Part shown: positions 1 through 64,000 of the stretch, in pieces
Layout: each line of letters starts with the position of its first letter
Position numbering within the stretch: the first letter of the stretch is position 1
Assembly: GCA_002118135.1 (NCBI GenBank)
Contig: BDIU01000242.1
Location: 1,870 to 65,869 of the forward strand
Direction of reading: 5' to 3'
Source of the DNA: Trebouxia sp. TZW2008
Lineage: Eukaryota > Chlorophyta > Trebouxiophyceae > Trebouxiales > Trebouxiaceae
DNA: 64,000 bases
The notes under the pieces: model-generated
What the model was told of the DNA's origin: nothing
The model's database searches: none
What the model saw: the letters and a program-made list of their open reading frames with translations, nothing else
Program-made: the position numbers and the translations under genes

Positions 1-64
1 TTGATATTGTCTGTTGACCCCCCTGTTGGGTCCCAAGGACAGTAAAATTGATTGATTGATTGAA
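1..64 (+). mobile_element. 3' end fragment of a (GATT)n-tailed retroelement
   Basis: About 45 bases here (TGTTGACCCC, then CTGTTGGGTCCC, then AGGACAG) recur almost unchanged at 43903-43978, and both copies run into a GATT/TTGA repeat. A conserved block ending in a short tandem tail is typical of the 3' end of a non-LTR retrotransposon or of a SINE that depends on one. No reading frame is present and the left part lies outside the window. It sits about 90 bases before the start codon of the amino acid transporter. The class is inferred. Confidence 0.5.
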
Positions 65-154
65 CTTAGCCAGGTTATTTCGCCATGGACTGCTACTCTG
101 TCTCGAAAGCTGCGGAGGCTTCGACTTGAACTCGTTCGGGCGGCTGCTACAAGC

Positions 155-3100
155 ATGAAGAAGCAACAAGGTGTGCTGCCTCAGTACAATGTTAGCGGGG
201 TCGAGCACGGCGGCATCGGCACCGGCCCCACCAAAGAAGAGCTGGAAGATGACCTGCCTATCACCGCAAACCGCAGCGCAAAATGGTGGTACATTGCTGT
301 GCACAATATCACAGCTATGGTTGGAGCAGGAGTGTTGGGTCTGCCGTATGCTATGGGATTGCTAGGTGAATTCCAGCCTGCAGCACCAGCAATCGCCTGC
401 AGTAACCGTTGCAAGTGCCGCTGCTCTTGCTCCGATACGGCAAACCGCGTATTGCATGAGAGCCGTCACGTTTGAAGCATAACATGGAAAGTTTGAGGTC
501 ACGACGCGATTACGTATACGCCGCGATCTGAGGCGTGCTGACTCGACAGGCTGGACCGGTGGCACCATTGTCCTCATTGCGGCGTACATCATCTCGGTCT
601 GGACGCTCTGGCAGCTATGCTACATGCACGAGATCAACGGCAAGAGGATGAACCGGTATCACGAGCTTGGCCAATATGCTTTTGGTAAGGCCTGCTTTTT
701 TTGTGTGCTCTGAACCCACTTAAGCAGCCTTTGCATCATCTGCAGATCATCTGGAGATGGCTCCTCAAGCCTGTGTTGTGTTTGCAGGCCAGAAAGCAGG
801 TCTTTGGGCTATTATCCCGTTCCAGTTGATTGTCATGATAGGACTAGGTGAGCTTCCTCTCAGTGGTCACTGGACCGCTGCCGCGACCAGATTGGTCGTC
901 ACCAGTCATTGCCTGACTGACTCTGTCAGACCTTTAGTCACCTAACCTGTCACGCTTTTGTGAGCATGCTGTTTTCAGCTCAGTTGCAAGTTCCCCAACC
1001 CCCCATGGCAGATCAGCATGTCAGCTGACAGGCTTTGATGGGTATGTTGTACTTTTCCTTATAGTCCCAGAGGCACAATGTTGTTTGGCACACATGCTGC
1101 CAGTTGAAGCCTAGCATAAGGTGCATCACATCACAAGCATCACAGTAAGTCACTGTAGCACTGTTATGCAAGTCAGTGTCAGCAATGTCAATGCTGTTGT
1201 TTTCCCTGCAGATATTGTGTACATGGTCACTGGTGGGTCAAGTCTTCACGCAGCATATCAGCTTTTTGGTGGGACACAATCCTTTGGCCTGTCAGCCTGG
1301 ATTGTAGTCTTTGCTGCCACTGAGCTTTTATCATGTCAGGTGATGCTTCCCAAATGGATGCCACAAACGCCTTGCACATTGGTCACAGTGCACTGTCACA
1401 GGGAGGCAGATTGTCATGCTGCTGTTGTATTGAGCGGCAGCAGTCTGCCTGTCAAGTCTCATGCCATCATAACAAGAACCCCATGGCGCATCAGTAGCTG
1501 AGATTTTGTCTTGTCTCTGATACTTGTTTATTTGCTTTTCAGCTGCTGTTCATTGCTGCAATGCATCACAGCTGCTGTTTTGTGCTGTAATGTATCACAG
1601 CTGCTGTTTCTTGCTGCAATGCATGACATGCTGCTTGATCATTCATGTCTTCCTGGCCATGCATGTGGTTTGTGTCTGTAAGCTTTGCAAGCAAGCCCTC
1701 TGCAAGCTCAAACCAACACCTGTATTCTGCTGCTGCAGTTGCCAAATTTCAACGCACTGTTCATTGTGTCCTTGATAGCAGCCTTCATGTCCATCTCCTA
1801 CTCCACTATTGGGTGGGTGTCAGCAGTGGCTGAGGGCAAGGCGGCGGATGTGAGCTATGAAATTGTGGGAGGCAGCACAGCGAAGCTCATGGGTATCTTC
1901 AATGGACTGGGTACAATGGTTTTTGCCTATGGTGGGCACAGTGTGGTGCTCGAAATTCAGGTAACTGTACGGCCAGCGCAGATGCACTTGACATTCCCAA
2001 GCTGATGTCACTTGTGTGACCCTTTGTGCAAATTGTAACAAAGCGCAACACTCAGCACAGCACAGCACACCCCAACCTCAGCCAGCCTGACATGCCTTGT
2101 CATTCAAAAGCTGAGATGTTGAACTGCTCAATCACAACCTAAGATCCTGAAGTGCTCACGACTTCGCTACAGGACAGCAATAATTAGTTGCAACATCTTG
2201 ACGTCCCTGGTGTTGTGTAGGCTACTCTGCCCTCAAAGCCTGGAGTACCCAACAGCACCTTCAAGCCCTACATGTGGGGTGTAGCCCTAGCCTATGCTGC
2301 CATAGCCTACTGCTACTTCTGTGTAGCCTTTGCTGGCTACTGGGCTTTTGGCAATAATGTGGCCAGTAACATCATGTTGTCTGTGGAGCATCCTCACTGG
2401 CTTGTGGGTGTCGCCAATCTGTTGGTTGTCATCCACGTGTTTGGTAGCTACCAGGTACGTTGACTTTCACTGAAAGAATTGCATTTGCATCACTTCTGGC
2501 CTTCGCTTTTGGCACTGGAAACGAAATGCAAGCGAACACTTTGCTGGTATGAGGATCACTTGCAATCTGATACTGACAGCTGCTGACTACAGTTCCTGTG
2601 GCTGCATGCCACAGCAGCTAAGCCCCTCGTCCCGTTACCGTGGTCGTGGTCTTTTCTGAAATCCTTGTGAGCTCCTCAGGGCGTTCACAAAACAGCATCA
2701 CTGCAACAGCAAGCATGGAAGCAGGACATTGTCAAAGGCTGCATGCCTCCTCTACCTCATGTTGCTTGCTGAAGCTCATAGCTGCAGATGGGCCATCCAA
2801 TCATGTTGCCCTGCCTGACACAATTTACTTACACAATGGCATGATTGCTGCAGATGTATGCCATGCCAGTGTTTGACATGTGTGAAGACTTCTGCCGGCG
2901 GAAGAACATCAAGAGCAAGATCATCTCAAGGGTGCTGGTCCGCTGTGCCTTTGTGGTGTTGACTGCCTTTGTGGGCATCAGTCTGCCCTTCTTTGGAGGT
3001 GAGGCCCCTGTGATGCATGCATGGGCATTCTGTGAAAGGTGTTAGACGCTATAACTCATGGCCGTCTTAACAGCGTTGGGTTGCATACCTATTGCTGTGC

Positions 3101-3522
3101 ATCCTTGCTGCTCATCTTGAATCCTCATGGCTACAGTGTTTGCTGCAAGTGTTGATCAAGCCCAGCAACAGCTGTTGGACATTGTTGATGATGCTTGCCT
3201 GTCTGTGTGCAATGCTGCGTCGGTCTGCCTCTACCATAGTCTGCCTCTACCATAGACTTTACCAGGCCACCCTTTGTGACAATGTGCTGCTTGTGCTGTT
3301 GCAGACTTGCTTGGGTTCTTTGGTGCTTTTGGGTTTGCTCCCATGACCTTCTGGATGCCCAGTGTCATCTGGTTGGTAGTTATGAAGCCAAGCAAGAGGA
3401 GCTTTGACTACTGGCTCAACATTGTCAACATCATAGTCTTCGTTGCCATCATGTTCCTTGCAGCTATTGGATCCATTTACTCCATTGTTCAAGACTCCAA
3501 GAACTACAAGTTCTATCAGTGA
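155..3522 (+). CDS. Lysine/histidine transporter-type amino acid permease (AAAP family), 8 exons
   Basis: Exons: 155-365, 550-684, 788-847, 1212-1339, 1739-1960, 2221-2454, 2854-2998 and 3305-3522. All are bounded by GT-AG, every phase agrees, and the joined product is 450 aa, close to the usual plant LHT length. The family is clear from KWWY near the first membrane helix, [36 protein letters not shown], the helix with [13 protein letters not shown], and the C-terminal [12 protein letters not shown]. These proteins are proton-coupled amino acid importers of the plasma membrane with about ten helices. The start chosen is the ATG that gives a short, acidic cytoplasmic N-terminus; an earlier in-frame ATG at 56 lies in the retroelement tail and is less likely. 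Substrate cannot be read from the sequence. Confidence 0.95.
1541..1640 (+). repeat. Short tandem repeat, about 30 bp unit, in transporter intron 4
   Basis: Three near-identical units built on CACAGCTGCTGTT followed by TGCTGCAATGCATGA-like sequence. They lie upstream of the exon that starts at 1739. The array adds several CAG-type decoy acceptors but no coding sequence. Confidence 0.7.
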
Positions 3523-4362
3523 GGCAGCTTTTGACCATTGGGTATGACAGCATGTTGCAGTGCTGCAACAGCTTTGACTGCAATGGTCGTGCTTGCCAGG
3601 AGTTTATTGCTCAGGTTCTGCTGTACATGTGATTTTTGAGAAGTTGGCTGCTTTTGTGCGAGGGGTTGCATGCGGCTTTGGTCAGGCTATGCAGTCTGTG
3701 GTGTCAGTGTTTCTCTGCTCAGAAGCCCTCTGCCCCCTTTACTTCCATTGGATCCTGCCATAGGCTATAAATATTGAAGACCCTTCCTGCTTACTTTCAT
3801 GTATTATGCTTAATACAATAAATGTCGAGACTACTAGCCATATGTAATGGACTTTCAACTTTGCATTTCTGAGCTCTGAGCCCTGCTACTAAGTTGCACA
3901 TGCACGTGTTTGAGAGGCCTTGCATTGCGTGTGGCCAGGATCCGGTATCTCCATGCTGTGTACAGTGTGTGTATATTCAACATGCGCACATGGGATCATG
4001 GAGCTGAGGCAAAACTTTACACCTTGGCAGTGTTCAGCTATGTCAATGCATACATCCGCTGGATTTTGCACAAGTGTGCCATGTGCAACAATACTTTCTT
4101 TGACAGGCTGATAGCAACAAAACATACTCTTTTGCTCAAGACATAACTGCAATAGCAAGAGCTTATCACCCAATTTTTACCAAATTCGTAGCTCATATGA
4201 CTGTTTAGTCCCACTCCTGCTGTAGCGGCGATTGCGTGTCAAAGTCTTTAGTGAAACTCCTACATAAATGCACGTCCTTGCGATCACTCACGGCAGCGAC
4301 ATTAATTGTGAAGCATCGTCGATAGCCTGAAAAAACGCATACACATAGTCTAGATCAGCACC
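3523..4362. other. Intergenic region after the transporter gene
   Basis: This stretch holds the 3' untranslated region of the transporter and the promoter of the next plus-strand gene. I see no convincing exon. ORFs of up to 94 codons at 3889-4173 overlap on both strands and resemble no known protein. An AATAAA-like string (TACAATAAATG) lies near 3820 and a TGTAA at 3843. Confidence 0.6.
3843..3847 (+). promoter_or_regulatory. Candidate TGTAA poly(A) signal of the transporter gene
   Basis: TGTAA is the usual polyadenylation signal of chlorophyte green algae. This copy lies about 320 bases after the transporter stop codon. The pentamer is short and common, so position is the only support. Confidence 0.35.
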
Positions 4363-7300
4363 ATGAAAGTTCACGTTCGCACCGGAATAGACGACGGGGT
4401 AAGCTCAATGCTATCTCATGAGCGCACTCTGCTGTCAGTTCGGATGTGGAAAGCCGTTTTCCTGTTTGCGCAGAATGCATATGGAGCAGGCTATGAGCAG
4501 GAGTATGCTGCCCTAACGACTGTGGGGACCGTAGTAAAGGACTTTTGCAGAAGATTCAGCATAGCGTTTGAACATTGTATAGCCAAGAACTTTGGGACTG
4601 AGCTCCAGAACAACCAGATCATAGCAGAGGCACGTATTGCTTGCTGACTCCTGGGGTTGATCTTGGAGTTTTAGAGCTGCATTCAAACTGTGTTGAGCGA
4701 TACGCACAGCACATAGGTCCTGCTATGCTATGCAAGACCTTCTAATTGCTTGCAGGTGCCGGCAAAGCAAATTGAAGACAAATCATTCCTGACAATGATA
4801 ATGGTTTTCAAGCCCTCAATCGCCTTCTACTTGTGGCAAAGCTTCAGAAAGGGACTATGGCAGTACGTGAAACGCCCAGAAGATGCCTCATACATCTGGC
4901 AAACAGCGGCCATTGTGAGCTCGCATGGCGGCTATAGCTGCATAGTTGACACATTAGCAGACTCAACAGCACTGTCAGAGCTGTTATCAATAGATCCCTG
5001 CTTGCCGATATCAGCAGATCGGCTGTTGCGGTCTTCATACTGGAGAGAGGAAGAGGAACCTCCAGTGGTGGTGCCTGAAGCAACACAACCAGTCAGGCAT
5101 CTGCTGCTGTTGGCTCAGATATTGATACACCACGCAGCAGGCAAGAAGAAGACCCCGCCAAATCACACCGAAGCCCTAGCCCTCAGGCTGTATTGCAAGA
5201 GGCTACGTCCACAAGAAGCTGATGCTGCACTTTGGCTTCACACCCTGTCAGCAAACAGTCAGCTTGCGCCTCAATCTGTTGCTGCTCCTGGCTGGCGCAG
5301 AATGCAGCATGTTTTGTCAGAAAGTCCTGCTGAAGATGAAGTAGAGAACAAGCTTATCTGTCTGCTGCGTGGCATGCTGCTGATTGTCAAGCTTCTCAGC
5401 CTGATACACAACATCAAAGCAGAGTTTGTTGGCCATCTTGGTGAGGCCAAGACGCCACCAGCGCTCACCGCCTTATGGCAGACCCTGAGTAAACTGGCAG
5501 AAAGTGTTGACCGCTTTTCCATGGACACTAAACATATATATATCGAAGCTCAAGAGCACGAAGGGGATGCTTTTGACACAGGGCATATGGCTGAGTCAGA
5601 CAGGCAAGGCAAAATTTGTTCATTTCTTCGTTTGTTATGTTGTGTGTGCGAGCGTTTCCTCCCTCATTCACTCACTCCCTCCTAATCGTGCCATCTAGTT
5701 GATCCCTTACCAGCACATACAACACCACAAGCATTGATATTGGTGCATCACCATGGTGTTCTCCAGTTTGAACACCACAATTTTGATGACGCAATTGCTG
5801 TTGTTCGTGGAACAGGTATTCAGCAGAAACAGAGTGCCTGACTGTTCTGTTGTGTGAGCAGCTCATCTTGCTGCTACGCCAGTGTGTCAAGGAGCCAAGG
5901 GCCAACTATCAGGCGCACAGATGCTGCCGCACACTACAAGCTCTGATGAAGCCCCTGTGGACTGTCAAGGGGAGCCTGTCTGCTGCGCCTGTAAGATCCA
6001 AGGCTACAACAATGGGTATGACCTGTGCCTCTGCTAGCATTCAGAGGACAGAAAGAACAGCCTTTTCATTGAAATGCGTCAGGACACTGTGACACAAACA
6101 AGAACCTTGCTGAGTTTTGAAAGCAGGTTTAAAATTATGCACTGTCAAGTTTTGTTCAGCCGCTGTGGAAAACATTCAGCCAGATGGAATTGCAAAAGCA
6201 ACCACTGTTGTTGCAGGCAGCCTGCCATTGGCAATGACTTTGTTGAACCAGTATCACTGTTGTTATTGTTGCAGGCAGGGTACGGTTGGTGATGGCATTG
6301 CTTGATCAAGCTTTGCGATTCAGCATTTCCAAGATTGTGTTCTTGACTTTGGCATTGCTAGATCAAAGACCAGGAAAAGCCAAGGCCGCTTTTTGGGTGC
6401 TGAAGCCATGCAAAGTAACAGACAACACAAAGGCCTTGCTGGATCAAAGTTTGCCGCTTCGATGTCGTTTTGCAAAAGCCACAGTTACTGCTGCAGGCAT
6501 TGTGCCACTTATTCTGGCGTTACTGAATCAAAGCCCAGGAAAAGCCAGGGCCACTTTTGAGGTGCTGAAGATGTGTGATGTAACAAAGGACACAAAGGCC
6601 TTGCTGGCTCAAACTTTGCCAAATCAATGCACTGTTCCAAAAGCGTCAGGGACCATTGCAGGCATTGCGCCATTGATTCTGGCATTGCCAAGACAAAGTC
6701 CAGGAACAGCCAAGGTCGCAATTTGGGTGCTGAAAGTGTGGATGTACCAGAGGACACAAAGGCCTTGCTGGATGAAAGTTTGCCGCTTCAATGACGTTTT
6801 GCAGAAAACACATTTATTGCTGCAGGCATTGTGCCATTGATTCTGGCATTACTGGATCAAAGCCCAGGAAAAGCCAGAGCCGCTTTTGAGGTGCTGAAGA
6901 TGTGTGATGTGACAGAGGACACAAAAGACTTGCTGGTCAGAATGCAAGGCGTGCGCCGCCTATCCAACCTGCTGTGCCCTGATGCCACCTCAAAACCTAG
7001 TGCCCTCGGTGAGTGAAAGCATGCATGTCCTTGGGTTCTGAGCTTTTCTTCTAAGGCTTGCATTGCTGATTCTTCTTGTATGGAGCACATGATGCAGAAA
7101 ACTCTTGCAGGAGTTGCGTGCAGCCATTGTACAGCCAACGAAGCAATATCCCAAAGCAAAGCAAAGCTGATGGCCAAACATGATGCCAAACGCTTCACCA
7201 TTGCAAATCATGCAAAAGCAAACAGGATGTGTGTGTTATGGGAGCTCATCTGAAGCTGCATTGTGCCCTGCAGCAAAAGAGGTTTTCACGATTCTACCAG

Positions 7301-10300
7301 AGAGCCCCCAGCCAATTCAAGGTTGCTTGCACCAGGCCAAACACATGTCAGAGGTGGTTGGGGTGATTCGATGGATAATCGAAGATCAGCCTAAGCCAAA
7401 TGCAGCAGCAACACTTCAGCAAGCTGATGCAGCCTCAGGACCAATGATAGCTTCACAAGATAGCAGCACACAGCAATCACTTGGACAATCAGTGAGCAAG
7501 CTTGGGCAGCTTACGATTGGTGATCTGCTCAATCTTGATGCATCAGTGAGCAACAGTGGGCGGTCTGCAGTTGGTGATCAGATCAATATTGATGAATCAG
7601 TGCGCTACATCTCTGCTGATTCTGGTCAGCTCAATCTTCCCGGATCAGTGGGCGATCATGAGCAGAGTACAGCTGGTGATCTGCATAAGCTCGATGAATC
7701 AGTGGGCAATGATCGGCAGTCTACGGTTGATGATCTGTCTGATTCTAGTGAGCAGCTCAAGGCAGATCCAAACTCGCTTGCTAAGCTGCCTCAGCCTTCA
7801 TCAGGCTTAGAACCCGTCAGGGAGCTCAAAACCGGCCCCCTATCTGACAGCGACCAGCAGGATTTGACTGTGCCTTTGACTGAAGCAACACAGCCACAAA
7901 CTCTGACAAATGATCGAGGATATCCTGGTGCACCCTTGACATCAGCTACTGAAATGGTCAATGTGCCCACAGCTGGCAATGCGCATCCACCACTTGGTGC
8001 AGCAGCAGGTACTGACAACTTGTCAACTGACACACACCTGCTAGCACCCAATGAGCCAGGCAAAGCTCTACCTTCAAAGAAATACAGCAACCAACAAGCT
8101 ACTGCTGAAACAACAGAGAGCTGTCAACAGTCTGTTGGTAAAGCGCCTGCCAGAGGCTCCTCAGTGACAGCATTGAAACCAGCTCAGCCAGACAGTACTC
8201 AGCAGCGTTCTGCTGAAGTGGAAGGAGAGTCAGAGCTAGTACAGCAAGCTCATGCTGTGCATGAGTCCAAATGCTCTGACTGGGCGCTCACAAGCATTGA
8301 AGACCTGCCCACGCCGTCTCAGATTGCATGGCAGGGATTGGAGTCAATTGCTCTCAGGGCTGCTGTGGCTCTGCAATGGGTGGTGGCCCTTCGCCCTGAT
8401 GTCAACCCCTCTCGTTCGACAGATGAGAGCATCACCGACCAAGGGTTACAAGAGACTCTCGTGTCGCAGCTAGTCTGGCTGTTTCACAACATGCTGGCAG
8501 GGCACTGGCATGACATGTCACTGAACATGAACAGGATCTTCCAGCTGGCGCTTGCAGCACCTCTGCATACTCACACTGCAAGCCAAGCTGACGTCACAGC
8601 TGCGCTGCTGCCAATGCTGCAGCGCTTAGCCACTGATGAGGGGCTGGTCAAAGCCCCAGACGCACCCCAAGATTCCTGGCAGCAGCAGCAACAACACCAG
8701 ACTGGCATTGTATTGGCTGCGATGTTTTGTAAGCCTCTTCCAGCACTTTGCTGCGTGCACATTGATGCAGGCATGGCGTCAAGTCAAGGCGCGAGACCGT
8801 CGTGAGACATGCATGTGGGGAGGCAGTGTGCGCATTCTATCATCTGGCCACTGCTCTGCAAAATGCACCTGCATGTCACGCAGCATTTGCATGAATGAGG
8901 TGATGCACATCATCATGGTATTATTGGTGCCAAGCCATGGCTGCTGCTCTGTCTGCTTGGCTCAGGATCCATGACAAGCAATGACCCAACAGCATAGACG
9001 TGAAGCAGGAGCAAATGCAACAGCACTTGACTTTGACATAAGCACCCTCAATGCATGACCGTCAGCTTGGTGAGCACCTGTTCTGATGGCTTGTCATTGT
9101 TGCATTTGCCTTCCATTTGCTCAAGAGCCCAAGTGGGCAAGCATCTGTGCACTGATGTGCAATGACCCGAGCTCAAAAGCCCAGTGTCCAGCATTTTAAG
9201 CATGCACGCATCGCGCATTGGTGAGCAATGGCTGAAGAGTCTAGGCATGCAAGCATTGTGCACTGTTCTGCAATGGCGTACAAAGGCAGTCATGGAAGCA
9301 TAGTGCTTTGATGCTCAGCAGCTGAAATGCCAAAACATGCAAGCGTTGCGCGTTGATGTGCAATGCCTGCAAAGCCCTAGTAGTCAAGCATGCAAGCATG
9401 GTGTGTTGATGTGGCCTGGCTGCATAGCCCTACCAAGCATTGTGCGTTGATGTGGTTTGGACCAAAAGCCCAAGTGCCCAAGCATCAATGCGCAATGGCC
9501 GCAAAGCCTTAATTTCTGAGCATGCAAGAATAGTGCACTGTCGAGCAGAAGTCTCATCATGCAAGCATCGCGTATCATAGGGCAATGGCTCAACAGCCCA
9601 AGTATGCAAACATTGTGCATCAATGTGCAATGGCTGCAAAGCCCAACCATGCAAACATTGTGCATCAATGCGCATCGCTAGTCCTCCTATGCTGCTGCTT
9701 GAGCATTGCTGGGCTGCCTGCAGGGCTATGCTGCCTTGCGACTTCAGAGAAGAAGTTCAAGAATCCCCCAAGCCAAGCATTGCGCAGTGCAGTAATACAG
9801 GGACTGTACGCCTGGTTTTCAGTTGACTCGCAGTGCGCATTTCTGTCAGCTAACAAAGCCGACCTGGCTCCAGCATCGTGGTGTGGTGCACTGCAAGCAT
9901 CAGACAACATAGCAGATCGGCTGAATTTATGCGCATGCTATGCTAGGCTCTGCTCACAGGCTGCAGCAAAAAGCGGTTATCCTGAAATGTTTGGGAACCT
10001 GGGATTCCAGGCCAAACAGGCTACACATGAGCTGCAGGTTGCAACCTTCCACATCGAGACACTATCCAATCTGCCGGCTTTGTCAGAGGTAAGGCAACCT
10101 GAGCCCTAGGCAGGACAGCTGTGAATGAGCAGTACTGAGCTGCTGTTTGTCTTCTTGCACGTCATGAACCAGACGGCTTTGGCTTGCAGAAGGTTGTAGC
10201 TTTAGTTCCATGGTCGCGTTCATGCATGCGCTTCATTTGTCTGCTTGCAAGTCCTATATGCAAAGCATCCTGCTTGAACACAAACTGCAGATGCTCATTG

Positions 10301-13300
10301 TGTCGTTGTTATGCTGTGACAGCGAGTGCATTTGCCCACTTGATGTTTTGATACAGGGTCAGAGACAGATGCTGCAGGGCCAATGATGTGCAGCCAGTGC
10401 ATGTGAATGCTGTTTGTACATCAGATATGGGGTGAATGAGGCGTAGCCAGTAATGCCTGTGGCTTTACAACATGGGGTCAATGATAGATTGCCTAGGGCT
10501 ATCAAGGCACAACCAATGCATCTGCTCAGTGTCTGTGGTGCATTCACAGGCTCGGTTCTGAACGTCGTAGGGTCTACGAGGCACAGCCAGATTTCTGCTT
10601 GATGTTGGTGTTTTAGACTTTGGACCGCTGCTAGTGCTGTGAGGGCATGATGCACATTGTGTGTATGTGCAGGTACCCATGCCATGGAATGATGACCTCT
10701 GCTTGGCAGTTATCAGGGCGCTGTTCAGATGTTGGGAGTCCAAGAAATTTGAGGTGCGACTCTTCTGGAAGCTGTGAGCTCCTCTCAAAACTTGAAAAAG
10801 CTTGATTGCCTTGCGCTTTGGAATGTGCTGTCACTGCTCCACAAGGCTGGCAGGCATTTACAGGTAAAGCTTAAGCCTGCTTCACTGTACCCATTTTGCA
10901 ATGCTTTTGACCTCAAGCATATGCCATGCATGCTTCATGCTTCATGCAGTGCATGGCTTCGGGTCAATGACTAGCATTCCCAGCTGCACGCTTGCAGCAG
11001 AAGTATCCAGGCTCTCTGAATCGCTTCATGTATTTATGTGGGTCAAGCTCGTCCTCAGAATCTTGCCCATATGCAAGGAAGTTCAGCGCAAAGAGGCTGC
11101 TTGGCCAAAACAGTGTTACAGTAATCTTTGATGTAAAGATTCTCGCTATTAGCAGATGTAAATTGAGATGGATCACTACATTCTGACTGCAAGGGCAATT
11201 TCAAGTCGCATATTCTGGTGTCAAGACGTATTTTTGGGCACCAAATGGAGTTGTTGCGTCACAAAATCACAGTAGAACCACATGTTCTGCTGGCTGCAGT
11301 CTCAGCTAATCAGCTCAATTCAGGTGCTGATCAGTGCCACGCCTGTTATAGTAGATTTGTTCTGAAGCCAAGCTATCTTTCCTTTTCTTCTGTATGCAGA
11401 GGCATATGCAGTGCCTGTTGGCTGCAGTCTCAGCTTGTTGTTTCCTTCAAGGTGCCCATGATGCAGCAGTTCAGCTTCCTGATGCACAATTTGCTCATCC
11501 TAACGCCAATGCAAAGCCTGCGGCTGCCCCCGATGCTGATTTGCTTCGACTTTAGTGAATTTTGCTCAGCCCTAAGACATGCTCTGCTGGCTGCAGCCTC
11601 AGGCTGTCATCGTCTTCAAGGTGCCCATGCTGCAACAGCTCAGCTTCCTGATGCAGAATGTGCTCACCCTGACGCCAATGCAAAGCCTGCAGCTGCCGCC
11701 GATGCTGGTTTGCTTTGACTTAAGTAAATTCTGCTTGGCCCTAAGGCATGCTCTGCTGGCTGCAGTCTCAGGTTGACATCGTCTTCAAGGTGCCCATGCT
11801 GCAGCAGCTCAACTTCCTGATGCAAAATCTGCTCACCCTGACGCCGATGCAAAGCCTGCGGCTGATGCTGGTTTGCGTTGACTTCATGTGAATTCTGCTT
11901 GGCTCTAAAGACTTGCTCTGCTGGCTGCAGTCTCAGCCTGTCATTTCCTTCAAGGTGCCCATGCTGCAGCAGCTCATCTTCCTGATCCAGAACATGCTCA
12001 CCCTGACTCCAGTGCAAAGCCTGCGGCAGCGGCTGATGCTGGTGTGCGCCAACTGCATGTCGCAGCTGTTAGAGGAAGACCTTGCACAATCCCCAGACGC
12101 ACAGGTCGGCTGTAACATGGTGGCACATGAGCAAGATAACTTAGCCATTGACTACATACTTGTTTTCTTGAGGCATAGGGTGAATGCGCCGGCCATACAA
12201 CATGCTTGTGCAGCTGTACCTCATAGGTCAAGCTTTGCATAGGATCCTTGTGATGGCTGTTTGATGTGTCAGTTGCTACGACCTGAATATATAGTTGCCT
12301 GCTTCCTGTTGAGTGTTTGTTGTATCTCCACATCTGCATGTCATCAATGCAATTGCAAACATTGCTTGATAAACTCCCACACTGTGGTGTAGGCTGCTTT
12401 CAAAGCTGTTGTTGACCTTATTCCAGCTTACTTCGACCATAGGCCTCCGCACCTGGACAAAGTTGCAGAAGCTGAGATTGGGCTGCCAAGCTTTGACTTC
12501 ACTACAATGTCTGAAGCAGTTCTGAATGCTGCTGTGCTGTACATGACCAGTCGCAATGACTGGCAGTACTTCAGGCAGCATGCGCTGGTCTACAGCTCGC
12601 ACTTCTATACAGCAATGGTCACCAACCAGATGAAAATCACAGCTGCAGACAAGGATGCAAACCCCTGGCCAGAGCTGCATGCACTGTTTGGATACTTAGC
12701 AGCTTTTGGTGAGTCAGCCTGCATGGGGCCCTCAATCATGTGTCCAGTGCCCAAATCAAGTTGTGCACCGCTGCAGCTGCGCGTGTTCTCAATGTCTGTG
12801 CGTGCATGGGGAATGTGTGAATTTCGTCGCTGTGTGGCAAGATGTTGTTTGCCCTGTATGCGCTCTGATTACACACACATCAGTTACACAATGTTGCTTG
12901 TACAGCCGGCGTCAGGGCTGTGTAAGGTACAGACTTCTTGACTTGCTACGTTTGGCCAAAGATCCGGTCATACGGCTTACCTGCAGATCTATGCGCCACA
13001 TTGCATGTAACTGCGCTTGCAGTCTTGCACGCTAATGTTGAGTTGTGTGATGTGCGCAGGGACACATCACCCTGCCATTGCTGGTGCTCTGTTGCTCAAG
13101 ACAAGCCAGCAGCCAGCGCAAACATTGGAAATGCTGCAAGAGACAGAAGTGAAATTGTGTGGCTATATCAGGATGAGCATGGCTGCAGCTTTATCTCTGG
13201 TGTTCTTTTGGTGCTGTTCAATCTGCAAATTACACCAGGACATCATGTCACATCAACAGGTGAAGCATATGGCCCTTTCCTCCATACATGGTTTTTCGTG

Positions 13301-16300
13301 CTGTTCAACCTGCAACTCACACCAGGACATCATGTCACATCAACAGGTGAAGCATATGGCCCTTTCTTCCATACAAGGTTTCGGTGCTGTTCAATCTGCA
13401 ACTCGTCACGTCAACAGGTGAAGCATATGGCCCATCTTTCTATACATGGTTTCTGGTGCTGATCAAACTGCACCTTGCATAAAAACATCGTGTTACATCA
13501 ATAGATAAAGCATATGGTCCAGTCTTCCACGCATGGTGTGCAACATATCAAACAGCTCAAGAGCATCAGCTGGGCAATGTCAACCTGTGAGCTGGCTTGC
13601 TGCTAAATCCAAGATCAAGACAGGTCAAGGCGATTCCGCAATGAGTCTGTTGATGCCTGTGGGTCATTTTCACTGGGGAGCCCTTGGATCCTTGGTCGTA
13701 AGTTTGCACACAACATTCATTGCAAGGGAATGCACCTCACGATCATATCATGGCTCTCTCCAGACGGCTGCTTACAACAGGGCAAAATACATGAATTGCC
13801 ATAGTCAAGTCAAGGAGAGCAGCAATAGCAAGTGCAATGTCTGAGTTGTTGTGCAGGATCAGGTGCGACCAGGTGTGACATTCCCTTGCTGCATCCCCCA
13901 TCTGATTGTGTGTAGCATGCAGCGGCATCAATTGAGCATACTTGAACACAGATACTGTCTGCTTTGCACATTGTTCAAGCATACGCTGAGCCTAGATCAG
14001 GCTTAGTGTTGCCAGCAGCACTTGGCATCATGAGGCATGCAAAAAGCAAGACAAGAATCAACTATCGATTGGACAATCATGCAACACAAGCCCACTTACA
14101 GCCAGGATCGAAGCAGAAGAGGCCAAAACGAGCCCACAGAGCCCCGTTTAACCTGTGAAACAGGAAATGCAGATGTGTGAATTGAAACAGCTTGTCAAGT
14201 CGGCTTGATGGCCTGCAGACACTTGCCCACTTGGACAGAGGCAGGAACAACAGTGAGCAGCATATTGCTAACCTCAAAGGAGCCAGGCAGTCCATCGCAA
14301 AAGTGCGCCAGCATCTGCAAGGTGCCGCTGTTGACTGCCTAGGTACACCTTTCACCTGTTCATATGGATGACATGCACTAGGGCCACCTGCAACTTCACT
14401 GTATTGCGGATCTATTGCTACAAGCCATCGCAAAATTGTTGACTGCATAGGTGCATCTTGCATGACAGAGTGACATGCGTTTGGGCCACCTGCAATATGT
14501 CACTGCCTTTTTGTTTAAAAACTCATTCTAAAGTTGCATCAGCATTTGCAAAAGGCTGCTGTGACTGCATAGGTAAATCTTGTCGTGTGCATGCATGGGT
14601 GACACGGTGACATAGGCTTGAGCAGCCTATTGACGTTAGCATATTGCTATTCTTTGTTGTGACGAGTATGCAACCCCCGCATGCAGACTCGATGTGATGT
14701 TTGTTGTATGCTGATAATACTGCTCTTGAAATCACGGACATTGGAAGCCTGAAGTCAATTGTGCAAGTCACTCTTGAGGTGTTTCCGGCCCAGGGATTCA
14801 GCGCAAATACTTACATGACAAAGGTCCAGTGATACACCACACTTGATACTCAACATGTGGCCGAGAGTACCAATCACTGAGATGCAGTGCAAATTATGAA
14901 GCAAGTAATACTTTGGCGTCAGTGCGTAACACGAAAGAGCTTTTGAGTCAAGCATGAGAAGTAAGATTAGATTGAGCCACTGCAAACATCACTGCTTTTG
15001 GTTGTCCTGCTCAAGATGCCCCGGGATTGCCTAGGAAAGAGCCAATCTTCAGAAAGTTGTGGCGCCCTTCCTTGTAGCTCTCACACACACCTCGGAGATG
15101 TCAGCTTTATTTGCAGGCAAGGCACAGCCTTTGATGGTCAAACTGGTGCATCAGCCTGTGTGGACTAAGCTGCTGCAAAATCTGAGTCAGCCTGGGCATG
15201 AGGCAGAATGGCCATCCAAGCGTATCATCACAGCGCATGACTTCCAAGACAAACTGACTTATATGAAAAAGAAAAAGGTTCTGTTTCATCTCCCAGGTGC
15301 CGTCAGCCAAATGGAGCTGTTCTATTCCCACATGATGGTAAGCACCTGCCAATGTTTCTAGCCATTGATCAACCACAGTGCAGACTGTGTTAATCACATA
15401 CACACTGCATTGCTGTCACTTGTCTATCTGAAGTTCTGAAGAAGCAGGGTGCAAGCAGCTTTGCTGATGGCTGCCAACACAATCATGGTTCTGGGAATTC
15501 TCACTTGCAGTTTGAGATGTAGTGACAAGGTTGCAGCAGCATGTCACCCAGTATTCATGCCCTTCTGCTTTGCGAAAGACAGCAGACAGCGTCAGACTCA
15601 GCTGCACAGCTTATGCTTGGCATGCTTTTGACAGTCAAATGTTGATATGCATCATGAGCAACTGGCACGCAGCAGCCAGCACACCTAGAAAAGGTCTAAT
15701 ATTGTTGTCTGCTCAGTGAGATGGCACACTTCCTGCCATGACAGGCTATGCATGACCTGCTGCAATTTGTTGCATGTGCTGCACAAGGCAGAGCACTCTG
15801 TAGCAACGTCAGCCAAAGTCTTGCATGCATAGCCTCACAGTCTGTGACAATGTGCACTCCACATGACAGCTGATGAATTTGGGTACAGGGGCAGCAGGCA
15901 ATAGAAGATTTTGCAGCACCATAGGCTGATGACTTGCACACATGACGCATTCATACGACACAAGCAAATGCAGCACTATGTACCTGTAATGACATGGCCA
16001 CATGGGTTGAAGTAGCTTCCCAAGGGGCAATAGAAAGCAGAAGACTGTGCAGCGTTGGTGGCTGATGTGCCACACACACGACGCATTCATGCGACACAAT
16101 CAATCCATCGCTGTGTACCCATATTGACATGGCAACATGGGTTGATGTATTTTGCCACAGGGGCCACAACAAGCTGAAGACTCTGCAGCATCGATAGCTC
16201 ATGTGCGACTGACATGACGCATTGATATGACATAAGCAATGCATTGCCATGTACCCGATATGACATGACAACATGGGTTGACGCAACTTGTCGCAGGGGC

Positions 16301-18282
16301 AACAGATGGCAGAAGAGCCATGTGGTGCATGCTGCATGCAACATAACACCTGATGCATTTTGCCATAGGGTCACCAGAAAGCAGAAAACTCTGCAGCATC
16401 AGTCAGTGACAAGCCGGTTCAACAGGAGGCTCAAGCTGCCACCATCTGCATGCAAAGTATGACAGCTGCTACATTCTGTAACAGGAGTAGCTTGTGTCAG
16501 CATGTCATTCTCACATAACAGCTGGTGCATTTTGTCACAGGGGCAAGAGAAGGCAGAAGACTCTGCAGCATCAGTGGCTGATGAGCTGGTCCAGCAGGAG
16601 GCTCAAGCAGCCGCCAAGGCTGCTGCAAAGAAGGCCAAGAAGCAGAAAGCCAAAGCCAAGAAGAAGCAGCAGGGCAGGGCAGCAGCAGCTGCACCTGCTG
16701 AACAGCAAGCAGAACCTGCTGAAGCAGCTGAGGAGTCATCAGGTACTTGTGCAGCTGGTGCTCAAGCAAGGAACAACTTGTCAGCTGCTGTTGCGCTGCC
16801 GACTTTGTGCTGTAAATACACACCATATGGTAGCTAAGTGGCATACAGCTATCAGCCCTGCTGCTAAGGACAGAACAAGAAACCTGCTTTTGCTAAGACG
16901 CCACCTCCTCTCTTGTGGCTGTCGAATCAGGGACAAGGTGTTTGATATCACAGACGTAACACAAATTGGCATACATTTATTTGGGTCGGTGTCCTGTTGC
17001 CGCATACATCATACACTGGGTGTCCCCATGCCATGCTTTTGGCGCAGCTGTGCACTTCAGGTCCAGCTTTGCATGCATTATTGATCATGACTTTTTTACA
17101 TTATAAACTTCATTCCTATCACAAGATCGCCATACTGTAAGTGCAGCTGCTGAGAAGGATGCTGACACAACAGCTGCTGGCCTGGCAGGAGCAGCTGACA
17201 AGCTCAGCATTGGAGGGGCTGATGCGTCACATTTGACTCCTTACCCCAGACATCTGACTCCCTACACCAGACTGTAAAATCGACCGATTCATGATTGATT
17301 GATTGATAGCTTATTGATTGATTGATCGTTGGGTTGTTTGTAATTGCAGCTGCTGAGGAGGGTGCTGACACAGCAGCTGCTGGCTTGCTAGAAGCAGCTG
17401 ACAAACTGAGCGTTGGAGGAGCTGATGCAACTGTCTCTTCAGCTTCTGATGCAGTGAATTTGGACCCACAAGCAGACTTCCTGCGCAAGCTGTTCAGCTG
17501 TCCCATCACCAAGGTCAGGCCTGCTGCCAGTTCTGACTAAAACGTTGACAGCATGCAACAGATGACATGTTCTAGCAAAGCTGCTGTGTGCGTGTGCGTG
17601 TGCGCGCGCCACAAGCCCTGTCTTGCCAGTGTAGCATCGTCCATTGGGTTTGCCATGTGCGCACAAAATGTGCAGGCATTCTATGAAGCACACAAATGAC
17701 CTTCACACGATTGTGCAGCTTCAACTGGTGAATGCAGCATCTGCATTGCCTAGCACTGCATCAAGCTGACAACTCTGTGTACTACCAGGCAATTTGACTA
17801 AGTGTCTGCTCTCAATGTGTCATCAGCTGCTTGCCTGTTGCAGGAGGTAATGGCGTTCCTGCGATTGCTGGTGAAGGTTTCACCTGTGAGAGGGCTGCTA
17901 CGATGCACTCTCCAAAACCAGCCAGCATGTCTGCTTGCAAAATTGTTGATAACATGCATGTTGCAGGAGATCAGGGTGGATCCAGTGATTGCGAGCAATG
18001 ATCACGCTTACACAGAGAGCTGCCATCTGGTTGCAGTACATCAGCAACGCAGCCAAAGACCATCCTCCAAAGGCTGTCAACAAGCTGCTTTGCCTGTTGC
18101 AGGAGGTGATGGTGGATCCAGTCATCGCTGGTGATGGCCACACCTATGAGAGGGCTGCCATCGTGCACTGGCTAGAAGGCAGCAGCCTGTCCCCAGTCAC
18201 AAGCGACAAACTGCCCCACACTCGCCTCACGCCAAATGTGATTGCCAAGTCTGCTCTCCAGCAGCATGCACAGCAATCATAG
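4363..18282 (+). CDS. Large helical-repeat protein with C-terminal U-box (probable E3 ubiquitin ligase)
   Basis: Exons with matching phases: 4756 to about 5603, 6826-7008, a long exon ending 8728, 9724 to about 10088, 11955-12104, 12393-12708, 15053-15337, 16541-16742, 17350-17513 and 18103-18282. The exon at 6826 reads like an armadillo/HEAT helix pair (VPLILALLDQSPGKARAAFE). The body is helical with no catalytic motif. The exon at 16541 is Lys/Ala-rich. The last two exons join LFSCPITK to EVMVDPVIAGDGHTYERAA and TSDKLPHTRLTPN, a full U-box, which recruits an E2 enzyme and needs no zinc. The gene would therefore act in ubiquitin transfer, with the helical part as a likely substrate platform. 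Exons between about 5610 and 6825 and between 12709 and 15052 are incomplete. The start at ATG 4363 and the first splice (possibly GC-AG) are uncertain. It could be two genes, but matching phases favour one. Confidence 0.6.
6200..6825 (+). repeat. Tandem decayed copies of the armadillo-like exon (acceptor type)
   Basis: About four to five copies of a unit near 165 bp precede the working exon at 6826-7008. Each holds GCTGCAGGCATTG, CTGGATCAAAG, CCAGGAAAAGCCA and GAGGTGCTGAAGATG-like blocks. They carry stops or frame changes against the working copy and the one nearest the exon is already rearranged. The last copy, at the 3' end, is the intact exon. Confidence 0.85.
9040..9690 (+). repeat. Degenerate minisatellite, about 45-55 bp unit
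   Basis: More than ten imperfect units of the type CATGCAAGCATTGTGCATTG followed by ATGTGCAATGGCTGCAAAGCCC fill the intron before the exon at 9724. The best-preserved pair lies at 9600-9690. No exon-derived sequence was recognised, so this array differs from the exon-copy arrays elsewhere. Confidence 0.8.
11285..11954 (+). repeat. Tandem copies of the exon 11955-12104 start (acceptor type)
   Basis: Three clear copies (starting near 11454, 11620 and 11790) and a partial one near 11285 precede the working exon, with a period near 166 bp. Each has CTGCTGGCTGCAG, a TCCTTCAAG or CGTCTTCAAG acceptor, GTGCCCATG and CTCACCCTGACGCC. The first half of the exon is repeated; its second half, ending at the donor, is present only once. 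Confidence 0.9.
13190..13525 (+). repeat. Tandem repeat, about 95 bp unit, in U-box gene intron
   Basis: Four copies of a unit with GCTGTTCAATCTGCAA, CACCAGGACATCATGTCACA, CATCAACAGGTGAAGCATAT and a CCATACATGGTT block. The last copy is the most diverged. Each carries an ACAGGTGAAG string that could act as a donor or acceptor. The exon that gave rise to it, if any, was not identified. Confidence 0.85.
14300..14580 (+). repeat. Tandem copies of an exon 3' end with donor site
   Basis: A probable exon of the U-box gene ends near 14339 with GTTGACTGCCTAG followed by GTACACC. Two shorter copies of that junction follow, TTGACTGCATAG with GTGCATC (near 14451) and GTGACTGCATAG with GTAAATC (near 14573), each with its own GT. 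Copies lie downstream of the exon, as expected for a unit spanning the donor. Confidence 0.7.
15880..16540 (+). repeat. Tandem copies of the exon 16541 start (acceptor type)
   Basis: About five diverged copies, near 15886, 16018, 16150, 16290 and 16365, carry the ACAGGGGC acceptor and an AGCAGAAGACTCTGCAGCAT-like exon start, joined by CATGACGCATTCAT and AACATGGGTTGA spacers. The working exon at 16541 is the last. The unit is about 135 bp. Confidence 0.85.
17130..17227 (+). repeat. Upstream copy of the exon 17350-17513 start
   Basis: The sequence encoding DTTAAGLAGAADKLSIGGAD, after an AGTGCAGCTGCTGAGAAG acceptor, mirrors DTAAAGLLEAADKLSVGGAD in the exon at 17350. The copy runs into the (GATT)n-tailed retroelement fragment at 17228, so an insertion now separates the two copies. 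Confidence 0.8.
17228..17325 (+). mobile_element. (GATT)n-tailed retroelement fragment inside a U-box gene intron
   Basis: The block has TTTGACTCCTTACCCCAGAC and a close repeat of it, then ACTGTAAAATCGACC, ending in two GATTGATTGATT stretches. It shares the tail and the general layout of the fragments at 1-64 and 43903-43978 but not their core. It lies exactly where the copied exon start breaks off. Element class is inferred. Confidence 0.45.
17840..18102 (+). repeat. Two decayed copies of the U-box exon start
   Basis: TTGCAGGAGGTAATGG at about 17842 and TTGCAGGAGATCAGGGTGG at about 17964 begin frame-broken versions of the final U-box exon (18103-18282). Both keep CCTGTGAGAGGGCTGC- or ACAGAGAGCTGCC-like traces of the motif GHTYERAA. 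Period is about 120-140 bp. The working copy is again the last. Confidence 0.88.
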
Positions 18283-18458
18283 GCTGTTGTAGGCAGGGTA
18301 GAATGATGACGCAGAATCAAGGCACAGGCTTGGACAAGACGCCAAACACGGCATGTGCCACGGGCAGCTGAAACAGGTCTGATCTTCTGCTTAGCTTGCA
18401 CTGTGAGCCTGCGAAACCCTGAAAGCCAAAACAGGCAGCCCGCCAAATTTGCTGAGCA

Positions 18459-19164
18459 ATGTTCTGCATACTCAATGGTGATTGCAATGCTGTGCAGGCA
18501 GCACATTCTGCTGCATGCGCAAGTGTTTTGGCTACTGCTTTTACCTACGCTTGCTGCCCTCTGCCTGAAGCCATCTGCTGTGACAACCACATCCACTGCT
18601 GCCCCAGCACCCTGCCCGTCTGTGACGTCCATGCTGGCTGCTGCCTCAACAAGGCTGGCAATGGGTTCGACGAGAGCTCAGACTGGTTTATCAAGACACC
18701 TGCTGAGAAGGTAGGCATGCATTTTTTGCAGTTCTTACATGTTACGCATGCAAGCTTGCCTGCTTGTGGTGTCACTGTGGGCCACTGTTTCAACAAAGCT
18801 GGTGCCAACTTGGATGCGAGCTCAGAGTGGGTCACCACGACACTGCTGACAGGGCAGGCACGCACTATCAGAGTGTTGTGTTTGTTTCTTCTGCTTGCCT
18901 GCCTGCCTGCCTGGCCCCAATGCCTCAAATTCATGTTGGCATCTTGCAAAAGTGGTTGTAGCTGCTGCAGTGTGTCCCAATGCAAACCATTCAGAAAGCA
19001 GTGCAGCACAAACTCAAGATTGGAGCCATCCATTGCATAGCGCTGCCTCTTCATCATTGTCTGACAGACTTGCTGTGCTGCAGGTTGCTAACAGAGGCAA
19101 CCAGTGGATTCCGAACTTGCCCCGCAGCATTCAGGATGCTGCTCAGCAAGTTGCCATGGCTTAG
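18459..19164 (+). CDS. Small granulin-domain protein
   Basis: The exon ending at about 18711 encodes a classic granulin core: CCPLPEAICC, then DNHIHCC, then PSTLPVCDVHAGCC, ending with TPAEK before GTAGGC. In plants and algae this domain follows papain-type cysteine proteases of the RD21 group, where it affects processing and solubility; no protease domain is seen here. The ATG at 18459 is a guess. A second exon from the acceptor near 19084 (VANRGNQWIPNLPRS, stop 19164) fits the phase. A decayed copy of the granulin exon end lies at about 18755-18860. It may be a free-standing secreted granulin or the leftover end of a protease gene. Confidence 0.55.
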
Positions 19165-19998
19165 GCAGCATGCAGCCAACGTACTGTGGTGGACTTCACT
19201 CCACAATGCTGAGCGTTCAGCTTGTTGACATGTAACACTGCGATAGTCTGACCTTTAAGGATGCAGTCATATCTATGCTCCTTTTTCGAAGCAGGCCACA
19301 AGGCACTCTTGTATATTACTGTTCGTGTAAATGCTTTGTATAGCACTCACAGCTCTTACAGCTTATGATGCACAGCTTGTTTCTGGCAGCTTACATCATA
19401 CACATCACACCTTACAACGTGCAACATGCAAATAAAGGACATGTTTGATTTTGCCGCTGTCGAAGCTGTACTGTAAAAGCTCATGATGTTATTGCTCAGC
19501 ACTCAACTCGTCTGTGTCCTCTGCATGAATGGACATATCACTGCCCAATTTTTCACATTTACTGCATGTCATGAAATGCATGGCACAGGTTTAGCAGGCG
19601 GTTCATGCCATTGTAACAGGATGCTGCCACGAGACGTAATTGTCGTGCACGATCAGGCATCGAAGTGTGGAAGGTGTACTTCAAACGCCGGCTGAAATGT
19701 TTCGCCTCAGCATGGAACACGGCACGGACTGCCATCATTTGGTGATTGTCAAATATTCAGCATTACTGTCCAATGAAACTTCAAGATAAACCCAGCAGAT
19801 TTGGCAAAGGAGCTGATGACAGACTTTGCCTTCCACATTGTGCTTAATCGTGCAACACAGACTAATGTCTACTACATATATGGGCTGTCAAGATGGCAAG
19901 ATTGCTCTCTTGCACCTCATATGCAAGCCTGCTTCTATCTGATTTGTACCCTCGCAAATACCACAGCTAGTTTCGTCAGCACTGCAAAAGTTCTATAA
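19165..19998. other. Convergent intergenic region
   Basis: The region lies between the granulin gene (+) and an unknown gene (-). ORFs of 60-70 codons occur but resemble nothing known and lack plausible splice context. It must hold both 3' untranslated regions. Confidence 0.5.
19231..19235 (+). promoter_or_regulatory. Candidate TGTAA poly(A) signal of the granulin gene
   Basis: TGTAA, the green-algal polyadenylation signal, occurs 67 bases after the proposed stop codon of the granulin gene. Weak evidence on its own. Confidence 0.3.
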
Positions 19999-21850
19999 TC
20001 ACAGTAACTGTGGGTTTGTCTCATCTGCTGCAGCTTGATTCTCAGGCAGCAGGGCTGCTGTACCCTGCAGCTCATCCTGCATTTCCTGCAGAGTGGCATT
20101 GTAACCAGGCCTTAGCTGCAGTGCAACCCTGCCAGCCTCAAACACAACCTGCCATTTGTCCTGCAATCAGAGAGCATACTGTTTAGGCCACTGGGGAAGC
20201 TTTGCCAAGTGAACCGTAAGGATGACCTCGAGTCACACCAGACTGCCATGCTGATGCTGATGCTGATGCTGATGCTGATGCTGATGCTGATGCTGATGCT
20301 GATGCTGATGATGCGCCATGCAGCAATGCATTCGACATGCAAAGGATTCAGCATCACACAGAGCGCTGCTCAGCACATTATGCAAAGAAAGCCTGTGATC
20401 TATGACTTTTTACCTGATTAACTATGCTGCCGATCTCTGACAATAACATGGCTCGTCTGCTCTCTGTGCTGATCTGATGGAACAGTGGCATGGCAAGGTC
20501 AAAGACTGTGTTGTACTCCTTGCCTTGACGAAGACATTCCCCTATTTGCCAGCTGATGCAGGCATCAGACTTGGCCATGTTCACAGCCATGGTGGCTGCC
20601 ATAGCCTGCAAGCATAAGACAAGCATCAGCAAGATGTTGACCTCATTCAAACCTCATACACAATTTGTTGATCATCCCACAATGCGTCATACATTTGCAA
20701 TGCAGTTTTCAGTCCTGACTGCAGTAGCAATGTCAGCAGCACAAGGGATCATACCGGGAAGTTCAAGCCACGGGCAGTCCACACTGTGGGGATAGCTGCA
20801 TCTGCACCCCAATCATCGTGCCCTTCCAGCTCTTCAATGGTCAGCTGCACAGCACAGAAGCACAGTAAGACGCAGCCTGGTTGTCATGTCACCAATGAAC
20901 CATTACACTATCACACACAAAAGGTATGGTCCTGAGGGACTCACTGTGTGTGCACGCCTCAACATTTCAGCTGTGACAGCAGCCACAGCATGTTGCCCAC
21001 TGAACCATCTGCCTTCAAGGCGGATGAATGTGTGATTTCCAAGGACCACCAATGACATGTTTGCCAAAAGGTATCTCAGGCGTGGTGGACCCAAGTGATC
21101 CTCCCACAGAATTTTCAGCTATGGTTGGCAAGCAAATTTCAAAGTATTGATGAACTGCTCTAGGGGCAGGTATGTGCCCCAGGCACTGTAGAGATGTACA
21201 GGAGCCACATCAGGGGGTGGGTTTTGGACCGTGTGCTTTACAGCAACCAGCTCCTCGCTTGTCGCAGGACGCGCTGTTGAGCCGTCGGGTCATCCATCTG
21301 ATCAAGTATGAGACCCTGCACTTCCTCATCAAGAGGGCAGCTGTGGCTGCAGTCTGAGCAACTTTCATCAGATGCCAAAGGATCAGTCACGAACCCTGCA
21401 GCAGTTGCAGCAGAAGCTGTCAGCAGACCAGAGTCGGCTGAGCAACTCTTTCACACAAAAGCGCACACAAGTCAGCTGTTCACGACAGCACAGAGCAAAA
21501 CTTTAACCTTAAGGGTGTATCGTGATCAACCTTGGGTTCGGGATAGTTTAAGAAGGCCGGTCTGCCCCGGACCGAAGCTCAGAGCCCAAAGCAGCAGCGG
21601 CGTCGGTGTTCTGCTCGGTCAGATTTGCCGACAGTGCAAACGCGACTTGCTCCCTCACGTCAGCATTGTGACGTGCTGATGCTCTGCAGGCTGCACACTG
21701 TACAGCTGTATGCTGACTGCTGAGTAGAACTGATTCGTCTGCACTCACGTCTCGCTCGAGTAAGGTTTGACCCCTTTGACCGGCGGTGGGCATCGCTTGA
21801 TGCATGCGAAATGTGTGCTCACGAGCAGCAAGCTGTGTGTGCAATGTCAC
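19999..21850 (-). CDS. Unknown protein, multi-exon, 3' half resolved
   Basis: Four phase-consistent exons end the gene: 20945-21118, 20755-20844, 20414-20605 and 19999-20160 (stop TGA at 19999). They encode helical segments including LKILWEDHLGPPRLRYLLAN, LTIEELEGHDDWGADAAIPT, ACISWQIGECLRQGKEYNTV and WQVVFEAGRVALQLRPGYNA, with an acidic C-terminus. Further exons probably lie at about 21190-21270 (ELVAVKHTVQNPPPDV) and in the open frame 21548-21850. I do not recognise the family. The upstream limit and the start codon are not established. Confidence 0.6.
20251..20310. repeat. Hexanucleotide microsatellite (CTGATG)10
   Basis: Ten uninterrupted CTGATG units lie in the last intron of the unknown minus-strand gene. 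They produce artificial Leu-Met and Ser-Ile repeat ORFs on the two strands that are not genes. Confidence 0.97.
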
Positions 21851-22282
21851 AGAGTCTAGAGGCTGTCTGACTGCAGCAGCGCAGTGTGTTGCTCAAATCC
21901 TCAGCCAAGAAGCAGAAGCACACAATATTGATTACATTCATTTTGGCTCAAACCTGCAGCCCACAAGAGCTGAAAGCTGTTGCAAAGTCAGGATGGCAAG
22001 CATAAACTGAAATGTCTGTTGTACTGCCCTGGCTAGACAGGCGCTGCCACTGGCAAGCACTTGCAACTCCATAGCAATCAATCAGATCTTGCAAGATAAA
22101 ACACACTCGTATACATTCATGCTGTGCATACCCATGCAATTTGTCACTCAAGATGCAGTCACAGAACAGCACGAAGGTGCAAGATTGCGCTTTGCCTCGC
22201 AATTTGGACAGCACCAGGGCTTTGATAAGTAAGCTGCCCTAGGCCTGCTGTGTCGTCTGTGTGATATGAACCTCCTCTGCAA
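21851..22282. other. Intergenic region between two minus-strand genes
   Basis: It holds the 3' end of the kinase gene and the promoter of the unknown gene. I see no convincing exon. An 88-codon minus frame at 21948-22214 has no recognisable features. Confidence 0.5.
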
Positions 22283-25200
22283 TCACCGAATGCCGCTCAC
22301 AATAATGGGCGGACATGTTGGCAACGGCTTAGCAGCAGCGTTCCTGAGCCATTCCAAATCCAGCACATCCTGAGCCGTCCACCTTCTAGTGCTGTCAGGG
22401 TGCCACACTCCCTGTAGCAGGGCGTTCATCTGCTGCTGGGCAGACGATGCCTCTGACTCTGGCATAAAGCTAGAGGCCTCTTGCACTGCTTCAAGCTGCC
22501 AGGCTGCCTGCGGTGAAACACTGTCGCCCTGAGCAAGATGAGCAGCCTGCATGTCACACCAGTCGACATTCTTCTACTGTGGTTTCAAGATGAACAGGAA
22601 GCAGCAAACTGTTTGCCGTCAGGCGTCAGAATGGGGACCTCTGTGAGTCAAGGCAGCTCGAGGTGATTGCTTCAAAAGCAGCAGCCAGTACAAAGTTGAC
22701 CTACAGGGGGTCAGCGCCACACATCAAAGCAAAGAGCCACAAGGATTGCAACAGCTTGAGAACATGACAGCAAACCTGAGCATGCATGCTTGCCAGGGAG
22801 AATCATTGCATATGAGCTGAAATGAGCTGTTGCATTCAACTGCAATCTTGCTCACCCAGGCCTTGTGGTGACTGGTGATGCAGGCCTTGAGAAGTGATTG
22901 CCACTGCTCTTTGGGCTGCTCCCGGATTTGTGCGTCTTCAGCAGCAGAAGGGCCAAAGCTGTAACTCGAGGTGGTGTTGGCCGCCGACAGCATTAGGTGT
23001 AGGACACAACCCAAAGCCCATACATCAGTAGGAGCGTCTTCCAAGACGTCACGTGGAGTGCTGTTCAGGAGTTGGGGTGAGCAGTAACGCGGTGTGAAGC
23101 AGGCTAGCAGCATGTCCCCTGCACCACAAATGCAGTATAAGCCTGTGCCTGTTGTCAAGAACAGATGCTGCCATGCGATGATGGTGGAATGCTGTCTCGA
23201 CATGTTATACAAGGCTAGGTGCATGCTTTGACGACTTGAACGCTATCATCACAGTTGGTCATGCCATAGTGAGCTGAGAAGGGCATTTGCCTTCAGTGAT
23301 TCTGCGGCTGCTAGCCCAGTCTACCAGCTTGAGGCCGACATGACTGCCCAAGTAGTCTGAGGTCACAATGTTGTCAAGCTTGATGTCTCTGTGTGACCTC
23401 CCAGGGTGCATGTCTGCCAATGCCTGCATGCAACAATGCAACTTCAACAGCCACTTCTACAGGGTGCGTGTCTGCCAATGCCTGCATGAGACAATGCAAC
23501 TTCAACAGCAACTTCTACAGGGTGCATGTCTGTCAATGCTGACATAAGACAATGCAACTTCAGCAATCTCACACAAATAGACCATTGCAAGGTGAAGAGA
23601 TTCCAGCAGTGACGACATTCAAGCTGCTGTTCAGCAAGGATTGTATATATCTGTAATGGAAGGCCCACCTCAGCAAGCTTGTACACAACTTGCAGTGCCA
23701 GGGCCCATGTCCACCTCTTGACTTCCACCAGCGTCTCTTGAGACTTGACATATTCCAACTGAAAGTGGATGCGTTTGCACAGGACATCCAGGTTTTTGCC
23801 CTGTGCCAACCTGCATGACATGCAGGCGCCATTTTGTCATATTTGAGCTTCGTAGCCAAGTGCTGTGCCGTCAACCATGCATTTGGCAAGGCTGATCCGT
23901 CCATGCTGCGCCGATAGGCAGCACACAAAGGTAAATTGCTAAGCTGTACTGCACATGCCAGAGAGGGCCTGCTTACCCCATAAGCAGGAAAGCGCTGGAG
24001 CCGACATGCCTGGCAGGCCCGTAGAACTTGACCGAGTAAGGCCTGTTTGTCAGCTCAGTCAACACCTGTTCCTCGCGTGAGATCCATACTTGCTGCAAAG
24101 GAGCATCAGCCTGAAGGACCTCCTTGACGGCGACTCGCAACTTTACCACGCCATCAGGCGTGTTGACAGATTCGGCCCTGCAATCAGCGTTCGTTGCTCA
24201 AATTGATCGTCCGTCCGCCTGACCAGTACGTTGTGATATCGCCCGATGGTGCGTGAACAGGATTTGGAAGGGCAGTTTGATACTGATGGGCAGGGGCAAT
24301 GGACCAAAGCATGGGCAGCATGGCTGGGGCAACATGAAATGTCATCAGCCCATGCTTGCTCGCTGGCATTTCAGCAGCGGTGTGCGCATGCAAACACAGA
24401 AAGTGCATGCACCAAGGAGAAGCCAAGTACAAACATGATGCACAGCTTAGCACAGCTGCAAGTATGTCTGTGCAGCTTTTGGAGCTTACCAAAATACTTT
24501 TGCAGAGGCGCCTACCCCAAGGAACCTGAGCTTTTCATCCTTGTGCACCCGCCAGTCACTGCTGAAGCTGCTTTCCTGCCAGACACTCTCATCATACTCA
24601 CCAAACGGACCAGTGAACTGCACAAAAGCTGTTTGTGAAGGTGTTGATTTATAACACGTGTTGCCATGCGCTGCTTACAAGGGGGCTTCAATTCAATGCA
24701 AACCCTTGAACAAAGCTTCACTTCATAACACATCAGCATCACAAGCAGCAGTTTCCATGCTAAAAATGTTTGGATATGCACAGACCTATGCTCTATCAGT
24801 CATAATGATGAACACAGCAAATCCACAAAAGCTGCTAGAACGTACCACTTTTGCTTCAACGTCCCCATAGCTCCATCAGGTTGACCAGTGTCTGCATCAC
24901 AAAATCAAATAGGCTGTCAGTGGAATCATTGCGACTTTGCTGCAAAGTCACACTGCACTAAAAAAGTGCACATGCTGTAGGAGTGTCATGCTGCTGACAG
25001 GCGGTAGCTACGGTATACAACTTCAGCACAGCGGTGACGTATCTCAACCCGCAGTCAATCCTCAACGTGCAAGGACTGACAGCAAGGCATGAACGCAGTT
25101 CAGATCTAAATTTGGAAATTCTGTACAGCACTAAAAGACACAAGCATAATATGCCTACAAGCAGAGGATCTCATATCTGCTGAAGCCACATGCAAACTCC

Positions 25201-28200
25201 CTCGAACAGCTATGAGCAGTATTCAGCAGCTCAAGTTGGAGATCGAACATCAATATGCATGCACTCACGCCTGGTTTAAATGGCACAAAAGCTGGTCTGC
25301 CTGGCGGGCGAACAGGCTTGTTGCGGTGAGGAACCTTGGAGCGCTTGACTGGTGCCACAGCAGTCTCAGACGGCTGTGCGGGTGATGCTGCAGCTGAGGG
25401 GTTGCTTGCCACAGTGGAGAATGCTGATACTATCTGACCCTATTTGCATGCACACAGCTTTATCAGCAAAATGCCTGGCGCCAGTGTTGGTGCAGCAACA
25501 TATCATGCCTTTCGAGGACACTCTGCTGATGAAATCATCATCCAATCATCATGTGTCATACCATACATGCAGTACGCAAGCTTTTCAGACCATGAAACAA
25601 TTAGATGCAGTGTAATTTGCGAAACGCGCAACAGGTTGGCGTCAAAGCGTCAGCATGTTAGGCAGCAAGTCTAGAGCATTGGTAAATGGAATGATGAGTA
25701 TGGTCATTCCCGTAGATGCATGGCAGGCAGCAAGCTGACTCTGGTTTGAGCAGTGATGCACAGCTGCTTTACCAAGAATGTTCACAACAGTTTCAGCTTC
25801 AACATCAAGGAATGCAATAGGTCTTGGCAGACGGAAAATTTACCTCAGCTGACGCTTTTGCTCTACCAGAACGCCCATGCCTTCTGTGACTGTTACCCTG
25901 TACACAGCAAGTCAAGATTACGGCAGCCTCAAGCAGTGCTTCCATGTGAGTATGCGGGTGTGTCACATGTGCCATTGCCCTATACGCAGCAAGTCAAGGA
26001 TGTGTCAGCTTCATGCGGCTACATGTAGCGCCTGCATATGTGTATGCTGGTATGTCAAGTGAGCAGGTGTCGCGCATTGACCTGGGTCATCCTTGCGTAG
26101 GAACAGCAGACATTTGACAAGACCCTTTGCATCAAGATTGAATGTATGCAAAACAGAAGTCATGCGTCAAACCTGAAAGCAACGTCAAATGCATACAGCA
26201 CAGCTCATGACTGAAAACCACAACATTCCAGCTTGCTGACAGCTGAATTGCATGCAGTACAGTAGCAATTGCAGAAGCCAAACGTCTTTTTGCACCAATC
26301 TCATGACGGCATGGCTGACAGATTTGACACCTGGCAAGACAGGCCTCAAGCAACATGCATCTGTTCTTGTGCAACAATCATCACATTGTCATTAAGATGG
26401 TTACAATTGTTGCTGATATGATTTGATACCAGCTGTTTGAAAAACTCTCATGCACCTGGCAATTTTATAACAATCAATGCATTGTTATACTCATTACAAC
26501 AGGTGTTAGTATGACTTGATACCTGCTTTTTGAAGGATCCAAGGCAGTCAGCAGGCTGCTCAGAGGAGCTTGATGGCTTAGCAGTAGCAAAGACAGATGA
26601 GCTGGGGGGCTCAGGCATGGGTGAGGCATAGGGGGAGGGGTCTGATGCCTCAGGCACCCCACCAAAGGCACTGGTAAACCTGCTTGATGGCTGAGCAGCA
26701 GCAAAGACAGATGAGCTTGCCGGCTCAGGTACAAGCCGTAGGGCGGCAGAGGGGAAAGCGTCTGATGAGTCAGGCACAGCACTCAGGGACGCAGTCTGAA
26801 GTGCATCTGATGGCTCAGGCACAGCCTCGGGGAAGGCAGAGGTAGCAGCGTCTAATGAGTCAGACACAGCCACAGAGACAGCAGATCGGAAAGCGCCTGA
26901 TGAGTTAGGCTCAGCACTCAGGGACGCAGTCTGAAGTGCGTCTGATGGCTTGGGCACAGCCTTATGGAAGGCAGAGGTAGCAGCGTCTGTTGGTGCAGGT
27001 GCAGCACTCAAGGATGGAGTGCCAAATGCAACTGAAGACTTGCGCACAGTCTTAGGAAAGCTGAAGGGAGAAGCGTCTGATGGCTCAGTCACAGACATAG
27101 AGTCGGCACGGCTGGGACCATTCATTGTGTCAAGCACGCTTGCAAGTGAAGACAAGACAGGGCCCTCAGCTGATGATGGCTGTGGTGCTGCTGATGCTGG
27201 GAGGGGCTCAGCAGGCGAGCAGCAGTCAGGATCTACAGCACTGCTTGCTGGCGCAGACTGAAGTCGGGGAGGGCTGACAGCTGATGACTGCAGTGGCAGT
27301 GACCCAGGCAACGCGTCAGCTGGTGCAGGGGTCCCAGGCTCTGCAGTAGGCAAGGATGTAGCTGCCGTGTCAGCTGATGCTAAGTTGATTGATGGTGGCG
27401 GAGCTGATGTTGGTGGAGGTGATGATGATGATGGTGACTGTGATGATGGCGATGGTGGAGGTGATGGTGGTGACTGTGATGGTGATGGTGACTGTAATGA
27501 TGACGTTGGGCTTGATGGTGAAGATGGCGAGCAATGCTCAGAAGAACTGGACCCAGGGGTAGACTTTGAGGCCTTGTCATTGGTGACTGCTGCCTGAAGA
27601 CCCTGTGAGCATGCAGATTGCTTCAGTCATACTCTGTGATGTGCTCATGATTGGCATCAGAACAGATGTGTAAGAAGGCAAGGATCTCATGCTGAAACAA
27701 AGCAGACAGTATGTTCAACATAGGCCACAGAAGGCCTTTAGACAACATTGCAATGAGGCCAGTTATCACAGCAACAATGACATCAACAAGCACAATTGTT
27801 ATGACATGTTTCAGCATTGAACTGGTGTGCTCATCACTGCATCAGAAGTGCTGTCTCTCGCATCTCACAGGTCATTGCAACTGTTCAGTCAGCAAGTGTT
27901 CCGCACTGACCTGTGCTTTTGCTCCTGAAGCAAGGTTGGCAGCATCACTGTTGGTCCCCCATGTGCTGTTGTCTAGAAAGCAAACCAAAGGCCAGACGGC
28001 AGTAGTGATCAAGGCGAGTGGGCTGAAGATATGGTCAGAGACTCACATTGCTATCATGCCCAGGGCAAACGCTGCCATAACGCAAGTCAGGCCTGAGCTT
28101 CGGTGCCACAGATCCTGCAGCGTGTTTGGCAGGATGTGAAGCAGCAGCAGAGCAATATGACCACATGCTGCCAGCAGGGCATAAGCCAGCAACAGCAGGA

Positions 28201-29505
28201 AGTTGGACAGCCAGATTGCTCCAATGACAAGGGTATCAGCCACTGTCTCGGCCATTGCAAGCAGATCAATTGCCTGCCAGACGTAGCAGCTTGATGCTTT
28301 GGCTACCACATGAATTGGGATAGTCTGAATGCTAGTGCTGACTGTAGTGACGCCAACTGCTGCCAGATCGAAGGTTGTCAAGCCTGCTGCGTAAGTGTAC
28401 ACTGCCGAGCTGTACAGACCATGAATGGCAAGCACTACACCCATGCCAATGAGTCTCAGTCCCTCTACCAATGAAGCGACGCTGAATGCTACCAAAGACT
28501 TGACTGCTGCAAATGAAGGTGCTAGCAGATGGCCGACTGTAGTGATGCCAACTGCTCCCAGATTGCAGGCAGTCAAGCCTGCTGTGCAGGCGTGCACTGC
28601 CAAGCTGCATAGACTGTAGATGGCAAGCACTACAGCCATGCCAATGAGGCCCAGTCCCTCGGTCAATGAGGCAATGCAGAATGCTGCCAGAGCTTTGACT
28701 GCTACAAAGACAGGTGCTAGCAGATAGACTGTGCTGTCTTTGCAGACCAGCAAGGCTGACAGCATCTGAGAAGTCCTGCTGGCAGCAGACGTTTAAGTCG
28801 AGATGCTCTGCAGTCCAAGGTCGTTCACTGCAGCAGCAGCGTGCCGATGCGAAGGAGCAACAGGAGCATTCTCCAGCAAGATGTCAAAGGCATCCCAGAA
28901 TACATCGTCTGAAGCATCTGTGCAATCTTCCTCCTGCACAGAATCCTGTAAATATTCAAGTCACTATTGCTTTCTTGTACTAGCTTTGCAGCTGTCAAAC
29001 ATGCAATCAGGGCTATTTGGATCTTTGAACGAACAGCTCTTTCACCAACCTTTCCAGGGTTTGCTGGCGTGACAACTGCAAGTACTGCTTTGTTGCTTGA
29101 GCAGCCTCCAGCAGGGGCAGCCTTCTTTTGAGAGGGCAAAAGCTTCTGCATTCACGCAACACCGTCAGCTTGCAAGCCTGGTGCAGGTATGGAGCAGGAG
29201 CTTGCCATGCTGACCTTGCAAGCTGCATTGGTTGACTGCAGTGCAGACCGAATCCTCCTGAACTCAAGACGAGTTGTCTTTCGAGACTTGCTGTGACTTG
29301 CGTTCGCCCCACGAAGAGCGTGCGCGTTCTGCACAGAACACATACTCAAGTCATCACCAACAGTCACAAAGTATTCTGCAATGGTTTCAAGACGCTGCAT
29401 GAACGGTCGACGCACCTGCTCGGCGACGGAGTCTGCTGATGGCGGCACGCATAGGCGCGACAAGATGATGGCGGGCAGCAATTCCTTGAAAGCAAGACCC
29501 GCCAT
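22283..29505 (-). CDS. Multi-pass membrane protein with C-terminal protein kinase domain
   Basis: Exons: 29416-29505, 29215-29328, 29050-29145, 28829-28945, 28047-28765, 27911-27965, 26523-27593, 25269-25433, one near 24845-24895, 24490-24617, 23977-24177, 23669-23810, 23423 to about 23270, 22856-23118 and 22283-22546. Nearly all phases agree. The 28047-28765 exon encodes several hydrophobic helices including an internal duplication. The 26523-27593 exon is Pro/Ser/Ala-rich (357 codons). The kinase then shows the Gly loop GVGASAKVFW, VAVKEV with the ATP lysine, HRDIKLDN, a D-W-A in place of DFG, TPRYCSPQ and TDVWALGCVL. It would be a Ser/Thr-type kinase held at a membrane. Residues HRD and VAVK argue for activity despite the DWA change. 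The splice after the 23423 exon and the small exon near 24870 are unresolved. A split into two genes near 27600 is possible. Confidence 0.7.
23424..23575 (-). repeat. Tandem copies of the kinase catalytic-loop exon start
   Basis: Three units of about 65 bp carry GGGTGCATGTCTGCCAATGC (plus-strand text) and ACAATGCAACTTCAACAG. The lowest belongs to the exon start at 23423; the two at about 23460-23575 are frame-broken. In transcription order they lie upstream of the exon, so this is an acceptor-type array. Confidence 0.85.
26590..27010 (-). repeat. In-frame coding repeats in the kinase gene linker exon
   Basis: Phrases such as AVPEPSDALQTASLSAVPDS and AVPKPSDALQTASLSAEPNS recur in order, separated by DAATSAF blocks. 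SSSVFAAAQPSS and SSSVFATAKPSS recur further on. The duplications kept the frame and built a low-complexity linker. Confidence 0.85.
28330..28750 (-). repeat. In-frame duplication of a membrane segment (about 200 bp unit)
   Basis: Two consecutive stretches of about 65 residues match closely: LLAPVFVAVKALAAFCIASL to GAVGITTV, and LLAPSFAAVKSLVAFSVASL to AAVGVTTV. Each includes EGLxLIGMxVVLAI. The duplication therefore doubled a hydrophobic helix pair without breaking the frame. Confidence 0.92.
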
Positions 29506-30550
29506 CGTCAACACAACTGCTTGGCTCAGTCAAATGTCTGAGGCGATTGTTTTTGCGCTCATGCAAACTGCGGGCTGTGAGTGCCACAACTTTGTGGCAA
29601 AGAACAGCGGATCGATGACTCCCAAGCTTTCATTTGCACGAATCTGTCGGAGGTCAAGGTCGCTGTCACGTCAAACTTCGCTCAACAAACGCTCAAGTTG
29701 GAAGGCAAAGAAGAAGAAGAAGAACTGAATGATTTTAGCAACAGGGTTCAAGGTTTGTTGTACCCTCCATACACTTCATTACGGTAAGAGAGAGAGAGAA
29801 TAATTTTACATGCTTTAGCCAGCCAACAAGGCTGATCACATGTGCCATACTGTGGCAATGACATAACAGATTTGCATGATTCAGTACGATGCCAACACAG
29901 GGCAAGCCATTTCACTGCAAAATGATACACTTCCTTAAGTTCAATGACATCCATACATGCTAAAGTTTGCAATTGACGTTGGCGTCAAGTGCTGAGTATG
30001 CACTGCTTCCAGGCTTTCATCACTGCCTGTGCACACTGTGCTACTTCTGCGCAATCAGCCTTGGTCAAGGCATTGACCGCCTTCAGTGAGAGGCACTTTT
30101 TGGGCCCTATTTTTGCTGGTTGCATTCGACGCGCTGACGAGCTGCCTGCGTTAGCCAGGCTTTAGTTTGCATGTCTTGCTTTTTGTCCTTGAGTGGCCAG
30201 CCAGGCTTCAGCCTGCATGCTTTGCCCTGAGACGTCTTGGTTTTGCCAACTCAAATCTGATTGACGCCTCGTGTTGTCAGGCATGAGCATGCATGCTTGG
30301 GTTGGTCAATGCATGGGTGCTTGCGTCGCTGGCAAGCAAGCCAGGACGACACTGATCAAAGCTGTTTTTGCACGCTAAATCTAGTCGACTTTGCTGAAAA
30401 CATAATATTTTTTTTGCTATAGCTCGTAGGAGCTCTGCTGCTGCACTTGACTCGAATCACTGCAGTGACTTAGACTCCATCAGTGTGTTTGATTTGGATT
30501 CGTTCAAAGTAACTTAAGCCGAGCTCTCAACAACAGCATACAGAATGTCA
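29506..30550. other. Intergenic region between WDR3 and the kinase gene
   Basis: It holds the promoter of the kinase gene and the 3' untranslated region of WDR3. Plus-strand frames near 29381-29787 overlap the kinase first exon antisense and end in a Lys/Glu run; they look accidental. Between 30100 and 30360 there are loose repeats of GCCAGGCTT- and CATGCTTTG-like strings without coding potential. Confidence 0.5.
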
Positions 30551-33500
30551 CTAAGTGCTCTCAACCCTTCGTTTGACAGGTCGAGCACTGACCCCTTCAT
30601 CTTCCAAACCAGCGCTTAAGCCTGCCTGCCTTTCCTTTGCTGAGCGCTTCAGATGTTGCAATGCAGCCACATTAAAGCCCATCGTGTCCTTCAAGCCTTG
30701 GACTCTATTTCTGAGCAGCATTTGAAGCTGAATCAAGCTCGGCCGTGCTGATGGTGTGGCGACCAGTTGTGGGTGATGCAACCGCACAAGCAGCGTCGAG
30801 ACACGACAGCAAAGCTCAATCTGCAGCCCCTTCTTGAGCCATTGGCAAAGGTATGAGAGCAACCTGAGGGCTTCTGTGAAGGGCAGAACCAAAAGAGCCT
30901 GCTCCAGGTCTGCTGCCTGCAACATTGCATGAGAGTCTGATCAGCTGAGCTCTGAGAGAACAGGCTCATAGCAAATTGAGCAACCAACAGATTGATGCAT
31001 CACACAGGTTTTCAGGCCCTCCAGATTCCAAGCAGGTTGAATGTCACTTGGCACTGTGACACATATGGGCAAATGCTTTCAAAGCGAATTGGACAAGCGT
31101 CAAATAGCTTCTGCAACAAACAACAACTGGACGTGCCAGATCCGCAGGCTTGCCTGCCCAAGTTTGTAATAGATGTGCCATAGCTTATATAGCATGTGCA
31201 ATTCTGATAAGCAAAGACAAGAAAGTGTGCAACAACAGCAATATGCAATGCACAAGCCAGTGACCAGCTGTCAGTCAGGAAGTGCAACAAATGCCAAACG
31301 CACAATGTTTCTGGGCTAATCCTCTTCCTTTCAGTGTTCACACTGCAATCTTGATGACTATGTCTTCATCGAGACAGGCTTTAGTAGTAGTACAATTTCT
31401 CCAAATTTAAGACAGGCAGCTGCATGCCCTTCACCACAACAGAAGCTTCAAGAGCTACAGAGGTGTTCACCTTGACGCTACCCACAGCCTTGAGAACATA
31501 TTCACCAGCATTTGCGCCCATCATGAGGGGATTAGGGGGTAGGGGACCTGTTGACGGGTTCCCCTGCCTCTCCCTGGCATACTCCTGCAACACGTCAACA
31601 GCGCTTCAGAAGCACGCAGGACTGATTTGGCATAAACAGAAAGAGTATGTGCACCAGCATCTGTGCCCATCATGAGGGGGTTGGGAGTTGGGGGGCTTCT
31701 TGAGGGGTTGCCCTGCCTCTTCTTTGCATATTCCTGTGAGCCACCAATAGCTAACAAAGGCTAGTTGATTCTTGTTATGTTCAGGTGTAACAGGACGGTT
31801 CATCCGGACTGTATTGCCTGTATGTTGTCGCTTGTGACCAGCAGCGACAGCTCAGCAGGCAACGCGGAATAAACTACCACGATCTCAGCTGCAGTTGGCC
31901 TCAGCTCCGCTCAACTCACAAACTGAGACATACAATTGCTTGCTGCTTGCGTCACAGGACCCTGTAAGGAGGTGATATATCATCTTGCGGCAAGTGAATA
32001 GCACACACCAATATGGTGCTGATAGTTCAGAAAGTCAGTATTTCAAAGTAAAGTGGACGCAATAGAAACCGCTCGCACTGGCCATCATACAGTCACCCAG
32101 CCAGCTTTGCTGCACTTATCAGAGTTCACAGCAAACACTTCAGACGACAATCTTATAGCCTACACTTTTTGGAGTGATGCTTCCCAACTGCATTGTCCTG
32201 ACTTTGAGAGTGTCCTTCAAGAAGAAAACTTATATACAAGGACAACTTTCTTGGTGCCCGTTTGCTGTAGTTGCAAAGTCCAAAACGTGACATGATGATA
32301 CCAGGGGTTCAATGCAGTAAGAAACGATACCTCGTGCCGTTTCTGTTCATTTGCAGCCATCTCTAACGCCTCTGCAATGCTGTCAGCTGCTCCTAGGGTT
32401 TCTAGGGTTTTGCGGCCTGCTGGGGCTACAGACCCTCCCTGGACCCCATCACCCTCTTGCTGCCGCCCCCTTGCAGGCCCCTGTCAAGTAAAAGAGGTCA
32501 GATGTAGGATTTTATCAACAAAAATCTTGTCAAAGAGGAAAGATGGTCATGTTGCAAGAAGTAAGGGAAAACAATTTACTCTGTGGCCCAACTATTGTTG
32601 CTGCTTTCAACAAGGAATCTGGGCAAAGTTGAAGAAGGACAATAGGACCAGATCCCAAACCAGGATCTCCCAAGACAGCTTGACTACAGTACAGCCAATT
32701 GTTAGCCAACAGCTACGACTTGTACAAGAACATGTCTGCTTTACACCAGTTCCGATAGGAGCAGTTGGTGTAAAACCCTCAGGCCTCTCTCAGCTCAGAA
32801 TCACATTGCAGTATGTGATACACATCAGACTGTATGAAATGCAGCCGCGACCTCCTGCCCCCAAGTTGCAACAGAAAAGGCTGTGGTTCACAAGAGTCGT
32901 CGATATCATCTTCTGTCAGCAGACCTTATCAAATGATGATTGAGGCCGATTTGTCAATGCATCTTTAGCTGGTCAGGATCCTGGCCTTGCTTCACATATT
33001 ATGTGTTGTTAAGGCATGCGGGCATTTCTGCTTTTGCTGAAATTCCACTGATGCAATTTACCTCAAGATCGGCCTCAAACAGAGACTCAAGCCGTTTCTC
33101 CCGCTCCTCTTCCACAAAGAATGGTTCATCGGTGCGTTCCCACCGCCGTAAGCTGCGGTCATGACTGCCCGTAATCACAAAGTCACCGTGTGCTGATAGG
33201 GCCATGCACCACACCTCACCATGGTGTCCATCCAATGTCAGCAAATGCTCAAATTTGTCGGCGTCCCAGTACTTTATGACCTTGTCTTTGCCTGCAAGAA
33301 ATATCTGATAGATGCTCACATATGTCAGCAAGTGGGCATTGATGACATTACATTTGCCAGCGTAAACAGTCCCGATCCAGCGCAGCACAGCTCTCAATGG
33401 TCACAGCTGCAATTAGGTTCAGATGCACTCTTCTACCAGCTGAGTTGCTTAAGCTTGTTGCAGCTCGCGTCATCAGTGACAACAAATAGGCATATCTCAA

Positions 33501-36500
33501 CGCAGCACCAACACAAGATCTCTGTGCTTCTCCCTTTCTAGAATGCTGCAACAAGCCTGCTTGCAATTGAACCTCAGTTCGCATCTCGCTTGAGCAGGTG
33601 TATAGGCTGTTTGACTTGGTATACAAGTGCTGCAACCCAACAGTGACTAGCAAAAGAGAACAGGAGTCTTGGGAGGGACCACAAATCTATGCATGTACCC
33701 ATTTCCCGCAACAAGTTGCTGGCATCGCAAGCCGGCATCTGGGCTACAGTCAGCTATCGAATTGACCTTTCAACATGCATGCACAGTACTCAGCATGAGG
33801 GAGCTCATCAGCTATCAAGACATAGTGCGTGTTGTGCACAAAGGCAACTTGCATGACGCAGTCAGCATGCAAGTGGGATGGAGCTGAACAGCCGTGAAAG
33901 CACAGTGCATGTTCTGTTCAGGTATGGCTCATGCGCATAAGGCAGGAGGAAGCTTACCAGCTGTGAAGACGTAGTGCGTGTTGTGCACAAAGGCAACTTG
34001 CATGACAAAGTCACCACCAAAAATGGAAGTAAGGTCACCAGCCATCACATTCACTGCACTTTGAGTCTAAGCGCCATTTGGCATGAAACTGCAATGAGCT
34101 TACCAGCAGTAAAGACGTAGTGCGTGCTGTGCACAAAGGCAACTTGCATGACGGAGTCAGCATGGGCAAACAAGCTCCTGTGGCAGTCGCCAAAGTCCAG
34201 ACCCCAAATCTTGATGTTCTTGTCTGCTGACCCGCTCACTAGAAGGGTACTGTCTGAGGAAATGTCCATGCTGAGGACTGGTAGCTTATGGCCATACAAG
34301 GATAGGAAGAACTTGAGGCTGTCTGTGAAGAAGACTTTGATGGTTGAATCCAACAATGCGACAGCCAACAGCTTGCCTGCAACATGCGCAGACAGGGTTG
34401 TTTCTGGTTGTTGGCATTGTGCAAATAAGGGTGCTGTGTAGGGAAGTTTATGCTCAGGAGTGTTAGCTTGTGGCCGTATATGGATTGGCAGTAGTTGAGG
34501 CTATCTGTGAAGAAGATCTTGCCAGTGCAGTCCAACAGTGCAACAGCCAATAGCTTGCCTGCAACATGCATAGACAGTGTTGTGCTGACTGTCTACATTT
34601 CCCATGTAAGTGGTTTCAGAGGAAATGTTCGCGCTCAGAACTGGTAGCTTGTGGCCGTATAAGAATAGGAAGAAGTTGAAGCTGTCTGTGAAGAAGACCT
34701 TGATGGTTGAAACCAACAACATGACAGCCAACAGCCTGCCTGCAATATGCACAGACAGTGTTGTCCTGACTATTTGCATTTCTAACGAAGTGTTGTCAGA
34801 CAACATGTCCATGCTCAGAACATGGTAGCTTGCGACCATAAAAGGACAAGAACAACTCCAGGCGGTCTGTGAAGAAGACTTCGATTGTGGAGTCCAACAG
34901 CGTGACTGCCAACAGCTGGCCTGCAACACACTCTTCTGTGGTATACTCAAGCTGTGCAATTACACAGACACTGCTGTCATGCGGCAACAGGTGGTTGTGC
35001 TAGGTAGCTGACACTGATGCACATTGAAGCATATGTGCCACCAGTGGAGCACAGCACAGCACAGCACAGCACAGCACAGCACAGCACAGCACAGCACAGC
35101 ACAGCACACAGAGTCTGGCCAAGACCATCTTGAACACCTGCAAATGATGACCAGCATGTATGTCATACTCTTGCAGACAAGCAGCTGTTTGCATCTGAAC
35201 ATATCCAGTTGCCGGAGAGGAGCCCACCCAGCAGTCATGTGTAAGGAATCAACAAATGAATGGTGTTGACATCATGCTGAAGGCGATGAAGGCATACCAT
35301 TGGGACTGATGCGCACACACAACACATCATCTGTCATTTTGAGGGTGCGTGTGCAGTTCAAAGTCAGCTGGCGTGCTTGGCTTCCGTCCTGTTGCACAAT
35401 GGCCCACTCCCAGAATTTGACCTCCTTGTCTGCACTGCCGCTCACAAACCCACTGCAGCAGTAGACAACTCCAAGTCAAGGCAGCCAGATCCACTGCGGC
35501 AGTAGACAGCGGCAAGTCAACACATTCATCAGGTGAGTGTGGGAGTGCTGTTTCTGAACTGAATTTCTCAGCAAATCATAGATGCAAGGATCATGCAGGG
35601 CAGCTAGGCTCCCACCAGCCCCATCACATGACTCACACGATACAGATACAAACCCTCAATTGCATCAACTGACAGACCAACACATGCATAGATTGCTGAC
35701 CTGTGGTCAGGTAGGGCAGCTAGGCTCCAAACTTAGATACAAGAAATGCAGACACTAGAGTTGCGCCCTGACAGGCCCATACTTGTAAAGGCGGCCTACC
35801 TATGATCAGGAAGGGCAGCCAAGCTCCAAACAGCCCCACTGTGCGCCTCCACAGACTGTAAGCGGCTAGAAGCCCCAACGTCCAAAACATCAATCATCCC
35901 TTCCTTGGTCCCAACCACAGCATGTCTGTTGCCTGGGGCAAAAAGCGCACACAAGCCATACCCTGACTCAATTGTCCGCAGGCAAATTCCTGACCTAGGG
36001 TTCCATATTTTGACCTCAGTGCTGGATCCTGACAACAGTAGTGAGTCATCGCTGGCTAGGGCGACTGTCCGGATGTCTGACCGATGCCCTGGGGATTCTA
36101 AAATGTGCAAGCGGCTGACGTCGTCATCCTTGATGTGCCAAACCTGAAAAGCATTGCCGAAACTTTTTTTTGGCGTATATTCTGACTCGATGCCTTTCGT
36201 CAGAGCTTCACCTATATGCTTAGTCAATGGCTGTGTTTTGCAACATCGTAAACTATGTCAAGGAAATGGCACTTTTACAATGTTGCACACTCCAAACACA
36301 CACACACACACGCAACATGTGCTACGTGTCACCACAAGCACATACATGCAGCAACATGTTCACAGGAGTCTGAGTTAAACATGACACAATCACCATGCAG
36401 CAGTCAATGTGTGAATGCGGATATGCTCCAGCAGCAAGAAAGCCAAAGCTTCTCCCTGCAGGAATAAGAAGCAGCGGAGGGAGAGATAGCAGCAAAGCAG

Positions 36501-39500
36501 CAGCGGCAGCAGCAGCAGAAGCAGCAGCAGAAACAGTAGCAGCGACAACAGCACCAGCAGTAGTAGCAGCAGCAGCAGCGGCGACAACAGCCGCATCAGC
36601 AGCAGAAGAAGCCGCAGCAGTCGCAGCAGCAGCAGCAGCAGCAGCAGCAGCTGCTGCTGCCAAAGCAGAAGGCAAGGAAGAAGCATAATACCTCGATGGA
36701 GTTGTTTACAAGCGCTATGGTGACAGTGACTCCATGCTTTGTGGACTCAGACGGCGCCAACGCAAATGACCGGATCTTATGCTTACACCTGACGGTCTGC
36801 AGGCATCAACAACTCTTTACAGCATGTTGAGTGTCATACAGCTAGTGTGCACCTTGGCAAATGCATGCTTAAAGCCATCTCATGGCTTCAAAGCATGCCT
36901 CTTTCATTGACCATTTTTGTCAGATCGCACGTAACAAAATGCTGACAGACATCTTACAATCAAGAGACTATCTTGGTAGTCTAGAGCCCTGAGTACTTTG
37001 ACAACAGAAGAGCATCCTATAATGAGCAGCAAGCTGTTGACAGCGCTGATGTGCAAAACCTAGTTTTGCAGACAATGCAACTGAGACTAGTTCTTCAATG
37101 ATTGATGTGACCAAGCCTGTTATGAATGAGCAGCACTGTTTCGGCACGCATCCTCGGGACAGGCTTGGCAGACTGGTGTGGGCTCATTAACACTCAGGTT
37201 GTGTAACAGCCCTCAGAAGGCTGAAGGCTCAAGCCCTGACGAGGCACGAGCCCATGTCCTATCAGTGTGACAATCACTCAAGCAATCCAATTTAGAGTCT
37301 GAGGCTGGGGTATGGTTCAGGCGTAACTCATCAGACCTTCTGGTTTGAGATCATAGGTGAATGTTTTTGGCAACCAAAGGCAACTGGTCAGCACTTATTC
37401 CACTGAATAGACAAATGTTCCGTCCATGAAAGGCCTAGCCAAGCAAGCGAACAAAATGACCGCTAATGACGCTGGACTCACTCATGCACTGATGCGACTG
37501 CATACGCGTCAATACACCGCTACGCAAGCAGCTGCTTCTAGTGATGGACAGAGTACACAACAGTTTTTCTTTTGACATCAAACAGGTGAACCCTTTGTAC
37601 CCTGTGCACATTCAGGAGCACAAGTCAGGGGTAGCATCTTTGGACCCCTTGAGAGTACGGGGTAAAGAGCCGTCAGCAGGCATCCTGTGGCGCCCCTCCA
37701 GGCAAGTTTGCAAAGCAAAAGATCCTGCTAGGCAAAGCCGCTGCATTCATTGACTGATTGGCATCCTGTGATGTGCATCCTGTGAGCCAGGTCAAGACAA
37801 CTTTGTAGGATGTGATTGAGGACTGGCTGGCAATGGTGCCAACTCATTCGAAGCTGTCACAGTGTCTCTTCAACGTGTGTGCCAGTCTGACATATTGTGT
37901 GTGCAATTGCAATTGCAATGCACATTCTCACATGGACGTACCAACATTGAAACACTCCAACAGCCCAGAACAAGTCTAAAAAGGAAGGAATCACAACAGA
38001 CCTGCAATGGTGCCAACTCATCTGAAGCTGTCACAGTGTCAGCTTCTGTTTCCCTTCCAGTCTGACCAATCTCAGCAGCTGGTGCTGCAGTTGCTGCTGA
38101 TGCTGCTGCAGTTGTGTTAGGCTGTTCTGCGTCTGCAGTCTTGCTCATTTTGTCCCTTAAGCGCTTCCTCCTGCGCCGCATGTGCTTCTGCGCTTCTGAC
38201 TCAGATCGGACCCTGCACAGCAGAAATATGCTGAGCTTTTTACGGCCACCTTGAAAGCTGAGCTGATGCACATACTAAGATGCCTAATCTGTTCTCTTTG
38301 GCGCCGCATGTGCTTCTGCACTTCTGACATTGACTGCACCCTGCAGAGCAAAAACATGCTGAGCTTTAGACGGCCGCCTTCACAGCTAAGCTGATTCACA
38401 TGCTGTGATGCCTTGTACGCTTCCTCCTGCGCCGCATGTGCCTCTGTACTTCTGACTCGGACCGGACCCTGCAAAGCAAAAATATGCTGAGCTTTTGACG
38501 GTTGCCTTGACAGCTGAGTTGATGCACTTACTGTGATGCCTTGTCCCGTTTCTCCTGTGCCACATGTGCTTGTGCGCTTCTAACTCTGAACGCATCCTGC
38601 ACAGCATAAGCCAGAAGCATGCCCAACTGCAATTGCAGCACTCAATCAACTGTATGCATGAGCAACGTGACAAGGAGGTGGGGAGACTTTGGCTGTTTGA
38701 GGAGAAACAGAAGGGGTCTACAGCTGCTAGTTGAGTGATAGCCAAATCGAACTCAGTCAGTAACACAAACAGATGAACAGACTGACACAAAGAACCCTTT
38801 GGGGGGGGGGGGGGGGGGGGGGGGGAGGGGNNGGGGGGGTGGGGGGGGGGAGGAGGGTAGCAAGTAACAAGCAAAGGACGCCATCTGAAGTCCAGCGACA
38901 ATTTCAGAGTATTGTGAAGGCTCACTTGAAGAGGTCCAGCAGCTTGCCGGTGGTTTGACACGTCAACACTGTGCCAGACTGGTCAAAGCTGAGCCTGGCC
39001 ACCCTGTCTGTTGACTGCCGCCTGATGCTACCTGTAAAAGCAGCAGAAATGGTATTTGAACCCATGACCTCTGATTTGGAAATCATTGTTCTACGGTTGG
39101 AACAATTCCCCTCTTTTTTGTAAATTTTAAGCAACAAAATCACGCTTGCCATGAATAAAAACCCATGGGAGCAATTGTGCACATGTGCTTTTATGTATAT
39201 TTGTGCATGTACAGAGCAAGCACAAGCGCAAATTGGCTAGGAAAATAAGGCGAGCTATATTTGGATGTATGCGTAGGGTTTGCTGTCAGATAACCAGCAG
39301 ACAGCCGGTTGTTGACTGCACATGATCAAATGCAAGGGCAGGCATTGTCTTTGACATGCCATAAGGGACGTTGTAAAGTTTGAGTCGAGATCATACCTAT
39401 TGGTTTGAGTGTGTCATGCTGACCAGCTACGTCAGATGCCTGCCCAGCTGCCTCATGACTCATCACCTCATACACTTGCAAGTCCACATCAGCAGAGCCA

Positions 39501-41220
39501 GTGACAAGCCGTTTCTCGCTAGGGTCTAGGGTCAGGGCCCATACTTCACCCCTGTACCCCACTAGGGTCTGAGAGCAGTGCTGGGTGTCTAGGTCCCATA
39601 CTCTGATGTGAGAATCTTTGCTGCAGCTGATGAGCTTGTTGCCCTGCTGCAAGAAAGCCTGCAGCAACACAACAGGAAGTCAAGAAAATGTATGCTATTG
39701 TCACTGGCAACAGTTATAACGATGATAGATCAAAAGACAAGCAGAATCACAAGCTGTACAAGAGCAGAAACAGCATTTCAGCATCTGAGTGTCCATTACC
39801 TGCCACAAACCACAAAAGTAGTTGCCAAAAAACAGTAACGCTTTTTCAACTAGGTTCTGCCATCAGTCGTACAGGATGACGATGTCATGTGGCAATATTT
39901 CTTGGATGCGCCCAAATTCTTTGTTTTAGCTACAGGACACCAGCATTATGATGCAGTATGCCGATTTGCAAGGGTAAGCATCAGTTGAGGTCCCTGTGTT
40001 GTAGCCCAGTGGCATGACAATGATCCTGGTCCGGCTCACCAGGTCAGTGACTTGGTCCTGGTGACCTTGCAAGCGGTACAAACCAGACTCAACTGCAGTA
40101 TCCTACCTTGTAGGAGTTGCATCCCATTGAAAGCCACACAGGACATGACTGACATGACACTGATGTTTGTGAACTCACCATTGATCCTGGTGGCCTCGTA
40201 GTCTGTACAGGCCAGACTCAGCTGCAGTGCCACACACTATTTGTGACACTGCAGCTGCCTGCATGAGATCCCTCGATCCTCTCGAGTGATGTCAGGCATG
40301 CATGACTGAGGTGTGTGTGAGGTTTGACTCACCAGGTCAGCAACTTGGTCCTGATGACCTCGCAGTCTGTACAGGCCACACTCAGCTGCAGTGTCCCATA
40401 CTATGATGTCCGTGTCCTGTGCGCCTGAAGCCAGCAGACCCCCCTGGGGGTTAAACCTCAGGGCCGTCACTGCCCCCTTGTGCCCACTCAGACTCACATC
40501 ACAGCTCCCTGTCTGCAGATTCCATAGCCTCACCTGCAAGCCATTTGCGGGTTGAGTGCAGGTGCGAAATGCAGTGAGCCAGAAAGTGAAGAGAGAGGTG
40601 AAATTGTTGATGAAGCAAAGGTGTTCTGGGCAATGTCCTCAATGTGCAGCATCACGCCGTGATGACGATATTGACTTCAAGCCAGCTTTGGCTGATTGTG
40701 ACCAGGTGCAAAGGCTATGTTTGTTGAAAGTGTTGGGTGCAAGTCAGCAACAATCAAGCTACTACAAACATGGGACAATGACTAAGCGATCAGGGCTTCA
40801 TGGAATGCAATTTCATGAATGTCAGGCTGACAACAGGATGGCTGCAGTAAGGTGAGGTGCATGGTGGCTGTACCGTGCCATCAGCGTGACCAACTGCAAG
40901 TTGGTGAGAGCCATGAGGTCCCAAAGCTAGCTGAGTGACCTCTGCTGCAGCCCTGCCAGAGCTTGATGGAGTTGTCAAAGTCTTGACCTGCAGCAGCAGA
41001 GCAGATGAAACTGCCTCTTCCATACGAGCAAGCCTGGACTTGCTGCCTTGCAGCAGCGTGGTAAACTGACCAAGGACCCCTGCTTGACATTCCATATAGC
41101 GATGTTCTCGAGGGATGCTGCGATGATGAGCTTGCCGGAATCATCGTAGACGACGTTGCTGTTGCTGGCGACGACGCCAAATGAGCTCGCCAGCTCATAG
41201 CGCAAGTATGCCTTCACCAT
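30551..41220 (-). CDS. WDR3: WDR3/Utp12, SSU processome WD40 protein, complete, 14 exons
   Basis: Exons in order: 41071-41220, 40874-40987, 40333-40533, 39397-39658, 38926-39031, 38002-38212, 36692-36796, 35800-36143, 35298-35452, 34104-34376, 33062-33291, 32331-32480, 31471-31584 and 30551-30916. All junctions are GT-AG and all phases fit, giving 926 aa, close to known WDR3 proteins. Two WD40 propellers are visible ([45 protein letters not shown]). A Lys/Arg-rich segment ([13 protein letters not shown]) lies between them. The Utp12 C-terminal domain follows ([20 protein letters not shown], then [12 protein letters not shown]). The family acts in the nucleolus in the UtpB subcomplex during 18S rRNA maturation. 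Introns carry many decayed exon copies and one assembly gap. Confidence 0.97.
31585..31740 (-). repeat. Decayed upstream copy of WDR3 exon 13
   Basis: A CAG followed by GAATATGCAAAGAAGAGGCAG at about 31735 begins a copy of exon 13 (31471-31584). It keeps RQGNPS and [10 protein letters not shown] and then loses the frame. The used exon reads RQGNPSTG and [10 protein letters not shown] and continues to a donor at 31471. Copy spacing is about 148 bp. Confidence 0.9.
33800..34060 (-). repeat. Downstream copies of the WDR3 exon 10 donor end
   Basis: The last part of exon 10 (34104-34160) is repeated at about 33955-34010 and 33805-33865. Each copy keeps AAGACGTAGTGCGTGTTGTG or a one-base variant and CACAAAGGCAACTTGCATGA (plus-strand text). 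The copies follow the exon in transcription order, so the unit spanned the donor. Confidence 0.92.
34430..34935 (-). repeat. Upstream copies of the WDR3 exon 10 start
   Basis: Three copies begin near 34562, 34742 and 34930, about 185 bp apart, each with a TGTTGCAG-like acceptor. They encode [40 protein letters not shown] and [20 protein letters not shown], against [20 protein letters not shown] in the used exon. All three lose the frame soon after GHKLP or GRKLP. Confidence 0.95.
35048..35107. repeat. Pentanucleotide microsatellite (CACAG)n
   Basis: About eleven uninterrupted CACAG units lie in WDR3 intron 9. The opposite strand reads as an artificial CAVLC repeat ORF. Each unit contains an AG, giving many weak decoy acceptors on the plus strand only. 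Confidence 0.97.
36475..36665. repeat. AGC-rich degenerate trinucleotide repeat in WDR3 intron
   Basis: A run of GCAGCAGCA mixed with GACAACAGC and AGTAGC units lies between WDR3 exons 7 and 8. The reading frames through it (poly-Ala, poly-Leu) are by-products of the repeat and are not genes. Confidence 0.9.
38213..38615 (-). repeat. Three decayed upstream copies of WDR3 exon 6
   Basis: Copies begin near 38345, 38475 and 38610. Each keeps a TGCAG acceptor, a SESE- or SELE-type start, KHMRRR- or KHMWHRR-like text and the following AAAAGCTCAGCAT-type intron block. The used exon, lowest in coordinate, has the donor at 38002. The period is about 130 bp and includes intron as well as exon sequence. 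Confidence 0.95.
38803..38850. repeat. Poly-G tract with two unknown bases
   Basis: A homopolymer-like G run with a few A and T bases, and NN at 38831-38832, lies in WDR3 intron 5. The true length is unknown and the N bases mark an unresolved assembly or sequencing stop. Confidence 0.97.
40036..40240 (-). repeat. Two downstream copies of the WDR3 exon 3 donor end
   Basis: The exon 3 end (40333-40395; text TCACCAGGTCAGCAACTTGG, then CTGTACAGGCCA) is repeated at about 40178-40235 and 40038-40105. The copies keep TCCTGGTGGCCTCG and CTCAACTGCAGT-like strings with substitutions. They lie downstream of the exon in transcription order. Confidence 0.92.
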
Positions 41221-41366
41221 GGAAGCGACTTGACCGGCCGAGTCAACCAGACGTCACTGACTTTGCGCGCGCGCGCGATGGTCTAATTCATTACATTGAT
41301 TTACACGCTCTCAAATAGCTACTTTGTGCCCAACAATAGCGACAGTCAACAAGTAACGACACAACT
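41221..41366. promoter_or_regulatory. Divergent promoter between WDR3 and the coiled-coil gene
   Basis: Only about 146 bases separate the WDR3 start codon (41220, minus) from the first plausible ATG of the plus-strand gene (41367). The stretch holds a CGCGCGCGCGCGCG run at 41265-41278. No TATA box is obvious. A shared promoter is inferred from the spacing. Confidence 0.5.
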
Positions 41367-44300
41367 ATGGACACAACTGCCGAAGCAACTTCGTGGAGGC
41401 AGACCCTGACCCATACAGGCAGAACCCTAAGATTCAAAATGAAGTCCGAGCCTCGCGATGCGCAAAATGGGCTTGTGTGATCGCTTGTGGACGAAGCCTG
41501 CATGGATGCACGTATCTATTGCCGCTGATGACAACTGAAATTCGCTGCAAGACCCCTGCCGGCCCTTTTAGCAGTCCAGAGTTGCTGGACATCAAAGCCC
41601 CTGCTGCGGTTCACACTGCGCAATCTCGGGTGGCTGACTGGCATCACCGGGAACTCATCGCCAGCAGTCTTGAGCCCTCACCGTCTTTGCGCGCATCAGG
41701 CAGACACAAGCATGGGCCTGCGCAGTACGAGGTTCACGACAGCTCTGGATTCAAGCTTGCAACAAAATTTACGGGGCTTAGACTCAAACGCGCTCAGCGT
41801 TGGCTTGCAGGCGTTGCTACAGGAGTTACTGGTCAGTGCAGGGTGCGCACAGCTGCCTACTGATCAACCCAGCCACAAGCGGCTTGCCTGCCATGTCACC
41901 CTGCTCAAGCAGCTTCTACAGGCTGGAGTCTTTGGACCACTTCAGGTACATTTGTATGGCTTGACTACCATTCTGTGTCTTACAGCCACCAGGTCTAGCT
42001 CAGATGCTTTGGCACAGCTCTGGAAGCTGGAGTGCGACTTCATTATTGCTGGCTGCTTCAGCCAGAAACTTGTATAAAACCCTGATCAGTAGTGACCCAC
42101 CCACTGTACCAGTCCAACATCACTGTAGTCAAGGTTTGCACAAAATGCAGCCTGTCAAACGCAAGCAAGGAGGCCTCCAGACAGCATCCTGGACCCCACA
42201 TACCTGCAGCCCAGCATTCAGCACCCAGAACTACAGCACTGCTGGTCCATTCCTGTGTTTGCCTGCAGAGTCTGGTGGAGGTTGTACTTAAAGACGCCCT
42301 TCATGCATCAGCCCAGTCAAAGAAGTGCTGAATGTTGCATTTGCCTGCAGGGTCTTGTGGAGGCTATCCTTACTGGCGCCCTGCTTGCATCAGCCAGAAC
42401 CAAAGACTTGCTCATTTTGTGTTTGCCTGCAGGGTCTCGTGGAGGCTGTTCTAAATGAGCTGCTGGACAATGCTCTCAGCTCACAGATTGCAGCAGACCC
42501 AGCCACAGGCGCTGAAAAGCTGATCGCAGCTCACAGCAGAGAGATTCATCGGGTGCCATACTACCAGCTTGCCGCACAGGCTCAGAAAAGCCTGAATGAG
42601 CATCAACAGCAGAGCAGCCAGGCGTTGCAAGAACAGGCGGATGAGGCAGCCGCTGCAAGCAAAGCCGCTGTTGCTGCAATGCAAGAGCGTCATGAAGCTG
42701 AGGTAGGCTTCTTTCTTACAAAACACCAAGTTGTTGGAGTTGAGAAGTAACAGGCAGATGAAGCTGCTGCTGCAAGTCAGACCTCTGTTGCTGCAATGCA
42801 AGAGCGTCATGAAGCAGGGTTTAGCTTTGTTGAAAATATAGAAAGCAAGATGTTGGCATTGGAATGCATGTCTGGCTGTTGTGGGCTGCTGGTGTTGAAA
42901 TTGATTTAAAGTCATCTTAAGCTGCTCACAAGGCCCAAAATTGGATGGGCAAGCATTCAATCGTCAGTGCTGAGGTGCAACAGTCTGTTTATGAAGCTGG
43001 AATTCCAGACTACCTCTGAGATACCTGCATCAGCTGCATGGACTCCCGCAAGATTCCATTTCCATGGACTCACGGCTGCTGCATCGGTAATAAACTCTAT
43101 TTCCCCCTTCACTGCAAAGAATTGAAGTCAGTAGTAGAAGAAGAGGAAGCAGGATCAGCAATCATTTCACCGTCTGTAATGACTGTGCTCTGTCATGTGC
43201 AGGCTGAAGAGCTGCAGAAGCTGTCAGAGCAGTTGGAGCAGCAGCTGAAGCTTGCCAACAACCAAATCGCTCACTCTGAATCATACCATGCGTCAAGTGT
43301 GGCTCAGCACATCAAGAGGCTGGAGGACAAAGACGTAAGGGCCTGCTATCAGAGCCTTGGCTCTGTGGGTGCGCTAATCAAACGGCTGATGCCTAGTTAT
43401 GCGTCATGCAACAGTGCTGCCACATGCAAAAACTTCTGCCTCGTGTTTCATGTCATCACGTCTTGTGTGGTAGCCGCAACCAGACAGTAGATGTCCAGTG
43501 GTGTTATGCAACAGTGCTCCCACAAAAGCTTTTGCATGATGCATATGGTTTCGCACATGATCGTCAAAAGTCACTGCAAGGATTGCCACTTGAGATGCCA
43601 TGTTGGCAGCAAAATTGTCATGTGCAACAAGGGTCAGGCAGCAAAGATCATTGCTGCACGATAGTTTTGGTATCACAGGGAAGAAATCACAGAGTGATTG
43701 ACACGTACCTTAGCTAGCTAACACCAACTGCTTTGCTGCTTGACATGAAGTCAGATTTGATGGGTTTTTTGCAGATATTGCTCACAAAACAAACCAACGC
43801 ACTATACCTATGGTATGTAGTATACGCTTTGTGCAGATGACTGCATGAAAGAAGTTTGTGTCAGCCCTCTATGGCCGAACTGTCTTATTTTTGTTTTGTT
43901 TTGGATATTGTGTGTTGACCCCCTGTTGGGTCCCGAGGACAGAAAATGTAGTTGCTTGATTGATTGATTGATTGATTTCAACCAGAGTGTTGATGTGTTA
44001 TGTTGCTGTGCTGTCTCAAGAGTTTTGGCTCAAAGATACGTGAAGTCCATCGTGCTGATAGTTGTCATTACACTTGTGTTTTGAGACATGAGGCACCACT
44101 GCAAGATGCTGACTGACTGTCCCAGCATCAGCTGAACTGGACTGAGCAGCAACCTATGTGTGCAACGCTGGTGACTGATTCGCTCCACTTCTTTGCTGCA
44201 GAAGGAGGTAGGGAAATGGCGCGAGCAGCTGGAAGACATGCAGCAACAGCTGGACCGTGTGCATGTGGCCCACCAGGAGGCACAAGAAGAAGAGGCAGTG

Positions 44301-47300
44301 CTGCAGCAGCTAAAGCTGGCATGTCTCCTGTCTCCAGAGCAAGGTCACGAGGCTGCAGCTCTGCATCAGCTGTCTGGTACGCCTAACAAAACATGAAAAC
44401 AGGCATAAATATCATGTACTTACGTGCCGTCAGGACCGGACCAGGAGGCTGCAGCCCTGCATCAGTTGCCTGGCAGCTTTACCAGATAAGCACACATATG
44501 TTTCTGCAACATTCATGCATGCCAGGCGTGTGCCTCTGCACGGCTGCTCAACACAACATAGGTTGCTAAGGCAAAGGGAATTACCTGAAAAGTGCTTGTG
44601 CATGCATAGCAGAGGCATTGGTGCTCAAGCGGCAGCTTGAGGGTGGTACTGAATGCCAAGCTGAAGGGATGTGAGGAGACTTGCACAGAGGGAGTTGTCC
44701 CTATGCACAGTCATGAGACACAGAGCATGATCAGTAGTGCTCCTTCAGGACAATCACAACTTATCATGTGCCCAGATCAATCCTTTCAAGAATACACTTA
44801 CATGTTGCCAAAGCTTTGGTGTTAGAGCATCAGTTTGGAGTGGTGCTGAATGCCAAGCTAGAGGAGTATGAGGAGAGCTGGCACACGGGGACGGCTGCTT
44901 CTGCTGATCTGTGGCATAAGACATGATTTCTCATCGACACTCTGAACATGTGCGCTTGATGTGTATTGCAGAAGCACTGGTCCTGGAGCAGCAGCTGGGC
45001 GTGGTAAAGCTAGAGGAGTACGGGGAGAGTAGGCACAGGGTGACGGCTGCTTCTGCTGATCGGGGACATAAGGCATGATTCCAGATCAACACTCTGAACA
45101 TGTACACTTGGTGTGTTTTGCAGAAGCGCTGGTGTTGGAGCAGCAGTTAGGAGTGGTGCTGAATGCCAAACTTGAGGAGTATGAGGAGAGCAGGCACAGG
45201 GGGACGGCGGCTTCTGTTGAGCTGGGACATGAGCATGCCAGGTTCAGGAGCGAGGCTGACGCAATCATGCAACAACTAGTGGCTCTCAAGCAATATATCA
45301 ACAACTACATCCAGTAAGTTCAAGAATTTAATCAACGTCGTTGGACTGTGACTCTACAAAAATGATTGTTGCGCAGACATAAAGCCTGTTGACTGCAGCT
45401 GATAGCCCTTGAGCAGTGCATCAGTAGCTATATTCAGTAAGCGCCTGAGGTTGTTTCCAAGTTGAATTGAATGCCTGTGATTGCGCCAAAAGCGGTGCAA
45501 GTGTCTGGGTAGTCAAGGTACATGGTATCTGTGACCAAATTTGCAGCAGCGTTGGCTCTTGAGCAGTACATTGCCCATTTCATTCAGTGTCCGCATTTAC
45601 AAGCAACACACAGAAAACCACGCCTGCTGAATATGTCGGTGCATCATCATGTTGTGACTGCAACACCACTGAATGACAATGCTTTCTGGTTCCAGTGCGC
45701 ATACAATAACAGGCACTGTCTAAGACTTTGGGCTGTTGTGTTACGTTTCTGCTGCAGACTGCCAAAAGCTGTGTCCTCCCAGTCCAGTGTCTCGATGGCA
45801 GTTAGCCTAGATTCGTCCCAGCCTAGTCAGCCAGCTTCAGAGCCCCTTCCTGCCAGTTTCAGCGTCCTGCGCGAGTCACGCTGGACACCACAACCCTCAG
45901 TGGTAAGGCCGCCGCCGGGTCACCGCCGCACAGTCCTGCCCTCAGCAGCAAGTCTGGGCTATGGATCAGGAAACCCTAGCAGCAGCGCCATGAAACCCTT
46001 GGGGGTTGTGGAAGCCTGGCAGAAGGTAGATGCTAAGGCAGATATGCAGGCTGTGTGGGACAAGTATGAGGATGTGTTTTATGGCGACTATCAGCCATTG
46101 CCGTCAACACACAGGAGGTGCGCCTCCTTCCAAATACAGCATTGCACACCTGTGCTTGCATCAACCACTGCTGCTGCAGCCCATGACAGGCCTTTGAAAT
46201 TGTCCCTAAGAAAAGAAAGAAAAGCAAAGTCTACGCTGTTGGGCGTCAGAACGGGAGCCTCTGTCTAAAGGAGCAGCTCAGGATTGCTGCTTTGAAAGCT
46301 GCTTTGAATTGTCCCAGATCCTCATTGTAGACACAGGCTAGTACCACACTGAGTCTGATGAGAGCTGAGGCTTGCACAAATTGTCCTGTTGTGATATATG
46401 CCTTGCTCTGACTGCCAGACAGATGCACAGATGGAAGTGGTTATGCTGTTGCACAGCAGCAACTTCAGAGCTGTCAATGCTAGCGTTCTCAACGGCAGAC
46501 AACAGGCGCCATCATCAAGACCACCACAAGCAAGTCAATAAGCAGAGCAGCCACCCTAGGAGACTTGCAGCCCATTTTGTTGCAGTTTGCTTCTCACTGC
46601 TGCAGCATGCCCACGGGATGAGCCTGCCCAGTCTGTTACAGCTGCTGGCAGCCTGGACAGCAGATTTACCACAGAATGCTTGTGAGCCTGGTTCTGTTCC
46701 ACATCACTAGGTCACCACCCGGATGAGACAATCCTCTTTTCATGAATTCAGCTGTGCCTTGGTGCAGCACAATGTCCACAGGATGAGCCTGCCCGGCTCT
46801 TGATGATGCAACTGCCTTTCAGTGTTGGGGTTGCCTGTCTTGACTGCAGTTGGACTGCACTTGCCTCTGACTGTTGTATGATGCCTTCAGGATGAGTTTG
46901 CCCAGCTTGCTACAGCTGCTGGCAGCGTGGACAGCGGACAAGCGCCTGGACCAGCATGTGCTAGGCAATGAGACCTTTGCTGATGCCTTCTTCCGCTACT
47001 TGGAAGAAATGTATGGCTGCGGCAACCTGGCGTCTCACGTGGCTCATGGATGCATGCTGGCGTTTGATGAGTACATGGTGAGCTGCTGCTGCTCTTTCTT
47101 TAGACGCTGTCCTTGCAGGAGATGTATACTGTAGGGAATGACTGTGCTGTCACACATCTGAAACCTGTGCATTCAGTGAGTATTGGGTCTGAATGAAAGG
47201 AAGTTCTTCACCTAATGCAGCAACCTCATGCAGGGTCATGGAGTCAGTCCGAGCTAAATGAAATGATCACCTGTTGGGACATGTCACCACTCTGGTGGTA

Positions 47301-48652
47301 CAGCAGGGTCAAAGCAAGACAGTGCGCTTTGAGCTGCATGTATTGGCAGGCTTAATACCACAGCCCATACGGCACCAATGCATTCTCAGCCGGCCTCTGC
47401 TGACCCTGTCAGTCTTCTTCACCGGCTGTGCCTAGATGTTTGGCTCATCACAACTGTTGAGATTGCAGGGCCAAAGCAAGACATTGCGTTTTGAGCTGCA
47501 TACATTGGCAGGTCTACGGCCCAAGCCTGTGCAGCTAACCTGCCCCAGCATTCACTGCATACTGATGACTCAGCCAGCCACTGCTGACCCCGTCAGTCTG
47601 CTTCGCAATCTGTACCCACATGTCAGACTCCTCACAATTTTGTTGACATTGCAGGGACAAAGCAAGACAGTCCGTTGTGAGCTGCATGAATACTACCAGA
47701 GCCTGTGCGGCAGTGTTGCACCAACATTCACTGCATGCCAATGGCTCAAATGCCAACTGCTGAACCAGTCAGTCTTGTTTGGGGGCTGTACCCAAATTTC
47801 AGACATGTTGACACTGCAGGGCCAAAGTAAGACAGTGCGTTTTGAGCTGCATGCATTGGCGGGTCTATTGCCAGAGCCTGTGCGGCAGTACTGCACCAAC
47901 ATTCACTGCGTAATGATGACTCAGCCGCCTACTGCTGACCCCGTCAGTCTTCTTCGGGGGCTGTACCCAAATGCCCGCCCCCAGGAGCTTTCCAGAGTGG
48001 CATCTGACTTCATGGGAATGCAACTGTCTTCAGAGGTGCTGAAGAAGAAGATGATTGAGGCTGTGGTGGAGCAGGTGTTTGCTGGGCGGGAACTTCGACA
48101 TAAGAAATGGTGTGAGGTGTGTATTGCATTTTAAGCTTCAGACACAGAAGGAATTGGGCATGCAAATCAATTATCAGCGGGAAGCATTTCTTTTGCTGGC
48201 TGTACAGCAAACCGCCTTTATGAAGATGGTGTTGGATTAGCTAGGAATTCAGGAACACAAGGATGTTGAGGAGCAGGACAACGCTTTGCAAGAGCAAAGA
48301 TTTTAGCAATGTTTGTGCATAAGCGCCGTGCACATTGCTGAGTCTGCTTCTGCTTCACTGTAATGCATCTCCATTCCTGATGCAAGTTCGCTAGCAATTC
48401 GGCAAACTTCATTTGTATCATGCAGAAATTGAAGGCAAGCCCTCATAGGAGGAAGGAAGAATGGGATCGTGAGGATTTCACCAGCCTGTATGTGCACACC
48501 TTCAGGGGCGAAACAGACGCCTTGGCAACATCCCTGTGCGATGCTGTATGTCCAGATGAGCATGTGTGGGACGCTTCACTTAGTGTCATGGCTTATGTCT
48601 TATGCTGTCTTGATGTTGCTGAGATGCAGTATGAGGATGAGCCTGATGACTT
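41367..48652 (+). CDS. Coiled-coil protein of unknown function, multi-exon
   Basis: Phase-consistent exons: one ending 41945, then 42433-42702, 43203-43334, 44202-44376, 45124-45313, 45758-46117, 46891-47077, 47820-48116 and 48426-48652. Exons from 42433 to 45313 encode long helices rich in Gln, Glu and Ala (AEELQKLSEQLEQQLKLANN, WREQLEDMQQQLDRVHVAHQ), which look like a coiled coil. The 45758 exon is a Ser/Pro-rich linker. The last three encode a helical C-terminal part (MSLPSLLQLLAAWTAD, SSEVLKKKMIEAVVEQVF, HTFRGETDALATSLCDAVCP). A donor at 48653 implies one more exon, not found with confidence. The start is unclear: ATG 41367 opens a short exon, while a frame with LRSTRFTTALDSSLQ begins near 41712. 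A cytoskeletal or basal-body role would be a guess. Confidence 0.65.
42255..42432 (+). repeat. Two upstream copies of the exon 42433 start
   Basis: TTTGCCTGCAG followed by AGTCTGGTGGAGGTTGT (about 42266) and GGTCTTGTGGAGGCTAT (about 42350) precede the used GGTCTCGTGGAGGCTGT at 42433. The period is about 85 bp. Encoded text is SLVEVVLKDAL, GLVEAILTGAL and GLVEAVLNELL; the first two run into stops. Confidence 0.95.
42750..42820 (+). repeat. Downstream copy of the exon 42433-42702 donor end
   Basis: The exon ends with ADEAAAASKAAVAAMQERHE at the donor 42703. ADEAAAASQTSVAAMQERHE is repeated at about 42752-42816. The copy has lost its GT. This exon therefore has copies at both ends. Confidence 0.95.
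43903..43978 (+). mobile_element. (GATT)n-tailed retroelement fragment in a coiled-coil gene intron
   Basis: It shares TGTTGACCCCCTGTTGGGTC and CGAGGACAG (versus CAAGGACAG) with 1-64 and ends in GATTGATTGATTGATT. It lies between the exons ending 43334 and starting 44202. Fixed core, variable tail and dispersed positions suggest retroposition. No coding part is present. Confidence 0.55.
44605..45123 (+). repeat. Three upstream copies of the exon 45124 start
   Basis: Copies start near 44609, 44820 and 44969. All keep a GCAGAAGCACTGGT-like start, GTGGTGCTGAATGCCAAGCT and GAGGAGTATGAGGAGAGC with changes. The third lacks the segment for VLNAK. The used exon reads VLEQQLGVVLNAKLEEYEES. Spacing is about 150-210 bp. 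Confidence 0.93.
45390..45595 (+). repeat. Downstream copies of the exon 45124-45313 donor end
   Basis: The exon ends VALKQYINNYIQ at GTAAGT. CTTGAGCAGTGCATCAGTAG with a GTAAGC (45393-45445) and GCTCTTGAGCAGTACATTGC (45543-45590) are further versions of that end. The first retains a good donor and could be used. Exon 45124 has copies on both sides. Confidence 0.75.
46600..46890 (+). repeat. Upstream copies of the exon 46891 start
   Basis: ATGCCCACGGGATGAGCCTG at about 46607 begins a good copy (SLPSLLQLLAAWTADL, then broken). A short remnant, CCACAGGATGAGCCTGCCC, lies near 46775. The used exon starts after CCTTCAG at 46891 and reads MSLPSLLQLLAAWTADKRL. Confidence 0.92.
47304..47819 (+). repeat. 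Three upstream copies of the exon 47820 start
   Basis: CAGGGTCAAAGCAAGACAGT (47304), CAGGGCCAAAGCAAGACATT (47466) and CAGGGACAAAGCAAGACAGT (47653) each begin a copy of 130-155 bp ending near GTCAGTCTGCTTCG-like text. The used exon begins CAGGGCCAAAGTAAGACAGT at 47817. Each copy has frame changes; all keep the CAG acceptor. Confidence 0.95.
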
Positions 48653-49364
48653 GTAAGTACTGTGCACAAGGTTAAATTTATGTCTACATGCATGCACCAG
48701 CGCAATGAACTTTCTGCAGCAAGCCTTTCTGATCAGTCAGGAGAATTAGCAATCCATTGTGCGCATACCGGTAATGGGGCTGCCCAGGTGTGCAGATCAG
48801 CTTTGTTGGCGCTTGCAGACATCTGCATCATCATCTTCCTCTCCTCCTGGTGTTCTCGTTGGTCGCCCCCACACACGGAGCTCCGGTCGCGTGGGCCCCA
48901 CGTGCGCCCTAGAATCGCGGGAAACCCTGGGGCGTGCGAGGGGGGCGGCCCAACATGTTTTCTCTTCTTCTTCTCCTATTCCTCTTCATCCTTCTACATT
49001 GCAGTATTATGAATCTACGACATCCCAACGAGATCACATGAGTATGCTCTCCCACGTTCCCTTTGGGACAGAACCGGGCTGCTTGCAGCATGCATTGCGC
49101 ATTTTGCGATGCGACGCAACATGGCTGCCTGATGCCAGAGGTGATCGCAGAATTTCCGCCACAGGAAAAGTACACACGTCGTCGGATCAGATGCATGCAG
49201 TGACCTTGGATCGCTTCGCTTGCGGCGTACTCGATCTCAGATCAAGGGCAGATTCAAAGCGAACAGCTGCTCGCTTCGTTGTTCACAAGCACCAGTCTTT
49301 GCGCGAGTCCACTTGCCAAGCAAGCGTGCAAGCTGCAGCGGGGTCTGCAACTCTGCAGCACCGC

Positions 49365-52300
49365 ATGTCGAAGCGAAACAAGACCCCAGCGTTTTACATC
49401 AACGAACTGAGCGACGATAGCTCCACATTGTCTGAGAACGACATCGTTGAGCTCTTCTGTTACGCTGTGTACCGCACTTTGCAGGCAAGAGCTGTTCAAA
49501 GCGGTGCTCACGACGCTCCTGATGCTGCTTTGTCACTAACACCGGTGAATGCTGAGCAGGAGGTCGAGCGCGGCATGCACGCTGATGAAGGCACACATGG
49601 CTACAGCATCTACACAGGAAAAGCGGGAGTAGCATACATGTTCCTCAGACTTGCAGAGAGCATGCAGCACAGTCAGTCGAAGCTAGCCAGGCATCCACAG
49701 CAACCCATTTCCAAGCTTACCCCAGAATGTCTCCTGCGCAGAGCTCAAGAGCATGGCGACTGGGCAAAGCATCTTTCCCACAGTGGCTCGCATGTGAAGG
49801 TCAGTGATCTATGTGTTGTGCATTCCTCTGTCACGATGTAGCTGGCCTCCTAGTCCTTGTTTGTCTTTTTGTCTTATGCATGCATTGAATTTGTAATTAC
49901 AACACGCGCATGTAGGCAATCTGTACTACAGCAAAGACTAGCAACGGCTACCTCAGCCACTGCTGCTGTGCTGCTGTGCGGACAGCGCAAACTCTGTCTG
50001 GGCATTGGGGAACAAACACACTCTGTTTGTAAGGCAATTGCTGCTCCGCTGCTGAGAGGATAATACAAATGCATGCTGGAAACTGCTTTTGGAGGCAGTT
50101 GTTGCGATGCAGTGTAGCAAAAATACTGGTCTTCAGACAATTGCTCTCGGACTGATGTCCTGTTGGCCTGCAGCGTGTGACTTTCCTGGAGGGTCACGCT
50201 GGCTGCTTGGCTGTGCAAGCAGCAGTTGCTTCCCTGCAAGGCAGCACGGTGCAAGCTCAGCATTGTGTACAGGTACCAATGTGTTTGTTTTACTCAATCA
50301 TTGTAATTAGATTGACTGTTGTTGACGACATCCTGAAAGAGTTCAAAGAGTGCACAAAAAAATGTGCATCCTCGTTTGTGTCCTGTGATGCAAGTTGCAA
50401 GCACATGTGTGCCTCATCTGATGAGTCAAGCGGATCTGAGGCTGTCTGCAGCTGGGATTGTGCTGACGCTTTTTGTGATGTCTGCTGTGCTGCTGCTGTC
50501 AGTCATGAGCGATGATGCTTAGGCGATGACTGCCAGGTGATGTTGCGCACAGGTACCATCACGCATTCTCACTCTTCAAATAAATTGACGAAAGCCAAGG
50601 CTGGCAAATATGCTGCTGATCAGAACGTGAAGACAAGCAATTCCAATCTCATGAGCTGAATCTCTATGCCAAATTCAATTCCGCCCTTCACAAGCACTAG
50701 AGTTTCTGACCTCATGAGCCCCACTAGGCCTTGCACTTCCAGGCTTGACCACTGCTCCATCAACCCCCATGTCAGTGAGTTTTCCATGCTTTTGCAAAAA
50801 AAGTGATCAACACATTTTGAGTCATTCTAATAATTTTGTTGTCCTGCCTCACACAGCCTCTCTTGCGTAGCTGGATACTTTGTTTCTGCAGCTCATATGT
50901 GCAGCTTTGACCACAAAAGCTGCCTTTTGCTTCAGGAGCTGGAGTCGTGGGGCGCTAGGGTTCTGCAAATGCCCTCAACAGAGTGTGAGATCCTGTATGG
51001 CAGATGCGGTTACATTCACGCATTGCTCTTTGCAAGGAAGTATGTGGGTCCTAGGTCAGCCACTCAGCAGCTGATCAAGCAGCTGTTGCAGCAGATTGTT
51101 CAGGAGGGTCACAGAGGGGCGGCCCAACTGGAAAGCATCAACCCCAACTCCAACTGGAATCTCATGTGGAGCTGGCATGGCTCATATTATCTGGGAGGTG
51201 AGGCTTTGCAAGTAACTTGTTTTCTTGCTCCCTTTTCTCCTGTATTTTCTTTCAGTCTTTGACTGCCCTGACCCATGGACCCCAACTCCGATTGGAATCT
51301 CATGTGGACATGGCACGGCTCATGTCATCTAGGAGGTAATGTTCTGCATGCTGTCCTATCTGTTTCTGAGTGTCGTAGACCATCAGCCTCAACTCAAGAT
51401 GGAATGTCATGTGAAATTGGGCATGGCTCATACTATTTAGGATGTAATATTCGGCATGCTGTCATGTTGGTTTTTTTGGCAGTAGCTGTGTGGTCACATA
51501 CAATCCAATCATGCCAGTTGTGATGCATACGCATGATGCCGGCTGCAGCCTTGTCGGATCTGCAAACTTGTGTGTGCTGCAGTGCATTTGCACTGTTGCA
51601 TCATGCAGTCAGACTCATGCCACTGTTGGCCACAGGGGCAGTTGTTTGGCCACTTTCCTGGACTGTTTTGTCCAGCCATCTCTCCAATTTCCCAATATTT
51701 GTTGAGCTTGACATCCCAGCCCCCTCCCTCGTTTCGGGGAATAAGTTCAATTCATCCAGAGGCTGCTCGCCGCGTGTGAGGTCAGCAATGTCAATGTCTT
51801 GTGTGCTGCACATATCAGTAATTCACCATCTCATGCATGTAACAAATGGAACGTTTGGCATCCGGCTGACAGATTTGCAACGTCACCCAGGCCTTTGGAG
51901 GCTTTTTCAAAAAAGCCCTGCCCTGCCCACAACACCCCTGCTGAATGATGCATTCAGCACACCTGCTGGACAGAACTTCAAGTACGAGTCTGTGCTTACA
52001 GGAGCACATGGGACGTGCGGCATCTTACTTACCCTCATGCAATGCTATCCTGAGCTTGAGGAGTTGTACCCTAGCCAAGCCCTGCCCCTGATCAAGGGGG
52101 TCCTGGGGGAGCTCATGGGGCAAACCCTCCCTTCTGGCAACCTACAACCATCCCTAGGCAGTGAAAATGAGAAGTGAGTCAAGACGATCTTCTAGGCATT
52201 GTTTGCTTTAGGCATGCTTGTATGGGTTCATGACTGTCATACTCAGCAGAGGGAGAAAAACACAGTTTTGAGCAGAAATACAGACCTGGCCTTTGTTTAT

Positions 52301-53933
52301 CACAGTCTGAAAACATGATGCTCAGGCTTTTTTCCTCAGCAGCACAAATGTTGTTTGATCTGCAGCAACTGATGGACAAAGCTTCCATGTGCATGCATGC
52401 ATGCCTGCACAGGATTGCAGGCATCCATGCCGTAGCTCTTGTGTTTGTTTGTAGGTATGTGCAGTGGTGTCATGGAGCCCCTGGATTCATTCCTGTGCTG
52501 ACAAAAGCATATCAGCTGTTGGAAGAATTAGCTTTGCCAAACAGTGATGAAGCTAAGAGCCAGATTTTGGCATCAGCAAGGAAAGCTGCTGACGTTATTT
52601 GGGAGAGAGGCTTGCTGACAAAGGTGTGCCAATACTTCTGCTTTGCAGCCACGCAGACAACAAGTCATTTGCAAGCGTCGAGATCATCCAGTTCCAGACC
52701 AGATCCAGCATATGCAAGCATACAAATGGCATCGATATCATGCATGACTGGCGGCATGGTATCGAACAAGTCTTCAGACATTTCCTGTGGTGTATCACAC
52801 AACACCTACTACACGCTGAAGGGCATGAGCATGGCACTCTTCACAAGGTGCACTGCGTGTAAGGCTGATGCGCCCCCACAATTGTGGGCAATGGAACTAA
52901 TATGCCCACTTGCTGTGGTCATGCGCTCATAACAACACAACATGCAGGACGTCAACAGCATGCGTGTGGCAAATAGTTTGTTCAGTGATTGATTTTTATA
53001 AATTCTGTTGCACCTCTTGAAAGGTTGTCCTAAGATTGCATTGTGCTACTCAGAAACACCACTGCAGTCACAATGCAATAGTTGATTTTCAAATGCACTA
53101 TCCTTACATCAAGAACGTCTTGTTGAGTGTCCTTAGACAGAGAAATTACTGTGCATGGTGCCTTGGTTGCAACATCACACAGTGCATGACTGCACTGTTG
53201 CAGGTCTGATACTGCTCAGCAGAACGTTGCGCAATGTTGCAGGGGTTGGGCTTGTGTCATGGAGTTTCTGGCAATGCATATGCTTTCTTGTCGCTCTACC
53301 ATTTGACTGAAGATGACCTCTACAGACGCCGCGCCCAGCAGTTTGGTCAGTTTATGCTTGATAACTACAGCCAGCTTAAAGATGTTCCTGACACACCCCT
53401 ATCCATGTTTGAAGTAAGATTACTGCTACTTCAATACAAATAGTTACATGCATCCTGTCTTTGGGATCCGACAGCGGGGTCAACAGACAGTGTCCAGAAT
53501 AAGGAAGATTTGTCTACTTGTCTTGCCACGCTATCTGCATTTTGTTTGCATGTGAGCTGTGCCTGGATGTATTTGGCATCGTTGATGAATGTCTGCCATT
53601 TGCTGTGTTGTTCACAGTGCATTTGTTGACTGCCGCCCATACGCATGGTTCATGACCAGTGCGCGTTCCCGTGTATGTCAGTAATACAGTAATGCCCTCC
53701 CAGCTGCAATGCACTGCTACAATGCATGTCTGGCCAAAAGGCATTGCTAGCTACATGACAATGTGGTGATTCTCACACTACCACATGTACCCATGTGGGG
53801 CCACAGCAGCAGCGCAGCATCTGATGATGTGTCATGCGACTGTATGCAGGGACTAGGAGGCGCAGCGTGTTTGTGGATGGACATAGTGTCATTGCAACAG
53901 CATCCGGCTCCATTCCCTGGATATGAGCTATAA
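49365..53933 (+). CDS. LANCL: LanC-like protein (LANCL/GCR2 family)
   Basis: Exons: 49365-49799, 50174 to about 50272 or later, 50936-51197, 52002-52173, 52455-52623, 53243-53413 and 53850-53933. Family marks appear in order: VTFLEGHAGCLAVQA, EILYGRCGYIHALLF, SYYLGGAHGTCGILLTL (across a splice), WCHGAPG, VIWERGLL, GLCHGVSGNAYAFLSLY and FPGYEL at the end. The cysteines of WCHG and LCHG and the His after the latter are the expected zinc ligands. The family has a seven-helix double toroid; animal members add glutathione to dehydrated residues in damaged proteins. The FPGYEL ending is the plant form. The exon for the stretch before 50936 (VVDDILKEFKE near 50320-50350) has no clean splice sites. 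Start ATG 49365 gives a normal-length N-terminus. Confidence 0.95.
51285..51450 (+). repeat. Two downstream copies of the LanC-like exon 50936-51197 end
   Basis: The exon end encodes NSNWNLMWSWHGSYYLGG at a GTGAGG donor. NSDWNLMWTWHGSCHLGG with GTAATG follows at about 51277-51340, and a third version with GHGSYYLGC and GTAATA ends near 51445. Both copies keep a GT after the Gly. Donor-type array. Confidence 0.95.
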
Positions 53934-55076
53934 TCGCTAGCCTTATTTTGTGGCACTGATGTGAAGCTGTCTCTGATCACGTGGTCCATGTCAGAGTACC
54001 TAATGTGTTGCAACATGCATGAAGGGTTTCCTCTCAGCATGCGCTGGGGACGAGCTACACTTCCATCTCTGTTTCTTTGGGTTCTTTGTGGGAAACTGTC
54101 TCTCATGAGACCAGGGCGTTCTGTGCAGTATGTGGCAATACTCAGGGACCATGATGCCTCAGCAATTTTCCTTGTGTCATTTCTGTAACAGTGTTATCAG
54201 CAGGTTGAAAAGCGAAGGGAGCACTTCAGGTCAGTTGAGTTATGCCGTAACATCAGTTCGTCATTGCTGGTGGCAATGACCCCTCATTGTAAAACAGCTC
54301 AATGGGTGGAGTCGTTTAGCGTATTGTGTACCATAGTTTGTATCATTCATGTCTTCGAATAGTATGTATCATTGATGGCTTCAAACAGTATGTATCATTG
54401 ATGCCTTCAAACAGTATGTATCAATGATGCCTTCAAACAGTACGCATCATTGATGCCTTCAAACAGTATGTATCATTGATGCCTTCAAACAGTATGTATC
54501 GTTGATGCCTTCAAATAGCATGTATCAATCGCCTTCAATTCTAAAGTACAAGCAGTGTATCTGACAGGGAACATTGATATCTCCTCTAGATTTGTGCATA
54601 GATGCAGAGAGAAGTGGGCACAACTCCCAAAGATCAACAGGTATGAATTCCTGCTGTAATGATCACAATCCTTGGCTCACATGTAACAATCTTTTGCCTG
54701 AAGACACGGAGTCCGTTGTTTGTTACCCTTTCTATTCTGGCTTTGCACTGAATGAGCAAGAACAACGTACACGCAGTGAATGCAGAAAAAGCACAATCAA
54801 CACAGCCAAATCAGTACACACAAATCTGCTATGGTAAGGGCGTTGATATTGCCAAAAGCAACTTGCAGCGGACATCCACTACTAGAGCAAAGAAGGATCA
54901 TGTTGCTGATTGAACCTCAAATGCCTTTACTTCAGTCATACTTCAGCTTGATACAGATGCAGCAGCCTCAGCAGCAACGACTGTAATGAATATGTTTTAC
55001 GCATTGTGCGGCATTCGCATCAGCTTGAGTGTGAGCGGTGTCGCAGATAATGTCATGCCCAGGTGACATTTGAGTC
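53934..55076. other. Intergenic region after the LanC-like gene
   Basis: It holds two 3' ends and the minisatellite at 54341-54537. The ORFs of 75-119 codons at 53747-54188 and 54574-54986 show no known motif or splice structure. Confidence 0.5.
54341..54537. repeat. Minisatellite, 26 bp unit, about 7.5 copies
   Basis: The unit AGTATGTATCATTGATGCCT plus TCAAAC repeats with few changes. The best copies are in the middle and the edges are degraded. It is intergenic, with no exon similarity seen. Confidence 0.95.
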
Positions 55077-55658
55077 TCAAATGCCTTTGCATTCCAGGCA
55101 GAAATGCCTGACATCTGATTCTTCATAGTCAGGCATTGAACACAGGCTGCAGAAAGTCTTGCTGCATTTACAGCACTGCTGCATGCTGTCAAGCCCTCTT
55201 TCATGAGCCCTGCAAAGGACTTTCTTTGTTGGCTCTTGAGTATGTTTTATTGACCGAATTGAGCTGCTGCGTAAAAGGTGCAAATTTTGGCAGTGAACAT
55301 GAGCCTGGTGCTTACCCACAGTGATAACAGTGCTGCAGACCTGTGCTCTGAGTGCGCGTCACGCCTGTACGAGCATTGGGTTGGTAAGATCTGTCTGAAA
55401 GTTTCTGACTGACAGATCTAGCTAGGTAGCACCTGTTGTTGCTGCCTGTTTCTTGCTTTGAGCTTTGGAGGCAGCTAACATCTCAGCAAATGGGTCCACT
55501 GCACACACGGTCAAGAATTGCAAGGAAACGTGCGAAATCGACTCAGCTCAAGCGCAGGCTTCAGCTGATCAGTCATGAATACCTTTGGCACCGGTCTGCA
55601 CGTACTGCTTGAGTTGAGGTTGATGGCTTGCTTCCGACTCTCGTTTGCGCTTGGACAT
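55077..55658 (-). CDS. Small Cys-rich, Siva-like zinc-binding protein (85 aa)
   Basis: Three exons, 55583-55658, 55316-55364 and 55077-55209, with GT-AG ends and matching phases, join to 85 aa. A basic N-terminus (MSKRKRESEASHQPQ) is followed by a cysteine array: CYHCG, then CCKCSKTFCSLCS, YEES and FCLEC near the end. The spacing resembles the C-terminal part of the apoptosis regulatory protein Siva family, which binds zinc. The Siva assignment rests on cysteine pattern and length only. It faces the PPR gene across about 130 bases, so the two may share a promoter. Confidence 0.75.
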
Positions 55659-55789
55659 GCGCCCAAAATTGTTTAGATGACTGCTTTGCCATGGACAGAC
55701 GCAAGCTTGAGGGAAAGGTGAGGTATCAATACTAAGATATCTTTCCCACACGACGATGCTGAGCTGCTGAAATCGAGCCTGCAAAACAA
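55659..55789. promoter_or_regulatory. Short divergent promoter (Siva-like / PPR)
   Basis: 131 bases separate two outward-facing start codons. This must hold both transcription start regions unless the true PPR start is further down. No TATA-like box is clear. Confidence 0.55.
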
Positions 55790-57256
55790 ATGCAATCCTT
55801 CGTTAAGAGCGTGCAGCTGTTTGCGAAGCATGCAATCGGAAGTCGCGTTCTACGACAACGTTGGCGCTGCTACATTGCAGAGCACGCATGGTTTCGGAGC
55901 AACGCAGCATGCAGGAGGTGTACTAATAGCCGCAGTGCGTACAGCACTTTGTGCAGCAAGTCGGTGAGCATCACAACTGTAGGCGTCCAAGCAAGGCGCG
56001 CACTGCTGAGAAAGTTTTGACCAAAACCTTGTACCATTGCTCAGCACTTACTGCCCCTTTAGCCAGTGATTTTGCTCCGGTACGTGGCAACGCATTCACA
56101 ACGCATTAACACGGCCTCAGCAAGTGCAGGGTTGCAGCACCGTCGCATAGCTTGTTCTTTACAGTTGCGTTATTTGTCGAGTGATCTAGAATATGCTTGG
56201 GGCCTTGAATGCGTCTCAGACAGTTGGGCCCTGTCGACTGTGTGCAAGTAGACGTGCGCAAGGACCTCGCCGGTGCGGCGTCGTCAGAACAAACGTAAGC
56301 TCCAGGCTGGCCTGATTGCAAAAATGCCGAGTATTTACGCAGCATGCAAGTGTACGCAGGCATTGCGCCGTTACACACAGCGTGATAGATCACCTCGTAT
56401 CGCCTTTCCTGACAGTGTGTCCATGACCGTCGCTACAGGCTCAGGTGGCAGGACCTGACATTACAGAGGCGCAACGAACGTCACAGGTCAGGGCTACTGT
56501 CACACGCAAGATAAAAGACCTGGGAAGGCAGAAGCGTCCCAAGGAAGCAGTCAGTCAGTTAGCAGAGATGGCCCGGTTGGGTGTACAGCCTGATACCCAA
56601 GCAGCTACTGCGCTGATTGACGTCTGTGTCAGGAACAAAAAGATGGACATGGCACAGAAGGTTTTTGAGGAAATGTTTGGTATGCCTCACAAGCTTGCTG
56701 CTGCTCGCACATGACACGTCGGCATTCTGTCTGTATTTTTTGACGATGCTGCAGGTGAGTTCCTGAAGCCTGATGACATCACTTTCAGTGTACTCATGAG
56801 AGGCTACGGTGAAATGCGCCCTCCCAGCTGGCCTTTGATCAGTGGTTTGTTGCGAATGATGGACAAGAAATATGCCATGAAGCCAAGCCTAGGTGAATTA
56901 GCTTTGCTCTTCATGCCTTGTCTTGGACCATGTCATGATGTAAGGCACTGTGGTAAGGTGCCATCACTTTGCAGTGGCATGTGCAGTCATATGCATGCAG
57001 CCATTTATGACCAGCACCAGATTAGCATTGTCTGTGTCCATTGCTGCCGTCAATTTGCTGACAGTGTGATTTTGCCACTGTTGCAGCTGTGCACAATACG
57101 CTGTTGGCAATCTGCTCCAAAACAAAAGATGAGCAGCGGGGAGTGGAGATCATAGACATGATGCACTCTGCAGGACTGCAGCCAGATGGTTTGACACTGG
57201 ACATTGTCAAACAGCGAAAAGTGTTGCGAAGTCATCTGAAAAGGGTGTATAGTTGA
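55790..57256 (+). CDS. Pentatricopeptide repeat (PPR) protein, probably organellar
   Basis: Exons 56445-56679, 56755-56892 and 57087-57256 join in phase and end at TGA 57254. They encode PPR-type helix pairs: QPDTQAATALIDVCVRNKKM, KPDDITFSVLMRGYGEM and HNTLLAICSKTKDEQRGVEI with LQPDGLTLDIV. The exon from ATG 55790 to 55963 is Arg- and Ser-rich and lacks acids at its start, like an organellar transit peptide. The link between 55963 and 56445 (one or more exons near 56250-56294) is unresolved. PPR proteins bind organelle RNA; the few repeats here suggest a small member. No DYW or SMR end is seen. Confidence 0.85.
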
Positions 57257-57892
57257 TGGCTATGCTGTTGAATGTTGCCTGCCCTGAAGGCATACATGGC
57301 TGCCTCCTCTGATGCCGCCCTTTCTGACTGGACATAGCGCTGCTTTCGCTTGGGACTGCTGAGCTGTAGATGATTTTTTCCAGCTTTGCCCCTGAATGTC
57401 TGCGGGAAACTCAAGTTCTGTTGCTTGTTTTTGCTTAAAGACATTTATGCTTTTCAGACTGCAATTTCATGCACCCAGGACAAGACCCCCTGAATATATG
57501 TGCCCCTCAGGTTTGCATTGTCTGTTTGTCCACTTCATCTGGGCTAGGCTCTCAAATGTTTCTGTATATGTCAAAGTCAATGTGTGCAGCCTTAAAGCCT
57601 GCAAACTTGCACAGCAATTGCTGCCTTGGCGTGCCTAAGGATGAATTGTAATGAATTCATGCGATTCTGTTAGTTGAAGTCCATAGTGTGCGCTGCAGCA
57701 GCTGACACTGTTCAGAATTCTTCACAGCACAGTGATCTGGGATAGTCAGGGCAAACCTAAGCAGCAATTTGACAAGAGAGCATTGAGACACAATGACCTC
57801 ACAGTATCGTATCAACAGTTGACAACTTATTTGTTGCATGCGCAGCAAGCTAGCATGCATCATGCTGAGAGTTTTGTCAGCACTACATTTGC
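57257..57892. other. Convergent intergenic region (PPR / PLAT genes)
   Basis: It lies between a plus-strand stop and a minus-strand stop, so it should hold two 3' untranslated regions. The open frames of 60-80 codons here show no motif. Nothing else seen. Confidence 0.55.
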
Positions 57893-60800
57893 CTAGTGCA
57901 GTGCCCCAATGCGCTGAGATCTGGCAAGCCCAGCCTCCAGCAAGGGCTCCTGCTCCCGCTCAGCAAAACGAGAGGGGCTCAGCCTGCGTCCAGACGTGCC
58001 TGCTGTCCAAGGCGGTGCTGATGACCTCACAGACTGACTCCGTCGACCAGTCAAGCCCTGCTTCAAGCTTGGCATCGGCTGCTTGACTCTCACCATGGGC
58101 GAGTAACTACTGTCTAGACGAGGTACCACGTTCTCAACACCCTGCTGGACAGGACTACGTCTTCGACGGCCGCCATCGATGCTTTGGGCGGCCTGCAATC
58201 GCTCGCCAAGCACATCCGTGCCTCTGTCGTCATACTGTGAAGCCTGCCTGGTCCTAGGCGTTCGTGGCTCGCTAGTATGCTGCCAGGCATCTGGCTTCTG
58301 CTGCAGTGCTTGAGTATCCAGCCTGGCAGGTTTGAGATGCTTGAGGGGTGAGGATTTCTGGCGCCCTGTGGCAGTCAAGTCCTGCCTGCCAGTGGCAGAC
58401 ATCTGCTGGGGCTGTCCAACACGCCTGAACATAAAAAGGAAGCTAAGCATAAGATCTGGCCAGCCAGCCCTGTCAAACAAAGCAAGGCTTTCTGGCTGAT
58501 AAGTATTCTTCAAGTCTACCGTCACGGTGATTCGGCATCACATTGTCAACATGCGCACTTGCCCCACCTATATTGATCAAACGCCTCCTGGTACTTCTGC
58601 TCCCAGCCTTTCATTGGTGCCACCCCAGACACCAGATGCTGCTGCAGCTGCTGTGGCTGCTGCTGCTGAAGTTGTCGAGCCGTAGCAGCTCTGTAGGGAG
58701 AAGAGCTGGGTCTGGCAGGAGCATTGTGTCTGACTGTGCGATGAGTCGGTGACACTGGCCGGCGAAGGGGCTTGAAAGGACTGACCTCTGTCACCTGCAT
58801 CAATTGCAATCGTCAATTTGCTGTAGATCTCATCAAACTCATTTCAAATTGGGAACAGATATGATATCAAACATCAATATTTCAAGGAACTACATCTCTT
58901 TGACACTACAGACCTAGCCATTTGCAGGCTTCTGTTCAGACCTCTGCTCAAGCTCCAGCAAGTTTCAAGTGCACTATTGTTGCGTTACAGTAAAGTGCAA
59001 CAAGCTTCCAGCATCGTGTCAACTGTATGGCTGCTCGACCGTGCAAACATATTCAAGCAACTCTAAGCTGATTGCCTGCAGCTGTGCATCCTTCAGCCAT
59101 GCATTGGCTACTCAAATTGCAGAAGACATTTGATTTGATCTATGCCTTTGCTTGCAAAGACAAAACATCCCAAAGAAAATCAAAAGGAACATAGCCAGAC
59201 TAGCGCTTTGTTGAGTGCAGATATCGCCATACGATATCGCTCAGTCATGAACAAGCAAGCGTGGCAACACAGCACGTGTGCCACACAAAATTAGCACACG
59301 TGCTATAGAGCGTGAAACTTGTTAATGGCTTTTGCTTCCATGGACACCTCAGTCCCAACAACCATACATAAGGTCTGCAAATGTTGCATGTGCTGTTTGT
59401 GAACAAAACTTTGTGCACGTGTAGGGGTGGGTAAGTGACCAGACCTGTGCAGGGTAGACCTCTGCAACCCTCCAGTCCTGAGTCTCAACTGGTGGGAGCT
59501 GCACCCATGGCTTCAGCAGCATCCTCTCATTCCTGCAGTTCTTGTTCACCCATTCTCGGCAGTCAAACACATACCGGATGTTCGTGGCCAGATGCAGCAC
59601 ATCCACGTTCCTGCAAGCACAGCCTTTGTGAATCTGACAAGTCACTGACCAACATTCCAGGAATGCAGTAGGTCTGGGTTAAAATCAAGGCAGGACAGAT
59701 CGGGCAACAGCAAGAGAGCCTGTCGTTGCGTGGCATACATGGCCCTCTGTCAATGCTGCAGCTCTCACACACGCCATGTGCTCAGATCATTGCAATGGCT
59801 GAGTGCATACGGTATTTTTATTTTGTACCAAGAACAGCCTTGACAAATGCGTGCGGCATGATGCTGCAAAAGCCAGCATTGTTGCAAGCAAGCTACTGCA
59901 TCATATCACTGAGGTCATGCTGCTAAATGACGCCAAACCGTTATGTTCTGCTTGAGTGCAAATCTCACTTGAGATGCCAGCCAGCGAAGAAGCCTGCTCC
60001 ATCAGTGAACACCCTCAGCCTTTGGGGCTCCCCCACATAGGGCATTTGGGGGTAGGTGAAGGTGTCAACTGCCCCTGCTTTGAAGCTCTTTTTGGTAGCA
60101 GCCGGTACCACCACTCCTGTGCTACCCAGAGAACCCATGAGCTCAAAGTACACCTGCAAGCATGAGCCACATCTGCCAAGTGAGATGTGGAGAATGGTCA
60201 ATCAATGTGATGATTATGCTACTGGCTGTGACGGCAATACTGAGCACACCAAGCATGTGAAAAGCACATCATACATTGACAACTTGCCAGCACGCATGAC
60301 AGAAGCTGAACTCTGACTGAAGTAGTTTTGACAGGTATTGAGGTCATAGTAAATCTGGCCCTGACATTGCACGGCAACAGCAATTGTGACCGCAAGCGCA
60401 GCGGCATCTTTATACTTGATAATGTCATGCCTTGTGAGAAGTTGCTTTGCGCAGGTCTTGTCTGCCGGGATCAAGCTATCGTCAGCCCTTGAACGAAAAA
60501 ATGGCATCACTGCTGTTCAATGTGCAACATGGTAGAGATACAGGATGTCTTGGAACTGTGCATGTGTATGCCAGATATATTGTAAATGTATGTGTCTACC
60601 TGTGCACCAGTGCCAGCAAAGCACACTGAGCTGGTGTTGAATGTGAGTCTGTATCCGCCTTCTTCCTCTTCCCCCTCGTTTTCCTGGCCTGAGGCTGCAT
60701 CATACTGCACTAGGGCTGTTTCAGGCGCCGACAGGGCTTCTGCTTCTGCCCTGACATGTGGCTCTGCTGTGGCAGAGCGCATGAAGTTGATGATAGGCGC

Positions 60801-63207
60801 TTCCTCATTCCTGCCAGTCTGCTTCAGCCACCTGCTTACGCACAAACAAGTTTTGCGATTGCCTGGATTGAAGCTGAATTGCACTGCATTAGGACTGTTT
60901 CAGGCGCCGACAGGGCTTCGGCTTCTGCCCGGCCATAGGGCTCTGCTGTGGCGTAGCGCATGAAGTTGATGATTGGAGCTTCTTCGCTCCTCCCAGTCTG
61001 CTTTAGCCACCTGGTGCAGCATAGATGAGATCACAGAAGTCTGCTTCAAGTGAGCACAGCATGACATAAGCTGCTATGAAGCACAAGCAAAGCTGCAATG
61101 ACAAGCTTGAAACCAGCATGCTATGCAGTGCACCACCCAGTGATGACCTGCTTGAGTGACATACACGCCTGCATGCATATTGCTACCAATGTCTGGCAGC
61201 ATTGCTTGTAAACACAGCAGCAATGCATAAAGCTATCAGCAATGCATCTTCCAACATTAGTGCGCTGGATGCCATGTACATATCATTGGGACCACAGCAG
61301 ACGTCTTCATGCATGATGATGGCAAGAGTAGCAAGTGGACTGCATACACATATCATTGGTCCTGGTGACATGTAAGAGCGGTGGTGAGCAGCAGGCCATG
61401 CATGACGAGAGCCCTTGTGATTGGCTTTGAGCACAAGTAGGTCTGTATGGAAGTGACATCTGTGCTTACAGCATATGATTCAAAGATGCATTACAAACAT
61501 GAGAAGACCACTTGTTTGTGTGAGAGGGGTGGGCAAGGTCAGATGTCTGAGCTACTGTCTTGTGCAAGATGATAGTGAAGCACTACCTGTTGCACTGAAA
61601 GGTGGCTGTCTCTCCAGTGTCCAGATTGGTGACTCGCAGCCAGGCCAAATGCCAAGCTGCCCTAGGGCCTTCCCCATCATGCCCCACCTCCACCTGCATC
61701 GCAGAGCATGAGCTTGTTTGAGCTCACAAGCAGGACAGCAAATAAGGCTGGAGCAAATATACAAATTGCAGAAGCATGAGTGCTGCTGGTGCTCGTGACC
61801 CCCATCAGAGCTTGCCCGGCTCTGGCAAGGTCAGGCAAGAATGACGGCAATCCCAATATGCATCTCAGCAGCAACAATGACAGCAATACTTTGGGAGACC
61901 AGAGCAACGCCTGGGCCAACCAATGATATTGTGGGGACCTTGACCGCAGAGGCAGTGCAGGGCTGCTGCTCTGCGAACAGCAACATGGTGCAATCAGGGT
62001 GACCTACAAGGGTCAGCCTTGCAAGCTGCAGTGCTTGAGTGGTTGTACAGGAGTCAGTCCTGTGGCGTATGATATTTGGGGGAGCCATGTCACGAGTGGC
62101 AGCGCATGAAAACGGTGGCCAGGACTGGCTGACCTGTTGGATGGGACCAAGGTCAGGCAGCCCATCAAGGGTGATCGTGTCCAGGCTGCCTTGCTGAAAG
62201 TTCTGCCCATCGTTCACCATCTGAAAGGGCCCTGCCTCGCCCATTCTGCCGATCAGGGAAATCACGCCATTGGCGGAAGTGCCAGCGCCAGACAAATCGC
62301 TGGTCTGCAGTTCAATCTGGTAGCTGCAGTCCACCAGCGGGTAGAATGTGCGCTCAGTTTTGCCATCGCCTTGAGTTGCATCCAGCCAGGCCTGGCATTT
62401 GAAGGTGACGGTCTGGTTGGTGATACTGTTGTGCACCACCACTTTGCTCAGGCGCCAGCCAGACTCAATGCCTGCGTACCCAGCAGTGGCTTTGTTGAAG
62501 GAGCATTTGGACTGGTCAAAATGTTTGTCAGAATCAGACTGCATTGAAGAGCAGGTTGCCAAGCAACTCCGGCTTGGACATGAGCGTACGCTACAGCATG
62601 TGCTGCAATTGATTCAGGCTATTTCTGAACCACACACAGACCACATGTACACATACATGGTGTTTGGACCATTCTGCATGATCAAGCTGCTCCTTGATGC
62701 GTCAAGGCTGCGTGACACTGCATCACACCAGGTGCAATACGCATGAAAGGACAGCATCAAGCATCTATCCTTTGTTTGCCATCCAGAAGGAATTTGATCT
62801 TTGCAGCGCACACAGTGGGGACCCATGCACATGGCAAACAGTGCAACAGAGTGATCAAAGAGTCGTTGCACACCGTCATCATTATGTCCAATCTGGATAA
62901 AAAGCATGCGCCCCACATCGGCGCCCTGCACAGTGCAGGTCTGGGACATGCCCCTCACAAAAGCCCCTCCTGATGGGTTCAGCCCCTGCCGGCCAGTGTC
63001 ACCTTCGTTCCCATGCACCACAATGTGCGCACTGCAGTCTGTGCCAGCGCCTGGCAGGTCGCTGGTGTGGACTTGGACTGTGTAGTCAGCAATGTTGCAT
63101 GCGATCGGTGCATCTGGTCGGGTAAAGACAGCGGCAACTGGCGGCTGAGGGTCTGAGGAGCCTTGCATGGGCATGTTGGCAGATGATTCTGGCAAGGCGT
63201 CACTAAT
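57893..63207 (-). CDS. Multi-PLAT/LH2-domain protein, 5' end not found
   Basis: Exons: 62874-63207, 62134-62471, 61587-61693, 60600-60831, 59969-60153, 59445-59610, 58568-58794 and 57893-58424. Every junction is GT-AG and in phase, giving 706 aa from an internal start. At least three PLAT domains are visible: YTVQVHTSDLPGAGTDCSAH to IQIGHNDDG with SGWRLSKVVVHN; YQIELQTSDLSGAGTSANGV to VEVGHDGEG with FQCNRWL; and YRLTFNTSSVCFAGTGAQVY to VFDCREWVNK. PLAT domains are beta sandwiches that bind lipids or membrane proteins; many in a row occur in LOXHD1-like proteins of cilia. The C-terminal 250 residues are Gln/Pro/Arg-rich and disordered. The first exon here starts at an acceptor, so the true start lies upstream, perhaps beyond 64000. 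Confidence 0.9.
60890..61012 (-). repeat. Upstream copy of the PLAT gene exon 60600-60831 start
   Basis: A CACCAG acceptor at about 61012 begins WLKQTGRSEEAPIINFMRYA, matching WLKQTGRNEEAPIINFMRSA at the used exon start. The copy holds about 118 bp, is open to SAPET, and then reaches a stop without a donor. Both acceptors fit the phase of the preceding exon. Confidence 0.93.
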
Positions 63208-63510
63208 CTGCATGCAGTGTCAACAGCAGCTGTGAACGGCAACACTGTTTAGTGATTCTGCTGAGGCGCCCTTAGCCTGCATAAGTGTGCAACAGCAGCT
63301 GAGAACGGCAACGCTGTTTAGTGATTCTGCTGAGGCGCCACTAATCTGCAAGTGTGTGCAACAGCAGCTGAGGAAAAACAATCCTTACAATTTTTCTGCT
63401 AAGGCGCCATTAGGCTGCACATATTTGCAAGAGCAGCTGAGAAAGGCAATGCTTCATAGTGAATCTGCCAAGGCGTCACTAGTCTGCATGCAGTATCAAC
63501 AGTACCTGAG
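63208..63510 (-). repeat. Four upstream copies of the PLAT gene exon 62874-63207 start
   Basis: Units of about 75 bp at roughly 63250-63275, 63325-63350, 63400-63415 and 63465-63490 repeat the junction GATTCTGC then AAGGCGTCACTAATCTGCAT (plus-strand text) with its CAACAGCAGCTGAG intron part. They lie upstream of the exon in transcription order. Plus-strand ORFs through this array are by-products. Confidence 0.93.
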
Positions 63511-64000
63511 GAAAGGCAATGCCAAACGACAGGCAAATCATACTCAGCTGACATTGATGGCAAACAGACAGCAACACCTTAGAGCCAAGGTGAGTGAGGA
63601 GACAGGGCTGCACATGCATTGCCGTGGCGCACAGCAAATGCATCCCGTCAATTTGTCAGCAGTGGTGGGCTTGACAACTATAGTGTCACAGAAGGACAGT
63701 GCATCCGGCTATTTAGTGCTCATTGCAAAGAAAACGTTGCTGCTGCTGACACCCCTTCAGCAATCCAGAACAATATTGGACAACACAGGCAACACCCCGA
63801 AGTTGCAAAACAACAGGACGCACAGACAGTCAAGCAAACCAGATAAACGATCAGACCATCTTCAAAGCATCCGTGCTTGCTGACTCAATGAGAAGGACAG
63901 GAGCAGGTGATATGGTGGCTTTTATTTTTCAGACAGTCAGCTCATACTGTTGGAGTGCTTGCTGCCTGCGTTCAGGGCTCGCGGTCGGCAAACTTTGACA
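63511..64000. other. Right end of the window, no exon assigned
   Basis: It should be intron or upstream sequence of the PLAT gene. I found no minus-strand exon with a good donor feeding the acceptor at 63208. A plus-strand frame with VTEGQCIRLFSAHCKENVAA (about 63690-63760) and a perfect plus-strand donor at 63590 were seen but have no supporting context. Confidence 0.4.

Follow-up and report, generated by a model that had tools for sequence, protein, structure and literature searches.

The window analysed here, a 64,000-bp stretch of DNA from Trebouxia sp. TZW2008, raises the question of how introns on both strands come to hold tandem, decayed copies of the ends of neighbouring exons. Our analyses suggested that pervasive small tandem duplication, combined with purifying selection on the spliced message, is the probable answer.

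Self-comparison of the window gave 75 forward self-matches, 74 of them less than 3 kb apart, and merging left 27 local direct-repeat arrays that cover 14.6% of it. The window contains 2 Ns. Mean array cover was 13.7% in 17 other 10-kb stretches of the genome, and together with the window these 234 kb hold 99 arrays; one order-3 Markov control of the same 234 kb contained none. The exon-end arrays of the original prediction are real, and they look like tandem duplications that are also present in other parts of the genome. Direct matches in the 234 kb numbered 222 at offsets of 45-560 and 16 at 560-3000, and inverted local matches only 4. For the list of 101 arrays, from which 11 were left out by a complexity filter that takes away long units too (6334-6936 and 9119-9674 are missing), the median period was 149 bp (middle half 114-179 bp) and the copy number 1.3-4.7 (5th-95th percentile), roughly the units of about 65-210 bp in 2-6 copies that had been described. 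Best identity was 75-90% in 88 of the 101 arrays, above 90% in 6 and above 95% in none, so that the copies lack the homogeneity of a minisatellite or VNTR; uniform array ages predict about 24% above 90% identity and about 12% above 95%. Periods modulo 3 were distributed 32/30/39, with no bias towards multiples of three. Two array sequences were searched across the 68.5-Mb genome and matched their own locus only. Introners or other dispersed introns were rejected, since the two sequences searched gave no near-identical copies at unrelated loci and 74 of the 75 self-matches are local.

On the minus strand, the exons of the WDR3/Utp12 gene were checked by PDB alignments, and four junction-spanning arrays (one acceptor, three donor) were identified. 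The acceptor array (34243..34928) comprises about 3.7 units of ~182 bp and crosses the acceptor of exon 34376..34104; upstream of the used copy lie three decayed ones. Self-match offsets are 181-184, 363 and 543, and TTGCAG is kept in all three decayed copies. The used exon (34104..34376; about 34374-34099 in the PDB alignments) encodes a peptide ending in FTAGK and contains a 129-bit stretch aligned to human WDR3 (PDB 7mq8). The acceptor-side array takes in the 5' part of this exon, and a donor-side array (33793..34164, period ~146-149, two copies downstream) its last 61 nt. The remaining donor-side duplications are found at 35669..35831 (period 99), belonging to an exon that ends near 35796 with an approximate donor, and at 40035..40404 (offsets 129, 164 and 293), belonging to exon 40533..40333. 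Another minus-strand array in this gene, 38162..38609 with ~128-bp units, has no homology-supported exon overlap; it was called spanning by the gene finder and intron-only by homology.

On the plus strand, the gene at 41528..48650 has homologues in Trebouxia sp. A1-2, C0004 and C0005 (three proteins), in which the repeated exon end, where included, is present once. It carries five junction-spanning arrays, four acceptor and one donor. Exon 42433-42702 has an acceptor-side array (42209..42458, period 82) as well as a donor-side copy (42632..42815, offset 117). The other acceptor-side sites are 44609..45237 (period ~152), with copies upstream of the used exon 45124-45313 (ALVLEQQLGVVLNAKLEEYEES...), 46587..46938 (offset 274) at exon 46891-47077, and 47300..47973 (period ~162), with three copies upstream of the used exon 47820-48116 (GQSKTVRFELHALAGLLPEPV...). 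Seven or more affected genes on both strands had been claimed; this holds for these two homology-checked genes, one on each strand, and for the others the exons come from the gene finder only.

Among the latter are plus-strand arrays of ~165-bp units (6334..6936) and ~169-bp units (11415..12060, upstream of predicted exon 11931-12104) in a gene that we take to be U-box-like and for which a homologue search found none; two units of 11415..12060 searched genome-wide match this locus alone. Two-copy duplications on the minus strand, 28337..28725 (offset 195) and 60677..61013 (offset 179, PLAT-domain gene), also span exon ends predicted by the gene finder only. The first gene finder merged genes, and a two-strand version was used in its place. 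By this version 20 of 26 scored arrays in the window are junction-spanning, 4 intron-only and 2 exon-internal. It errs both ways: in WDR3, two intron-only arrays were called spanning and one spanning array was called intronic. Because it also reads decayed copies as exons (e.g. 34590-34739, 11428-11451), homology-supported genes are the basis of our main counts. For the TM9SF-like protein a PDB search at E 1e-10 gave no match, and the exons of this gene, like those of SDR and COPE, come from the gene finder; these names, like those of other genes known only as translations, are presumed ones. In the homology set, PDB support for VPS41 is partial, with one strong stretch (residues 404-573) and one weak (157-223), and its used exon near 2360 was chosen partly by comparison with human VPS41; the ABCG match leaves some used exons uncovered.

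The position of the copies obeys a simple rule. In homology-checked genes each of the 22 mapped copies is placed as originally proposed, upstream where the junction is an acceptor and downstream where it is a donor; three of the junctions are not exact splice sites (C431 2823, WDR3 5605 and 1026 in the Trebouxia-like gene). The rule follows from geometry: a tandem duplication across a junction must look so if the protein is kept, because the outer copy alone is left continuous with the exon. Constraint likewise acts on the copy that runs on into the remaining exon, which agrees with the claim that the used copy keeps the outer exon half: changes private to this copy fall 15/7/55 on the three codon positions, and those private to the spare copies 149/124/190. 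Spares are not perfectly neutral, as differences between them are more frequent at third positions (0.30) than at first (0.22) or second (0.18). Identity was 0.81 in the exon part and 0.75 in the intron part. Of the 22 copies, 16 keep the splice dinucleotide (0.56 expected per copy), and spare splice sites are indeed left behind. By our count, 42 copies have a well-matched exon side; in 17 of them no more than 8 of the adjoining 16 intron bases match, leaving the intron side next to the junction unrecognisable, although the exon parts are 77-92% identical.

Introns that carry arrays are also longer. Median length was 536 bp in introns with an array (n=38) vs 291 bp in those without (n=54, P 2e-7), which supports the predicted lengthening of introns by duplication. 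Recognisable copies make up 22% of the 43,760 intronic bp in the checked genes and exon-derived sequence 9%, too little for local exon repeats to be the main form of intronic DNA, as had been proposed. Nor did the proposed systematic intron-building process find support: when tandem duplication creates an intron, the donor sequence repeats at the acceptor, and 0 of 92 introns showed such a repeat beyond chance. One of the 92 scores 0.525, above the 99.5th percentile of the control and under the 99.9th (0.53), and about half an intron is expected above the 99.5th percentile. In the sampled genes, existing introns lengthen and new introns were not seen to arise.

Across 19 gene pieces with 92 introns, 32 of 42 arrays (76%) span a splice junction, that is, overlap an exon end by at least 10 nt; exon-internal arrays in the 19 homology-set pieces numbered zero. 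This count filtered out three arrays (the intron-only ABCG 5842-6397 and VPS41 3570-3679, and the spanning PGM 7749-8562), omits three spanning arrays at the last listed exon (ABCG 6556-6797, VPS41 6626-6976 and C431 2705-3102), and includes an AGC-rich WDR3 array as intron-only. With the complexity filter off and the AGC-rich array out, the recount inside listed introns was 33/44, and adding the three arrays at the last listed exon made it 36/47.

Such an excess could mean that duplication itself favours exon-intron junctions, for example by coupling to transcription or splicing, with exon ends entering introns faster than intron interiors are copied. A sliding-unit null, which expects 17.8 spanning arrays where 32 of 42 were observed (P 4e-6), speaks for this reading, as do the arrays detectable from intronic sequence alone (14/24 spanning vs 6.7 expected, P 8e-4) and the nearly equal donor and acceptor sides (7 and 8 of 15). 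As a final test, this null was rejected as too simple and replaced by simulation, because it leaves out of account that exon parts decay more slowly, that exon-joined copies are pinned and that introns have grown through older arrays; long introns may hold older, unrecognisable arrays, so that its expectation would be too low. A neutral duplication-deletion-decay simulation yielded 51-63% spanning arrays over ten parameter sets (54-64% in an earlier run with four) and a spanning share of 0.38-0.50 in the intron-detectable subset (observed share against this, P 0.035-0.27), closing much of the gap. The observed share nevertheless exceeds the simulated one in most parameter sets, with P 0.001-0.05 for 32/42, 0.001-0.065 for 33/44 and 0.0003-0.035 for 36/47. 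In the gene-finder set, whose classification is biased, both the total (64/80, P <=6e-4) and the intron-detectable part (33/50, P <=0.016) lie above all ten simulated sets; the AGC-rich array was omitted from the 64/80 count and kept in the test of exonic reach. That reach fits a uniform distribution (KS P 0.57, n=15, homology set; P 0.18, n=30, gene-finder set), which argues against a junction preference. The simulations suggest that much of the excess, perhaps not all, is explained by slower decay and better survival of exon-anchored copies, and a modest true junction bias may exist. Of the unusual density at junctions first reported, the excess (32/42) stands and much of it is matched by neutral turnover. 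A junction preference of duplication is accordingly doubtful in our judgement. The same doubt applies to its wider form, in which exon ends would be a main source of intron sequence through junction-biased duplication, near-identical young arrays would either disappear fast or date from a past burst, and the balance of exon-end duplication and deletion would set intron length.

Alternatively, some spares are or recently were functional pieces of exon, used in alternative splicing or as regulated poison exons, and for this reason exon homology would outlast intron homology. Thirty copies matching at most 12 nt into the intron look coding-like: pos2/(pos2+pos3) is 0.243 there and 0.342 in the 14 copies whose homology extends into the intron (Fisher P 0.03). 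The retained splice dinucleotides (16/22) fit as well. Yet use of the spare site would break the frame, meet a stop or lack a site in 29 of 31 cases, frameshifts occur in 7/30 and 7/14 copies of the two groups, and codon positions are hit more evenly by changes between spares than by those of the used copy, which makes function improbable. Duplicated alternative exons were rejected, as 0 of 49 copy pairs cover a whole exon and spare-site use would break the message in those 29 of 31. Classical intron gain, in which the introns themselves are duplicated exonic AGGT segments, is the closest known mechanism to the finding (PMC3443670, PMC4974935); in 92/92 introns, however, neither does the end of exon 1 resemble the end of the intron beyond chance, nor the start of the intron that of exon 2, and by eye the periods differ from intron lengths in the introns inspected, so that we regard it as very unlikely. 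Still more remote is an assembly artefact or a dispersed repeat family: the 2 Ns in the window and the absence of near-identical arrays can be set in its favour, but most copies are 10-25% different from one another, a divergence that misassembly does not create, and each of the two array sequences searched has its own locus as its only match. An origin of the spares from spliced RNA was set aside; in the self-matches listed, no spare flank was noticed that resembles the exon next to it.

Small tandem duplication under purifying selection remains our preferred reading. In the sampled genes the copies are local, extend beyond the window, obey the rule and go with longer introns, and the used copy is constrained as spares decay nearly neutrally. 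We propose that small tandem duplications (unit ~80-260 bp, median 149) are or were frequent in this alga related to Trebouxia, probably arising by replication slippage, unequal exchange or end joining. Those within coding sequence would mostly be lost, and those inside an intron or across one intron end would be tolerated, because the copy that runs on into the remaining exon is still the one joined by the spliceosome. A spare would then be left upstream if the duplication crosses an acceptor and downstream if it crosses a donor, most spare sites presumably being ignored by splicing, and would decay almost neutrally as the used copy stays constrained; survival at the edge would probably cause most of the junction excess. 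The residual junction excess, the zero arrays above 95% identity and the homology that stops at the splice site count against this neutral account or are unexplained by it. It is rarely possible to tell where intronic DNA comes from. In the checked genes, more than one fifth of this DNA still points back to local duplication and about 9% to the adjacent exon, so that intron growth can be followed copy by copy. Annotators should be warned that a gene finder takes decayed exon ends for exons, as happened repeatedly with ours.

Intronic minisatellites are likewise tandem arrays of moderate unit length; here the units often hold exon ends and their median length is 149 bp, copies mostly number 1.3-4.7, and best identity is 75-90% in 88 of the 101 arrays. 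Internal gene duplication in eukaryotes (Gao and Lynch 2009, as cited in PMC4974935 and PMC3443670), which PMC4974935 describes as common and able to take in whole introns, resembles our case in being tandem duplication inside genes: the copies are adjacent and direct within one gene and, in 32 of 42 arrays, span a splice junction. It differs in that partial exon ends are left here as decayed spares, at 32 array sites in 92 introns, with no new intron seen. In vertebrate ATP2A1 and potato RdRp the tandemly duplicated segment can include an intron end and an exon start; the duplicated potato segment takes over the acceptor of its parent, and the structure of this gene was unaffected by an 83-bp tandem duplication within an intron (PMC4974935). 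A new intron and exon arise in the potato case, whereas here the spare stays inside the old intron. The novel intron positions of Drosophila share with our arrays tandem duplications that reach the exon and are filtered by splicing; there, new intron positions form at proto-splice sites, and in our arrays none was seen to form (PMC2891723).

Self-BLAST of the window returned 75 forward self-matches, 74 of them separated by less than 3 kb, which merged into 27 arrays (local direct tandem repeats) covering 14.6% of the window. Array cover in 17 other 10-kb stretches of the genome was 0–38% (mean 13.7%), with arrays present in all but one stretch. The original prediction that tandem copies of exon ends lie within introns was borne out. 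The pooled 234 kb contained 99 arrays, and an order-3 Markov control of this pool contained none; by offset, 222 pooled matches fell at 45–560 vs. 16 at 560–3000, and 4 were inverted. Two array sequences queried against the whole genome matched at their own locus only, and neither these searches nor the self-matches pointed to a transposon or introner family. Self-BLAST, the 17 stretches, the pooled sequence and the two genome-wide searches together demonstrated that the duplication is local, direct and of tandem type, and not peculiar to the window.

The genome holding the window comprises 68.5 Mb in 527 contigs, the window being on contig C233 with a GC content of ∼50%. Its genes include WDR3/Utp12 on the minus strand, identified by PDB alignments, a kinase-domain gene, and a PLAT-domain gene (57893–63207) whose best database matches were fish proteins named lipoxygenase homology domains 1b. 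For the gene at 41528–48650, the only proteins found were from Trebouxia sp. A1-2, C0005, and C0004, at 43–52% identity with a query that contained some decoy pieces. The window is spliced nuclear DNA from a relative of lichen algae. The gene at 155–3522, which we take from its translation to resemble an amino-acid permease, carried a single small intronic array (1540–1635), so array density differs between adjacent genes. The repeats at 26568–27108 and 7488–7735, one Ser/Pro/Ala-rich and one with a 54-bp unit, lie within predicted coding sequence and are protein-level repeats, not intronic copies. In addition, 20248–20310, 35048–35108, 36488–36651, and 38801–38850 jointly hold perfect ATGCTG and AGCAC microsatellites, an AGC-rich tract and a G-rich run; the tract, close to the WDR3 gene, is poly-Ala by predicted translation, and the run sits in a stretch translating with an unknown residue.

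Exons were set independently of the repeats, by PDB alignments for WDR3 and by tblastn of three Trebouxia proteins. The WDR3 exon 34376..34104 (minus strand) scored 129 bits to human WDR3 in PDB, and decayed versions of its first half lay upstream. The repeated exon end was single in the Trebouxia homologues that include it, with up to three extra decayed copies in the window. Several genes of the CCT chaperonin family PF00118, a sample picked blind to repeats (63 exon matches, with DNA for 20 loci), carried the same type of arrays; splice-site models were derived from 29 introns. Four further genes came from random stretches, with exons supported by PDB searches: ABCG, VPS41 (partly), PGM, and SufB.

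In all 22 mapped copies, with three inexact junctions among them, the spare either preceded an acceptor or followed a donor, and the constant rule originally proposed was kept. This rule requires no special process: tandem copying of a segment that contains the end of an intron and the beginning of an exon leaves only the downstream copy continuous with the remainder of that exon, and donors mirror this. Where several copies were comparable, private changes by codon position numbered 15/7/55 in the used copy and 149/124/190 in the spares; the used copy thus changes as a working exon does, and the spares much more evenly. In 29 of 31 cases, splicing at the spare site would disrupt the message or was precluded by loss of that site.

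The scored set (19 gene pieces, 111 exons, 92 introns) held 42 arrays, 32 junction-spanning and 10 intron-only; recounts gave 33/44 and 36/47 spanning, and no exon-internal arrays were found in the recount of these gene pieces. A naive null, sliding a same-length unit over collapsed introns, expects 17.8 spanning arrays (P 4e-6), but it is too low, because the used exon part is constrained and its copies stay recognisable longer (identity 0.81 for exon parts vs. 0.75 for intron parts), because the copy attached to the exon is protected from deletion, and because long introns may owe their length to older arrays. Simulations in which duplication and deletion were uniform and decay was neutral (ten parameter sets) gave spanning fractions of 0.51–0.63 vs. 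0.75–0.77 observed (P 0.001–0.05 for 32/42; 0.0003–0.065 for the recounts). Among arrays detectable from intronic sequence alone, 14 of 24 were spanning (simulated 0.38–0.50, P 0.035–0.27; naive null 6.7), and the exonic reach of units was compatible with uniformity (KS P 0.57, n = 15; gene-finder set P 0.18, n = 30). These three results indicate that neutral turnover predicts much of the junction density, with a residual junction bias hinted at. In the gene-finder set, whose classification takes decayed copies for exons, 64 of 80 arrays were spanning, above all ten simulated sets.

Introns with an array had a median length of 536 bp (n = 38) vs. 291 bp without (n = 54; P 2e-7). Of the intronic DNA, 22% lay within recognisable copies and 9% was exon-derived. 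The process lengthens introns. The signature of intron gain by tandem duplication was seen beyond chance in none of 92 introns; the predicted intron-building process was supported for the lengthening of introns and not for their building.

By our own count, 17 of 42 copies with a well-matched exon side at the junction matched at no more than 8 of the first 16 intron bases; their exon parts were 77–92% identical, and 11 of the 17 came from the ABCG and VPS41 genes. When the whole presumed intron part was aligned for 19 low-extension copies, 6 beat shuffled sequence by at least 3 SD and 13 did not. On the minus strand of sampled stretches L015 (1393–1619) and L004 (5171–5481 and 6626–6976), exon-end copies of 87–92% identity ended their match ∼5 nt or less from the splice site, followed by unrelated or unrecognisable intron. 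Such outlasting exon-side homology could reflect faster indel loss of intron parts or a period of coding use; the 30 copies barely matching into the intron showed a slightly coding-like change pattern (0.243 vs. 0.342, P 0.03). Array identity exceeded 90% in 6 of 101 arrays and 95% in none, where uniform ages predict ∼24 and ∼12; this scarcity of near-identical arrays may stem from a past burst, contraction of young arrays, or assembly collapse. One of the youngest multi-copy arrays lies in the phosphoglucomutase gene (L016, 7749–8562), where an exon start has ∼4 decayed copies, one of which reaches ∼93% identity over its exon part.

A partial literature search, covering titles and the starts of abstracts, recognised no paper on genome-wide decayed exon-end copies in introns, and the main texts of two Trebouxia genome papers lack the words "tandem" (PMC11523091) and "tandem repeat" (PMC12712428). 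In passages of PMC3443670, PMC4974935, and PMC2891723, tandem duplication is presented as a way in which new introns arise, and internal gene duplication is attributed to Gao and Lynch (2009). In the potato case, as excerpted, an intron end plus exon start was duplicated as in the present arrays, but potato gained a new intron, which the present genome was not seen to do. The intron-border direct repeats in the excerpted text of PMC11782384 (4–30 bp) are shorter and placed otherwise than these arrays. From this comparison, the elements are already known; what looks like a novel variant is their density, together with the passive lengthening of introns that results.
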